Source of the DNA: Asterochloris sp. CNOR1
Taxonomy: Eukaryota > Chlorophyta > Trebouxiophyceae > Trebouxiales > Trebouxiaceae
Direction of reading: 5' to 3'
NCBI GenBank assembly: GCA_963969365.1
Contig: OZ017749.1
Coordinates: 1,054,001 to 1,118,000 of the forward strand
Length of the DNA stretch: 64,000 nucleotides
The notes beneath the pieces were generated by a model. The model was not told the origin of the DNA. It saw only the letters and a program-made list of their open reading frames with translations, and searched no databases. Of this stretch, positions 1-64,000 are shown one piece after another (within the stretch, counting starts at the first letter, position 1; every line of letters begins with the position of its first letter). Position numbers and translations under genes: made by a program.

Positions 1-7
1 TCTGCAG

Positions 8-3000
8 GTCGAAGGAAATTGAAGAGATGTTGCACAAGGCAAGGAGGGCGCGCCAGAACCGGAAGAAGAAAGGCAAGCCAGGTGCGGCAGCGGGCCTCCT
101 ATCTGCCTTCCTGATGTCTGAACCATTCTGACTACGCTCCAGAGTCCATACCCCATTTGTGAGAGGCTGTGGCTGCACTAGGGCATTGCTGCAGAGGGCT
201 GCGCCTTCCTGAGTCCAGTAAGCAAGAAATACCAGTTCAGGACAGCAAGTGCTCTCTAGGCGCCAGTAACTCCAAGCCGCGGAAGTGGGTTGTAGCAACA
301 GCCCGCTTCCTGACCATGTGCTCAGTGCCAGTCCCAAGCTGGGTCAGCCCATTCTATCTCACCGCTGTGTCACTGGAATGTGGTTTGTGCTGTGCTGTGG
401 CCCTGCAGATTCCAAGAGCTGCAGTTGTGCAGCAAGGTGATGCGTCACCCCAGCTGCCAGTGAGACCGATGTGTGCTGTGCCTGGCCATGCCAGTCCCTG
501 GAGCCCCAAGCTGCACCACCAAAGCAACAGCGCAGCAGTGCAACACCCAGGCTTCCCGCCAGCGAAAAGTATTTAGTGGTCTGCCCGGCTGTGCAGGCGT
601 CAGGAGTCTGAAGCTGCAGCACAGCGGCCTGGCCAGCGTCATTTCAACCACCCTCTGGGCTCTAGGCAGCGCTTGGCTGTGCAGGTGCCAGGGGTCAAGG
701 CCTGCAGCTGCAGTCCATGCATCAACCCAACCGCCGACGACCTATGCCTTCCCCGGCCCTGCAGGCGCCAGGAGCCCAGAGCTGCAGCACCAGAGCGAGC
801 TGGTGGCCGCCTTCCTTGAGAGGACGGCGCTCCTGGCCCGCCCGCTGTCAGAGCGACAGGCCAACGGCACCGTCAAGGCGCCCAGCAGCAATCCCGGCAA
901 GCCGCAGCCGCTGCCGCAGCGGCACCCCCCCTCACGCCTGCACAGTCCCACAGAGCCCGCGCAGCAGAACACTGTCCAGCAGGCTGCCCAGCCTGCCCAG
1001 GCACAGCAGCAGCCCTCGGAGCCCGCCGGGGGAGACGAGAATGGAGGCAGCCTGCCGGCGGAGCCTGTGCCGGCTGAGAGCCCCGAGGCACTGGCCAGGC
1101 AGAGGGCAGAGGAGTACAAGGCGCGGGGCAACGAGCACCACAAGGCGGCCCGCTGGGAGGCTGCCATTGCGGAGTACACCCTGGCCATCGAGACGTGTCC
1201 GGGGGTGGCTGCCTACCATGGCAACAGGCAAGCGGCTTGCATGGGGCTTGCACGTGGCATTGCCCCAATGTGAATGCCAGCATTGTTCCGGTGGGCTGCC
1301 ACGTGTCAGCTGACTGTAGCCAAAGGCCTGGGTTGCACAGAAGCTGCCAAAAGGGCAGCATAGGCAGCGCCCCTGTAGGCCATGCAGAGCCTAAAGAGGC
1401 TGAGCCATCATGCATTGTCTCGCCATCCCGCTCCCCCTCGACTGCGCCCATGTCCTGCAAGCACCAGCAGCAGCACCGACTCCTCATTGTCACAAAAGTG
1501 CATCTCTGCTGTCATGTCTGCCTGCTCCCTGCAGGGGCCGCAGCAGCGCTGATGTGCAAGCAGGACCACCTGGCAGCCCAGACTGCACTGTGCTGTCCTG
1601 TGCTGACCTCTGTCCATCTCCTGCAGGGCTGCCGCAGCTTTGATGTCAAAGCAGTACCGCTTGGCAGCCCAGGACAGTGCCCGCAGCACCCAGATAGATC
1701 CAGCCTTTGTACGAGGTTATGCTCGGGGCGCCAAGGCCATGCTGTGCATGGGGCAGCTGGACGAGGCCACTGCCCTGTACAGGCAGGCAATGGAGGCAGA
1801 CCCCGGGAACACAGGGCTGGCTGCTGAGAGCAGGGGAGTTGAGGTTGTCCGTCAGCATCTGGAAAGCTCGCGGCGCTGCCTGGCAGAAGGGTAGGCTCTG
1901 ACTCCCTGCAGCAACATTGCTGCATAGGGCAAGAGCTTGGCGTTGCCGGCCAGAAGGGTGCATGGCCTGCTGCAGCTGTTTGTGTGGGACATCAGCGTTG
2001 CTCGCACGCATGTTGGGGTGATGTCCACCTGTGTGGTGGGCCAGGAGAGCTGCGTGTGGCTGGTGGGCACACATTGAGCAATCTCATGAGGGAAACCATG
2101 CTGCCCCAAACTGCAATAGACTCCAGCATGGTGAAGGCCTTGACGCCTCTTAACCTGTAGAGACGCTTGCTAGGCGCATTTACGTGCAGCCAGTGGTTGG
2201 CAGGCCGTGTACTGCATCAGAGGCTGCTCAGATGCCCTCCAGTCAGGCTGAGCAGGCTCAGTGGTCACCAGCTACCTGTGCTGGCCCCTGACCCAGCTCT
2301 TGGCCAGCAACTCCCCTTTTCCCCCCTCCCCTGTCCGTGCAGGGACACCCGTCAGGCGCAGTGGCATGCTGACGTGGCCATCCGCGCAGCCAGCCCCCCC
2401 GTGGAGACCGCTGTCATGGCGCGCTGCGAGGCCCTGCTGGCGGGGGGGCGGGCAGCCGAGGCGCTGAGTGAGGTGCGCGGCCTGACCCTGGAGGGCAACC
2501 CCGCCGCCACCGGCGTGCTGCGGCTCAGGGCACGGGCGCTGTACCTGTCAGGTATGGTGGGCTGGCATCAGAGCCAAGCTGGGCACAATCAGTGCAACTC
2601 TGAATGAAGGTGTGCTCCTGCTGGCAGCATGGGCAAGGGGAAGATTCACAATATCATGAAATGCACCTGTGCAGCTCGGGACACCAGTTGCATGTGCGTG
2701 ACATGGGTCTGTGCTTCTGTGCAGGCAATATGGGCATGGCAGAGAAGGTGTACAAGGAGGTACTGCGGCAGGACCCTGACAGCGCGGCAAGCATGAAGAG
2801 CATCAAGCGCATACGCCTCATGCACACAGCCAAGGACGCCGGCAATGAGGCCTTCAAGGTGGGCAGCCTGCGGAGCAGGACCAGGTCACTGGGATTGCGC
2901 GGGTTCCTTGAAGCTGAAAAACAAGGGCACGTAACTGGTGCACACACTGCCAGGGAGGTCATCAAGTTAGGCAGCCGTGAGTAGAGCTTCAGCTCATTGG

Positions 3001-6000
3001 AAGGCATGAGCTCAGAGACAGAAGCCTCAAGGGCAAGCGGCACATTGCCAAGGCAAGAATACGCTCACAGAGATCAGCTCTGTGAGCATGGGCTGAGAGC
3101 AACGAACGGTACATGTGTACGGTGTCCACACCCTTGCTGGGTGAGCAAAGGTTCAGCACCATGGCTTTGCCAGGTGTCCTGACGCCAATTCAGGTCAACA
3201 GGGGGCTCTGCCTGCTGCATGCACGCAGACTGGGCAGAGGCAGCCTGCATGGGGCTGGCCGTTCACTGCACCGCACGCTGTGCGCCCCAATCTGGTCCCG
3301 CCCTGTGCGCTGCAGGCAGGCAAGCTTGAGGAGGCTGCACAGCACTACACCACTGCGCTGGAGGCAGACACCGACCTGAGGACCAGCTTTGTCGCCCAGT
3401 GTGCTTGCAACAGGTGACCTACCAGGAGACAAACTGAGCCTCCTGCGTACCAAGCAGCAGGCTGAGGTCCTGCACTGCATACCGGCTGACAACCCTGTCA
3501 GGTGCTAACTAGGCCGGCACGAAGCCATCATTGTGGCGGCACAAGCTTGGCTGCTTTGCACAGCACGCCAATGCTGCCAGGTTATGCAGTGGGCTGCATC
3601 CTGTGTCCCGTCACACAGGGTGCACGCCACCCAAAACAGCACCTGCGTACGGTGGCCATGCACCAGAAGCTGCATGTGACTCTGGTCGCAGCTTTCTGCT
3701 GGGCTTTTTGTGTTGTACAGTGAGGGGCACCCATGCACCCGCTGCTGCATGCAGCACCTTGCCCAGCGGGTGCCACCATGCTGCCCTCTGGTGCCTGCAG
3801 GGCAGCTGTGCACCTCAAGCTGCGCAACAACGACCAGGCCATGAAGGACGCTGACCTGGCCTGCGAGCTGGACAGCCACTATGCCAAGGCCTACCTGCGA
3901 AGGGCTGCCGCCCACACGGCCCTCGAGCAGTTTGAGGAGGCTGTGCGGGACTATGAGAAGGTGACAGCACTATGGCAGCTGAGGGCATGCATGAACGCCA
4001 GCTGCCCACATCCCCCTTCAGCAAACTACTGTGATTTGAGGAAGATGTGAAGGGCTAAGAGCAGGCCAGGTTGCCAGCATCCACGGCTCGTGGCTTGTGC
4101 GCACATGGCAGCCTTCAAGCAGTTTGACGATGCAGTACAGAGGTATGCAAAGGTGAGGCTGGTCACTGCTCAATAGTGTCTGCGCAGGGCAGCTGCGTGC
4201 ACTGGCAAGGAAACAGGTTGAGGAGGCCGACAGGGGCCATGAGAAGGTGAGGGGCTGGGCCAGATGGCCATCCTGTCTGACGGCAGGCGGGAACATGCGG
4301 CGTTGATAAGCTGCTGGCCTGCCTGCTACCCGGGGTTTGGGCTTGGAGCGGCCGCCTGTTGGTGCGCTGTCAGCAGTCATTCCCAGCAGCCATCTCAGTC
4401 TGCTCTTTGAAGCTGCACCCTGCATAGGGCAGGTGAGTCAGATGTCTCAGTGGAATGCTGCCCTCATTTCTTGAGCCTTCCTGCAGCAAAACAGCATTGA
4501 AGAGTGTGGTGCTTTTTCTGGAGCTGGTTGCCTCACATTGCAGTCCGCCTGGTGCACTGCAATCAGCTGGAGCCAGCATGATGCAGCCAGTTTCTCAGCT
4601 GCCTGTGGTACGAAGCTGCTTGGCCTGTCCGTTGCAGGTGAAGGAGGCCCCGCCTCACTGCTGCTAGTCCCCGAGCCCCCTGCCAAACTCGGTAGATCAC
4701 TTGCTTCACCTCACATCGTGCCTGATGCAGGTAAAGAAGCTGCAGCGTGCGCAACATGGCTGGTCATCAGTAGCTGCCTGTGGAGTGAGAGTACCCGCCC
4801 TAGCTGGTCGCATGTCTGCTGCAAGTGAAGGAGCCTGCGTGGAATTGCTGCCCAACCCAGCCTGGATGCAACCTGCTTGTTCTGACTGGCCTCATGCCTG
4901 ATACAGGTGAAGGAGCTGGAGCCTGAGACAGCCAACCTAAAGGAGATGCTGCGGGAGGCCAAGGTGGCCCTAAAGAAGAGCAAGCGCGTGGACTACTACA
5001 AGCTGCTGGAGATTGATTCAAATGCCAATGAGTTTGAGCTCAAGAGGGCATACAGGTGTGCTGTTGACATCTTGTGTGGCTCCTGCAGCACACAGTCGTG
5101 CTTAAGCAGGCGTACAGATGCACTACTTGCATCATGTGTGGCTCTTGCAGAAGACTGCAGGGGCAGGCCCTCTTCCTTTGCTACTTGTGGGTTTGCCTCA
5201 GCTGTGCGCCAGGCTTTGAACACGGCGTCTGCACAGACCTGGGCAGCAGCGTGTGCAATTAGCTGGCTGGCCTGCCCTCTTGCCTGACTGCTGCAGGAGG
5301 GCTGCTTTCCATCTTCCACTGGGTCAGGCAGCTGCGGGTGACAGAGAACCTGGCAAGCTCCGTTCCTGCCTGCTGCAGGAGGGCTGCTATCATATCCCAC
5401 CACAGCAAGGCAGCTGAGGGAGAGAGGAAGCTTAGGGTCTCCCAGCTGCTGCAGGAAGGATGCCCATGATTTGAATTCTGGCAGGGCAGCGGTGATTGAC
5501 AGGAAGCTAACAAGGTCCTTCCCTGCCTGCTGTAGAAAGGCTGCCCTGAGGTTTCATCCCGATAAGGCAGCCGAAGGGCAGAGGGAAGCCAACGAGAAGC
5601 AATTCAAGTTGGTTGGGGAGGCCAATGCGATCCTGTCTGATCCAGCCAAGCGCCAAAAATATGACGCGGGATGGAATGCGGAGGAGATTGCACAGGTGGG
5701 ATCCACTGCTGATGATTCAGGTGCTGTATGGACTGCCGATGACGTTGGACAGGTCAGCGCCCCCATGGTGCGCTGCTGGTTTAGGCGTTGAGTGAATGCT
5801 CCAGAGATCTGACACGTCAGCCTGCTGATGTAGTGCACTACTGGTCTTGGGTGCTGGCAGGTGGTCCATTCCTCAAGATGGTGCTTGCTGGAGGTGTTGG
5901 TGGGTAGGCCAGCCCTCAGTGTGTTGCTTGCTGAATTGCTGCTGCGTACAACTCAGCTGTTGGGTATATGGTGTGGTACACTTCTTGCTGAGGTGCTGCT

Positions 6001-6462
6001 TGCATAAGTGCGGTTGGTCGCCTTGAATTTATGGCACCGCTGAGAGCAGGTCAGTCGCAATGCAGCACACCGTTTGTTGAGGTTCTGGCAGCGGCCTCTG
6101 CAGTGCAATGCTTACATGCATTGCTGGCACGTGGCTCTGCATGGCTTACACTCCAAGGTGCTGGCAGGCAGGCGAGGATTAGAGAGTTCAATCACCAAGG
6201 TGCTGCCATGTGGTGCAGTTTGTTTGCAGCGCCCCAACATGAATTCAGGGGTCCCTATGCAGACCTCCATCGTGAACTCTGAGTTGGACTGCAGGGCCAT
6301 CCTGCGGGAGAGGGCAGCTGTGGGCATGGTGGAGCAGACATGAGCGACATTCTTGCTCAGATGTTTGCTGGCGGAGGAGGGCCCTTTGGTGGCGGCTCAC
6401 GGGGACACTCCGGCTTTGGAGGGTTCCCAGGCAGCAGCAGTGGGTTCAGGGGCGGCAGCTAA
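8..6462 (+). CDS. TPR/J-domain co-chaperone (DNAJC7/TPR2-like), 5' partial
   Basis: This is probably an Hsp70/Hsp90 co-chaperone that hands clients to Hsp70 through its J domain. Exons I can join with consistent phase: 8-81, 765-1227, 1627-1890, 2343-2551, 2725-2858, 3316-3413, 3801-3960, 4907-5055, 5536-5695, 6295-6462. The first exon holds a basic stretch (RRARQNRKKKGK). The second has a Pro/Gln-rich linker and then TPR helices (EEYKARGNEHHKAARWEAA). TPR motifs continue through YHGNR/AAALMSKQYR, NMGMAEKVYKEVLRQDP and LKLRNNDQAMKDADLACELD. The J domain starts at DYYKLLEIDSNANEFELKRA and keeps HPD in RFHPDK, split by an intron just before it. The tail is Gly-rich (MSDILAQMFAGGGGPFGGGS), as in plant DNAJC7 relatives. 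The 1227/1228 junction uses a GC donor. The start codon lies left of the window. Introns carry decayed copies of exon edges, annotated separately. Confidence 0.92.
165..792 (+). repeat. Seven-unit array of degenerate splice-acceptor copies upstream of the exon at 765
   Basis: The intron before the exon at 765 contains about seven related units of 84-96 nt. Each has the form GCNG-GcgcCAGgAgtcc-AAGCTGCAG. Clear units begin near 250, 318, 402, 490, 593, 681 and 761. The last is the real acceptor (CTGCAG/GCGCCAGGAGCCC). Similarity decays leftward. Most units keep a potential AG acceptor, so they look like tandem copies of the intron-exon boundary. Read from the sequence by eye, without alignment software. 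Confidence 0.7.
1227..1232 (+). other. GC-AG intron donor in the TPR/J gene
   Basis: The exon ends CATGGCAACAG and the intron begins GCAAGC at 1228. It ends CTGCAG at 1626. Only this junction restores the TPR reading frame (HGNR then AAALMSKQYR) with a split AG/G codon. The nearest GT would not preserve the TPR helix. Confidence 0.8.
4084..4247 (+). repeat. Two decayed copies of the preceding TPR exon's 3' end, each with a GT donor
   Basis: The real exon ends at 3960 with GAGCAGTTTGAGGAGGCTGT...TATGAGAAG/GTGACA. In the following intron 4084-4152 reads AAGCAGTTTGACGATGCAGT...TATGCAAAG/GTGAGG (peptide AAFKQFDDAVQRYAK). The next copy at about 4180-4246 starts CTGCGCAGGGCAGCTGCGTG and ends CATGAGAAG/GTGAGG. 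All three have a GT donor at the same place. The second copy cannot stay in frame throughout, so these are more likely decayed duplicates than exons, though the first could be an alternative exon. Confidence 0.75.
4619..4940 (+). repeat. Four-unit tandem array of an acceptor plus exon start (about 90 nt period)
   Basis: The J-domain exon starts at 4907 with ACAG/GTGAAGGAGCTGGAGCC. The same boundary is repeated upstream at 4638 (TTGCAG/GTGAAGGAGGCC), 4731 (GATGCAG/GTAAAGAAGCTG) and 4825 (CTGCAA/GTGAAGGAGCC). Spacings are 93, 94 and 82 nt. Each unit also shares flanking text such as CCTGAT or GCCTG before the AG. Three of the four keep an AG acceptor. Confidence 0.8.
5056..5535 (+). repeat. Intron in the J domain with repeated CTGCAGGAGGGCTGC units
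   Basis: The intron between AYR and KAALRFHPDK contains recurring motifs resembling the downstream exon start (CTGTAGAAAGGCTGCCCTGAGG). Copies include CTGCAGGAGGGCTGCTTTCC near 5293 and CTGCAGGAGGGCTGCTATCA near 5375. Each follows CTGCCTGCTGCAG-like text, so the same acceptor-echo pattern is seen. Confidence 0.6.
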
Positions 6463-7285
6463 GGCCCGTCCCCTGCTTCTGAGCGCTTGTCATTACCTTG
6501 CTGCGACTCAGCTGCCTGGACGCACCAGCTGGCTGGCCCTCTGCCAGCTGGCTGTGACGTTTCCAGGCTTGGCAGCATGGTGTATCGATTCCAGACTCGG
6601 CACCATGGTGCCCTGGCCGCTTTTTGTGTCCTGATGTTGCTCTTCGCAGCCAGAGTGACAAACACTTCAGCAGCTCCCCTCACAGCGTCTGTCTCTGTTG
6701 GCAGAGTGACAAGCTCCTCAGGCGCTTGATGCGCAATGCGACTCAACCACCAGGCTAACTCTCTGCGCAGACATATATGTGGCCTGGCATGCTGCTCAGT
6801 TCATGACTGGTGACATCGATTGGTGTACCAAATTGTTTTGTCATGTGCTTGCTGACAAGCTGCCCACTGCTGACACACATGAGGATGTTAGGCATAGCTT
6901 CATAACGCCGGTGATTTGGTGCTCAGTCAGTGAATTGATCCACTGTGTTTCCGGCAGTACTTCGAAGCTTTGCTTGGCAACTGACAGTATGGCTCATGTG
7001 GCTGTTTACAGTGCTGGCACTCTAAATTTGCACAGTTGATCCCTGTTCCATCTGACACTCCCTCCCTCACTTCACTTCAGCAAACAGCACCTTAGCATGG
7101 TGAGCTCTGTTGATGTTCATCCAACATTTAACAAACGCAGGTGGCGTCAGTTGTGATCCAAGGGCCTCTTGGAATGAACACAAAGCTGTTGTTCCACCAA
7201 ATGGTTGTAGCCAGCCTGACAATACATGGACACCGACCGTGACATACAATATATTAGCATGCCACAATGGCAATTGCTAACAAGT
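6463..7285. other. Convergent intergenic region (3' UTRs)
   Basis: This is the space between the stop codon of the TPR/J gene on the plus strand and that of the SUGP1-like gene on the minus strand. It is noticeably more AT-rich toward 7000-7285 than the flanking coding DNA. I see no conserved gene, no tRNA and no TGTAA-type poly(A) signal. It most likely holds the two 3' UTRs. Confidence 0.6.
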
Positions 7286-10200
7286 CTAGTAATAACTCTT
7301 TCTGGGATTCCCAAGTGGGTTGGGCCTGTGCTTGTATCCCAACATCATTCTCTTGCGGTATTGTTCAAACGCATCATCGTCTGCAGTCAAGAAATCAAGA
7401 GATAATGATGACGACATGGAGTTTCAGGTCCTAGGCGCCCAACTGCTTGCCATGGCTCTGGGCAGTGCATGCCATGCACAACACAGGCAGATCAAACAGT
7501 GGGAAACCCCAAAAGCCCATCATTGTGCATACCCTCCCAGCCTCGCTGATCAAGTCAGGGGATGTGTAAGAGAACACCTCTGATGAGGTGACCATTACCT
7601 TCATTAATCTGCCCGTGCTGCTCTGCTCCAAGGCCACGCTTTTCCGACGAGGCCCCACTAGCAGCAATGGGAGCTGCCATCCCTGTTGCTGAGGCTCCAA
7701 GTCCACTGCCCTCTTTCCACCCCATCTTGGACAGCAGCCTACATGGCAGGGATGCGCCTCTAACATCCGTCTTGGCACCCCTGGCTTGCAGCAGACAAAT
7801 GGCTGGCACGCCTCAGGAGTTGCATGAACCTGCCAATGCCACACTGCCGCTTAACTGCGCAGTCCTGAGCAAGACAGGAGAGGTGCCACTTGTGGGCCCA
7901 GTGATGTGCAGCAGAAGGAGGCAGCTGCATCACGGACATATGCCTCTCCGGCAAGTAAGCTGCCAGACGCACTTGTGACCAACGTTGTCAGCCTGGATCC
8001 TGCTCTGCTGCTCAAGCTGTGCTGCCTGAGCCTGGTCGGCAGCGTTGCCTGACTTGGCCAGCACCTTTGCCAACTCCTCTTGAGGAATGAAATCCTGGAG
8101 GTGCAGCAAAAGCGCATTAGTGCAATAGTCACACAGAAAAGGCCTGATGGAGAGTGTCCTGCAAATGCAATCTAAGTGCGCAAGCGCCAGACATCGCCCC
8201 AGGTGGATGAATGTAGGATGGACATCTCGAAAGTGGTGCAGGAATATGCTGCAAGTGCAGCTTGAGAGGTGAAATTTTACAGAAGCACCATGACAAAGCC
8301 CCGGGTGCAGCCATGAGCAAGTGTGGAGCAGTGGACCACATACCTGCCTGCCAGCAGCACAATGGTGTCCCAGAGGACAGCGTGGTGCTCAAACAACACT
8401 CAAGCCCCACCTGCATGTGGTGGCCTCGGGTGCCATCCTGCTTGTACACAGCCTTGACTGTCCGCCTGTCATACGCATTCTCGTTCAACAGGGCCACCTT
8501 CTGCTCCCGTTCTGCCTCCGCTCTGCACAGCGCCCATGCCGTCTCAGGATCACAACCACTCCATTGACACTCGGCACAGTGCACAGGCCTGTGCACTCCT
8601 CCATGAACATCATCGACCTAGATGTCCTCAGGGCACAGCCCAGAGCAATAGCTCGAGATTATGAAGCAGTAGGGCAGTGGGTGCAGCACAACACCAGTCC
8701 TGCCTGGGTGCCTCAAGCCGGTCTAGAGTTCTGAGGAGAACAGCTTGAGCCTTTGACTCCATACTGACTAGACAGGGTGGCTGAGATTCCCTGCTCCCAC
8801 TGAGCAGCGCTCTCTCTCCACAACGCATGGGGCTGAGACCAGCCAGCAAACCCTTTGGCAAGGCACACGGCAATTTCCTGAGGCTAAAGCACTGCGTGCT
8901 ATTGCTCATCGACATGACTCTTCTGCTGCGAACTTGACAGCTTCCCAGAACCCAGCCTGCTGGTGCCACCTGCAGCATCAGCCCCCAGCTTTTGCTCACC
9001 TGCACCCCATTCATACCGCCAGCTTGACGTCGCTGTAGTGCAGACAAGATTGTGCGCCCACCCTCTTGACATCTCCCCTGATGCACAAACAAGAGATGTG
9101 CCCACCGGCTCTCCTTCTCTGCTGCCATCTGTGCATAGCGCTCCATGGCAGCCACTGGGTCATCATCAGGATCCTGCTTGCCCACCCTGGCCAGTGCCCC
9201 TGGGGGCGCCTCCGAGAACTTGCTGCGGTGGCCTGAGCTGCGGGGTGCTGCTACTACATCTGCTGGTGCAGCAGGAATCGCTGCCAGAGGCCCTGCACAG
9301 CACACTATAGGAGTGGGTGGGCTGCAGGTGGGCAGCATGCTGCACGGGGAGCACAGCACTGTCGTGCTTGCTGCAGCAGCAGTGCATAGCGCAGCACAAT
9401 GGTGATCCAGGGCGTCAGGCGTTGCTGGCGGTCAGCAGCATGCCATCCAGAGCAGGCCTGCAGCAGTGCCAGCCAGTGCCCCTGACAGTGCCTGCCGAGT
9501 GCAGCAGGGACGCAGCTTCGCTGATGGACTACCAGCATGCTGCACAGAAGACACAGGCATCCGTCACAGGCATCCGTCACAGGGCAAGCAGAGGTGTGGT
9601 GAGGTGACCGTGTGGGCAGGCAGCCTGATGCACCTGAAAGGCAGCAGCAGCAGCACTCTGCAGCTTACCTGGAGCTGGCTGCAGGTGTGGCCCCTGCTGC
9701 CACTGTGCACCCTGCTGGCTGGACGCAGCCTGCTGCCAAGGCGCGCACTGCGGCTGCCCCGGCACACCCTGCTGCTGCCAAGTGGCGCCCTGCTGCCCCG
9801 GCGCACCCTGCTGCCACCCCTGTGGTCCCTGCCCAGCAGAGTACTCGGGCTTGACCTCCACCTTCACAGCTGCAGAAGGCTCCTGCTTGGGCACGTGTAC
9901 AGGCCCTGGGTGCTGTTGTGCAGGCAGGGGCTGCGTGCTGGCCTCTGCCCCACCTGCACGACACAGCAGGCCGTTGGGAAGTGCCTGTAAGCTGCCACAT
10001 GTGACATTGTTCACAACATTAGGTGCAGGGTCCTGTGGCAGCCCATCAAACAGTTCTCAAACTGGCAGATGGTGCCTCTGAAGCCCCAACAGTGTGTTCC
10101 TCAAGTAGAGAAGTAACACCTGCAGCCCTGCTCACCCTTGAATTTGCTGATCTGTTGCTCATACCACATGTAGGTGCTGCTGGACGTGTCAAACAGGAAC

Positions 10201-10891
10201 CTGCAGGCAAGGGGCTGGCTGGAACGCGATGCTCAGGCATGAGGGACTCGCATGATCATCTGCGACACATGCAGAACACAGGCGGAGCGCAAGACCTTGC
10301 CCATCCAGATGTCGTCTGCGTGCGACCTGGAGGGAATGCAGGCACAGGCAGAGCACCACGGTTGGCCTGCCTGAAGATGGCCTGGCTGACAGGATGCAGG
10401 CATGGTGGATGGCCCACTTGACTGCAGCCTGGCTGCAGTGAACCACACGCAGAACAGTGCAGGCAGCAGCAAAGCACACAGGAAACACTGCTGGCCCTAC
10501 TTGAAGGGGCCGCCCTCAGGGTTGCGCTGGCGGGTGACATCCTCAAAGTGGCGGCCATTCTTGGCAACAAACTCTGCCAGCTTGATGGCTGCTTTGAGCA
10601 CATCAGGATCCTCTGGAGCCGCTGGCGCCACGCTCACTGTGCAGCACAGCTCAGTGCCCCGTTAGCTTTCATGTGGAGGTCTGCCTAGCATGCTGCTGCG
10701 GCAAGAATGCTGTAGCCTCGCGCATGGAACAGGCAGCAACCTGACAGATTTGCATCTGTACGCTGGCGTTTTGGCTGTGAGGTGTCCTCGTCATCACTCT
10801 CTGCCTGGAAAGCGGCCAGAGAGCGGGCTTTGGTCTTGCCAGCAGTTCCAGTTTTTCCCAGGCCAAAGGCGAGTCCACCCTTGATAGGCAT
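7286..10891 (-). CDS. SUGP1: SURP and G-patch domain splicing factor (SUGP1/SF4-like)
   Basis: This is a nuclear spliceosome-associated protein; the family acts around branch-site recognition and DHX15 activation. Exons on the minus strand: 10891-10741, 10636-10501, 10200-10136, 9953-9669, 9292-9106, about 8558-8411, 8094-7973, 7738-7599, 7380-7286, all phase-consistent. The protein starts [15 protein letters not shown]. The SURP domain runs from [20 protein letters not shown] through [19 protein letters not shown] to [11 protein letters not shown] Gln/Pro-rich linker follows, then [29 protein letters not shown] and [19 protein letters not shown] form the pre-G-patch and G-patch. The C-terminus ([20 protein letters not shown]...YY) matches the plant family closely (Arabidopsis At3g52120 type). 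The acceptor at 8558 is non-canonical in context and is the least certain junction. Confidence 0.94.
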
Positions 10892-11345
10892 GTCAGGGGT
10901 CCTGTCTCTGCTGATGCTGCGGTGCGACGCCCACGAGATGACGATGATCTGTAGGGCCCCCAGCTGTGGCCTGCACTCAGGTCAAAGATTTGCAACTCAT
11001 GGCTCATGCTCTTCCCCACAGCATCCAGTGCTTTGCAAGCAGGCCACCTGCACAGCCACACCTCCATCCAGGCCTTCCCAGGTCGCCCACATGCAGCCTG
11101 CACCAACGGCGCAGCCTGGTTGTCACGGCATCTCATGACAAAGGAGCTGTCTCAGTCCAAGATGTGTCTCAGTCCCAGCAGGCAGCAGGTGCACAGGCAG
11201 CTGAGTGGCCATTGGCACATCCTGCTCCGCTGCAGCAGCTGCCAAAGCTTGAGCCCCTGGATGGTGCGTAGCTCAAAAGTATTGCAGTTCTGCACATATC
11301 ACTGACCCCACCACCAAAGCTGGAGACTCCACCTTCATGCTGTAG
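10892..11345. promoter_or_regulatory. Divergent region between the SUGP1-like gene and the phosphatase gene
   Basis: The SUGP1-like start codon is at 10891 on the minus strand. The next clear plus-strand coding exon begins near 11346. The interval must hold the SUGP1 promoter and the promoter plus missing 5' exon(s) of the phosphatase. An open stretch around 11140-11270 could be a 5' exon, but I cannot choose a start or frame with confidence. Confidence 0.45.
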
Positions 11346-13307
11346 AGCAATATGAGCAGAAGATGACCTTCACACCTTATGCAAATTGGATCATTCCAGG
11401 CCACCTCATGCTGGGCAGATATCCCTACATCGAGCCCAGCAGATGCCAGTGAGTTGCAGACAGCACCGGCACAAGTGCATCCCGCCCAGTGAATTGCAGA
11501 CCACACTGCCACGCCTGCATGTGCATCCCTGGTCACATCAACATCAGGTGCAGTGCCATGCAGGGCAAGGGCGAAGGCTGAAAAGCAGCTGGACATGATT
11601 CTCAGAGCAGGCATCACCACATTCATCTGCCTTCAGGTGAGATAGTACCCATACGCCGGTGTGCCTGCTCGTCATACCTGTTCAACATTTGGCAGGCCCA
11701 AGTCACACCACCTGCGCTGCCTGCGCGGCAACCGCCGGGTGCTTCTTGCACCAGGCACTCAGGGCCTGCAATGCGGAGGGAATGGCCTGGTGTGCCTGAT
11801 TATGCATCTGTCTGGCATTTCACAGACCTTGCTGGATCAGCTGCAGATGCCTGTGGCTTGCCAGCAAGATGCCAATCGTCTGCACCAGAACCTCCCTGTT
11901 CCAGCCTGCCCCTGGAAGGCTCTGTGTTGCCTGCCTGTCTATCAGCAAAGCACTTCTTTGCATGCAGCCTGCCAGCTTGAAGGGCCAGCCAGCCACACTC
12001 TGCAGTGGAATGCCTGCAGGAAGAGCTGCCCTCCCATGACGACATGAAAATCGGTGGCCACAATGGCTTCATGCCGTACAAGGCTGTGGCCCAAATGATG
12101 GCCGCCTCCCTGTCAGGCCCAGTAACGCAAGAGGTGTGCTCCTGTCCCCTGCCTGCACTCAGAGTGCACACGTATTGCCCATGCAGCAGCCAAACACATG
12201 GTTTGATGTAATGTGAGCCAAGTGAGACACCCAGCCAAGCTCTTTGTGCGTGCTCTCTGGGAGTTAGCCGCCAAGCCTGTGGTATTGTGCAGGAGCTTGA
12301 TGGCCTCAGAAATCCCCAGCTTGATAAGTTCCTTCCTCCAAAAAAGAAAGCCAACCCGCAGAGCACACGCCGCAACCTCAATTTTAGCTATGACCCCATT
12401 GTGGACCTCAACCTGCCAGACAAGGACCAGTGAGTGCTGCTGCATGGGCTGCATCATGCAGAGGCACCCCGGGGCATGGCAGAGGCAAGGTGCTCGCATC
12501 ATGCACCATGCTGCAGAGCAGTAATGTCTGGCACGGAGCAGGCAGCATTGCTGGACATCGTCTCACCCTCCCATTCTCAATGTCATCTGCCCTGCTGAAA
12601 CAGCACCGCCATTGGAGCAGCAGCACTTCAACAGGGGCTCACAGGCAGGCTCCCTGCATGATGCAGCCCAAGCAGCAGCACTCACTGGTCCTTGTCTGGC
12701 AGATTGAGGTCTACAATGTTGAGACTGCGGCAGGTGTATTCTGGGTTTGTGTACACAAATAGGGGCAGAGTGCTTTAGAGCATGCCCTCATCTGTGCAGG
12801 CTGCTGCGCTTTGAATGTAACAGCTTGAAAAGCAATCCCTCATTTGAGCAGCATGCTGGGGCTTGTCTACCGTGTGAGATGTCCTTGCAGAGCTGCAGCT
12901 CGTAGATAGGTGTTTCCTGGCCTGAGCGTGCAGTGAGGCCCTCCCTGACGTGAGCTTCTCCATGTTTTGTGCAGGATGCTGCGGCTTGTTGATGGGCTGA
13001 AGTCGCGCATTCTGGGAGGGGAGGTGGTCTACATGCACTGTTGGGGAGGGCGGGGGCGGGCAGGCACCATTGCCTCCTGCTTCCTTGCAGCCTGTTATGG
13101 CCTGTCAGCAGACGAGATCCTAGCTCGCATTCAGAGAGCATTTGACACTCGGCAGGATGGAGGTGAGAGCTTCAGCATGCAGCTATGCTCTGTCTTTGGC
13201 ATATCCTTCGCGAGGCAGTTGCTTGCCCGCCTGCAGGGCGCCAGTCTCCTGAGACACCTGCCCAGAAGGAGTTTGTCCGCAGTTTTGTTGACGAGCTGAA
13301 GCAGTGA
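11346..13307 (+). CDS. PTP/dual-specificity-type protein phosphatase, 5' end unresolved
   Basis: This is probably a cysteine-based protein phosphatase. Phase-consistent exons: 11346-11448, 11564-11636, 12020-12133, 12293-12429, 12975-13162, 13237-13307. The start region reads YANWIIPGHLMLGRYPYIEP, typical of a group of PTP-like proteins in algae and bacteria. Then come LDMILRAGITTFICLQ, HDDMKIGGHNGFMPYKAVAQ and GLRNPQLDKFLPPKKK. The catalytic P-loop is VVYMHCWGGRGRAGTIAS, i.e. HCx5R followed by an Ala where many PTPs have Ser/Thr. The C-terminus ends SPETPAQKEFVRSFVDELKQ. The aspartate in DPIVDLNLPD is a candidate general acid. The true start codon lies upstream and was not found. The exon ending at 12429 forms one arm of an inverted repeat. 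Confidence 0.83.
12397..12718. repeat. Inverted copy of an exon-intron junction in the phosphatase gene
   Basis: Arm 1 (12397-12461) covers the last about 33 nt of the exon, the donor CCA/GTGAGTG and the first about 32 nt of the intron. Arm 2 (12654-12718) in the same intron is its reverse complement with only a few mismatches: CTGCATGATGCAGCCC(A)AGCAGCAGCACTCACTGGTCCTTGTCTGGCAG. The loop is about 192 nt. In the pre-mRNA the two arms would pair and cover the 5' splice site. Confidence 0.9.
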
Positions 13308-13571
13308 CTTCACAAGCCCTGTGACTAGGACTGCATTTGCAAAACTTGATCAAAGGTTTCAAGCACTGACATGTCCAGCCAGGAGTGCTACAAGCAGGTT
13401 TTGGTGAACTACCAAAGACACGTTATGCATATATTGGCCTCTGTTGGGATCACAGAATGTAGAGGTACAAAAACACAAACGGTCTCTTGCAGAGCAAACA
13501 AGCACGGACAGGAAAGGAGAAGTGCAAGGAGGGGCAAGCTTGCTTAGGTACAGGCAGCAGATTTTGCTTGA
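13308..13571. other. Short convergent intergenic region
   Basis: This region of 264 nt lies between the phosphatase stop and the BTB-SPRY stop. It is AT-richer than its surroundings and contains no recognizable gene. Both 3' UTRs must fit here or overlap. Confidence 0.6.
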
Positions 13572-16500
13572 TTACTGAGCCTGGAGGCATGCGGCAAACT
13601 TGACGCGGCCCCCATCCCTCATGGAGACAGCTGGGTAGACTTCAGCTGGCAGATTGTAAAAGGCCTGCCCAAAGTGCTGGCCATTCACCTCAAAACTGCA
13701 GGTCCTAAGGTTCATGTCAACATGCACAGCGATGCGTGTACCGTCTTGTGTCCAGCTACTGCCATACGGCAGCACATGGTAGCTTTTCTCTTCAAAGTAG
13801 ACCTGTACACGAGGGTGTGATATAAGAATCCACAAAGAACCAGGCAGAACAACACCCTAAGCAGCAAGGGTGCCCAACATTGACACAGAGGGGAAGCAGC
13901 AAACCTTGCTCTAAGCTGCAGCCCTATGGGCAAGGACAAACTGCAAGCAGGCCCACATGCAAGGTCTGCCGGCAAGGCTTGCCGGCAAGGCCACAGCCTG
14001 CCTGAATGCCAGGCGTTGCATGCTGGCAACAGCAGCTACACAGGCAAGCTCACCCGTTCACAGCACGACAGGGGGCAATGGGTGCCTGCCTTCACTGGGC
14101 AGGTGCAAGTGGGGGTGTTGTGAGCCAGGCAGCCGTTGCTGCCCATCATCCAGGCTCCCTTCTGGTTGCCCAACCAGCTGCAATGAGACGCCAGCACTCA
14201 TGTCAGAGTCACATCACAGCAGTAAACAGTCATGCAATGCTCTGGCATTGGCCTGTGCTGCTGCTGCCAGCAGTTCCTGTCCTGTTCAAATCATGTACTG
14301 TGACACTGTCACACAAGCTTCCCTGCATGTGCAAAACAGACCATAGGTGGGCTGTTGGAGCTTACACTGCAAGGGCACAACTTGGCAGCCCCCTTGAGCA
14401 CTGTCAATGCACTAGCACCACGCAGGTGAGCATGCTTCAGCAGTCAGTGCTGGCAGCTTTTGTGTCCTCCAAGCAGACCGGCCAGAGCTTAGCAGCTTAT
14501 GCTGGCTGCCCAGCAGAGCAGGCCTGGCAGCACCAACTTCTGCCAATTCGATTGACCAGCCCCCATCAGGTCGCAAGCTGACACTCTTCCAGCAGCAGCA
14601 GTAACATCTGGCTAACACTGACACAGAGGAGCAGACATCTGGCCCCCATCAGCTCACGTGCTCATGTTGGCCGTCTCATCCACCAGGCCAACCCAAGTGC
14701 ATGAGCAGTACTTCTCGACCACGAGGTGAAAGACAAATACACCAGTCTTCAGGCAGTGCCTGCATGGCAGAGATGCGCACCAATTGATTGCTGCATATCT
14801 TTACAAGTAGGCCAGGCCACAGGTCATCAAGCAGGCTTGGGCACGCAGGGTGGAAGATTTCAGCACTGCAGGCGATTGGAGTACAGGAAGGCCATACAGT
14901 TCTTTTCAGTCAACAGCACAATACTGTTGGGGAGAATGCAGAATGTACGGCTCAGGTAGCTGAGGGCCCTGCTGACCTGCTACGCATGCCCTGGTGGTGG
15001 TAGCAATTGAACTCCAGGGTGTCCACGCCGATGTGGGTGACCTGGCTGCCGGCCAGGGCCACGTCCCAGGGGCGGCGAGCGTACTGGCTGCTCAGGTCGC
15101 ACGATGCGGCGTCCCTGGGCATCGCCTGCAGCAGTTGAGGAGGCTTGGGGTGCATGCGCAACCCTGTGGCTGCTCAGGGCGCATGTGGAGGTATCCCCAG
15201 GCACTGCCTGCATCATCTGGAGACTGCATGCAGGAGTAACACACTGGCTGACCCAGCTGCGTGACGGAACTCAAACAGACAGTCTGCACCTCAAGCCATG
15301 CTGTGAGACACTGTCGCCTGTGGCTGCAACAAGCACTTGCTGCAAGCATCAGAGATGTGAGCGCCATTTTGGAAATAACCATGGCAGCGTTGTCTCTGTG
15401 TCCAGTTCCTGCACAGACAGAAGCCAGCACAGGTGCAGGAGAGATGCAGCCTGTGCCAATGTGCTGCACCAGGCTGCTGCAACAACAGACTCTCATCTGA
15501 AGAAGCTCCCAGAAGTGCGGCAGCTGCACACTAGCTTGCCTGCAACTGCTTTGTGAACGGCACAGCAGTCCCTTAACACAAGACACTGGGCTGCCCAGTG
15601 TCCAGCAGCCCAGTGCCCACACGAATGGGAGCGCACAGAGAGCTGCAGCTCACCTGCAGCTGCTCTGCTTCCAGCAGTCCAGTCCCAATGCAGATGGAGG
15701 CCAGCGCAGGCCCAGGGATGCAGTCCAGGTGCAGGTGGGGCAGCATGTCCTGCAGCACGTCTGCCAGCTGCAGAGCATTGTTGGCCCCCTTGCTGCCCTG
15801 CTGCTCCTCACACGAGTCTGCCAGGGCGCCCTGCATGGGCATGCTGCCAGGGGACAGAACACCCATGCCGCCGCTGTGCCCTGCAGCAGGTGGGCACAGG
15901 GATCTGTTGCACGGTCAGGGTGTGCCCAGCACGATGCCAGCCTCTGCAGTTTTGCAGATGCAGCTGCAGGTCTTAGTGCAAGGGGCTGCCAAACATCAGC
16001 ACACTCATGCCAGCGCTGCTTGTCCCTGCGCCACGACACATGCCTGTGAGTTTTCCACCAGGCTCCATGCATGAATCAGGAGAAGCAAGCGCTTAAATGT
16101 GGAGACGAACGCTTTTCAACGCCTCAACATGGAGCACAAATCCACCTGCACAAAGAATGGGCAGCACGGCTTGCTGCTCTGTAGTCCCTCACTGCATCAG
16201 GTAAGCAACAAGCACAACCCCATCTTCACTATACCTGAGCAAGGAATGGGCAAGCCCCGGCGATCCCCGACGACGGGCTCAAAGCAGCCAGCCTCAGAGC
16301 ACTCCACGTCCTCTGCATCTGCCTCAGCCCTGTCTGCCAGGGAAGTGTTGTTGTCCTGTGGGGCCGGACGCCTTTTCTTCTTGGCTGACGTGCTCCCCTT
16401 ACCCCGCTTCTTCAGCAGTGTTGGGGAGGCTGGGCCCAGGCCCCGGAAGCCACCAGAGCCGGTCGATCTCAATCCTGATCTATTGGCTGACGCAGGGGCA

Positions 16501-18801
16501 GCCCCTGCAAGGGCATGGCCACTGATATATAAGCCTGGCACTGCCTGGCTTGACGTGTTGGGTGGCCCAGAGAGTCAATCGCTGCATGGCCAAGCCAGTG
16601 TCATTTGAGGGAGGCTACATGCGCTCTGGCGCCAGAGCCGCAGAAACCTGTATTGGCGTGAAAAGCAACGGCTGGACCAGCAGGGGGGCAGGCCGTGCAT
16701 GGGCATTCCCAGAGTGGGCTTCTGTACCAATTCAGGGCGGCTGCCATGGCCAGGTAGTCCAAGTCATTTATGTATGATGCTGCGCAAGTGACAAGCGGGC
16801 TGCGTCAATACCATTGGCCCACCTGCTGAGGACAACCTCTGGCAGCCCCATGCTCCTGCGTACTGCCAGTCTTGCTGTGGAATGTGCCAGTGACAAATCC
16901 AATGTGCCAGGCTGCTGCAGTCCTAACACTCAGATGCCCACCTGCGGAGGCTAGCTGCTCGCGGCCCCAGTGGATGACGGCCTCCAGAATGCTGCTCTCA
17001 GACGCTGACAGGTGGCTGGCTGACAGGCACAGCACAAGCGCATCATGAGTGAAGCCTGTAAAAGAGCCTGGCTTGATCTGCAGGGGTAAGGCACAGCAGG
17101 CTGAGGCAATGATCTCAACTCGCACGGCGGCAAACCCCTCACACAGGTCAGCTTGAGTCGCAGACTGGACAGCAGCCTCATCACAGTCATTCAGATCGTC
17201 AGTTCAGATTAAATGCCAAAGTACACGCACAAGGCCAACAACACGCAGTTCTATGCTGAACTGAACAAATCTTTCAGACCGGCTGTCACCTCCAGAAATC
17301 TAGAGTGGCACTGCAGGGCCAGAGCTCCAGACAGCCCAGGCCATCAGGCCAGCAGATTTATGAAGCCACACGCGACCAAAAGCAGGAAGCACCTTAAGCA
17401 CCTCACGCCACACACCTTCCTGGCCAAGGCACACCTTGCCGCAACAGCTCACCACAAGTGTCGAGCAACGCTGCAATGCAAGCAGCTCCAGCTCCTGCAG
17501 GCCTGCGCTGGCAGCCCTGTCCAGCACCATGCCGATCTGGTTGCTGGCCATGCTGGCAGCCAGCTGCTCGACCAGAGCAGCCTGCAGCTCCGGCAACTGA
17601 AACTGCTGCGCCAGCTGGCAGGCCTCCAGTGCCGTCTCTGCATCCCCTTGCTCTGGAGCCACAGCATCACAGGTTTAGACAATAGAACCAGTGCTAGCAT
17701 TGCTTTGGCCAATCCTCTCCCGGTCTGCAGCTACAGAGCAGCTGTGGCACATCTGAGCTGTAGCATGCTGTGGCCAGCTGCTTTGGCCTCAACCAAAAGC
17801 TAAACATTTGCCTACTCAAGAGAAAAAGCAGCTGTAAGGCACCTGAGCTTCTGCATGCTGTGCCATGATGGCAGGCCTCCAGCACCATAGCAGCTTATGT
17901 CTGCTTGCAGAGGCAGGAAGGGTAGAATGAGGGAATGGCAGCCAGCTGGTGCCCCTGCATCAATGATGGCATCATCCCGCAGACAGCATCAAGGATCGAC
18001 GACAGCATCAACATGGTCATGTAATCTGCTCCGTCACGGCATGCAGGCGGCAGCACTGGGCAGCGCTGTCACTTGCTGGTTGCTCAACGCCCAGGCAGCT
18101 CATGCCATGGCTCTGACCTTTCAAACTTTTATGAGACACAGTCAGACAGGCTGCTGATTCTACAGGCGACATGGTCACATGGGCCCGCCACCAGCGTGCA
18201 TGTGCCCAGCAGCATCATCGCTTAATAACAGAATCTAGCTGAGTCGCAGGCGGCAACGGCCACATGGGTCCTCCAAGACACAGGCGTGCTTACGCAACTA
18301 CATGGCAGCCACACTCACCTGGCAGGGACAGCGTGCACAGCCAGTAGAGCACCAGCTCTAATGCAGGGCCCCGGGCAGTGGGCAGGCGCACTTCAGCTGT
18401 CGATGACTCAGAGAAAGGGCCAAATAGCAGGCTTTCAAAGAACTCAGAGCGAGCTGCAGAGTGAAGAAGTACTGTGAGAGTTGCGGGCGGCACAGTCTGT
18501 CTGTACTGATGTGAGATGCCACTCCTACGCAACGTCAGCGCTTGATCGCAGCCCCTGAGCAGCGCAGGGCTGCTGCATGTGCAATCACTGGATGGGTGAT
18601 TTATGGCGATCAACCTGTATGTGATACAATGGGCAGATCACCTGCTATGTAACTTCTATTGGCCCTCACGACCCTCCCGTCACCGCAGATGAGGCTCAAG
18701 TCATGGAATCTCTTGTTCTTCAGTAGCTTGAGCCCGGCCTGGACAAACTCCTCTGCCTGCAGGTGATGTGCCTGCAGCCTCTTCGTCGGGGTCCCTGCCA
18801 T
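13572..18801 (-). CDS. BTB-BACK-SPRY domain protein (probable cullin-3 adaptor)
   Basis: The BTB/BACK architecture suggests a substrate adaptor of a CUL3 ubiquitin ligase; the SPRY domain would bind the target. The start at 18801 gives MAGTPTKRLQAHHLQ, then the BTB core FHDLSLICGDGRVVRANRSY (exon 18801-18642) and RSEFFESLLFGPFSES (exon 18453-18319). BACK-type helices follow: LEACQLAQQFQLPELQAAL near 17600, LSASHLSASESSILEAVIHW near 17000 and MLPHLHLDCIPGPALASICI near 15700. A low-complexity Lys/Ser linker near 16400 (KKRGKGSTSAKKKRR) may be a nuclear signal. SPRY strands are seen at RRPWDVALAGSQVTHIGVDT near 15080 and in the last exon (HVLPYGSSWTQDGTRIAVHV, CSFEVNGQHFGQAFYNLPAE), ending at 13572. 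Several middle junctions were not resolved. The start region overlaps the next gene's start by 34 nt head to head. Confidence 0.83.
15405..15700 (-). repeat. Echo copies of a BACK exon's 3' end in the following intron
   Basis: The real exon (minus strand) ends at 15654 with peptide LASICIGTGLLEAEQLQ and donor GTGAGC. The downstream intron repeats it at about 15630-15590 (APIRVGTGLLDTGQ) and more weakly near 15440-15405 (LASVCAGTGHRD). These are decayed tandem copies of the exon edge. Confidence 0.7.
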
Positions 18802-20634
18802 TTTTCCGACAGGGAGCTCGAAACGAGCGGGAGAAGTTTGACTGGCAGCCAGTCAAGGTCACAGATGTGATCCTACCTGACTTTGGTGGAGACTTGCAAG
18901 ATGGAAGTCCTGAGTCTGATGCAGAACCCTCCTGTCAGCAGGTCCAGACTGAGCTGGCTTACAAGGCAGCAATGTTCAAGCCATCATTGCCATAGCTGCG
19001 TGACTTCTTGGGCCCAGAACAGATCCTGGTCCAGACCTCACCACATGACAGCTGCACAAGCTGCCAGGGTATGCTAGGATGAGTTACAAAGCCCAAGAGC
19101 TGCTTACAAAGCCCAAGAGCTGCATATCATGAGCCTACATGGCTGCAGGCACCACCTGAGCCCCCCAGCGATAGTGTAGAGACTGCTCAGCAGCAGGATC
19201 AGCATCAGCAGCAGCTACAAGCAGCCAGGGCTGCCATCCGAGAGCAGCAGCTGGCAGGCGTGGCAAAGCCTGATGAGGCCGTGCACACCAGGGCAAGCCT
19301 GGAGCTTGAAGAAAATCACCCTGCTTGAGAGCAGGAGCACGCAGCCCGCTTCTCAGCACCCCTCCCTTCACTGCAGAGGCTTGTGGAGACCGCCATGCTG
19401 GCTGCAGTTACAGGCCTGGCATACACACTGGCCACAATCTTCAGGGTGGATGTGTACCTGGGCTACTTCCTTCCCTTGCCCATCTTCATTGCAGCCATGC
19501 GCTCAGGGGCAGGAGCCTGCAGGAGGACTGTGTCTGCCACCTGCTTCCTCTTGCTGGGTGAGTCAAGCAACTGCCACACGGGCTGTCGTCGCCTTGCTTG
19601 TCTTCAAGGGACCAGCTGCAGGTGTGCCATGCAGCTTTGGGCCCGGTAGAGGCCGTTATGCACTTGCATTGAGAGATTGCACAGCAGTACTACCAGGGCC
19701 TCTCATGGGCACATACAGATCTTTTTAAAGTCTTGATAGCATGCACAGATGCCCTGGAGCTGTGCTTTCGCCTTAGTATGCACGAGTCTGGGCCTACAGC
19801 CCTGCTGTGGCCCCTGAGGCGCCTTCCTCGCTCGTAGAGGTAGCCTGTGCGTTGCAGTGCTGCTTGGGCCCCTCAAAGCTCTGTCCTACCTCCTGGAGCA
19901 TGGCCTGTCATCGGCGGCGCTGGGCGCACTGTGGCGCTGGCGGGTGCACTGGTCACTCAGCATGGCAGCAGGCAGCGTAGTGCGCATCACAAGCACCGTA
20001 GGCGTGCTGGCTTTGTCGTCCTGGGCTCTCAATGAGGACTTGGTGGCTCTCCTCATGAGCAATGCCTACTCCATGTTGGTAAGCATCTTTGGCACGGCCG
20101 GCAGCTGTCAAGCAACGCCTTTTGTCCATGCTCACCAGCACTTGGGGCAGGGTGGACTCTGCGTACAATGATTGCTGCAAGTGTCAGCAATGCGTGGTCA
20201 CCATGCTGGTGCGCTCTGCCTGGGCACTGAGACAGGCTACTTTTTGTAAGCGATGCCAGCTCACATAGTGGTGAGGCACGCAGCGCGGTTTGCTCCCCGC
20301 CTTCTATAAGTCACTTGTGTAGGCGCGCAGGATTTATATGCTGTCATGATGACAGCGAGGCATCTAGCACGGTTTGATCTGAGCACTGCTGCCTGTGCGT
20401 CGTGTGAACATCACTCCTGTGATGCAGGACCACCTTGGGATTACGGTGCAGAGCCCAATGTACCTGACAGTGCTCATCTGTGCGGTCCTGGTGGTGAACA
20501 GCATCATGCAGGTCGCGCTCATGCATATCTTGTATATTCTATTGCTGCAAAACATGGGCTACAACACCACCCAACTCCCCGTTTATGTTCAGAAACTTGT
20601 TGGCAGAGTTCAGACAAAGCAGGAAACACCCTAG
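18768..20634 (+). CDS. DUF2232-type plastid membrane protein
   Basis: This is a multi-spanning membrane protein of unknown function, of a type found in cyanobacteria and plastids. Exons: 18768-18941, 19149-19292, 19377-19557, 19858-20078, 20428-20634, all phase-consistent. The N-terminus MPAASSSGSLPFFRQGARNE could be a short transit peptide, followed by an acidic and Gln-rich segment. The membrane part starts RLVETAMLAAVTGLAYTLAT, close to the land-plant homologues, then VDVYLGYFLPLPIFIAAMRS, a TM in exon 4 (VVRITSTVGVLALSSWALNE) and a long TM in exon 5 (LTVLICAVLVVNSIMQVALM). The intron at 19293 has a GC donor. The start overlaps the BTB-SPRY start, so either start could be mis-set. The stop is 13 nt from the BBS2 stop. 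A further exon between 20079 and 20427 is possible. Confidence 0.78.
19084..19123 (+). repeat. Perfect 20-nt tandem duplication in an intron
   Basis: TTACAAAGCCCAAGAGCTGC occurs twice in direct succession (19084-19103 and 19104-19123), inside the first intron of the DUF2232 gene. The copies are identical, so this is a recent slippage or duplication event. Confidence 0.95.
19290..19298 (+). other. GC-AG intron donor in the DUF2232 gene
   Basis: The exon ends GTGCACACCAGG and the intron begins GCAAGC at 19293. It is only 84 nt long and ends CACTGCAG at 19376. The joined frame gives DEAVHTR then RLVETAMLAA, in phase 0, matching the conserved family start. No GT in the vicinity gives this frame. 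Confidence 0.8.
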
Positions 20635-20647
20635 CAGCATTATCAAC

Positions 20648-23600
20648 TCACAGGCTTGCACTCCCTTCCCTGATTATTTTCAGTAGTGCATTTGTGTTGT
20701 TTTCCTTGACTGCTGCCCGACAGGCTGAGACAATCCTTGCTTTGGGGGCCCCCACACGCAGCTTGGCTGCCTTTTGGATCATGTGATTCACCTGCCTCAG
20801 TGCCTCAAGGAGCTCTGCATGATTCGTAGCGCGCTTTGTGTGCTCCATGATGAGCTCCCTGCATGCCACATGTAACAGCTTAAGCTTGATAACAGGCTGG
20901 CATGCCCCAGCGTTCACATAGCAGGTTGGGGTTTGGTCATGCTGATGTGCAAGCCAGGACCAGTAAGACTGTTGAGATCTTTCAGTGCCCACGCAGCTGG
21001 GACATGCAGCTCCCGTGCTGTGCTCTGTCTGTCTGATCCCCTCACCTGTTCAAGTCCTGCAGCTGGCTGTAAGTTGTCCGCATCTGGGAGATGTTTCTCA
21101 AGATGCGGGCATCCTCAGCCTGCAGCCACAGGCATCCTGCTTCCTGCTGCTCATGACAGAGTTGAGCAAGCAGAGGCAGCACCAGCCTGTACAGCAGTTG
21201 AGGGCAACAGAGTGGCATGCAGCAGGCAGCTCCACCCTGCTTGAGAAACGGTTGACATGACAGCAGGACTTGCCTTCACAATGAGGGCCTTGACAATGTT
21301 GCTGCTGTCAGCCATCTCCGCTGTCATCTTGATCCTGGTGGCATTGTGCTCCTGTACCTGCAAGGTTGGGGTTTGCTCTTTGGCACTTGGCATGGCATGC
21401 CGTTTCGATGCTGAGGGCAGCTGCACTCCAAAGCTGCGACAGGCAGCACTGCGCAGGGTGCCGCAGATGCGATTCGAGCTGCAGGCTGAGACCTGGATCC
21501 TGCCACGCACTTTGCGAGCTGCGCTGACAGCAGCAGAGGACAGACCTTGTCCAGCACTCTGCCAAATTCCTCCAGCTCTGCGGGGAAGTCTGCCAGGCAG
21601 TCCATCTCCAGGACGCCCAGGAAGGCAGCAATGTCCTGCACCAGCTCTGCAGCCAGCTCCATGTCATCTGTGCGGATCTGGATCTGCAGCACCGCTGCAG
21701 GAGGGTGAGACAGCCTGAAGCCTGTGTCAGCCTGCAGAGATCTCAACATGCCAGGCCAGCACAGCCTGCCAGCTAGAGCTGCAGGTCACGCAGGCACAGC
21801 ACGCAGCACTGCCTGTGTGCAACGCTGCAGCAGCAGTGCTGGGAGGGAACAGCCGGCAGCCGGAGCTTCGCCCTGGTGCTGTGCGGCTGCAGCGCACAGC
21901 ACCAGTGCTGCAGGCTGACGGGTGTAAAGCTGGCCTCTAAAGCAGCCTTCCTGGCATCGTGCAGGTATGGCATCCCTCAGTTAGGAGTGGTGCAGGTCCT
22001 GCACTCTGGGCAAGCCCTCCGGATGACATACAGACAGAGCACGCTGTGCAATGACTCCTACAAGGGTAAGCTTGAATGTGTGCCCAGTGGAGCCAGCTCA
22101 CGGGCACATTGCTGCATGTGACAGCATACAGCCGCAGAGAATAGACACTGCTGCCCCTGCTTCTTTGGTGGCAACATCGTGGCCAAGGAGATAGGCGTGG
22201 CCGTTAGCACTTTGGGGAAACACCTGTAGCTGAGGAAGCAGACGTCGCTTGGAGGCCAGTAGTGGCCAGCGCACCTGCCCACTCGTATGCAGATTCATGC
22301 TGATGGTCAGGGGCCGCCCATCGCGTAGAGATAGGAATGAGCACGCGACTCCTGCTGCATTCTGAGTCATGTGCTGGGTGCCTGAAAATCTGTGCTCCAT
22401 CCACACAGCCAGCCTGTAGAGCATGTGTGGGCAGTCAAGGCAATCCCTCAGCGAGCGGTCTAGGCTCAGCCCAGTCTTCATGAGTTGCAGGTGATGGGGC
22501 CTGACACATCAAATGGTGCTTTGCACCAAGGGAAGTGCACAGAAAGCACAAGCTGCAGCACAGAACAGATGGGCTGAGCAGCTTGCCTGTGGCATTGCGG
22601 CTTGATAATCTGCCTGATATCTAGCATGAGTGCACTACTCACCTGGACCTTTGCCCAAATGGAGCAAAGCTCATCCTCTGCATGATGAAGGCCCCACTGG
22701 CATTGAAGTTGGGCTCATTGGAGGGGCTGTTTTGACACAGAGAGGGTGACAGGGGGAGAACTATTGCTGGCGAGGGAGTGGGCCTATAACAAGACCATAC
22801 TCAAGGGTGCAGCTCTATGCTGATCGGGACCACCTCACAGGTTGCTGAGACACTGCAAAAGTCCCCACTCTTCAGCAGGTGGACTTACCTGGATGGCCGC
22901 TCAGAGACATCGAAGGTGACTGAGGAGGGTGGTGCCGCCAGGAAGTGGGCATCTACACTGGCATACATGGAGAAGCGAGGGAGCTGCAGCTCCATCTCTA
23001 AGACGTGGTACACACTGCTGGTCTGGCCACCAACCAGTACCTGCAGTGACCGGTGACTTCAGCCTGGCTATGCAAACCCTTCAACAGTGATCTGACTGAG
23101 TACTGGCACCTGCTGCGGCCAAGCGTCACATTGGGTCAGCAGTGCAACACCTCTAACTAGGGTCTGGCCTCTGACTTGAACCTGCAGCAAGGGTCGCATC
23201 TGTGGAGCAGTGCAGGCTAGCAATCTGAGGTGCAGCACCTGAAGGAAGGACCTACTTGAGCTCAAACATGCAGCTTGTTCATGCCAGCTTTGCTATGCCA
23301 TGCCTCAATTTGTGACAGTGCCAGACACCAGCACCTGCAGCCCAGAGCCAGCTCAGTCCAGCAGTGGAACCCAGCAGTGCAGCATCTGAAGCAGCCTCGC
23401 CCTCAGCAATCTGCCTCAGCCTGTGCTAGCCCCATCTCAGGCATCAACTTGTACACTGCCAGCACCATCATCACTCCAGTCCTGGTGTCTCATCTCATCA
23501 AGGTGTGACCCGCTCGGCCAGTGATTGGCCATGTCAGCAGCATGTGCCTGCCCCTTCCTGTCTGTGCTAGCCAGGCTCTGCTCTTGGCCACCCTGGAAGC

Positions 23601-26600
23601 CAGGCGGGCCATGGGCATGATACCAATTGACTGGTGCAGTGGTATCGCCATTGCTGCCCTCAGTCAGCGTGTTGCACACCTGGATACCTACATGCACGCA
23701 ACTCAAGCAGAGTTTGCACTCAGCCATGCATCACCCCCACCTTGAGGTGCAACTCAGCAGCTGCATCCTTCTTAGAGTGGCGCAGCCATGACAGCTCTCA
23801 GCCGGAAAGATGCTCACCTTGACGAGCATGTTGACGGCCGCGTCCTTCTTCAGGTTGAGGGGCACCTCCACCTGGGAGGCAGGAGGGCGAGGATAGTAGA
23901 AGAAGCTCTCCCCACCGAACACCTGCACAGGAACCAGCCGTGCAGCGTGTCATCTAAAGCTGGTATCGTTGAGCACTGCAGCAACAGCCTACAGTGCAGG
24001 CAAGGAAAGAGCGAAAGGCAAGTAGAAAAGATGGTTTTACCTGCTCAGCATGCGGTGCTGACAGGGAAAGCACAGCAGGCCGCAGACTGCATGGCAGCTC
24101 ACCTGCTCAGCAAATAGCATGACGCCCTTGATGACTGCCTCATTGTTGGTCTGCAACACCAGGCAGCAGCTGCGGGTGCCCATATCTGTGCGCAGCTGGA
24201 GGTCCATCTTGGTGTTGGCAGGAATGGGTGTAAGGGACTGCTGGGCAGCCCCACCTGCACACAGCGGCCGTCAGTTGGGGTGGCCCTGCACTCAGCAGGG
24301 GACACTGGCTGCCAGTAGCCTGCTTTTGTACAGAGGGCTCCTTGGTGTACGTTTGAGCTGCTGACAGGGCCAGCAGGCTGGCTTTCTGGAAGGCTGCAAA
24401 CACTGAGCTGCTGCCCATGCCACACACTGAGCATCAGCTCTGCCCCACACACCTTGCGGAGCAATCAACATGAACATGCGCACGATAACGTCTGAGCACA
24501 CGGTCAGCAGCCCTTGACTGCGTGGCTGGTAAAAGGCTCGCTGCAGCTGCTGCTCATGCTGCTCAGGAACTATTATGCCATGCCATGCAGAACCAGGGGG
24601 CACAAGGGTGCCACAACAAGCACCTGTGGCTGCCTGGCTGTTGGCCTCAAACTTCTGCAGCTGGTACTGCAGCTCCTGCCTGCGCTGTGCAAGGGCAGTC
24701 AGCTGGGCCTGCTGGGCTGCTGCGTCCACAATCTGAGGTGATGCGCTAGGGTCTACAGGCACATACCCTCTGACCTGCAAAGGGTCATTGAATGACAGGG
24801 TGTATACATGGGCACAGGAGAGCAGCTGTCAGGCATGCTGAGACCCTCAGGTGGGCGCACAGAGTCGCAACAGCACAGGCCATGTGCTCAGCTGCGGAGT
24901 CAAAGCGCTGTGCACACAGTGACTATGCTGGGGCCCTGATACTCAGGATGCAGCAGAGCTGCATCTGTGAACATGGCAAGTTGCTGAACATGCACCTGTT
25001 GATAGGAGAAGGCTACTGCTGTTAGAGTGGTGCTGCTGACATATCAGACACACTAAACAGGCCCACCCAGCTCTGATAGTGTTCCAGTGACAGGCGGAAC
25101 AAGATGCACAGGAGGTTGCAGACGCAGTGTTGCTGGCGACTATCTGCACAGCCCAGCCCAGCCCACCTCTTGTGACGTGCCCCACTGACTTATTGGTTGC
25201 CAGCAAAGGCTCATCTGCTTGAGCGTACACCAGTCCTGCAGACCTTGTTGCTGGGAATGCATTTGCGCAGCGCATCCCTGCCCACCTCGCCATGGATGCT
25301 GCAGACAACAATCTGCTGTGTACCATCGCCGCGCAGGTCTCCCTTGACTATGGCTGCTACCGCAGAGGGCAGCAGGGCCTTGAAGATGACCTGCCCCGTG
25401 CCAGCCTTGCGCACCTCCAACTGCAGGGTGCAGACATGATGTCATCCCATCTGACTTGCTCAGAAAGGGCCAGCCCCTTGCACAATGAGCATGGGGTTGC
25501 TGCTGCCATTTGCAGTATTAGCAAGGAAAGATTCCAACGGCTCTAAGCCAGGACTGAGCTTGACTTCAGACGCATGCAGATAGCCGAGCCTGGCTCTGTA
25601 CAATGCTGAGTGCAGACGAGATTGAAGGGGCCCGCCAGAAGGGGCAGCACAGCACATTGCAGACCAGAGTTGCCTTTGGTGCACAGGGGCTCCAGGGACA
25701 GTGCACACTGCCGAGGGCTTCCGTCCAACACATCCAGCGGTGAGGTCAGCTGGTCACAAGCATGTCTTTGCAGAGTGCAGGCAGCATGCTCACTGGGTTC
25801 ACAGCAGACAGCAAGCCTGTGCAGCACATCCTGCTGGTGACGCCCCAACTGACGATGTTAGCCTTGCTACCACAGCATTGGCTCTGCGGAGTGCCCGCTC
25901 AGCCCCAGCAGCCTTTGCCTCTGGAACCAGCTCCACCGGGGCCTCTGGCTGCTGGAACATACTGAGTGATCACTGGAGACGTGGCGCTCACCCTGCCATT
26001 GGACCACCCACTAATCACTTCAGCCTCGCCATCGCCATCCAGGTCGTGGGCGCAGATGGCGCCCACAGAGTGCTTGCTCTTCACGCGCCACACACGGCTG
26101 GTGTTGTTGTAAACGCCGATGGTGCCATTAGCCAGGGCGTACCCAAACTTGCTATCCTGCACAGGTGTGAGGCCCACCACACGGTCCGCCTCAGATGTCT
26201 CTGCAGGGTCACCACCGATTATTCTGATGCGCTGTGCCGAGTTGCATCGTACCGACATGGCTGCTGTCCCAGGCAGGCGTGCGGCCCACCATGCAGTCTG
26301 CCACAGATGTGTCTGAAGGAGCATCAGATAAAGCCCAGGTGAACTGCAGCTGCACGGTGATGCTGACACTGCTGTCCTGCAGAGATGTCTGAGGCACACT
26401 GCATCAGGGGCAGCAAAGGCTTCTGCAGGGCCAGGGGGTATACACGGGTACAGCCGTGCTGCAGTTGCTTGCAGCGATGGCATCACTGCTACAAGCGACT
26501 GTGCACCGTGTTGCCTGGCGGCACCGATAAGCACAGCCGCTCTGCATGGCCTTCTGCAGCCCAGCTGAGGGCTGCTCTCAGCAGCAAGCCTGCTTCATAT

Positions 26601-28137
26601 AAAAACCTTGCAGCCTTGCAAAGGTGATGAGCGCTGGGCCCCATGCCTGCATGCATATCTCCCAGGCCATGTGCCTGCTTAAAGATGTGGATGGTGCAGC
26701 CAGACCTGGCAGTGAGAGCGGCTCTCAAAACTTGCTTGCCTGCAATGATATCCTCATCCTTGAAGGTTCGGATGTCAAAATCGTCTGAGCCCACCACCAG
26801 CTCTGATTGCCCGTCGCCGTTGACATCGCAGAACACCATGGAGGTCACATTGTCGCCTGTCACTGTCCAGAACTGCTCATTGCCGAGGGCATCATACCCC
26901 TGGATGGAGCAGTTCCCTACAGCACAGCAGCCACAGCCAGCTGATACCGTAGCATGACAACATCAGCATCATGGTGCTGTGCAGCATGTGCAAGAACAAT
27001 TGCCTGCAGCATGGCAGCTTGACTGCCTCGTCTTGTGAGCAGCCCCCTACAGCACCCTGCAGCACAGCCTCTGAACATGCAGCATGCTTGTTGCGCAGCA
27101 CGAGGCCCTGAGCAGTTGCCTGCAGCATTGGCGCATGACTCTAGAGGCCTCTGCCTGCAACCCACTGTGCCTCTGTCAGACCACTGTCGTGGCTCCCATG
27201 TTCCAGCTCAAGCCACGGAAGCCGTGTGTGCCTGCTGCCGGCCAGCTCACCGCCCACAATGACCAGTGTGGTGCCTGCAGGCCCCATCTTGCCGATTGCA
27301 ATGGCATTGACGCCATCCTGCACCTCCTTGAAGAAGATGTCCTGATTCTTTTCCACGTCGTAAGCCTGCACAGCCAGCACAGCTGGCTTGCACCCCGGCT
27401 GAATCTGTCTGAGGGCAGCCGCATGAGCTTGGCTGGACTTGCTGGCTGAGAGCATGCATGCAAGGGCAGACCAAAGGAAAATAAGCTTTCTGACATGTGA
27501 TTCTGCGGAAGGTTGAGTACAAGTGCACCAGCTTAGCTGGCTGGGCATATGCATGACCGCAGAAGGGAGCGGTCAAGGCACAACAGTACTGCGAACAGCC
27601 TGCAAGTTTGCAGACAGGCTGAAGAAGTGTGAGCTTTCCTACCTTTGCTATAGAGCTGCATAGTGCTTGCAAGCAGGGACTGTGGCAGCTACCCAGTATC
27701 TGGCAGCTTACACACCTGGAGTTGGATGGGCGTCCCAATGAACAGGAGGTCATGTCCAAGAGCTGGGTCCAGGCAGCCTGCTGCCAGGGCTATGATCTCC
27801 TTGTTTACATTGAGGTACTGCACCTGCGGCTGGGCAGCATCCAGCTGGTGCGGGCTGTGGATGCATATCTTGCCACCTGCAACGCAAGGAGGATGTCTCT
27901 CAGTTCACACTGGCGCTCCTCACAGGTGTCAGCTCATGCTCGGTCCCAACCACACCTGTGGTGGCAAATGCCAGCGATTGGTGCTGGCCTGCAAGTTTGC
28001 CGACGACCAGCAGTCCTGGTGCCACGGGATCTGCAGTGATGGGAGGTTGCTGAGTGATGTTGCAGCAGTGCACCAGTTCAGAACTTCATCTCTGTGGCAG
28101 CACCTTGAAGATGGAGCTGGAAGGCTGGGACCAGCAT
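20648..28137 (-). CDS. BBS2: BBSome subunit BBS2
   Basis: BBS2 is a core beta-propeller subunit of the BBSome, which carries membrane cargo along cilia and flagella. The start at 28137 gives MLVPAFQLHLQ (exon 28137-28104). The next exons read DPVAPGLLVVGKLAGQHQSL, GGKICIHSPHQLDAAQPQVQ, LFIGTPIQLQ, AYDVEKNQDIFFKEVQDGVN and NCSIQGYDALGNEQFWTVTG. The propeller continues with FCDVNGDGQSELVVGSDDFD, SKFGYALANGTIGVYNNTSR and HDLDGDGEAEVISGWSNGR. Near 25340 is VKGDLRGDGTQQIVVCSIHG. The C-terminus (KAAKLRVGAPKARIVSACRA...IIREGSASL) stops at 20648. The exon ending at 26740 uses a GC donor. Middle and C-terminal exons (21300-25400) show coiled-coil and GAE-like pieces (PADLEEFGRVLDKV, REELQYQLQKFEAN-like) but I did not place every junction. 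Presence of BBS2 implies a flagellate stage. Confidence 0.96.
26235..26320 (-). repeat. Ghost copy of a BBS2 propeller exon in the upstream intron
   Basis: The real exon (acceptor near 26210, minus strand) starts CTGCAG/AGACATCTGAGGCGGACCG, peptide ETSEADRVVGLTPVQDS. The intron immediately before it contains TTCAG/ACACATCTGTGGCAGACTG, peptide DTSVADCMVGRTPAWDS, then fading similarity (GTMQLGTAHQNN against ANGTIGVYNNTS). The copy retains an AG where the real acceptor is. Confidence 0.8.
26734..26742 (-). other. GC-AG intron donor in BBS2
   Basis: On the minus strand the exon ends GATATCATTGCAG at 26740 and the intron begins GCAAGC. The frame continues DEDIIA then ETSEADRVVGL through a split G/AG codon, exactly as BBS2 homologues require. 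Confidence 0.8.
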
Positions 28138-28522
28138 CGGTGGATCCTTTATGAGGGGAGGCTGGGCATATCGGTCCAAGGGCAACAAAGAGGCATCACC
28201 GAAGTGACCACCTGGGGTGGAAGTCCAGGAGGCACTGGATGCAAAGATCTGGCCACATGCATGTGCGGTCAACGGAATGCCAAAGTTAATCTGGGCATGC
28301 AGGACGGTAGTCTTGTCGAAGGTTGTCTTGATGCTGTAAGCCAAGGCAATGCACAATAAAGGGCAGTGCTGTTGAGGGAACCGTGGTGTCCACTTGACAA
28401 CAGTGGCAGCATGATCCAATTGCCCCATAGAAGACCAGATATCATCAGTCAGACAGAGCCAAAGCCCTCTGCAGTGCTGGAACTGAGTCATGCACAGCAG
28501 GTCCAAATGATTTGTTCGTGAA
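28138..28522. promoter_or_regulatory. Bidirectional promoter between BBS2 and ASPM
   Basis: The start codons of BBS2 (minus, 28137) and ASPM (plus, 28523) are 385 nt apart with no other gene between them. Both 5' UTRs and any shared promoter must lie here. I recognise no specific binding motif with confidence. Confidence 0.55.
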
Positions 28523-31500
28523 ATGCCTGCCAAGCCTGCAGGGTTTGTGAATGATTTTGCATTGCAGGCACCATGGCTGGACTTTGGCCTGCTGCCATAC
28601 GGAAGAAGCAGGCAGCATGTGCTCCAGATTGAGAACAGCACAGAGGATGAGCAGGTGCAAGCTGCAGCAACTGCTGCATGAGGCTCTGCACAACACCTGA
28701 CAGGGTGACCCTGAGCAACTGCCATTACAAATGGGCGGCTCCTCAGCCAGTCACTGCTCTGTTCAACAGGTGATGATTAGCAGTGAACCCCACTCCTGTG
28801 CATGTCCAGGAGCTGGAGGTGGAGAGAATGCCAGCTGGCTGTGCAGTCAGCTTTGTGAGTGGCCAGGAGCCTTTCAGGACGGGTCGTCTGCTCAGCCTCC
28901 CTCCTGGCCAGCATCGATGCTCCCTGCGGTGGTGCCCCAGCCGGCCTGGATCCATGCGGGGCACGCTTGTCATGCTGTGGCGGGGCCACTGCAGGCTGCA
29001 GGTAAGTGCTAATGTTTGCTGGCAGAATTTGATGGGCCAGCTTGGGTATGTGACAACTTTGTCCTGCTGCGGGAGCCAGCGCATGTTGCAAACCAGTGTG
29101 TGTGGCTTCAGTGTCAAGCTTGCTGCCACTGGCAGTGTCAGACCTGGCGTTGTCTCCTATGTTTGACCCCATGTCTGCGCACAGGTCGTGGTGTCAGGCA
29201 CAGCAACTGCAAGCAGGGGTGGCAGTGCTCCAGCAGCAGAAGCAGCTGCCAGCCCAGCACCTGTTGGCAGGGCAGGCAGCGTGCCAAAGCTGAGCCTGGA
29301 TTGCCTGCTGCCAGAGACCCTAGTGCCATCTGACTCCCAGCAGAGGCAATGTGGCACTGACAAGGCTGCAACAATGGCTCAGCAGGAAAGCGATGCGCCC
29401 TTGGGGTCCGACGAGAATGCCCTGCCAGAGGCAGACAAGCACATGCCGCGGCCTGCTGAGCGTGCTCGCCCTGGCCATGTGCTGGGATGCGAGGGGAAGG
29501 AGCACCATATAAGCAGTCCTGCCAGTCAGCGTCTGGGGTCGGATTCCAGCAGAGCAGGGCGCCCCCTGCAGCTGAGGCATGGGGGGCAGCAGCAGGACGC
29601 AAGCGGCCCTGCCCACCAGCGCCTGGGGCCTGGGCCTGGCCAAGCAGGGCACCCTCTGCAATGGTCTGCTGGACAGGGGACGCCCCGTAGAGGGCAGTGG
29701 ACGCCACGTAGGGGCTCAGCGTCTGGATCTGACCCTGGGCATCAGATTCAGCTGACACCCAGGCGGATGCCTGGCTACCCTGCCTCAGCAGCCCAGAGCA
29801 TGGGCTTTGCACAGCTGGGCGGCCCACCAGCTGCAGGCACAGTACCCACCGCTGATGGGCGTGCGGCCGGTCAGCCAGACCCAAAAGGCTATGTAACCCC
29901 TCAAGCTAATGCAGCTCCAGTGGCCACACCTAATGGAGGGAGGGTGGCCAGCATGGCAGGCCCGAGCCCTGTTCACGGCCACCTAGCACTGCAGCTGCCG
30001 CCAATGACCCCTCGGAGTGCAGACCGCCCAGGGGCAGGCGGCGCGCTAACCTCCAGGACATCTGTATCTGACCCGGTGGCGGCAGCCTTGGGCACCAGCA
30101 GCTTTGCCCGCTTCCACACCCAGTAAGCTGCAGCATGCTCCAAGCCGGCAGTCTGTTCTGCCAGCCTGCTGTGTACCCTATCGCATCATGCCGACTCGCC
30201 CCGGGAACAGACCGCTAGCCCGCTGACGACAAGCCTGCCCTGCAACATACAGAGATGTGCCTTGGGGACATCTAGGGCTGCCAGACAGCCCGTGCAGCTC
30301 ACTGCGGCCTGCAAAAGTGGTGCACTAAGAGGGCGGCTGTCAAACATATTGCAGGCTGTGGATGGAGAAGCAGGAGCGCGCCCTCCAGGCGTGGCTGAAC
30401 AGCCGCCTGAGTGTTGCGCCCAAGACTGGCAATGGGCTCGAGTTACCTGCTTTGGCTGCGCGGCGCATGGCTGCGCAGGTGGAGGGGCTGCTGTGGCAGC
30501 TGTACAGCCAGGACCAGCAGCTGGTGGCTGCCATGCTGAAGGTTGAGGCCAGGATTGATGCTGGACGCCTGCGCCTAAGGGATGAGGTGAGCAGCAGGAG
30601 CACAAGCTGTGGCCGGCCTGCCCTGATGGGTACGCTGGACTCCCTGACTTTGGTCGGTTTTCACCCCCACTGGTCCAGGGCTCTGCCCCTCAAGCGCTGC
30701 ATGGCATCACTCGCTGCCTTCATCTCTACTTCGGTCACCAGGCCTGCCGTTGCCAGCATGGCTTGGTGCCTGCCAATCAGAGGTGTTACTTCCTGCTATG
30801 CAGGCTGTGCAGCTGCCAGATGTGCAGTTTGTAAAGTCCGTGGCGACAGCGCTGAAGTGCTACCAGCCGTTCTGGCTGCAGCTTGGCCTCGAGGTTGTAC
30901 TTAACAGGAGACTGCCAGCAGGTGGGTGCAGGTCTGACAATGGTGTGAGCCCTGCTTACAGCTGCCTCAGCATGCCAAATATCACCAGCATGCAACACAT
31001 TGGCATGGAGCAGTGGTGATGAGTCCCTGGTCTCTGCTTGTAGCTCCAAATCACCACCTTAGCAGCCGGCTCACAAAGTTCATCCAGACCTCCTTCCTCC
31101 AAGATGATACACTGGCAGCCAAGTGCCGCGCTGAAAGCCAGAAGCCTGGCGGCAGGCTATACTGGGTGAGTTGGGCCTACTGTCCTGTTCAGCCTGACGT
31201 GCAGCGAGTACATGCAGCACCTCACAGGCTGCCAACTCACTGCAAGTGACCATGCCTTAAACAAAAGCATTCAGCATCAGGCAGCTCCAGCTTTTCTGTT
31301 ATGTGCACACATCACGCTGCAGACCTTTGCAGAGACTGCATCTTGGGTTGAGCCTGGCCCCTTGTCGAAGTTGGTTCATTTCATTCCTTCCATCTCTTGT
31401 GCTGAGAAGTGATTCCACGTAACAATGTTCATGCAGGCTGCGCTGGGGCAGGTGGTGCTCAAAAGGATTCTGCTGTTGCTCCTGTTGCTGGACAAGGCGG

Positions 31501-34500
31501 TAGAGCTGCCAGCTCTCCCAAAGGGGGTGCCGCTGCTCTTCTGTGTGCAGCATGACATCAAGTCCTCCAGAGAGGTATGATGCCTGCAGCAGCATGCCTG
31601 CCTGCTCATGGTGGCTGCTTGTGCAATGGAGGCTCCATTGCTGCTTGCACTAGGGCTTGCATGGCACAGCAGTCAAGGACAAGTGCCGTTTGCTGCTGCC
31701 GATGCTTGTCTGTGCCTGAGGGGCGTAATGCCGTGCTTCCTGGGTTCACAGTTGCAGCTGTGGGTTGCTCCACAGCAGGCACTGTATATCTGAGGCGGGT
31801 GCAGGGCACCTAGGCCACATCTGTCAGCAGGCTTGACAAAAGTTACCACTGCCACCACGGCGCTCTTGCAGATGCTGGAACGCCTGCTGAATGGCAGGCT
31901 GGCAGGGGAGGGCAGCTTGGTCCGGCACCTGCGCCAGATAGGTTATGAGCTGCAGCACAGCCAGGCACCCAGGGCTGAGTTTGACTACAGCCTGCAGCAC
32001 ATGAGTGTTGACCTGCGGGATGGCATCCGCCTGTGTAGGCTAGCAGAGGTTCTGACAGGTGGGCTTCAAACTGCCTGTAGCAGGTGGGTGCCAGTGATGT
32101 TCAGTAAGCAATGCTCTGATGCAAAACGTCAGCAATACACACTATATGGACAACCTTTTCATCAGAGGGTGCGCACTGTTGTAGAGACAACACATGAGTA
32201 CAAGCAGCCCTTGTCCTGTGCTGCAGGTGAAGCTCTGATGGATGAGGCAAGGGTGCCAGCAAGGCGGCGGCCGCTGCAGCTGCACAACATGAGCCTCGCG
32301 CTAAACAGCTTGGAGGTGGCTGGGCTAAATTTGATGGTGAGCTGCACGTTGCACAGCCAAAGCCACAATGAGGCATCTGGCATTCTTCATTGCCGTCAGT
32401 CGCTCGCTGTGTGCACCTCATCCAAGTGGACATCACTGCACACCATTCAGTCGTTACCCACCCCAGATGTAATGCTTTGCTGTGCCCTGCAGGCCCTGCA
32501 GACATCTCGTGGCCCCATCCCTCTGCAACCAGATGACATTGTTGCTGGCGAGCGAGAAGTGACCCTGGGGCTGCTGTGGCGTATCTATCAGCACTTTGAG
32601 GCAAGCAGGCAATAGAGTTGCTGTTGGCTTATTGAGAGAGGATTAGGCCCAAGTTTGCTGCCGAGTGCATCATGCGGGCAATTTGCTGAAAGCAAGTGGT
32701 GCCCTAAGGGCAGGAGCCAGCGGCATCATGCAGCGCCATGAGGCAAGCTGGTCTGCAGCCTGAGCTCTTGTGTGTGCCAGTGCATGGCATTGCTCAACAC
32801 TTGGGAGCCAGCCAGTCTGCAGGCCCTTTGTGTTAGCAGCACAGGGCATTAATCTTCAATGTGATGATCCCTGTGATGTTGTGTCAATACTGGGGCCGCC
32901 ATGCAGCGCTTGAGGCAAGCAATGTCACAGTGCAGCAGCAGGTGGTTCCATGCTGTACCTTCAGGCAGCTCGTCTGCTCCTGCTCTGCTTGTCTTCGGCT
33001 CCAGGCAGCATCACACAGTGTTTCAGAGGCAAGCAGGCCTGCATTGTCTGGCTGTTGTGTCACCAGCGGAGATGTCTGGTGCTGAGGTTGCCTGCTGACT
33101 GCAGCTTCATACCCTGGTGAGCATGCGGAAGCTCTCAGCGGAGGTCCTACGCATCCAGCAGTGCAGTGCCAGCAGGAGCACTGCTGTGGTGACTGCTGCC
33201 GATGGCGCTGAGGCTGCAGTCACCACCGCTGCTGACCGGGAGCTGCTCCAGGCAGATGTGCGGCTGGGGCTGCTGCTGCAGTGGGCGCAGGCGGTGTGCA
33301 GCCTGCAGGGCCTGAAGGTGCTGGATCTGTCAACGAGCTTTGCTGATGGGCGGGCGCTCTGCTTCCTGGTGAGCCTCTTGACGTGTTTTTAAGGTTGTTA
33401 CAGGGTACAAGGTGGCTGTCAGATGTCAGCTTCAGCAGCCCAACAGACCGTCTGCTCCCCAACAGACCCTGTGTGTGCAGCTGCAGAGTGCAGGTTGTCT
33501 GCAAGCACTGCTGAGAGAGCTCCCCTCCTCCTGGTGAGCCCTGCCGTGGTGCTGCAGGTGAATTACTACCTGCCCAGCCAGCTGCCAGCAGCAGACATTG
33601 CTGTGCCGCTGCCGAGCCAGAGAACAGCAGACCATCCCTCTAGTAAGCCTGTCAGTATGCCTGGCAGTGTGACTACTTGGAGGGTTGAGGTCTTGCTTTG
33701 CTCTGGCTTTTTGCTTAGCAGCAGTGGTTGCTGAAATTATTCAACCAGTGCCAGCTTGATCTACACCGCCACAATCTGGGTTTCATACGGTGCAGGCATG
33801 TCCCACCATGCCGGCGGGAGCCAGGGTGTGGCATTGCAGGGCATCACAGCCAACTTTGCCCTTGTGGCGGCTGTTGCACAGAAGCTTGGGGGGATCCCCC
33901 TGCTGATGGCTGAGCAGGCGGACTTTGCAGAGCATGGCCCTGATGCCAAGGCTACAGCTCTGTATCTGGCGCACTTGTGCAGCCGCCTGCTGGACTTGTC
34001 ACAGGAAGACCGGGCTGCCCTTGTGATGCAGCGTCTGTGGCGGCAGCATCGTCACAAGAAACCAGGTAAGCTTCCTCTGGTCACATCTTGCAGCAGCAGC
34101 AACACAGGAAGCCAGGTCACCCCCTACTTGCTGTCAGAAATACCCGTTGCCAAAAGCTCGATGCATAGCTGCTGCCGTACAAGGCTGCCAGCGGCAGTGG
34201 CACAGGAAGCCAACCCAAACCACGTGCGGCAGCTTGAGCGCCCATGTGCCTGCAGCTATGTCTGATGTAACAGCGAACCTGGTGCTGGGCTAGTCTGCCA
34301 ACTGAAATAGACCCACTGGCATGCCAGTGTGGTAGCAGCGTGGCCTGCCTTTGCCACGACCAGAGGCCGCATGCCTGCCTTGTTACTTGAAACATCAGGC
34401 TGACTGCAACACAGAGGACAAGCTCGGGTAAGCTCAGGCTGCCCTGCCTGAGGTGTGACTTTCTGCTGAATAGCAAGATGGACACCGCCTGATGGCTCAC

Positions 34501-37500
34501 CACAAGCAGCGCCTCCATGCAGGGCTGGCATGGTCTCACCTCCATCGCTGGATTGCGGCTGCTGTCACTGTGCAGCGCAGCTGGAGGGTGTGGCGCCTGC
34601 ACCAGGGGATTGTCAAGGGACGGATGCTTCGCCAGCGGTTGGTTGCAGCAATTGTGCGCCTCCAGGCGCTGTGGAGAGCCAGGGGCCCACGGAGGCACCT
34701 GCTGAGTGCCAGACGCGCTGCCACCAGCATCCAGGTCGGGAGCAACTGGTGCAGACATGTGTAGCCACCTTTATGTGCTGCATGGGAAGTGCACAGCAGG
34801 GATGGAGACGGGTCAACGTCACTGCATCTGCTGGGAAGCCCTGCCTGGTCAATGCAGCCAGGATTCAACCGACGAACTCTGTCCCCAGTTGCTGTTGCAG
34901 GCGGTTGTCAGAGGTCATCAGGCACGCCAGGCTCAGCGTAGTACAGTGGTGCTGCAGCCCATCCTGGCCAAAGCAATAGTGTGCAGGGATGAGTTGGTGG
35001 CAAGCAGGTCAGCCCTGTAGGTCTGCAGATGCTGGGCATCCTTTTGCACAAGGTGCCATCTGTTGCGTGCTGCACAGAGGTGGCACAGCAATCTTGGTCC
35101 TTGACCTGGTAATTATCTGCAGGGCTCTGAAAAGCGTGGAGGCAGCTGCCATCCACTGCCAGGCGCTCAGGCGTGCTGCTGTGCAGCGCCAGGCGTTCCT
35201 GTGCACGAGGCAGTGCATCACCCGCGTGCAGGCCTGTGCTCGGCGACGGCCTGTGCGCATGCTGTTCCTGCTGTTGAAGGGAGCAGCAGTCTTGATCCAG
35301 CGCTGCTGGCGTGGCCTGAGGGTCAGGGCTGTTCTGCGCAGGCAGCAGGCGGCTGCGCTGGAGGTGCAGCGTCTGTGGAAGGGCTGCATGCAACGCAGGC
35401 GCTATGCAGCTGTCAGAGGCGCAGTGGCGCTGCTCCAGCGGCACTGGAGAGGCCGTGTAGCGGCAGCACATGTGCAGGCACAGCAGAATGCTGCTGCCAC
35501 CAGGCTGCAGGCTGCATGGCTGGCCTTCAGGCAGCGGCGACGGTTCAGGGCTGCCTGCGCTGCAGCTGTCATGCTGCAGAGGCAGTGGCGGCACCATTGT
35601 GGGGCACGTTTAGCGGTAGCACGTGTGCAGGCACAGCAGGATGCTGCTGCCACCAGGCTGCAGGCTGCGTGGCTGGCCTCCAGTCAGCGGCAGCGCTTCA
35701 GAGCTGCCCGCCTTGCAGCTGTCGTGCTACAGAGACAGTGGCGCCTAGTGTCTGCAGCACAGCGCGAGAGGGCATTGCTGCAGCAGCAGGCCGCAGCCAC
35801 GCAGGTGCAGGCTGCCTGGCGCATGCACAGGCAGCGTCAGCACTACAGGGCTGTCCAGGCAGCAGTGCAGCTTGTGCAGCGCCATTGGAAGGGCCATGCC
35901 GCCCGCAGGTTGGCGGTGGGCATGCTTGCCAGGCGGCAGGAGGCGACGGCTGTCAGGCTGCAGAGTGCCTGGCGCATGATGAGGTGTCGGCAGACCTACC
36001 TGCAGCTGCAGACAGCGGTTGTGGATCTCCAGGCTAGGGCCCGGGGCATGGCTGCCAGAAGGCAACTGCGCCGGCGGCATGCCGCTGCGGTCACCATTCA
36101 GCGCGCTTGGGCGGAGATGCATTCGCGGAGGCTGCTGCAGCAGCAGCTTCGGGCGGCAGTCGTGGTGCAGCGGCTGTTCAGGGGGTGGCTGGCACGCCAA
36201 TGGCTGGCCAGGCAGCGGCGGGCAGCACTGGTCGTGCAGGGAGCATGGCGCACCCACCTGCAGAAGCGGCAGCGAGCGCTCCGGGTGAGGGTGCTTTGGC
36301 AGCATCTTCTTGGAGGTTTGTTGAGCCAGAGAGGCATCAGCTGATATGCCGTGTGCCGCCTGGGAGTCGATCCCTCCCTGGTGCCCCAGCGAGCCCAGCC
36401 TGGCATGGCACTGTGCAGCTTGGGGCAGTTTGCTTCTGGCTGACATGGCAGTGTGATGCAGGCCCACATGGTGGTCCGAATTCAGGCTAGAGTGCGGTGC
36501 TGGCAGGTGAAGAAGCAGCTTGGCTGCGCAAGGCTGGCGGCCTGCCTGGTGCAGGCAGCATGGCGGGGCCATGCCTGGCGTCGCACTCTGCAACGGCAGC
36601 AGGCTGCCGCACTGAGGCTGCAGGCTGCCTGGCGGGGCAGCCTAGAGAGGGCGAGGTTCCTGCAGGCCCGGGCGGCAGCTGTCACGCTGCAGGCAGCTGT
36701 TCGTGGCATGCAACAGAGGGAGAAGCTGCATGCTGCTACAGCAGCAGCAGTGAATATCCAGGTGCACCTCGCATGCCATCTTGGTGCTTTGCACTGAACG
36801 TCAATTGTCTGGAATGTGTCGCAGCATCTGAACCAGAATGCTTGGCTTCACTTTTTGAGCCGGTGGGCATGCTGGCTGCAGGCAGCTGTGCGCCAGATCC
36901 TGCAAACGCGGGCTGCCCGGCGCATGCAGGCTGCTGCGGTCCTGCAGCGCCACGTACGTGGGCACCTGCAGAGGAGGCAGCTGGCGCGCTGGCACGGAGC
37001 AGCCACTGCCATGCAGAGCTGCTGGCGAGGGGCAGTCCAGCACCGCAGGTTCCAGCAACACATGCAGGCGGCGCTTGTGGTGCAAGCTGCCTGGAGGCGT
37101 CGGCTCGCAAGAGTGGCCCTGATGCAGCAGCAGGCAGCAGTTGTGCTGCAGAGGTGGGCAGCATCCTGAATGAACTGCCCACTGTGCTCCCCAAGGCAAT
37201 TGCTCAACTCGAGTGTCAGCAGGAGGAATGTCAGTCTTGGCCAAGATGGATGCAGAAACAAGCTGAGATGAAGCCTGCCTTCAGGTGGACAAGAGGCCAC
37301 TTGGTCAGACGAAGGCTCCTGCGACAGCATCAGGCTGCCACTTGCATTCAGTCCTTCGTCCGCATGGCTGCAAGGCGACGCAAGTAAGCTGCCATGCCTG
37401 CCAGCGCCTGCTTGTTCCCCATGCATCTATGTGTTCTCTACCAGCATTGTGCAGGGCACGAGCATGGGGCATCCCCATCTGCTTCCGCATCGAGAAGCCC

Positions 37501-40470
37501 CCGTATGTGCAGGTACCAGTCTGTCTTGCAGATGCGCCGGGCCATGCAGGAGTTTGCCAGGGTGGCCAGGTGCTACAGCCGCCGCAGTGCTGCAGCCATC
37601 AAGCTACAGGTGAGCGACTGCAAGGTTGAGGGCAGTGCTCTGCAGAGCTGTGGCTCAGCAGGTGAGCATTCAGTGCAGGTCGCCTTGCGTCGGGCTGCGA
37701 GGCTGCTGAAGCCTTATGAGGATGAGCACATCTGGCTCCTGCCCACCTGCAGGCTCTTGTGAGGGGCTTCTTGGCCAGGCGCGCTGCCCAGCCAGTGCTG
37801 CGTGCTCACAGGGCTGCCCGCCTGCGCCTGGCAGAGGCCACAGCCCTGGCTGTGATCAGCGCCTGGGGGCCTACCTTCCAGGCCAGGCTTGCCTTCCTGC
37901 GTCTCAGGTGGGATGTTGTTCATCTTGTTGCTGTGACATTCAGGCAGCAGGACTTGCACAACCTCTGTGAGGCCAGCTGCAAAGATTCTGCGGTTCACCC
38001 GGGAGGAGTTTTGGTGTCGTACTGATTGTGCTGGGAGGGGCAGCCTCACATGCAGGTGCATGCTGCTGCATGGCCCGGTGGAGCACAAACATGGTCAGCA
38101 GCCCATGGCTGTTGCAGTTTGAATCTCAGGCTGGGGACCCTGTGTCTGCTGCAGGCGTGCGGCCTGTGTGGTGCAGCACAGGTGGCAAGTTGTGCTTGAG
38201 AGGAGGCGCCGAGCAGCCTGTGTGATTCAGAGGCACGTCAGGGGCACCCATGTCCGGGCACAGCTGAAACAGCAGCACAGGGCAGCTGAGCTGGTTCAGG
38301 TAAATTTGAGCCTTCATAGTACCCCAATGGACCTCAAGGGAAGTAGGTGCCCAGCCCTGCAGTGGCCTGGAGGGTCATGCGATGTTTGCTGTCAACCACA
38401 ACGCCATGCACACGAATGTGCTAGTGCCAAGCTTTCGGTTCTCACAACGTCACGGCGCGGCTGCAGGCCTTCTGGAGAGGATGGAGGACACGCAGGGCAG
38501 GGGGCAGCAGCTTCCAAAACCTGCGGGGCCGCATGCTGCGATCTGCAGCAGCCTCGGCTGTGGCACCTCACAAGCAGCTGGCCGCACGCACAGAGGCTGC
38601 CCTGCAGTGCCTCCTGCAGAGCAAGCAGCATGTCCAGGTGCAGACCAGATGCTGCGCCAACGATAGACTGGACCCAAGGCGGCTCTGCAGTGTTGCTTCT
38701 GCTGACAGTCTGTTAGCTCAGCATATGCACACAGCCCAGTGTGCTGATTCGGTGGTGACTGACTCTGTCTGTAGGTGATGCGTTCCTGCTCCATTCTGGA
38801 GTCATGCACCGGCTACAGCAAGGCCTGCTGCCTCCTTGTCACAGGTAGGACCACTGCCCCTGTCTGCTCGCTGCCTCTCGATATGAGCAGGCCTCCTCAG
38901 CCGCTGAACTGCCTCCCTATGCCTCTGCAGATGGCAGGGGCCTTGCTGCCCTGCTGCACTTCGTGCAGAGCTGCAATCACAGCCAGCCTCACATCGAATT
39001 GGTACTGAGTGCTCTGGCCATCCTGACCAACATCTGCCGCTACCGCGAGCTGCGCCCTGTTGTGTGCCGGGTGAAGGGCGCTCTGCAGGTGCTGGCTGAG
39101 TTGCTGCGCACATTCAGGGACCGAGAGGCAAGTGCTGCTGTGCCGGCACGCAGTGACCACCCTCGGCCTGCAATGAGCGCGCGCCTGCCTTTGACATTGC
39201 TGCGCTGCACACCCACCGGCCCAGGCACACCTGCTGCATTGAGGGTAGGCAGAAGAAATGCATGGCTGCACATGTTGGCAGGCGTAGTGCTGCTGGACAG
39301 AGCTCTGCCACCACAGTAGCAGTGCTGCTGGCGTCCAGGGCAGCGGCTGGTGGCCACACACATGTCATGTGTCCGTCTGCAGGACATCTTCATGCCTGCT
39401 GTCAGGCTGCTGCAGTCCCTGTTGGCTGCCGCCCCCCCTGCCATGGTTGCGGACGGTAGCCCAGACATGGTCAGACTGCTGGAATCCGTGGCGAACCTGC
39501 TGGTGCGCAGAAGTGAGCTGGAGCGCAGCTACCTGGCCAGGTTAGAAGGTGAGCTGCACAGGCTGCGTCGGCATTCTGCAAAGCTGTGCTCGTGCTATCA
39601 ACAGTAATGCCCAGGTAAGAGCTAGGCCGATGTGGGCCTTCGACCGCCACAGGCAGTGCAGGGCCATGGCAGGGCCTTTGGCACCATGCCTTTGGTGCCA
39701 CTTGCCAGGAGCAGCTTCAGCGCTTGGGGGCTCAGGCCCACCCTGGAAGCCTGTGGTGGGTGATATCAAGCGGACAAGACATGTGGCGGGTTCACGGCCC
39801 GCACGCCCCTAGATAGCAAGCTGCTTGCTCCACCCCTCATCCGCTGCCCCCGTTGCATCATGCCACCGAAGCTGCCAACACTGCCAGCCATCCTGAAAGG
39901 CTGGGTCCAGCACTGACTACAGGGCAGTGGCGCCTCTGCAGTCTGTGACAGTTTCCTTCTCATGTAAATGCAGGCCAGAAGGGCTCAGATGCATCTGCAC
40001 GGGAGGCCACCAAAAAGCTTGTGGCAGCAACCAGGCAGCTGCACTCCCTGCAGCAGGTCTTGGATGCGCTGCACAGCAAGATGGCCAGCACTGCAAGCCC
40101 AGACATGAAGCCGCCTAGCCGCAGGGTAGTGCCAAAGTTGAGGCTTCCAGCCAGGCCTCCTGAGACCCCACGCTCCAAAGACCTGACTGTGGGCAAAAAC
40201 ACTCTGGTGAGACTGATCTGCTGTGCTTACGTCGCCTGCCAACGAAACATTGTCATCCAATGCTAATATTTTGCAACATGTCCTATCTTGCTGCTGGTGG
40301 GCTGCTGTGATCCTCTCACGGTCAGCTCCTCCTTGTATACCACACTTGCGTTACGCTGCATTCAGCTCAAGAGCTATGTCATGCCCTTGCAGGTCAGAGG
40401 AGTCTTGCACGAGATGACCAATGCTGGCTGCCTGATTCCCCTGCCCCTCACCATGAGAACTCCCAGATAG
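28523..40470 (+). CDS. ASPM: ASPM (abnormal spindle-like) with ASH, two CH domains, IQ array
   Basis: ASPM organises spindle poles and centrosomes, binding microtubule minus ends and calmodulin. The start at 28523 (MPAKPAGFVNDFALQ) runs into an ASH domain: PWLDFGLLPYGRSRQHVLQI, then ELEVERMPAGCAVSF and RGTLVMLWRGHCRLQ (exons 28523-28654, 28810-29001). Exon 29185-30124 is a low-complexity Pro/Ser/Gln region. Conserved ASPM parts follow: LWMEKQERALQAWLNSRLSV, CYQPFWLQLGLEVVLN, KFIQTSFLQDDTLAAKCRAE and KRILLLLLLLDKAVELPALP. CH1 is at GEGSLVRHLRQIGYELQHSQ and DLRDGIRLCRLAEVLTG; CH2 at GLKVLDLSTSFADGRALCFL and GITANFALVAAVAQKLGGIP. IQ motifs fill about 34000-38300, with some 14 in one exon (about 35130-36280). 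The end has armadillo-like helices (MVRLLESVANLLVRRSELER) and GKNTL/VRGVLHEMTNAGCLIP. One intron has a GC donor at 32601. Confidence 0.95.
32595..33035 (+). repeat. Four-unit array of a GC splice donor after the CH1 exon of ASPM
   Basis: The CH1 exon ends CAGCACTTTGAG/GCAAGCAGG at 32600. The following intron repeats this junction: GCAGCGCCATGAGGCAAGCTGG near 32733, GCAGCGCTTGAGGCAAGCAATG near 32905 and CAGTGTTTCAGAGGCAAGCAGG near 33018. All copies keep GAGGCAAGC intact, i.e. the GC donor with its exon end. The spacings are about 110-170 nt. Confidence 0.75.
35471..35776 (+). repeat. 153-nt in-frame tandem duplication of two IQ motifs in ASPM
   Basis: Two units (35471-35623 and 35624-35776) share long identical stretches, for example TGTGCAGGCACAGCAG and GATGCTGCTGCCACCAGG-type text. 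Each encodes one ATRLQAAWLA and one VMLQRQWR/VVLQRQWR helix. A period of 153 nt is 51 codons, so the repeat stays in frame. It is clearly younger than the rest of the IQ array. Confidence 0.85.
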
Positions 40471-40514
40471 CCAAGATCGATTTGCTGCCAGAAGTAAGCC
40501 AATGTCAACGGTCA

Positions 40515-43500
40515 ATGGCTTCTCGTAAACTTTCGCTGCAACATCCATCTCTCACAGATACTCCACAACATGAGATGTGTACGAGGTTTCCTCACATCAT
40601 GACACTCGTGGATCATGCTAAACGCATGCCTGGAGTGGCAAGTCAGGTTGCTGGCAAGGTCAGAAGAAAGTTGCGCAAAAAGACCAGGCGCCACCCTGGC
40701 AACGAAGTCTCTGCAGAGAGCGATGAGGAAGTAGACGACTACCTTGAGGTTGATTGCTCAGTGAGGCCCTGTGTGCATGGCACAAGCAGCTGCTGCTGAT
40801 GTCTGTCAAGTCCCAAGGTGTTTCTTGTGGGCAAGCGCAGAAGCTCAAGATTTCCCTGCATGTAGCGCGGGTGCTCACGCAGAGCAGCACCCATGCACAA
40901 GCATATTGAAGCGTTCTTGCTGCAGCAGATCTCTGTCATGCAGGACGAGGGGGGTGTCGTCGAGGAGTTACAGCTGCCGGCTGAGCCCCAGCATGCAGCC
41001 CCTCCTCCTAGTCAGCCAGCCAGCACGTCAGGTGCACACTTGAGAGCAGGCTTGAATCTGTGTCGTCGCCTGAAATGTCTTGCCCATGGGGGCTGCAGCC
41101 ACCAGGGCCGTTTTGAGTCTTGGGCCCCACTGCTCTGCATGCTATGCTTTGCTTTGCTTGACAGCTTCTCTGCCCAGGCAATTACATACAGCTTGCCGCT
41201 GCAGGCAATTCAGAAGAGAACCTCGAGCACAGTGATCTGCCGGAGCACGATCGGTGGGGGTCCATCAGGCACGTGCAGGGGGCACATGCACTGCCAAATG
41301 TGGCATGTGGCTGGCAGCCTAGCTCGCACGTTGGGGGAGGCTCCAGCCACCTTTGCCCCATCTGTTACCTTCAGCACATTATCACGCCAGCAGAGCTGTA
41401 GCATGGCACACTCTGAAGCTCCAGCCTCCTGCATTGCTTCAAAGATTGAGGAGCCCACTTCTCTGCATGCACACAGCTGCCCCTAGCTATGGGCGCTCTG
41501 CGTAAGCTCAGCCTGCTGCTGATGGAGGTTGGCTCTGCCTTTCAATGCCTTCTCTGTGCAGGCATGACAATGGCGTGACCATTTTTGAGGAGCTGGATGA
41601 TACTGGAGAGCATGGAGGAGCTCTCATGGTGTCAGCTGTTGTGCGGGCGCCGCCAGAGACCTGCTTCCATGTGAGAGGCCTCAGGTGGCATCATGTGGCC
41701 TTCCACAAAGTGCATGCTGGCATCCACTGGGACCAACAAGGGGGGACCCGCAGCAGGGGCAGGGCCTCTTGTGATCGGCCATCGGCAAGCACTGAGATGA
41801 GGACTGCCAGGTTGAGCTCTGTCAGGCAGTCCACTGGTCCTGGCCAAAAGGTGTGTGCAGCCTTGAGCACAGTGGGCATCAGAACAGGACGGAATTCCTG
41901 CAGCCAGGGGCTACGCACTGGCTGCCCTGCGATGGCCAACCCTTCGCTCCCGCAGGCGCACTCATCAAAATCCTTTGTCTTGCCCAGCCTGTCTACCTCT
42001 CTTGCAGACACACACAGTCGTGGTTGCCCCTCGTAAGGGCTCATTCACGGCCCTTGCAGGGCCCCGTGATGTGCAACAACCCCGCCATGCCCTGCCACGG
42101 CTGGCTGTGTTAACCAGTAGACGGTCAGCGTCCAAAATACGTCTCTGTCTTCAGCTTCATTGACCAGCACCCGCCCATTGTCCTCTGCAGGCCCTCATGG
42201 ATATGCGTTACTCCGACCGGCTGGCGTCCATGTCCAAGGTCATCCGCCAAGATGACCCGCACACTCGGATCCTCAAGGTTTGCAGCATCTTGGCTGTCCC
42301 CTCACCCCTGGCAAGCAGCAGACCTCTTGCCATCCTCACAACTTGAAGGGCACCTGTCCTGGGCTACCGGCCCCCCACCTGCCTCACTGGCCAATCCCCA
42401 CATGATGCCTGCCAGCTTTGTTATTCAGAGAGCAGGTGCCTGGGCACGCCACATGAGGGTGTGCCCCGGCACTCAACATCCTTGTGGAACCACATGGCTG
42501 AGTGGGGCACCTGGCCACTGGGCTTGCTGCATAGCATGCAGCAATGCATCATGAGGAAGCCAGACCATGGCTTCTGCCTGTGGATGTTGGCTCCCCCTGC
42601 TCGTGGCTGCAGGAGCAGCGGCTGCAGCCCATGGAGGTGCAGAGCCTTGCACAAGCACCCCAACATGTGTTGAGAGCTCCGGTCTGATGCTACTGATGGC
42701 GGTGCTTTGTGCTTCGTTGCAAACAGGAGCCCCATGCTGATGAGAACCGTTTGCGCCTGCAGAGAGCCTGGTGATATCCTCACCTCCAGCATTGTGCAGC
42801 TCCATGTGAAGACGGTAGCCCTGGCTTTTGGACAGCTCATCGCCTGTAGAGCCTGACTGTTACCTGTGGGTGGCTGTCACGCTTTGCAGGCCCCGGCAAG
42901 TCAGTCAGGCTGGCCCATGTTGGATGTTTCTGCAGAGGATGGTGTGATCCTGTGGGTAGCCTGAACACTCTGCAGGGTCCTGCGCGCCAGTGATGTGCAT
43001 CCCTTCTGAGGGCTGGCTGTGCCTGCAGAGCTTGGTGGTTCCCTATGGGTGGTTGCGGCGCTTTGCGGCGCCCCGCGAGACGGTGACACGCCAGGTCTGG
43101 CGGTTGGAGGAGGACGGGTGCTACATCCTGCTGTCGCACTCTGTGGAGGACGAGGCAGCTCCTGAGCATGAGCCCAGCTTGTGGAACTGGTTTGTGCCTG
43201 TACGTGCGCAGGTGAGCAGGGGTGCCTGGACGACTGCTGGGTGAGTCCTGTGCTTGTGAGCTGTGGCCCCTGGGTTTTGATGCATGTGATCAAACATATA
43301 TCGGCAAAACTTGCATCTGCAGCGCTTTTGGCTTGGGCTTGCAGCCAGCATGTGACGACAGTCCGCAACGCAAGCAAGGTAGCTGAGTTGCCATGTGGTC
43401 TCCAGGTCGTGGCTGCACAGCGGTAGGCACCACCTTCATCTCTTTGACAGTGTGGCCCGCGTGTGCAGAGCCCACATGTGCAGCGCTGGGTGGCAGTCTT

Positions 43501-46500
43501 CAACCCATGACCGCCCTGCTGGTGGTGGACAGGGAGCCCCCTGCTGCTCTGGCAGAAGTGCACTGCTGTGCAATTCTGAAGGCACCTACACTGTCCTGCA
43601 GGTGGTGGCCGCAGGGTGGACAGTGAGCCCCCTGCTACCCAAATTCACGGACGAAGGCCGCTCAGCGGAGTCTCTGGTCACCCTGGTGTTCAAGGTGGAC
43701 CTGCAGGGGTGGCTGAGCCTGCGTTCTGGCGGCATCTGGGGGCGCCTGCTGGCCAGTCTGCGAGGTACTCCCCTGGGTCAGTCTGTGCGCAACCGGTACC
43801 TGGGGCCCCTCCTGATGTCTCTCGTGACGCTTCGAGACCAGGTGAGGTAGCATGTGCGGCTCAACTGGTCTGGGCGAGCCACCTGAGCTGCTTGCTGGCT
43901 ATGTGGGGAACCTCCTACCGATGTGCATTGCCACGCTGCATGACAAGGTACGCAACTCAGCACCCCAGAGGTTGGGGACCTGGGAGCACGGGCCCTGACA
44001 GCTTCTCAGTGGCACTGTGCTCAGTAAGTGGCCTGCATTCCTGAGGCTTGGGCTGCCTGCTGGCCTCTATACAGTGTTCGCCCTGGCGCTGAGCAGCTGC
44101 GATGGGTACACGGAATCCCTCGTGACGCTGCAAGGCCAGCTTGAGCGCTCCAGGACTGGCTGCATGATTGTTGTTTTGGGCTGGCTGTGCACTAAGGTGG
44201 CGCCCATGCTGTGATGGGTTGTGACGCGCAAGACCACTTAGGCTGGCCACAGAGTGCTCAGTTGTTAAGATGCAGAGCATTGCATTGGCATGTGCAACAG
44301 ATGTTTGGTGATGTCCTTTGTGACGCTGGAGACCAGTGCGTGGTCTTCAAGTGGTCAGCAGGCGCTCTGCACACGTTGGCTGGGCTCCAGGTGTACCCAT
44401 TTGGACATGGACTGTTGCAAAACCTCAAGGATTTTCATCTGGGCTGTGCAGGTAGAGCAGGAGAGGTTCGTGGTCCAACCCTTCTCCATGTTGAACGGCA
44501 GGAGGAGCACAGACAATGTGGACTCCGCTGCAGACAGCCCCGCGCCCGAGGAGCGCAAGGCCACCGCCAGCCCCAGGTGAAGTGTTGAGACCTTGTGAGC
44601 AAAGAGACTTGTGCCTCTATGTTCAGCCTGCACAGTGCCGTGGACCTGAGGGGGGTGCTCCCTGTAAATGTTCAGCCCCCACTGAGCCCCAAGGAGTTTG
44701 TCCCTATAGTTGTAGAGCTTGCAGGCTCACATGGCCACCCCCAGCTGGGCTGCGCCAATCACACGGGCATACCTCACGCATTCAGGACATGCTGGCTCAC
44801 ACGTAGCCATCCCTGACTTGATTGCAGGAGCCCACCTGTAGAGCCCAACCCCACTGTAGAGCCCAACTCCACTGCCGAAGAGACACCTGCTGCGGAGTTC
44901 CCAGGCCCCAGCTACACCTGTGATCCAAAGGTCTGGTCAGATCCAGGGACAGCTGGCTTCAGAGTCCGGGGAGCCCAATATCTGCAGGTAATCAGTACAG
45001 GAGGTGACAGCCTTGTACCACGCTGGGAGGCAGCGGTTGAGGTCAACAGGCTTTGGCAGAGCTTTCTGTGTGGGAGGCAGGGTTTTGCAGTCTGGAGTTG
45101 GGCAAGGGAAGGAGCTCTGCTCTTTTTGCTATTCTGTTTGGAGGAATCTCTGCACATTCCGACCGCATGTGAGGCAGGCTGCTGCTTGTCAGGAGTTGTG
45201 CAAGCAGGCTGAGGACACCCCCTGTGCTGCAATCTCCTTTGGAGCTTGGGCAATCCTTGTCCACAGCGGCCCTCACTCGTTGATGTACTCTGCAAGCAAG
45301 CCTCCAGACCTCAACACCCCTGGTCTGGGTGTCCTGCAGGATCACAAAAAGTTTTTGTCAGAGGAGCCCGCCTTCACGCTGCTCAGCGCAGATCTGGTGG
45401 CAGTCGACCGTCGCATCCAAAACGTTGCTCGTTACCTCCCTTCTGTCAGGTGGGTCCAGCAGCAACTCAGCGTGGTGATCCTCAGAGCGCTTTGAAGCAC
45501 TTTGGGGTTTGAATGACCGATTTGCGGGAGCCAGTGCTGCACTTGAGACAGAATCAAATTGTGATGCTGTTGCTACTTCAGGCCTTGGCAGAGTCTGCAG
45601 GGCAGCCTGCTGACCATGCTGACGAGTTTCCTGCTGCCGCCTGCAGAAATTCCAAAAAGCCGTTTGTGTTCCTGGTGCAAGTCATGTTTGCCAGGAACCC
45701 CATGCTGGGTCTCGTCATGGCCTGGGCCAGTGACAAGGACCCTGCCAAGTCTGACAAGCCGCATGAGGAGCAGACCCCCTTTGAACGCTGCCTGCAAGAG
45801 TGAGTTCGAGGGAATACCTGCACCTGACTCTGCCAGCGTCCCTGATTCACTGCCTGCCAGAGTCAGCTGGGAGCTGGGGTGCAGGTGGTGGTGGCCTGCA
45901 GGGTCTGAGGCCCTGTGCCACCAGAGTAGCAGTCCTGGCCCCCCTGCTGGTGCTGCGACATGCTTTGCAGCTGGCGCAGGGCCTTGTGATGGCAAGGTGT
46001 GGCTCAGAGCCAACTCAAGGTCCTAACATTCACCATCTGCCCAAGTTTTGGGCACAATATTCTCTTCTGCAGCTTGCAGCAGGAGCTTGACTGCAGCTGC
46101 TCAACAGACACTCTCACACAGGCAGCAGGCCAGCCTCTTGCATGCTTGCAGCCAGGCTTGTTGCGTGCGTGCCATGCAGGTTCCTTGGAGGTGACGACTC
46201 AGACCCAGCAGTGGTCAAGAAGCGGCACAGCATGCTCAAGCTTATACCCAGCGTGGTCAAGGGCAGCTGGATCATCAAGCAGAGCGTTGGCAACACCCCG
46301 GTGCTGCTGGGCACCAAGGTCAAGACGACCTACCACCGGTGGGCACAGTCTCTGTGGTCCTACAGCAGCAGGAGTCCAGCCCTGCTGCTGCTGCTGTTGT
46401 GCAGCATATGGTCTTGTGCCTGCTGAGGGTCAGGCAAGCAGCTTGATGGATGGCAACAGGGCTTCACTCCGATCTCAAAGTCCTCTGCAACAGGCGCAAA

Positions 46501-47687
46501 CTACCTCATCTGAAGCAGCACAGCATGCTGAATCAGGCTGGCCCCTGACCCTGCTGCTCAGCTGCCCTCTGCTGGCCTGCAGTCCCTTCGCTGAGTAGAC
46601 TCAGCCTGTATGCCTGCTAGATGTCTCAAGTCCTGAGCTAAGCTGCACCCCAGCTCAACCTTTGAGCCCAATGCTTGGCTGCACACCATGATGACTCCAT
46701 TTGCAACCTCTGAACTATCAGCTCAGCAGCACCATGCTGGATTTCAGGGGTCCCACATGGTTTGAGGTGGACATTGATGTGGACTCGTCCTCAGTGGCTT
46801 CCCACGTGGTGGGGATGGTCAAGGGTGTGACTACATCGTTCGTGATTGACATGGGCATCGTGCTCCAGGTGAAAGCATGCCACACACTTGAGTCTGAAGC
46901 TGCAACGACCTGTGTGTGGCAGCTTGCTGCTGGCAGATCTGCTGCCAGATGGCCACTAGCTGCTCCAGCAGCTATATGTGCTCCTCATGCTTAAACATTG
47001 GCACAACCCCCACTTGCAACAACGCTGTGATCATGCCGTCGTCCTGCTGTTGGTATCATTACCCAGGTTGAGCACCCCACCCTGCAGGGCAACACCCGTG
47101 ACTGCCTGCCGGAGCAGCTGCTGGGCACCATCCGCTTCAGTAACCTTGACCTGAGGCTAGCCAAACACCTAGACCCACTGCAGCACCGCCAGCTGTCCCG
47201 CATGGGATCAAGCAGTGGCAGCAGTGGGCGTCGGCCCACCAGCCCGCCCCCTGTGGCTTGGCCGAACCCTGGCTCAGGACCCAGTCGGCTGAGCAGTGTG
47301 GGCAGTGGGCACCTGCTGAGCATGGCAGAGGAGTCATCCCGCCAACACAGGGCTGCCATGCGCAATGGCGGCAGCTTAGGCAGTTGCTTGAGTGACCCCG
47401 CTGCTCTGGAGCAGGCTGGCAGGCAGACGTCCTGGGGGTCACCTCACGTGACCCCCCAGCCGACAGGCAGCGGCGGTGGCATGCACGCTGCTGCCTCACA
47501 GACACGGCCCTACTCACACCCTCAGCCCACTGGCAGCACCACCACAGCCGCCAGTGACGAACTCTTCTCCATGAAATATGATGGCAGCAAGGGGGTACAT
47601 AGATCAGAACCCCAGTCCAGCCTCCAGAGAAGTGACAGTAGCCTCCAAGGCAGGCACTCGCACTCAGATGGCACCAGGCACAGCTGA
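40515..47687 (+). CDS. EDR2-like protein: START domain plus DUF1336
   Basis: Plant ENHANCED DISEASE RESISTANCE 2 relatives are lipid-binding START proteins with a C-terminal DUF1336. Exons I can place: 40515-40760 (MASRKLSLQHPSLTD..., basic KVRRKLRKKTRR, then acidic), about 40888-41029, 41562-41670, 42191-42277, 43029-43211, 43602-43841, 44452-44576, 44829-44988, about 45342-45450, and pieces at 45650-45800, 46180-46340, 46715-46868, 47069-47687. START strands: HDNGVTIFEELDDTGEHGGA, MDMRYSDRLASMSKVIRQDD, VPYGWLRRFAAPRETVTRQV. DUF1336: KVWSDPGTAGFRVRGAQYLQ, FLSEEPAFTLLSADLVAVDR, PSVVKGSWIIKQSVGNTPVL, STMLDFRGPTWFEVDIDVDS, LPEQLLGTIRFSNLDLRLAK. The C-terminal tail is Ser/Gly-rich and may be disordered. 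I see no PH domain, unlike Arabidopsis EDR2. The start is only 45 nt after the ASPM stop. Confidence 0.85.
44118..44342 (+). repeat. Two echo copies of a START-exon 3' end in the EDR2-like gene
   Basis: The real exon ends at 43841 with ATGTCTCTCGTGACGCTTCG...AGACCAG/GTGAGG (LMSLVTLRDQ). The next intron contains ATCCCTCGTGACGCTGCAAG...GCCAG near 44115-44140 and ATGTCCTTTGTGACGCTGGA...GACCAG near 44311-44336. The peptide SLVTL or FVTL is repeated each time, the last copy without a GT donor. Confidence 0.75.
44838..44873 (+). repeat. 18-nt in-frame tandem repeat in the EDR2-like coding region
   Basis: GTAGAGCCCAACCCCACT is followed at once by GTAGAGCCCAACTCCACT, giving VEPNPT-VEPNST in the linker between START and DUF1336. 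One mismatch separates the copies. Confidence 0.9.
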
Positions 47688-48004
47688 TCTTGGCCTGCCC
47701 AACAAACATCCAATACGCGAGCCCCCACAGGAGAGATCTGCTGCATAAAGTATAGTGTGTTTCTGCATTGTCTAGGTACACAACTCGCCTTCCCTGCTGT
47801 GACTATCGCTGACCAATACTTGGCCTGAGTTTCGACACAACAGGCAATTTCATCTTGATTGGTATTGATTAGTTCTTCATTGTTGTGTGCATGTGGTGCT
47901 GCTAATGTCAAGCGCCTCGTGACGCGCACACAGCAGCACAGCATGCCTTGCGAAAGTCAGCTTTATAACCTGCCGGATGCTGTTGCATGCACACAGCATG
48001 CCTC
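47688..48004. other. Convergent intergenic region, 317 nt
   Basis: This lies between the EDR2-like stop (plus) and the WDR48 stop (minus). It is AT-richer than coding DNA and has no recognizable gene. It presumably holds both 3' UTRs. Confidence 0.6.
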
Positions 48005-51000
48005 TTACACTGGCGGCTTGATTAAAGGTGGCGGGGCCCTCCTGTGAGGCTTGTACAGGCGGTAATTGAAGACCACATCGTCAGAACGGCGCCAGATGTA
48101 CTTCTTAACAGCAGACAGAGTGAAGTCAAAGTACACAGCCTGCAACACAGCAGGGAACACATGTGCAGCTGAACACATGCCAAAATCCAGGGTCCATGAG
48201 ACATCGAAGCCTACCTTGCCCTGACACAACAATTCAAGGCCAGCCTCGCTTTCTGGAATTGGTGGCTCCTGCGGCAGGGCCGACACATTTGAGCACTGCA
48301 GCTGGGAAGCAGCACCACTCCGCCAGCATTGACAGGAAACCTTTTCTGGCAACGAGGGGTGACCTGACGCACATTGCAGGCACTCATCAGACAATGTGGT
48401 GCCTACCTGATGGCCCTGCTGGCGTGTACTCCAGTACAATGGCACTGGTGTAAGGTGCACATCATGATCTGCCAACTTCTGCTTGCAATAGTCAGCGACC
48501 TTGCTGACCTCCATAATGCGTGGGGCATTCAGGCGGCTCTGAAGAAGAGCTGGGAGGTTGGAGTCCTGCGCACAGAGCTGGTCTCTCCCATATCGGCAAA
48601 ATGCTCTCACAGCTAACAGTATTGGTCAGTGCAGTGAGCAGCAGCCTGAGTTGAGCAGCAGCTGAAAGCATGAGCTCAAAGTTGTCAAGCCGTCAGACCG
48701 GCAGGGACACCTGGCAGGCAGGGATGCTCCAAGAGACTCAGCAGCCTGAAGTGTGCCTTTTGAACACCAGAGATGCGCTGCCCACCTCAGCAGCATGCAC
48801 AATTACGCTGCTTGCTGTGGCTCAGCAGGTATGGTGCCCTCAACCTTAGCTGGCTGCAGGGTGAAGCCATACACTGCCTCCTCTGTCAGGGCAGGCAGCA
48901 TGCCCCCCGTGAGCATGCCCTGAGTGCTCAGGCAGGCTGCAACCCACCTCAGCTGGTCGCAGGGTGAAACTGTACTTTGTCTGCTCTGTCTGTGCTGGCA
49001 GGGTGCCATGCTGCACTACGTCGGCCACCCACAGGGGAATCTGGATGTCCTCCTCCTCCCGACCACTGAACTCTGTGGCCAGCACCCGCCAGGGCTCCCC
49101 GTCCCAGGAGTGCGCAGGACTGGGGGCCTTCATGCGACACATGACCACCGGCGGGTGGGGGTTGTGCAGGAAGTCAAAGACACGGGGCACGCCATGGGGG
49201 GACGCCTTCGCCAGGGCACTGCTGCTGCAGAGTGACAGGGAAGCTGAGCACACTCAGCTTGCGTCAAAGCTTCCAGGAGGCAGCTGAGAATAGGCCGGAA
49301 GTCTCGGGTCTTATTGTTTGAGCACCTCGCCACCAAGCCGTGCAGCAAGTCAGAGACGTGGCGCATGCCGCAGGAAGCAGCTCATGGCTGGTGGGTCATT
49401 GAAAACAGCTGCAGCCATAGGCTCAGCATGTGTGCATGTGAGCGAGGCTGCAGCTCAAAATATGTGTGCAGCCATGCTGAGTGCAGGGCCATCGAGCTGC
49501 AGCCAGACAGGAGAGTCAGCTCATGTCAGGCCGGGAATATTCTTGAACTTGCAGCGGTTACGCTACTTTGACAAGGTGCAGCAGGAGGTCAAGGCACACG
49601 TCAGAGGCAGTCAGGGGATGGCTTGCAGGGCCTCCTCATGGCATCCCGCTTTGTCAGGCACTTGCTGCAGGAACAAGTGGCTGCAGGGCCAGGCCACCTT
49701 CTTGCCACCCTGGGGACTGCAAGCAAGCAGATGGTCTGCACAGGAAGCAGGTATGCCAGGCTCAAGCTACAGTGCACACCTGTGCAGGAGGAGCCCAAAG
49801 GCGACAATTCGGCAGTGCCTGGGCCCTAGTCATGGTGCACCACCATGACATGCACTGACCACCGCACTGGGGGATAGCCGCACTGGCAAGGGGCCAGGGC
49901 TGCAGGTGCAGCGCTGCCGCCCTCCGCAATGCCAGCAGCCTCATCCAGCTTCAGCGGCGCTGCAGGCGCAGGCAGTGCTGCTGAAGACAGGGGAGATGGA
50001 GCTCTGCCCCCTATGTCAGTGTGGGCCTTGGGCAGGCTGCCGTAGCCAGCTGCCTTGACATGTCAACGCGCACACCCGCAAAGAGGGAACGACTAGAGCT
50101 CTCTTCGTTTGGGAGGTGCGGTGCTGCCTGCCTCTGTGCTGTTCACAGCCTCAGTCAGCGTCACCTGGTCCTGCCCATAAGCTTTCGAGGCGCACAGGGA
50201 CACCGAGGCAATGCTTGCAGTTCACCTCGCTCTGGGAGGTTCGTTGCTCCCAGCCTCTGCAGCGCCGGCAGCCTCAGCCAGCCTGAGTCGATCCTGGTAG
50301 GCTGACAGCCACTCCTTGAACAGGCCACGCAGCACCATGACCCCAAAGTTGAGCTTCTGCTCCGGCAAGCAGCTGCACCGGGGCCATCAGGAGTGAGCAG
50401 GGGCCGGAGCAAGCCGTCCCCTGAACAATCATGCAGCAGGCAGCACTATGCACATGCCGCAGCCTGCAAGGAGGAAGTGTCTGCAGCAAGATCATGCGCA
50501 GCAAGCAAGGGGCTTCGTGCAAGAGCACCAGCACGCAAGGGGCAAGCAAGCTGCAGCAAAACTTTGTGCAGCACACAGCGGCCAGGGCTCAGCAAACATG
50601 GCAAGTAGCAGCCTGCAACGTTTGCAATTTGCATGCAGCTGGCCAGAGCTTCACTGCGCGGGCCAATGCCTCACTCTGGCATACACAACTCCCGAGCATA
50701 GGCCTCCGCCTGGAATGCTGTCTGGGGCTCCAGGTGGATCTCCAAGCTGCCCAACTTGGTGTCATAGGAGAACCAGCTGAGCACGCTGGCGGGTTTGAAC
50801 AGGTCGCGCTCCTTCTGCTTGAAGTCCTCCTGCAGGGCAAGCAGCGTAGCTGGCAGCGTGAGACAAACATCACAGGGTCATCAGCATCAGGCTGTCCTCA
50901 CAGCCGTTTCCCTCAGCTAGTGGAAACGCCCTCCTTTTGCCTGATATAGCTCTGCAGACACCGGGCAGCACACGCAATGTGAGAGTGAACAGCAGCGGAG

Positions 51001-54000
51001 TAGCAGTCAGAAGGTTCAGTGGGAGCTCCTACAAATTACAGTAGGAGGGGGGCAGCAGCAAGCAGAGGGAGCCAAATGGAGCAGAAGCAACATTGGGAAC
51101 CAGCCTGTGTGAATTAGCAGGCCCCAGACCCCTCCTGGCACCTGGCAGAGCTGGCCTCAGCATGACCCTACCAATTGCCTTCACCCAGCAGACACGCAGC
51201 AGATGTGGCAGCCACTGCTCTGCAGATCGAGTACTGGATGATTGAAGCTGAATGGCCAGCCTGTGCCAGAGGAGCCCTCCAATTGCCAGCACCCCAGGCT
51301 GCTCATATAGTCCTGCAGGCTTCCACCCTGTGCCAATCCGGCAGTCTTAAGGTGCCCAGACGGGCTTTTGTTTGTTCTGTGCTAATGTGGCATTCTCAAG
51401 GTGCCCTAACTAAGTGCCCCGTACCGCCTGCATCTGGCATGGGATGCTGGCTGCTGTGCTGCACCTCCCCCACCCTGCACCTCACAGCCTGCACAGCCCT
51501 GCAGGGCTCACCACAATGCCAAAGTCGCGCTCCAGAGTGCCCTTGAGGATATCCCACAGCTCCACCCGGCCGACCGCGTCCTGTGCCAGAACGTAGCGTC
51601 GATCCGTCAGGGCTGCGCTGCACACCAGTGGCGGGATGCCGGCTGTGGCAGCGCTCGGCTGGTCCTGCTGCGGCTGCAGACCTGCAGGGACGACATGCAT
51701 TGGTTGCTGGAAAGGGTCAGCAGCTTGTATCGACGCCTCAGCGCAAGGTGATCCTGCTGCGGTTGCAGCTCTGCACCACCCCAGGCATGCTGATGGCTGA
51801 CAGGATAAGCAGCTTCTTGTTGAATGCAGCACACAAAATGTTCCTGTTGCAAGGGCTGTCCTGTACAGGCCTGATGCCGTCCGAAACATGCATCACTTTC
51901 AGACATCTCAGCTGCCAACACAGCTTGGCCCATTTCAGTGGTGAGAGGTGGCCCCTGAAGGTATGGCTGGCTATGCAAGACAACTTTGCAGATTGAGCTT
52001 GATCTTGGCTGGACATGAGGTGCTCTGCGGGATTGAGGGGTGGCACCTGGGCCGGGCCCACAACCACCAGGCGGTGCTGCGGCTCCTGCAGTGGGGGCTT
52101 ATGTATGATCACAAGGGCTCACCAGCCTCAGCTGCCTGCCTGGAGCGCGCTGCTGGGACTGTCGGCGCGAGGAAGGCCAGCCCTGGTTGCTCGGTGTGAG
52201 AAGTCGCCTGCAGGAGCCAGCCACCCGGCACGTCAGAGGCAACCAGTGGGTGCTGCTGCGTTTGCATGCTCACCCTGCCCGCTCCATGCCTGGCAGCACA
52301 GCAGCAGGGGTACCGCTGGGCCTGGCAAAGCTGTGGCACAGCTGGCAGTACAGCAGCAGGGCTGCAAAGGCTTGGCAGCTACCTGGCAGCGCGGCAGCAG
52401 GACTCCCACCCGCCACCCAACTGCAGTAGGAGCATGTTCGTGGTACCAGCCCACTGGACAAAGCCTGGTCCAGCTTAACTGCCTCTCAAGTCCTTATGAA
52501 GCACACCAAGGATGTCTGGAAGCCCAGCAGTAAGGCAATGCAAGCCTGCTTGCCTGCTGCCCCTCTGACAAGGGTTGCCTGCCCTCCTCCAGGGAGCCTC
52601 TTGCAGGCGGGGACGGGTGAGCTGGCAATGGCAGGGCAGCGCGCGTGGACCAGGCCTGCACTGTGGCTGCCGTGGTCCCTGCCCAGATGTAGTCACGCTG
52701 CTCATCCCAGGCCAGGCTGGTGATGGGCTGCTGCTCCACAGCCAGGAGCTCGCTGGTCCGGCTGGCGATCTGTGTCCTGCACGTGGGCCAGCCCTTGCCC
52801 CAAGCGCGTTTGCATGCTGGGGAATCGGAAGCAGGGGCCACTTGCAGTCCAGGCACTGGAGAGCTGTGCAAAGCAAACATGATGGCTGAAGGCACCAAAT
52901 AGTAAGCCAGGGTGGGCCAGCTGACAACGGTCCCTCAGAAACATTGGTGCCGCCGTGACCCACTGCCAAGCAGGCGGCAGGTCGCAAAAGGCGGCGGCAG
53001 GTGCACCCGCACAAAGTGCTGCGAAGTTCCCACTGCCACGACAGCACTGGGAGTCCACAGGTGTCCCTAGCAGCTGTCACGCCAGCCTGCACGCCCCGTA
53101 CAAGCACCTGTCTCACGCGTATCTGCAATTCTTGTGAGCAGGCTGCTGGCGCCTCGTCTTGAGCAACAACGGCCGCATTACCTGTACAGGCACTTGTCCC
53201 GCCCACCGCTGCAGACGACGCTGAAATCGTGGTTGGCAGCCAGGGCCCACACGCTGTCAGTGTGGGCGGCCACAGTCTGGATGCAGCGCTGCAGGCCCAG
53301 GTCCCACAGCTTGACAGTCCAGTCTGAGGAGGCTGTCAGTGCCTGGCGCCCGTCCTGGCTGAGCAGCACGCCCCTGCAGCAGCAGCGTCCAGGAGCTTGC
53401 CATTTGCTCTCTGAGTGCCGCCCTGTCACATGGCAAGGAGGGGGCCTGGTCCCAGGCAGGCACCCTGGTCATGTCTGTGGCACTGCTGACCTAAGGGTCA
53501 CTGCAGGGCAGTCCAGTCCCTCGATGAGCAGGCAAGACACACCGTATATTGTCGGAGTGTCCTCTCAGCTCTCCTAGCGTTACCGAGGCCCGCCAGTCCA
53601 GCAACTGCAGGCATACACAGGTGCCCTTTTTCATCATGACACAAAGCAGCTTGACAAACAGCAGCCAGCACATGCCAGCATGGCCTAGTCTCCCACCCTG
53701 CCATCCCAGCAAACCCCGCATGCAGACAAGACATGTGCCATTCAGGCTCCCCTTTGCGGCGCTTTGTGTATGTGAGAGGCACTAGTTGCAACTCAAGATC
53801 AACTTGCCTGGACCATGTTGGCTGTGGAGCCAGCGGCACACAGTACCCCATCGTCGCTGATGGCCACTGCATAGATGCTCTCCTTCCTGGGCTGCCATCT
53901 CAATGTTGGCTGGACAGGCTCATTCAAACCAGCCTGCAGGAGGTTGGGGAGCTGCTCAACTGGCAGCCAGCGCATTGTGCTGGTCTCAAACCGGCTGCAC

Positions 54001-55488
54001 GCAGCCCATTGTGCTGCCGAGGTCTTTGCATGTACATGTCATCAGCTGCCACAGGCTGTGCAAACTATAAAGCACCACCTGGGGCTGTCAGCTGCCCTCA
54101 CACCTGCCAACATGTTTCAACGTCCCTAGGCTGCCTCTGCACACTGGATGGGGTCTTTGGAATCTACACAGGAAGGCCCAGAGGAGGCAACAAGCGTGAC
54201 AACAATACCATGTTCTGCGCTTCCCAGCTGACGGCACCTGCCAGAGGCAAAGCATTCTGCTCAAGCCCAATGGCAACACCAGCCTCAGCCTGCAATGGCC
54301 GTACGCTAAAGTAGTGCGCTGAAGTCGGGCTGCCTGCTGACTCCAGCCTTTTGTGCGTATTCCAGTTGTCAGCACCTGCCACAGGCACAGCATGGTGTAA
54401 TTTGAGCCCAGCTAACCACAGCCTCAGCCAGCACAGGCCATTGACCAGATCAGCCCATGGCTGCGCATCAATTCGATGCTCACCCGGGGCTGCCTGCTGA
54501 CCTCCAGCCCCTTGTGCACATCCCAGAAGCCCAGCTCGCCCCGCAGGCCTGCTGTGACCACCATGTAGTTGTGCCGTGCCGCAGCCAGGCAGGTGATGTA
54601 GTCGTCATGCAGGTTTGAGTGCTGGAGACGGCACTTGCGTGGCGCTGCATCAGGCAGCACGGCTTCTCAGACACCGCCACTGTTCTGCCGACGTGAGAAC
54701 TCCTTCAGAGCACTTTGGCATGCCAGACATTGAGCTTAGAAGCAACACAGATGAAGAGACTTGTTGATGGCGCAACGACATTGGTGGTTGCACACTGAAA
54801 GCGAGGGCCTGTGCACAGACGGTGACAGCCTCAGGGCCTCCAACGGGCAGCATTCCCTCGCAGGCAGCCCTGTCGAGCTGCCTGCTATGCACTGCAGATG
54901 TCAGGCTCTGTTGTAGTTGCACTGGTGGTAGTAATGAGGCAGGGTGCAGAGCAGGGCCCTGGTCGATCACTTGCCTCCCATCACGAGTGCTGAACTCTTA
55001 TCACCAGCAGGCGGTGCCAATACAAGAGCCTGCAAAGCGCACCTTTGTCCCGCAGCCACGCTTTGCAGCTCTGGTCCCGGCTGCATGTTATGAGGACATC
55101 TTGCAGCAGGGCCACTCCTGTGACCCAGTCTGTGTGACCTTCATAGCTGTGTGACCAGACCGGCGATTTGCCCGTCACGTCCCATCTGCAGGGCAGCGAG
55201 GGCTCATCAGCACAGATACAATCAGTGGCAGATGGCTTGCAAGGGCTGCAGCCACCTCCTACCGCTTGACTGTGGCATCTCGGGAGGCTGTGAAGAGCTG
55301 TCCTGTGCCGCTTGAAAGAGCAACAGCATTGATGCCAGCTCCATGCTGCAGAACAGCCACAGCAGTCGTACATTAGCAACACACAAAGCCTGATAACAAG
55401 ACAGGATCTGGGCAAGCACCTGGGAGCTTTCAGTTCTTGGGAATAATACACTCAGCTTGCGCTCCTTCCGCTTGGGAGCATCGTACAT
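48005..55488 (-). CDS. WDR48: WDR48/UAF1 WD40-repeat protein
   Basis: WDR48 (UAF1) is a propeller that binds and activates USP1/USP12/USP46-type deubiquitinases. The start at 55488 gives MYDAPKRKERKLSVLFPRTE. The next exon is HGAGINAVALSSGTGQLFTA then SRDATVKRWDVTGKSPVWSH, and GHTDWVTGVALLQDVLITCS. WD repeats continue: HDDYITCLAAARHNYMVVTA-like text near 54600, LTASSDWTVKLWDLGLQRCI near 53310, ACSGGRDK-like text near 53190, EQQPITSLAWDEQRDYIWAG near 52720 and RYVLAQDAVGRVELWDILKG near 51560. The C-terminal half has the WDR48 SUMO-like region: EPWRVLATEFSGREEEDIQI, PLWVADVVQHG, APRIMEVSKVADYCKQKLAD, LELLCQGKV and SAVKKYIWRRSDDVVFNYRL, stopping at 48005. Several junctions between 49300 and 52500 were not resolved. 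Confidence 0.92.
48840..49010 (-). repeat. Echo of a WDR48 exon end in the next intron
   Basis: On the minus strand the real exon reads CTGCCAGCACAGACAGAGCA...TTCACCCTGCGACCAGCTGAG/GTGGGT (peptide LPAQTEQTKYSFTLRPAE), ending near 48949. About 100 nt downstream the intron has CTGCCCTGCCCTGACAGAGG...TTCACCCTGCAGCCAGCTAAG/GTTGAG (LPALTEEAVYGFTLQPAK). Both end with a GT donor. Confidence 0.82.
54320..54530 (-). repeat. Second exon-edge echo in WDR48
   Basis: The coding stretch 54486-54527 (GGGCTGCCTGCTGACCTCCA...TTGTGCACATCCCAG, read on the plus strand) has a close copy at 54327-54365 (GGGCTGCCTGCTGACTCCAG...TTGTGCGTATTCCAG). The copy sits in the intron downstream of the exon on the coding (minus) strand, about 160 nt away. 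Confidence 0.75.
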
Positions 55489-55851
55489 GCTGCCTCATTG
55501 CTCTCGCATGCTGGCATTAAGTGACATGCAAGAATGGAACTAGACTGATGAGGAAAAGGAACTCGTTTATGATCAAGAAAGCACAGCCTGTCCATGCCAA
55601 TTGCTCCCATGTGATGACCATCCACGCTGACCTGGGTTGTGAGTGGCTGCCTGTTCAATGCTGGCACCCCTTATATGGATCCCACATGTTCGGGCTGCCT
55701 GTCAGCGCAAGTACTCCTGACACAATCGGCAGCAATTTGCAAAGCTTTTGTGCTCTCCAATTATCACCTTCACTTGATTAACTAAGTTCTCACGAGTTCT
55801 AGAATGGGCCAAGCACTGGTCTAAAGCAGATGGGACAAAATTGGAGAGGGA
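55489..55851. promoter_or_regulatory. Spacer between the HCF244 stop and the WDR48 start (WDR48 promoter region)
   Basis: Both flanking genes are on the minus strand, so this interval holds the WDR48 promoter and 5' UTR and the HCF244 3' UTR. It is AT-rich for this window, and no gene or clear motif is visible. Confidence 0.5.
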
Positions 55852-58524
55852 TCAGACATAGAAATCTGTCTGGCGTGATGACGCACCAACCTGCTTCAGC
55901 TTCTTCATGATGCTGCTGAAGTATTCCTTCAGATAGGACTCGAGGGTCGTCACGCTGGAGGGCTCAATGTCCAGCATCTTGTAAGTGCTGGACATGTCTG
56001 CACTGAAGTCCTCGTTGCTGGCCAGAATATCAGCAAAAGCCTGCAAAGGATCAAGAAGGTCAAAGCCGGCAGCACAACGACAGCGTTTGTCGGGCGCAAG
56101 CTGATGCAGGACATGAGCATGCAGCAGCACTATTTGCAGGAGGCTGTGACTGGTATCATAACAGCGCACCAGGCGGTCTGCGGCATCCCTGGCCCACTGG
56201 AAGGCGCTCAGAATATTGCGTGTGGACTTGAGCAGCCACACAGGCACTCGCGTGACCTGCGGGGGCAGCCGCTGGAGCATCAAGCATGGGCAGGCATGGC
56301 CAGCAAGGCCCAGCGAGGTGGCATGGCTGCCAGTAAGAGTCAGTCTGCCAGCTGACAGCATGTGTACGATTGGTGTTGCATGGGTGCAGTGCCAGTGCAT
56401 GGCAATTGAAAGCATGGGTGCAGTGCCAGTGCATGGCAATTGAAAGCAAATGCGGTTAAATGCCCTCGAGTGCGGCGGCAGGGAGGACACCAAGCAGTAG
56501 GGCTGCACCATGTCATGCGTTTTTTGGAAACTCACATCAGCCTCTGCGTTGCCATACTCTTCACACAGAGCAATGACCTCCTCTGTGGTGTAAGCCTTGG
56601 GCCCTGACAATGTCATGGTCTGCTTCAGTGTCTCCTCTCGCCTGCACCAGCACTGAGGCTCACAATGACATCCTGCACCAGCATGAACATGAGCAATCCA
56701 AACAAGCAACGCACCGGGCAGAGAGCAGGACAAAGCTCCACTGTCGGCTGCATGCCGGGCTGGTAGCACAGACAAGAGGCCACACCAGCACGCACCTGAG
56801 AGCTGCCAGCGTCATCTTGGCAACATCTGTGGTATCAAGGTAGGCTGTCCGAGTCTCGTCAGTTGTTCCCCACACCTGCTTCTCCTCAAGGATGGGGACA
56901 GCATAATTACCAATGATGGCCTGCAACAGCAAAGGTTGGCCTTCACACTGGCACACAGCTGCAGCACTCAGGTGTCAGCTGGCACCCGAGTGCTGCCAAA
57001 CGAGCAATGAGCTCACATCTTATAAAGGCCTGCAGGCCTACATATACAGATGCCAACCGACAAACAACAACATGCTCCCCCAGCGACATCACAATCACAT
57101 GCACTATCTCTGACCTGCATGAAGCCGCAGAGCCGGAAGATTGTGTAATTGAGCCCACTGTCTTTGAGGTATTGCTCTGTGCAGGCCTTGAACTGCATCA
57201 GCGGCACCTCTGGGTGCTCTGTGCAATGATGGATGCTGAAGAAGATGTAGCGCTGTATGCCCAATGCCTGCAGTGCATATGACGCCAATGTCAAACATTC
57301 AGCACTGGTCTCCACCCTGCTGCAAGCCAGAGGCAGCTGTACTTCAGCTCAGCCCCGCTGCACAGCAAGTGCTGCTATCGCAAGTCTGTGCAGCTTGGGG
57401 CTGCCTGTGCTCCAGTCCGCACCAACAGCTCCTAATGGTCAGCACAGCAAGCAGCACTTTTGCAAAGCAGCGAGAGATTGTCCAGTGCGAAGAGATTGAG
57501 GCCACCAGCTGTCTGCCAGGCGCTGTCGATCCCAGCTCCACTCCATCCCAACACATCTCGCAGGAGGATGTGCACCTATGCACCAGGGTGGCATGTGCTC
57601 ATGTGCATCAGCATGTCCTCACCTGTGCACACTGGATCAAGCCCACTTTGCCGTCCCAGTCCACTTTCTGGGCATTTTCCTCTGGGCGCGCGGTGGCACA
57701 GTCGATCACCGTGTGGATGCCCACCATGGTGGCTGGCAGGGAAGTCAGGTCCTTGAGATCAGCCTACAGCAGACACATACTTCACATCCTGGCATGCCCG
57801 GATCAGCAAGTGAGCTGCCACTTCACCTCAGCAAAGGGGGGGGGCGTGTGGCCGCCTGCTGAAGTAAGAAAGTTGCAGCAACGTCCGCAGTGCTGCCAAA
57901 AGGAATATGCTGCTAGCTGAGCGGTTTACACAGACATTGGCTGCTGTGGAAGCCACCTGCACAACGGCAGCACGCACTCAACGCCTGCTGTTCCTCACCT
58001 GAACTGTTTCAGCGCCCCAGTCCCGCAGAAAATCTGCAGGCGTCTGCCTGGGCCTCACAATGCATCTGACATCATAGCCCTCGTCCAGAGCCAGCCGCAC
58101 AACCTGTCGCCCCAAAGTGCCAGTGCCGCCGATGACCAGGAGCTTTGTCTTGGGCACTGCTGTCCCCTGCTGAGCCTGGACCACCACCACATGGCCCCTT
58201 TGATGCCGCCGGCCTGCAAGTGGGCCACCAGTCATTCTATGGCAAGCGCCTTGGCGACCTCCATATCAGCAAGCATGTTAGGGGGTGCATTGGCAATCTG
58301 ATAGTTGTATGCGGGTAGCAGACCACTGTGCATGAATGCACCATCTGACATGTTGCACCTGATTTGCTGGGATGGCTGCACAGAACAACTGCAGAGGCAG
58401 CCTTCCTGCTCAAGCTCTGCAGCGATCGAACATGCTGACCAGCAGCACAGCCTGCTTGCACGGGCCTCCTGTGGCCACAAACTGCTGGACAAAGAGCTGC
58501 AGCATGCAGCGCACTGTGTTGCAT
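55852..58524 (-). CDS. HCF244: HCF244 (Ycf39-like), PSII assembly factor, plastid-targeted
   Basis: HCF244 is an atypical short-chain dehydrogenase-like protein needed for translation and assembly of the D1 subunit of photosystem II. I choose the ATG at 58524 ([20 protein letters not shown]), which gives a Ser/Ala/Arg-rich transit peptide; the open frame upstream lacks an ATG. A split G/GC codon joins it to the exon carrying the Rossmann motif [20 protein letters not shown] and [20 protein letters not shown]. Then come [95 protein letters not shown] and [20 protein letters not shown]. The C-terminus ([20 protein letters not shown]...QTDFYV) stops at 55852. All landmarks match Arabidopsis HCF244 in order. 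The gene is head-to-head with OS-9. Confidence 0.96.
56378..56447 (-). repeat. Perfect 34-nt tandem duplication in an HCF244 intron
   Basis: The unit starting GCATGGGTGCAGTGCCAGTG and ending GCATGGCAATTGAAA occurs twice, at 56378-56411 and 56412-56445, with no mismatch. It lies in or beside an intron in the C-terminal half of HCF244. Confidence 0.92.
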
Positions 58525-58622
58525 TGTAGATGAAGGTCCAGGCTGGTGGACACTCGATATCACCACAGCCTCACAAAACAAGTCTTCAAAGTCAACGGGA
58601 CTCTGAAGCTGAGGCTCTGAAC
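58525..58622. promoter_or_regulatory. 98-bp divergent promoter of HCF244 and OS-9
   Basis: The HCF244 ATG (58524, minus) and the OS-9 ATG (58623, plus) are separated by only 98 nt. Both transcription starts and 5' UTRs must fit in, or overlap across, this interval. No TATA-like motif stands out. Confidence 0.6.
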
Positions 58623-61330
58623 ATGGCTGTCAGGGCCATGAGCCTTCCAGCGCCACTGCTTCTTCTGGTTGTCTTCCGGTGCCTACATGCACTGACTCCT
58701 GGCGTCCTGGGTATGTACTCATGACAAATTACAAGCTTGATATGTGATCAGGGCAGCCTCACCATGTGCTGGCCCATCCTGCAGACAGTCCCAGTGAAGC
58801 CAATGAACCAAACCCACGCTACATCATTGCAGTTGATACGACAGGTATGCATGTTGGGCAAATTCTCAGTCTTCATGCCACAAGCTCAGTAGATATGATC
58901 AGCTGATGGCCGCAGACCGCACTGTGCTTGCTGCAGGACTCACAGCTCAGCCGCCAATTGGTGGCAAGACAATGAGGATGGCTGATGTTGACAGCAGGGC
59001 TTTCGACTGCCACATTCCTTATCTGCAGAATAGAAGCAAGGATGCAGAACCACCTAATCAGGGCTTCAAGGTCTGCAATAGGCAGTTCCACAGCCGGCAG
59101 AGCAGCAAAACGCTGACCTCAGCTGACCTATGTCAAGGGCCTCCATTCTGCAGGGGCTTCAGCAGATGTTTCAGCAGAAGAAGACGCCGACGCAGCTGCT
59201 CGATACATTGAGTGAGCCTCCACTGCTAGGCCATGCTGCACGTCTCTGAGCAAGGCTGAGACTCTTTTGGCATCCACAGCTGCTGCAAAGCAGTGCTGCA
59301 GAGCCACACAAGCAAACTTGGCACTGCAGGCAGCTGCTGCCAGAGTGGTGCGCATGTGTGGGCCTGGTGTCGTTTTGGACCTTGTCCTGCAATGGAACTG
59401 CCTGTTTCAAGTTCGAGCGGTCATGTGCAAGCGTGCTTTTTGAAGCTGCTCTTCCTGCATCGTGCAGGTGGCCTCTGCCTGTATCGCATCGAGGAGTGGT
59501 GGACATTCGAGCTGTGCTACAAGGAGCATGTGCGCCAATTCCACAAGGAGCAGAACCAGGTTGTGTCTGAGTACTCTCTGGGCACATTCAAGGAGGAGGA
59601 GGTGAATCAGGACGAGATCAAGGTGAACTTGGCAAGGTTGGCACCAAAGGCAGTGCACTGGGTGCTGCGTTACAACGCCCAACTCCTGTCCCAGTTCCAG
59701 TGACAAGGGCACTGCTGCCTGCTCTTTGTGGTCCTGCTGAGTCCATGTCAGGTGTGATCAAGCAGGTATTCAGGCAGTGAGCTTGTTGCCTGCTGGGTCT
59801 CTGAAATGCCCCTCCTGCAATAGCAAGGCGTTGAAGTTTTCTGCCTGATGTGTACCTCCCAGATGCTTGCTGACCACGTAGATACAGCATTTGTTTGCAG
59901 AGTGGCGACAGCACTGGCACGCGTGCCAGTCGCTACATCAGCCAGATGTACACTGGTGGGGAGCGCTGCGAGATTGACGGCTCAGAGGCAGGCCGACAAC
60001 GCTCCACTGAGGTGCCTGCCGCATGTCTGGCCCTGTATGCAAACGGCTGTTGCACTGCAAGCACATCATTCAATCTGCTCGTCCTGCAGTCAAGGCTGTC
60101 TGTTGCCTCAATGGCACAGACGACCTGGATGCTGCACCCAGGGCGCTTCATGCACATCCTCAAGACCTGCAGACAGAGCTGATTGCTCCTCGTGCAGTGG
60201 CATCAGCGACTGCTTGCTGCACTGAGGCCTGCATGCAACACTGGCCCGACGCCAGCAGTCAAGGCAGAGTGCTGCAATAGCCACAGGCTGCTGTCCCTGC
60301 AGTCTCGCTGGTTCTGCTGCATCTGCAGAGATGGCTGGCCCAAAGCAATCTGCATGCCACTTCTCTATGCCTGTACTATGAGACTGTTCTGCAAACAGGA
60401 AGGGCCCCCTTTGCAGGTGCGCTTCATGTGTTCAGAGGATGCCAAGGAGTCCATCACAGCCATCATGGTGAGCAGTGCAGCTAGGTATATGCGCTGAGCA
60501 GCAGGACGGCGTTGGGACTGCCTGGCAGGTGCAGCATACCAGGTGCAGGCGTACTAGGTGCAGGCAGGTTGAGAGGCAGGGCCATGGGGACCGGGCTGTG
60601 TCAGCAACTTACTTGAAAGCATGCTTGCTGCAGGAACCCTCAACGTGCAACTACTTGTTGACAGTAACAACACCGCGGCTGTGCAAGCACCCAGAATTCA
60701 GAATACAAGCAGGGCCAGTGGGATTCATTGTTTGCCGAGCTGCTCCTGAAGGTGCGTGCTAGGCTGGTTTCTCTTCGGTGGACCTGGATTGGCACAGTGA
60801 TTGTCTTGCATGGCGACTATTGTGCAGAGCAGGTCCAAGGAGCACAGCGAATTACATACTGACAGTGGCTTGTGTGTTGACAGCAGCTTGCTTTGCTGAG
60901 TTCCTGGTGTGCACACAGCAGAGGCACACCTTCCCCACATGGCGCATGGTGTGCAGTAAATTGATTGCTGTCTCACACGGCGTATGGTGTGCAGGTGAGG
61001 CCCACGAGCAACCAGTGGTGAAGCAGCAAGCGGGCCTGGAGGATCATGATGTTGTTCAGCCCCCCAAGGTGAGCGCAGCGCCTTGTAAAGGGCGCAGCTG
61101 GTAAGAGCTTGAGGACCTAGGCCTTGGGCAGCTGAAGCCCTGCTGCCTCTGGAGCTTGCATTCAAGAACTAAATGCGTTCAGCCAGAAGCTAGCGTGGGG
61201 CTCATGCAGCAGGCCGGTGGCACTACCAACACCTTCAGAACGCCTGTGCCAATGGAGAGGGCCAGCTTGCATCCTGGATTCTGCTGAAGAGCTGGAATGT
61301 GAATCTCCTTGACTGCAGGATGAGCTATGA
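58623..61330 (+). CDS. OS9: OS-9 family ER lectin (MRH domain) with KDEL tail
   Basis: OS-9/Yos9 reads trimmed glycans on misfolded ER proteins and passes them to the HRD1 ligase for ERAD. Exon 1 (58623-58710) is a signal peptide, MAVRAMSLPAPLLLLVVFRC. Exon 2 (58785-58844) gives DSPSEANEPNPRYIIAVDTT. Exon 3 starts at 58937. The MRH domain follows: CLYRIEEWWTFELCYKEHVR with the double Trp and downstream Gln of glycan-binding OS-9 proteins, then SRYISQMYTGGERCEIDGSE, VRFMCSEDAKESITAI and EPSTCNYLLTVTTPRLCKHP with the expected Glu and Tyr. The penultimate exon ends QPPK at 61068, phase 0. The exon at 61319 starts GATGAGCTATGA, so the mature end reads KDEL and stop. If that intron were retained the protein would instead end GRSW. 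The exact exon 3-4 boundaries (59000-59230) are uncertain. Confidence 0.94.
60930..60998 (+). repeat. Tandem copies of the acceptor before the penultimate OS-9 exon
   Basis: The acceptor CACACGGCGTATGGTGTGCAG at 60994 is preceded about 44 nt upstream by CACATGGCGCATGGTGTGCAG. Both end in GTGTGCAG, giving two near-identical candidate 3' splice sites. Only the downstream one continues the frame to the KDEL exon. Confidence 0.8.
61319..61330 (+). other. Final OS-9 micro-coding exon encoding DEL-stop
   Basis: After the acceptor GACTGCAG the first twelve bases are GATGAGCTATGA. Joined in phase 0 to the AAG that ends the previous exon they encode K-DEL-stop, the canonical ER retrieval signal. The coding part is only 9 nt plus stop, too short for ordinary gene finding. 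Confidence 0.85.
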
Positions 61331-61887
61331 GGCACAAGGGACACTGTTCTATCATGAGACGCAGATGATGGGATGTGACATGTTGTGAGGGCGGTGATCG
61401 AGCGAGGACGAGTGGCCCACACACTGTGCAGCAAGAGGGTCTTCACTTTGTGCCAGGGCAAAATCGGTACAGCACAGCTCCCTGTGCATGACATGCAGAC
61501 AGCGGCCTGTTTGCCTGTCTGCAGCAAAGCGACCGACACAGTGTGCTGCACCCCCTTTTCTCCCGTCCTGGGTCGCGTGGTTGCACCCAGTTAGCTCAAG
61601 GCTTTGGCATGAACCTCTGCAGTGTCTTTGCATGAAGCAGCAACTCCTGTACGTAACTTCTGGGAAACGGCTCCCTTGGGCGCAGTAGTATTTATTACAT
61701 CGGGGCCAGACTATAGATTGGACAAGCCACTGTCAATGCGCAGTGGCAGTCTGCCTCTTTCATATGTCAAAAATAGTGCTGTTCTCTGACATGACAGACT
61801 CTGGAAGGAGTAAGGTTGGACATGGACACAGGCGGGAGGCATGTACTAAACATGACATCAATGCATGCCTGACGGGCTGACCACCAC
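61331..61887. other. Convergent intergenic region
   Basis: This lies between the OS-9 stop and the stop of the right-edge gene. Open frames on both strands here look like chance and carry no recognizable domain. The stretch 61680-61860 is AT-rich, as expected for 3' UTR sequence. Confidence 0.55.
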
Positions 61888-64000
61888 TCAGGAACCACAG
61901 AAGCAGGTGGTTAGCCAGTTCCGCTTCCTCTGCTGCTGGGTTTCTTGCGCAGCAGGCTGCTGGGGATTGCCAGGCTTGCTGCGCTGGCTGGTTGTCCTGA
62001 TCCTACCCATGGCCAGGCCCTCTGCATCGCTCTCTTCAGCATGGGAGGTCTCAGAGGGCGTGATGGATACCCCTCCATACTTTTGCAACATTACCTCCTC
62101 AGCCAGGCGAAGGGACCGCTGAGTGGTGATTTTGCTGGGCTCTGGCATCTCTGCATCATGAAAGGTGCTCTTGCTCCTGCTCCGCTGCACCTGCAGCCAC
62201 ACAGGCAAGCTTGTCATCGGGCAGGGGCTTGAAAGTGGCTGTGAGACCAATCGGTAGAAGTTGCTGCAGGGCAGGCAAGCTTCTGGCAAGGAACGTCACA
62301 TGACAATCTGCAGGCTCCACATGGCATTTGTTGATGGATGACATATGCCAGTATTGCCAGACATTGGCAGGACAGTTGGCATGTAGTTGGCAAGACCTCA
62401 TAGGGACCACTGCTGATGCCCACAAATGCACCTGTCCAGCAGCGAGGCCTCCGTGCGCGGCAATCCCCACTGGACTCTCTCCCTGTTCGCCACCCAGTTC
62501 CTCAACGTTCTGCAGCTGCATGTGCTGCCCCCGCAGCTTGACAGCATCGGCGCCTGTGGATGCATCGATACTGGTTCGCAGCTCCTCCTCCAAAGAGCGG
62601 GTGGGGCCGCGCTTCATCATGGCTGCCAGGCCTACTGTGACCTGCAAGTGGAGCACACACTGGTGCTGCAGACTGCACACCATCCTCCTACAGCAGGCAG
62701 ACATATCATCCCTGTGAGCTGCTCTATCATCTCAGCAGCCTGGCCTGCCTTTGTGCCCTGGTGGGGAGAATTTGTGAACAGAAATGATGTTCCATGGCAG
62801 CCAGCTGAAACAGCCCCCTGCAGGTGGAGGCAGCCTAAACAACATCTCAGGCACCACACGCGGCTGACACCTCCGAAGGTGGACGCAGCCTGCACCTGGT
62901 CTTCCAGCCCTTCATGACTTGCTTATCGGTCAGGCCATGCCTGGGAGGCTGTTGAGCTCATACAGGAGCCCAGCCCACCCTGACCATGCACAGGGAGCCC
63001 ACTTGACTGAGGCTGAGGCAATCTGAAAGAGACAACAGCAGCTGCCGGACCACTTCGTCATCGAGTGGGTACCAGCAGCACATCAAGGAAGCCCACCTGG
63101 CTGAGGCTGATCCCCCTAGAGATGGAGGCAGCCTGCACCTTATCGTCCAGCCCCGCATACTTGGCCCGATAGGGCGCAGAGGGGCTGGCTTCGCAGCCTG
63201 CTCCTGGCCCGCTAGCCCCAGCCTCCATACCTGCAGTGCCATCAGTCACGGCAGGCCCGGCACTGTCAGATACCATGCCATGAGGCTCTGCAGCCGCCTG
63301 GGCAGCTGCTGCCTGCTGAGCTCTTTCTCTCTGCTGGCGCTCTGAAGCAGGGAGGGACAGCAACCTCAGCAGTGGGTGGACCCTGTGCAGCTGTTCAAGC
63401 CTGGCTGAGAGTGTCAAGCGGGGGAGCAGACTGGGCCAGCTGCTAAGTCAGGAAATTCCAAGCATGTCACGTGTCTAGGGATGCCGGCAGGGGCACCCAG
63501 CAGGATCAAGGACATCCCTCCCCACACCTGTGAAGCATTCGGCAGCAGCTTCCTGTCAGAAAGGCACACCTGCGACAGAGGCGGCCTTGCTGGTGTGAAT
63601 AGGCTTGAGCCTGGCCAGGTCACTGTGCAGGTCTCCTGCGGCCGCAAAGGCTGCTGCTGCCGCCGCCTCGGAACTCTCCTGCGGGAGGCGTGGAGGGGCA
63701 GCTGGCTCTGCCTGACCTGCAGGCAGACACAGCGCCACCCTCTTGGCCACTTTGCAATGATGGCTGTCCTGCACAGGCGCTCGTCACATACAGTGAACCA
63801 TTCACTTCAAGTGTCAGGGAGGCCTCCTTCTGTGACGCTGCTAGTGAGCAGCTGCATGGGCAGCTTGGTGACGCCACCATATGCAGGGAATGCCAGCTTA
63901 TGGGAGAGGTGCAGACTGTGCTGCAGTTTGCCTGCAGCATCCAGTGGTGCAGCATCGCCATGACTTGAAGTTTGAGTACAAGCCTGCAGTGTGCTGCCAG
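61888..64000 (-). CDS. Unidentified multi-exon gene, 3' part only
   Basis: I do not recognise the family. The C-terminal exon ends RKRNWLTTCFCGS at 61888 and is preceded by TTQRSLRLAEEVMLQKYGGV and acidic Ser/Glu text. Upstream on the minus strand are MKRGPTRSLEEELRTSIDAS with QLQNVEELGGEQGESPVGIA (near 62550), YRAKYAGLDDKVQAASISRG (near 63130) and LSARLEQLHRVHPLLRLLSL with an Ala/Gln-rich helix (near 63380). An Ala-rich piece PQESSEAAAAAAFAAAGDLH lies near 63650, and a possible exon AYGGVTKLPMQLLTSSVTEG near 63880. The mix of charged helices suggests a soluble, partly coiled-coil protein. The 5' end is off the window, and exon boundaries are tentative. Confidence 0.5.
62820..63160 (-). repeat. 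Echo copies of an exon edge in the right-edge gene
   Basis: The likely coding text near 63117-63160 (plus-strand GATGGAGGCAGCCTGCACCT...GTCCAGCCCC) recurs at about 62877-62912 (GGTGGACGCAGCCTGCACCT...TTCCAGCCCT), and its start again near 62824 (GGTGGAGGCAGCCT). The peptides are DDKVQAASISRG and EDQVQAASTFGG. A weaker relative lies near 63000-63060. Which copies are true exons is not settled. Confidence 0.6.

Follow-up and report, generated by a model that had tools for sequence, protein, structure and literature searches.

Introner elements, dispersed families whose members are alike between genes, add intron sequence throughout a genome. Within single genes, internal duplication reportedly alters exon-intron structure (work attributed to Rogers 1989, Gao and Lynch 2009 and Hellsten 2011), and in the Rogers model duplications of exon sequence only, carrying AGGT, are said to give new introns. 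In the potato RdRp gene a single young event made a direct tandem copy which holds the 3' portion of an intron and the 5' portion of the exon after it, splice signals included; the gene thereby acquired an intron and an extra piece of exon (Ma, Lan and Niu 2016, PMC4974935). Tandem exon duplications and mutually exclusive exons have been sought in the form of entire exons for which there is evidence of expression (Ivanov and Pervouchine 2022, PMC9013439). Breaks induced in cells of mouse and human can give rise to local head-to-tail duplications, tens of bp in size, through the Schimmel-type fill-in by CST/Pol alpha (PMC8355091, which also cites Vaughn and Bennetzen 2014 on small tandem duplications in rice).

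In Asterochloris sp. CNOR1, decayed copies of exon edges, here called echoes, were identified in the neighbouring introns; the effect is real and common in the sampled genome. Like the introner elements, the echoes add intron sequence across the genome, but they resemble the exon of their own gene, as measured on own and other introns. The Rogers model likewise involves a local duplication within a gene which reshapes its exon-intron structure; however, it duplicates the exon only, whereas most of the matches found here cross an existing splice site. The potato duplication shares with the echoes the direct, boundary-crossing copy with splice signals, but it is a single young event, while here many old events are found per stretch, in which mostly the exon is apparently unchanged and the intron longer. 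Tandemly duplicated or mutually exclusive exons also place exon-like sequence in an adjacent intron; these are sought as entire exons, whereas the echoes are partial, frame-broken and decayed. Repair by CST/Pol alpha yields the same head-to-tail arrangement, though its duplications measure tens of bp, and the units here, known from the sequence, are mostly longer. No report of genome-wide exon-edge echoes was found in the literature searched, in which subscription papers were thinly covered.

Exon-edge copies in the window

For the window, which is the whole stretch of 64,000 nucleotides analysed, an earlier note had named 13 cases in which an exon edge with its splice site recurs in the adjacent intron. 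For each interval, pieces of 80 nt were compared with up to 600 nt on each side in direct and inverted orientation, using 300 random stretches from other loci as the null and a Bonferroni correction across pieces. Nine cases were significant, namely four intervals in the TPR/J gene, BBS2, two intervals in WDR48, the right-edge gene and the phosphatase. The other four missed significance in this test (BTB-SPRY, 15405-15654, corrected p 0.18; ASPM, 32595-33035, 0.062; EDR2-like, 44118-44342, 0.12; OS-9, 60930-60998, 0.12). The significant cases comprise the following features.

445-524, + strand: TPR/J echo of the acceptor edge at 722-795 (exon from 765), 54/80 identical
3884-3985, + strand: TPR/J exon copy, donor edge of the TPR exon ending at 3960
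4075-4170 and 4171-4270, + strand: two TPR/J echoes of the 3884-3985 donor edge, both with AAG|GTGAG
4612-4705, 4706-4799 and 4800-4883, + strand: three TPR/J echoes of the acceptor edge of the exon starting at 4907
4884-4965, + strand: TPR/J exon copy of the 4612-4883 unit, from copy-by-copy alignment
5286-5369, 5370-5443 and 5444-5525, + strand: three tandem TPR/J echoes of the J-domain exon acceptor edge, all bearing CTGCTGCAG
5525-5608, + strand: TPR/J J-domain exon copy of the 5286-5525 unit; exon start at 5536 after CTGTAG, encoding KAALRFHPDK
12397-12463, + strand: phosphatase exon end and donor, source of the inverted copy
12652-12718, - strand: phosphatase inverted copy of 12397-12463 in the same intron, 63/67 identical to the reverse complement
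26262-26326, - strand: BBS2 intron copy of exon sequence 26150-26214, 48/65 identical, corrected p 5.2e-5
48826-48898, - strand: WDR48 echo of the donor edge at 48929-49001, 53/73 identical, corrected p 4.3e-6
54360-54439 and 54222-54300, - strand: WDR48 tandem copies in the intron, 59/82 identical, corrected p 4.8e-6
62860-62921, - strand: right-edge gene echo of exon sequence 63103-63163 adjoining the donor, 47/62 identical, corrected p 3.3e-6

Within the TPR/J gene, three arrays were examined by copy-by-copy alignment. The echoes at 5286-5525 have a mean column identity of 72% to the exon copy (interval 5293-5535, corrected p 3.7e-5), and mean column identities of 64% and 71% were found for those at 4612-4883 (interval 4619-4940, 0.00029) and 4075-4270 (interval 4084-4247, 0.00087); for the interval 165-792 the corrected p was 0.0045. 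The best single match in 5293-5535 is one intron copy against another, and by the alignment the array at 5286-5608 contains the exon copy as well. In WDR48 the best single match of 54320-54530 also lies between two intron copies, and the donor edge of the intron 53934-54483 is echoed too (p 4.6e-6). The inverted case that had been described for the phosphatase (12397-12718) is sound, with a corrected p of 3.6e-13, but its class is rare: in 304 kb, inverted tiles with z>6 occur in 4 places versus 110 merged direct repeats, and 18 inverted versus 344 direct tiles of 11660 exceed z>5. Other repeats in the window are a 153-bp repeat in ASPM and a 34-bp repeat at 56378.

Own-intron excess in the sampled genome

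The sample consisted of the window and a further 28 stretches of ten kb each from this genome, in total 344 kb or about 0.6% of the genome, with 706 introns predicted by a purpose-built gene finder; the gene models are ab initio, made without transcripts, unverified and wrong in places. Each exon edge was compared with its own intron at p<=0.01, and the reverse complement of the own intron, mid-exon pieces and other introns served as controls. Matches to the own intron were found for 89 of 1169 edges, where about 12 are expected by chance, in comparison to 15/1169 for the reverse complement and 7/488 for mid-exon pieces. Both kinds of edge contribute: 42 of 586 acceptor edges matched (reverse complement 10/586, mid-exon pieces 3/250), as did 47 of 583 donor edges (reverse complement 5/583, mid-exon pieces 4/238). 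Beyond the window, in a 304-kb set, 24/387 acceptor and 26/385 donor edges matched. The own intron scored well above other introns in the 344 kb, and the proposal that a genome-wide process leaves decayed exon-edge copies in introns thus withstood the comparison on which it had been staked. Single boundary-crossing duplications are already known; here their trace is measurable at about one in 13 exon edges at p<=0.01.

A scan independent of gene models (at least 36/50 matches at a distance of 25-700) identified local direct repeats at 90 places in the 344 kb, and none in the null, in which 280 kb were compared with another locus. None of the 90 places is intergenic, and 0 of 652 intergenic tiles exceed z>5; since the density of intron-intron repeats predicts only about 3 repeats in the 24.9 kb of intergenic sequence, this zero is uninformative.

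Geometry of the copies and placement of the probable duplications

The copies are contiguous across the splice site, with 52 of 68 edge matches reaching 12 nt or more beyond the junction to either side. Echoes lie closer to the junction than uniform placement gives (KS p 2.2e-6); the median gap of the edge matches is 61 nt, with 21/68 at 30 nt or less, and for the best repeat per intron at p<0.001 the copies are separated by 30 nt or less in 16 of 22 pairs. Among the causes suggested earlier, replication or repair slippage agrees with this geometry, which, like the multi-copy arrays, is that of DNA duplicated locally in tandem, but its restriction to exon edges is unneeded.

The echoes are probably the remnants of old local tandem duplications, made visible by selection on the exon copy, and this ordinary process explains most of them. 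Tandem duplications of mostly about 100-300 bp, arising by break repair or slippage, would produce the echo pairs. If a unit spanning a splice site was duplicated and the outermost site was spliced, the mRNA would remain unchanged, and the inner copy, part exon and part intron with a splice site of its own, would be trapped in the lengthened intron and decay unconstrained. After duplications inside an intron both copies would decay and the pair would sooner become invisible, whereas at an exon edge selection at the protein level would hold one copy and keep the pair visible for longer. The majority of these events would be old.

It is unlikely that splice junctions instead attract duplication, through for instance co-transcriptional R-loops, exon chromatin or the repeated CTGCAG acceptor motif, and that introns are thereby filled from their borders. 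Such targeting would agree with the edge rate, which at donors is 0.129 versus 0.055-0.080 in the intron interiors of the 344 kb, and with the steep drop into the exon (12.9, 6.0, 3.3 and 1.1% with the start of the donor window at -60, -90, -120 and -150), from which it follows that partial and not whole exons were copied. However, such repeats also occur in the interiors, about half as often as at the edges, intron-intron repeats account for 23 of the 90 places, and the copies run well past the junction in both directions without ending there. A similar contrast was obtained with evenly placed old duplications and exons that evolve slowly, in simulations with parameters hand-tuned to the same data they are compared with: donor edge and interior rates were 0.168 and 0.068 uncapped, and 0.114 and 0.070 with the exonic extent capped at 80 nt. 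The splice-linked or edge-aimed process which the earlier note had also considered is thus unnecessary. With one stopped setting (unit 120, stop 0.35, cap 80) the contrast was as small as 0.075 versus 0.061. For exons of 120 nt or longer, on which the comparison is fairer, the observed donor rate (17.6% of 245) exceeds the 11.4% of the capped simulation; uncapped simulations reach 16.6-19.6%, but with too slow a fall-off into the exon. Donor edges may carry an excess of as much as about 1.5-fold. Junction-only or junction-biased duplication likewise raises the simulated edge rate, but the junction-biased simulation at a constant rate gave an edge identity of 0.84 against the observed 0.73.

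The edge prominence is attributed mainly to selection, which holds the exon copy fixed. That a frozen exon copy alone produces a twofold edge excess was rejected; constant-rate simulations, one of them with a far too high duplication rate, gave a ratio of about 1, and the simulated ratio of edge to interior rises only when recent duplications are few. Repeats that pair an exon or a junction with an intron stand to intron-intron repeats as 45:23 in the data, 22:10 in a stopped simulation and 30:37 at a constant rate. An ancestral genome-wide burst of edge-aimed duplication, which made a sizeable part of the introns out of the adjoining exons before it mostly ceased, is unlikely; introns would in that case be partly fossil exon borders.

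Decay of the copies

The copies, probably old local tandem duplications, have decayed irrespective of the reading frame. Mismatches are spread nearly evenly over the codon positions (25, 28 and 30%), 196 of 210 gaps are not multiples of three, the distances between copies modulo 3 are even (23/19/26), and 12 stops occur in 1078 aligned codons. It is therefore very improbable that the echoes represent alternative or mutually exclusive exons which arose by duplication and are absent from the gene models; they fail the whole-exon, frame-kept pattern of tandem exon duplications. Their splice sites appear usable from the sequence, and the gene finder called 4193-4246 and 5455-5535 exons, but the Pfam TPR and DnaJ matches are continuous once the echoes are skipped, with DnaJ matched at full length (1-63/63) on joining 5055 to 5536.

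An identity peak at the splice site was not seen across the edge matches, and the splice dinucleotide is retained in 31 of 53 echoes, where 27.8 are expected from identity; by both measures no selection against splice sites inside echoes was seen. The exon part is more identical than the intron part in 9 of 13 spanning pairs, a difference in the predicted direction but not significant (Wilcoxon p 0.27), and over all edge matches the two parts show 72.6% and 70.2%. Transitions and transversions number 538:716 in the copies versus 825:1946 in chance alignments, a bias which marks true descent.

The identity spectrum is old. Only 3 of 68 intron-involving repeats reach 90% (at least 45/50), in comparison to 36/67 in a constant-rate simulation. 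One of 62 edge matches has an identity of at least 0.9, and repeats of at least 50 nt with at least 90% identity occur at 6 places in the 344 kb, 3 coding and 3 intron-involving. This scarcity would also be expected if the copies had diverged at birth through error-prone copying and had not been exact and then aged, but that is a remote prospect, as the graded spectrum, the transition bias and plain old age in simulation account for it, and a C-to-T excess is absent. A signature of repeat-induced point mutation was not seen in the per-base rates (C>T 0.117, G>A 0.103, T>C 0.127, A>G 0.117). Chance, base composition, common splice motifs or errors in the gene models may account for individual weak cases, given the four non-significant intervals and the partly wrong gene models, but are refuted for the whole by the reverse-complement, mid-exon and other-intron controls and the empty null of the scan.

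With old tandem duplication as the source, the echoes provide a direct handle on the origin of intron sequence and on intron lengthening without mobile elements, and the fixed exon copy can be used as a dated reference for decay. For annotation they call for caution, as they bear plausible splice sites and are called exons by an ab initio finder. The high density of the copies and the small number of young ones are still surprising; the shortage of young copies, if true genome-wide, would suggest that duplication rate or selection strength has changed in the lineage. Matches of an intron end to the neighbouring exon on its opposite side, which would be expected of an intron that is itself a duplicated exon segment, occur in single short introns; one of these, L016:2757-2871, whose end matches the upstream exon, could be a case of the Rogers model.

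Exon borders and their own introns

The genome of Asterochloris sp. CNOR1 comprises 56.4 Mb in 21 contigs with a GC content of 58.3%. For Asterochloris, PMC6652019 gives 56 Mb, a GC content of 56-62% over 98% of the genome and about 9 introns per gene. The window and 28 ten-kb stretches at random sites, picked from 100 drawn, were combined into a 344-kb set, on which a purpose-built hidden Markov gene finder was trained. It converged on the acceptor CTGCAG|G and the donor AG|GTGAG. The CTGCAG acceptor consensus is a palindrome and is unusually strong, with T, G and C at -5, -4 and -3 in 93, 93 and 98% in all sampled loci. In the five predicted window proteins scanned, Pfam domains were identified for TPR with DnaJ, dual-specificity phosphatase, WD40 with DUF3337, PRKCSH (OS-9-like) and BBS2. 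The gene finder is imperfect: BBS2 was fused with the BTB-SPRY gene, and two echoes (decayed copies of an exon edge inside the adjacent intron) of the TPR/J gene were called as exons (4193-4246 and 5455-5535). One sampled locus, L001, lies on a small contig (G000:C19, 43319 bases) which, unlike the remainder, carries a 713-aa kinase reading frame without introns and may be foreign, organellar or a contaminant.

Exon edges of 60 nt, minus the 3 nt adjoining the splice site, were aligned to their own intron, with 200 stretches of equal length from introns of other loci as the null. The claim of the earlier note that exon edges have copies in the adjacent intron was borne out, since 42/586 acceptor and 47/583 donor edges matched at p<=0.01, compared to 10/586 and 5/583 when the own intron was reverse-complemented and to 3/250 and 4/238 for mid-exon pieces. 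A smaller data set gave a similar picture, and loci outside the window in an earlier 304-kb set contained 24/387 and 26/385 edge matches. Among the 13 individual cases named in that note, nine were significant after correction for the pieces tested, while four were not. A scan independent of gene models (ungapped diagonals, 50-nt windows, distance 25-700) identified, after merging, 90 places across the 344 kb that had 36 or more matches: 22 exon-exon, 23 intron-intron and 45 pairing an exon or junction with an intron. When 280 kb were compared to another locus on the same diagonals, zero matches were obtained.

When 60-nt windows were compared to their own intron (share at p<=0.01), the donor side gave 1.1, 3.3, 6.0, 12.9, 12.2 and 4.8% at -150, -120, -90, -60, -30 and 0, and 5.9-8.0% further inside the intron. 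The acceptor side gave 4.1, 11.3, 9.7, 3.2, 2.0 and 2.6% at -60, -30, 0, +30, +60 and +90, and 5.5-7.0% inside the intron; inverted matches amounted to 0.4-2.2%. Among exons 120 nt or longer, shares were 17.6% at the donor edge (n=245), 12.6-15.8% at the acceptor edge (n=253) and 4.9-7.9% inside the intron. The profile and the long-exon rates thus show that the repeat trace extends beyond exon edges, yet is about twice as frequent there.

Decay and age of the copies

At a Gumbel p<5e-3, 68/1169 edges had matches, at a median distance of 171 nt; 52/68 spanned the junction by at least 12 nt on both sides, and just 21/68 had a gap of <=30 nt. Echoes lie closer to the junction than under uniform placement (KS p 2.2e-6). 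When the strongest repeat of each intron was sought in its own right, 22/603 introns reached p<0.001 (null rate 0.0006), with exon sequence involved in 19/22 and a gap of <=30 nt in 16/22. The copies are dead as coding sequence, because mismatches are flat over codon positions (25, 28 and 30%), 196/210 gaps are not multiples of three, 12 stops occur in 1078 codons and distances modulo three are distributed 23/19/26. The transition bias is stronger in edge matches (538:716 transitions to transversions) than in chance alignments (825:1946), and no C-to-T excess was seen among echo substitutions. Splice dinucleotides were retained like any other base (31/53 echoes, expected 27.8). Spacing, junction spanning, frame loss, substitution pattern and splice-site survival together fit DNA-level tandem duplication over short distances, after which the copies decayed neutrally.

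The 68 scan places involving introns fall into classes of 45-50 (3), 42-44 (6), 40-41 (7), 38-39 (19) and 36-37 (33) matches per 50, and the top class holds 3/68 as opposed to 36/67 in a constant-rate simulation. Exon identity of edge matches was 73%, and 1/62 reached 0.9, versus 22/68 in the constant-rate run. Young copies are present but few:

L026 (sampled locus), 2600-2672: intron versus exon, 49/50
L022 and L026 (sampled loci): intron-intron copies
Phosphatase gene of the window: inverted copy, 63/67

This scarcity would be accounted for by a burst long ago, or by mildly deleterious duplications having become fixed when the population was smaller.

Placement of the duplications

In the simulations, duplications were spread evenly across exon edges and introns, those crossing a junction were retained within the intron, exons evolved slowly, and detection was as in the real data. 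At a constant rate, donor edge and interior were alike (0.078/0.069, 0.064/0.059 and 0.073/0.075), and edge matches had 80-84% exon identity. When duplication was halted at a point about 0.3 substitutions per site before the present, the edge rates rose to 0.166-0.196 versus 0.06-0.08 inside, with an identity of 0.73-0.75. With the exonic extent additionally capped at 80 nt, the edge rates were 0.114 (donor) and 0.113 (acceptor), falling to 0.061 and 0.039 at the next step into the exon, with an interior rate of about 0.07; the corresponding values in the real data are similar (0.129 and 0.097, 0.060 and 0.032, and 0.055-0.080). The settings of the stopped runs were hand-tuned to the same data, and others fitted worse. 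The observed ratio of exon- or junction-intron to intron-intron repeats (45:23) matches the stopped run (22:10), not the constant-rate run (30:37). Because the stopped, evenly placed simulation reproduces both edge rates and repeat ratio, age together with a frozen exon copy can, in the model, give the edge effect without aiming.

A modest bias of duplication toward exon edges has some room beside this: at long exons the donor edge is about 1.5-fold above the capped run (17.6% versus 11.4%), and a simulated bias of duplication toward junctions likewise gives a higher edge rate, although evenly placed, stopped duplications already yield an edge excess. The splice-linked or edge-aimed process proposed earlier is therefore not required, since age plus the frozen exon copy suffices in simulation.

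Known systems and individual loci

Tandem duplication across a splice boundary is already known. Published work describes one young duplication across an intron-exon boundary in potato (PMC4974935), a catalogue of duplicated exons located in animal introns (PMC9013439) and break repair as a known origin of small tandem duplications (PMC8355091). The present copies differ from these in being partial, frame-broken, old and spread over many exon edges of a single genome.

The TPR/J gene is the clearest case. It has three distinct arrays, of which two repeat an acceptor edge in three echoes apiece and the third repeats a donor edge in two; every copy has its own splice site. At 5286-5536, the echoes retain CTGCAG|G acceptors, nearer the consensus than the CTGTAG|A demanded by the J-domain reading frame; a possible role is that of an alternative 3' splice site. 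In the 4612-4965 array, the copies read CAG|GTGAAG or near it, so that an acceptor adjoins donor-like sequence, the arrangement of recursive splice sites.

For the phosphatase gene, the inverted copy is real: 12397-12463 and 12652-12718 agree at 63/67 positions, including the exon end and donor. Inverted repeats are rare: in 304 kb, 12 tiles exceeded a z of 6, at 4 sites in all, versus 110 direct repeats after merging. This copy is a separate event outside the tandem process to which it had been assigned. The stretch 12340-12730 has a predicted fold of -205.8 kcal/mol versus -141.2 in shuffles (z -13.1), with the 5' splice site inside the predicted hairpin stem, which could hinder or regulate splicing.

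Coding repeats were also identified, namely, in the ASPM-like gene (35442-35743), a tandem repeat of 153 bp whose copies are 87% alike, and an array in locus L008 (8243-9056) with spacings mostly multiples of 75 nt. The exon-intron pair of highest likeness (L026 2331-2752) has 49/50 matches to exon sequence at a distance of 140, and its intron has further repeats. In L016, a 115-nt intron (2757-2871), whose end matches the upstream exon, is a candidate for gain by exon duplication.
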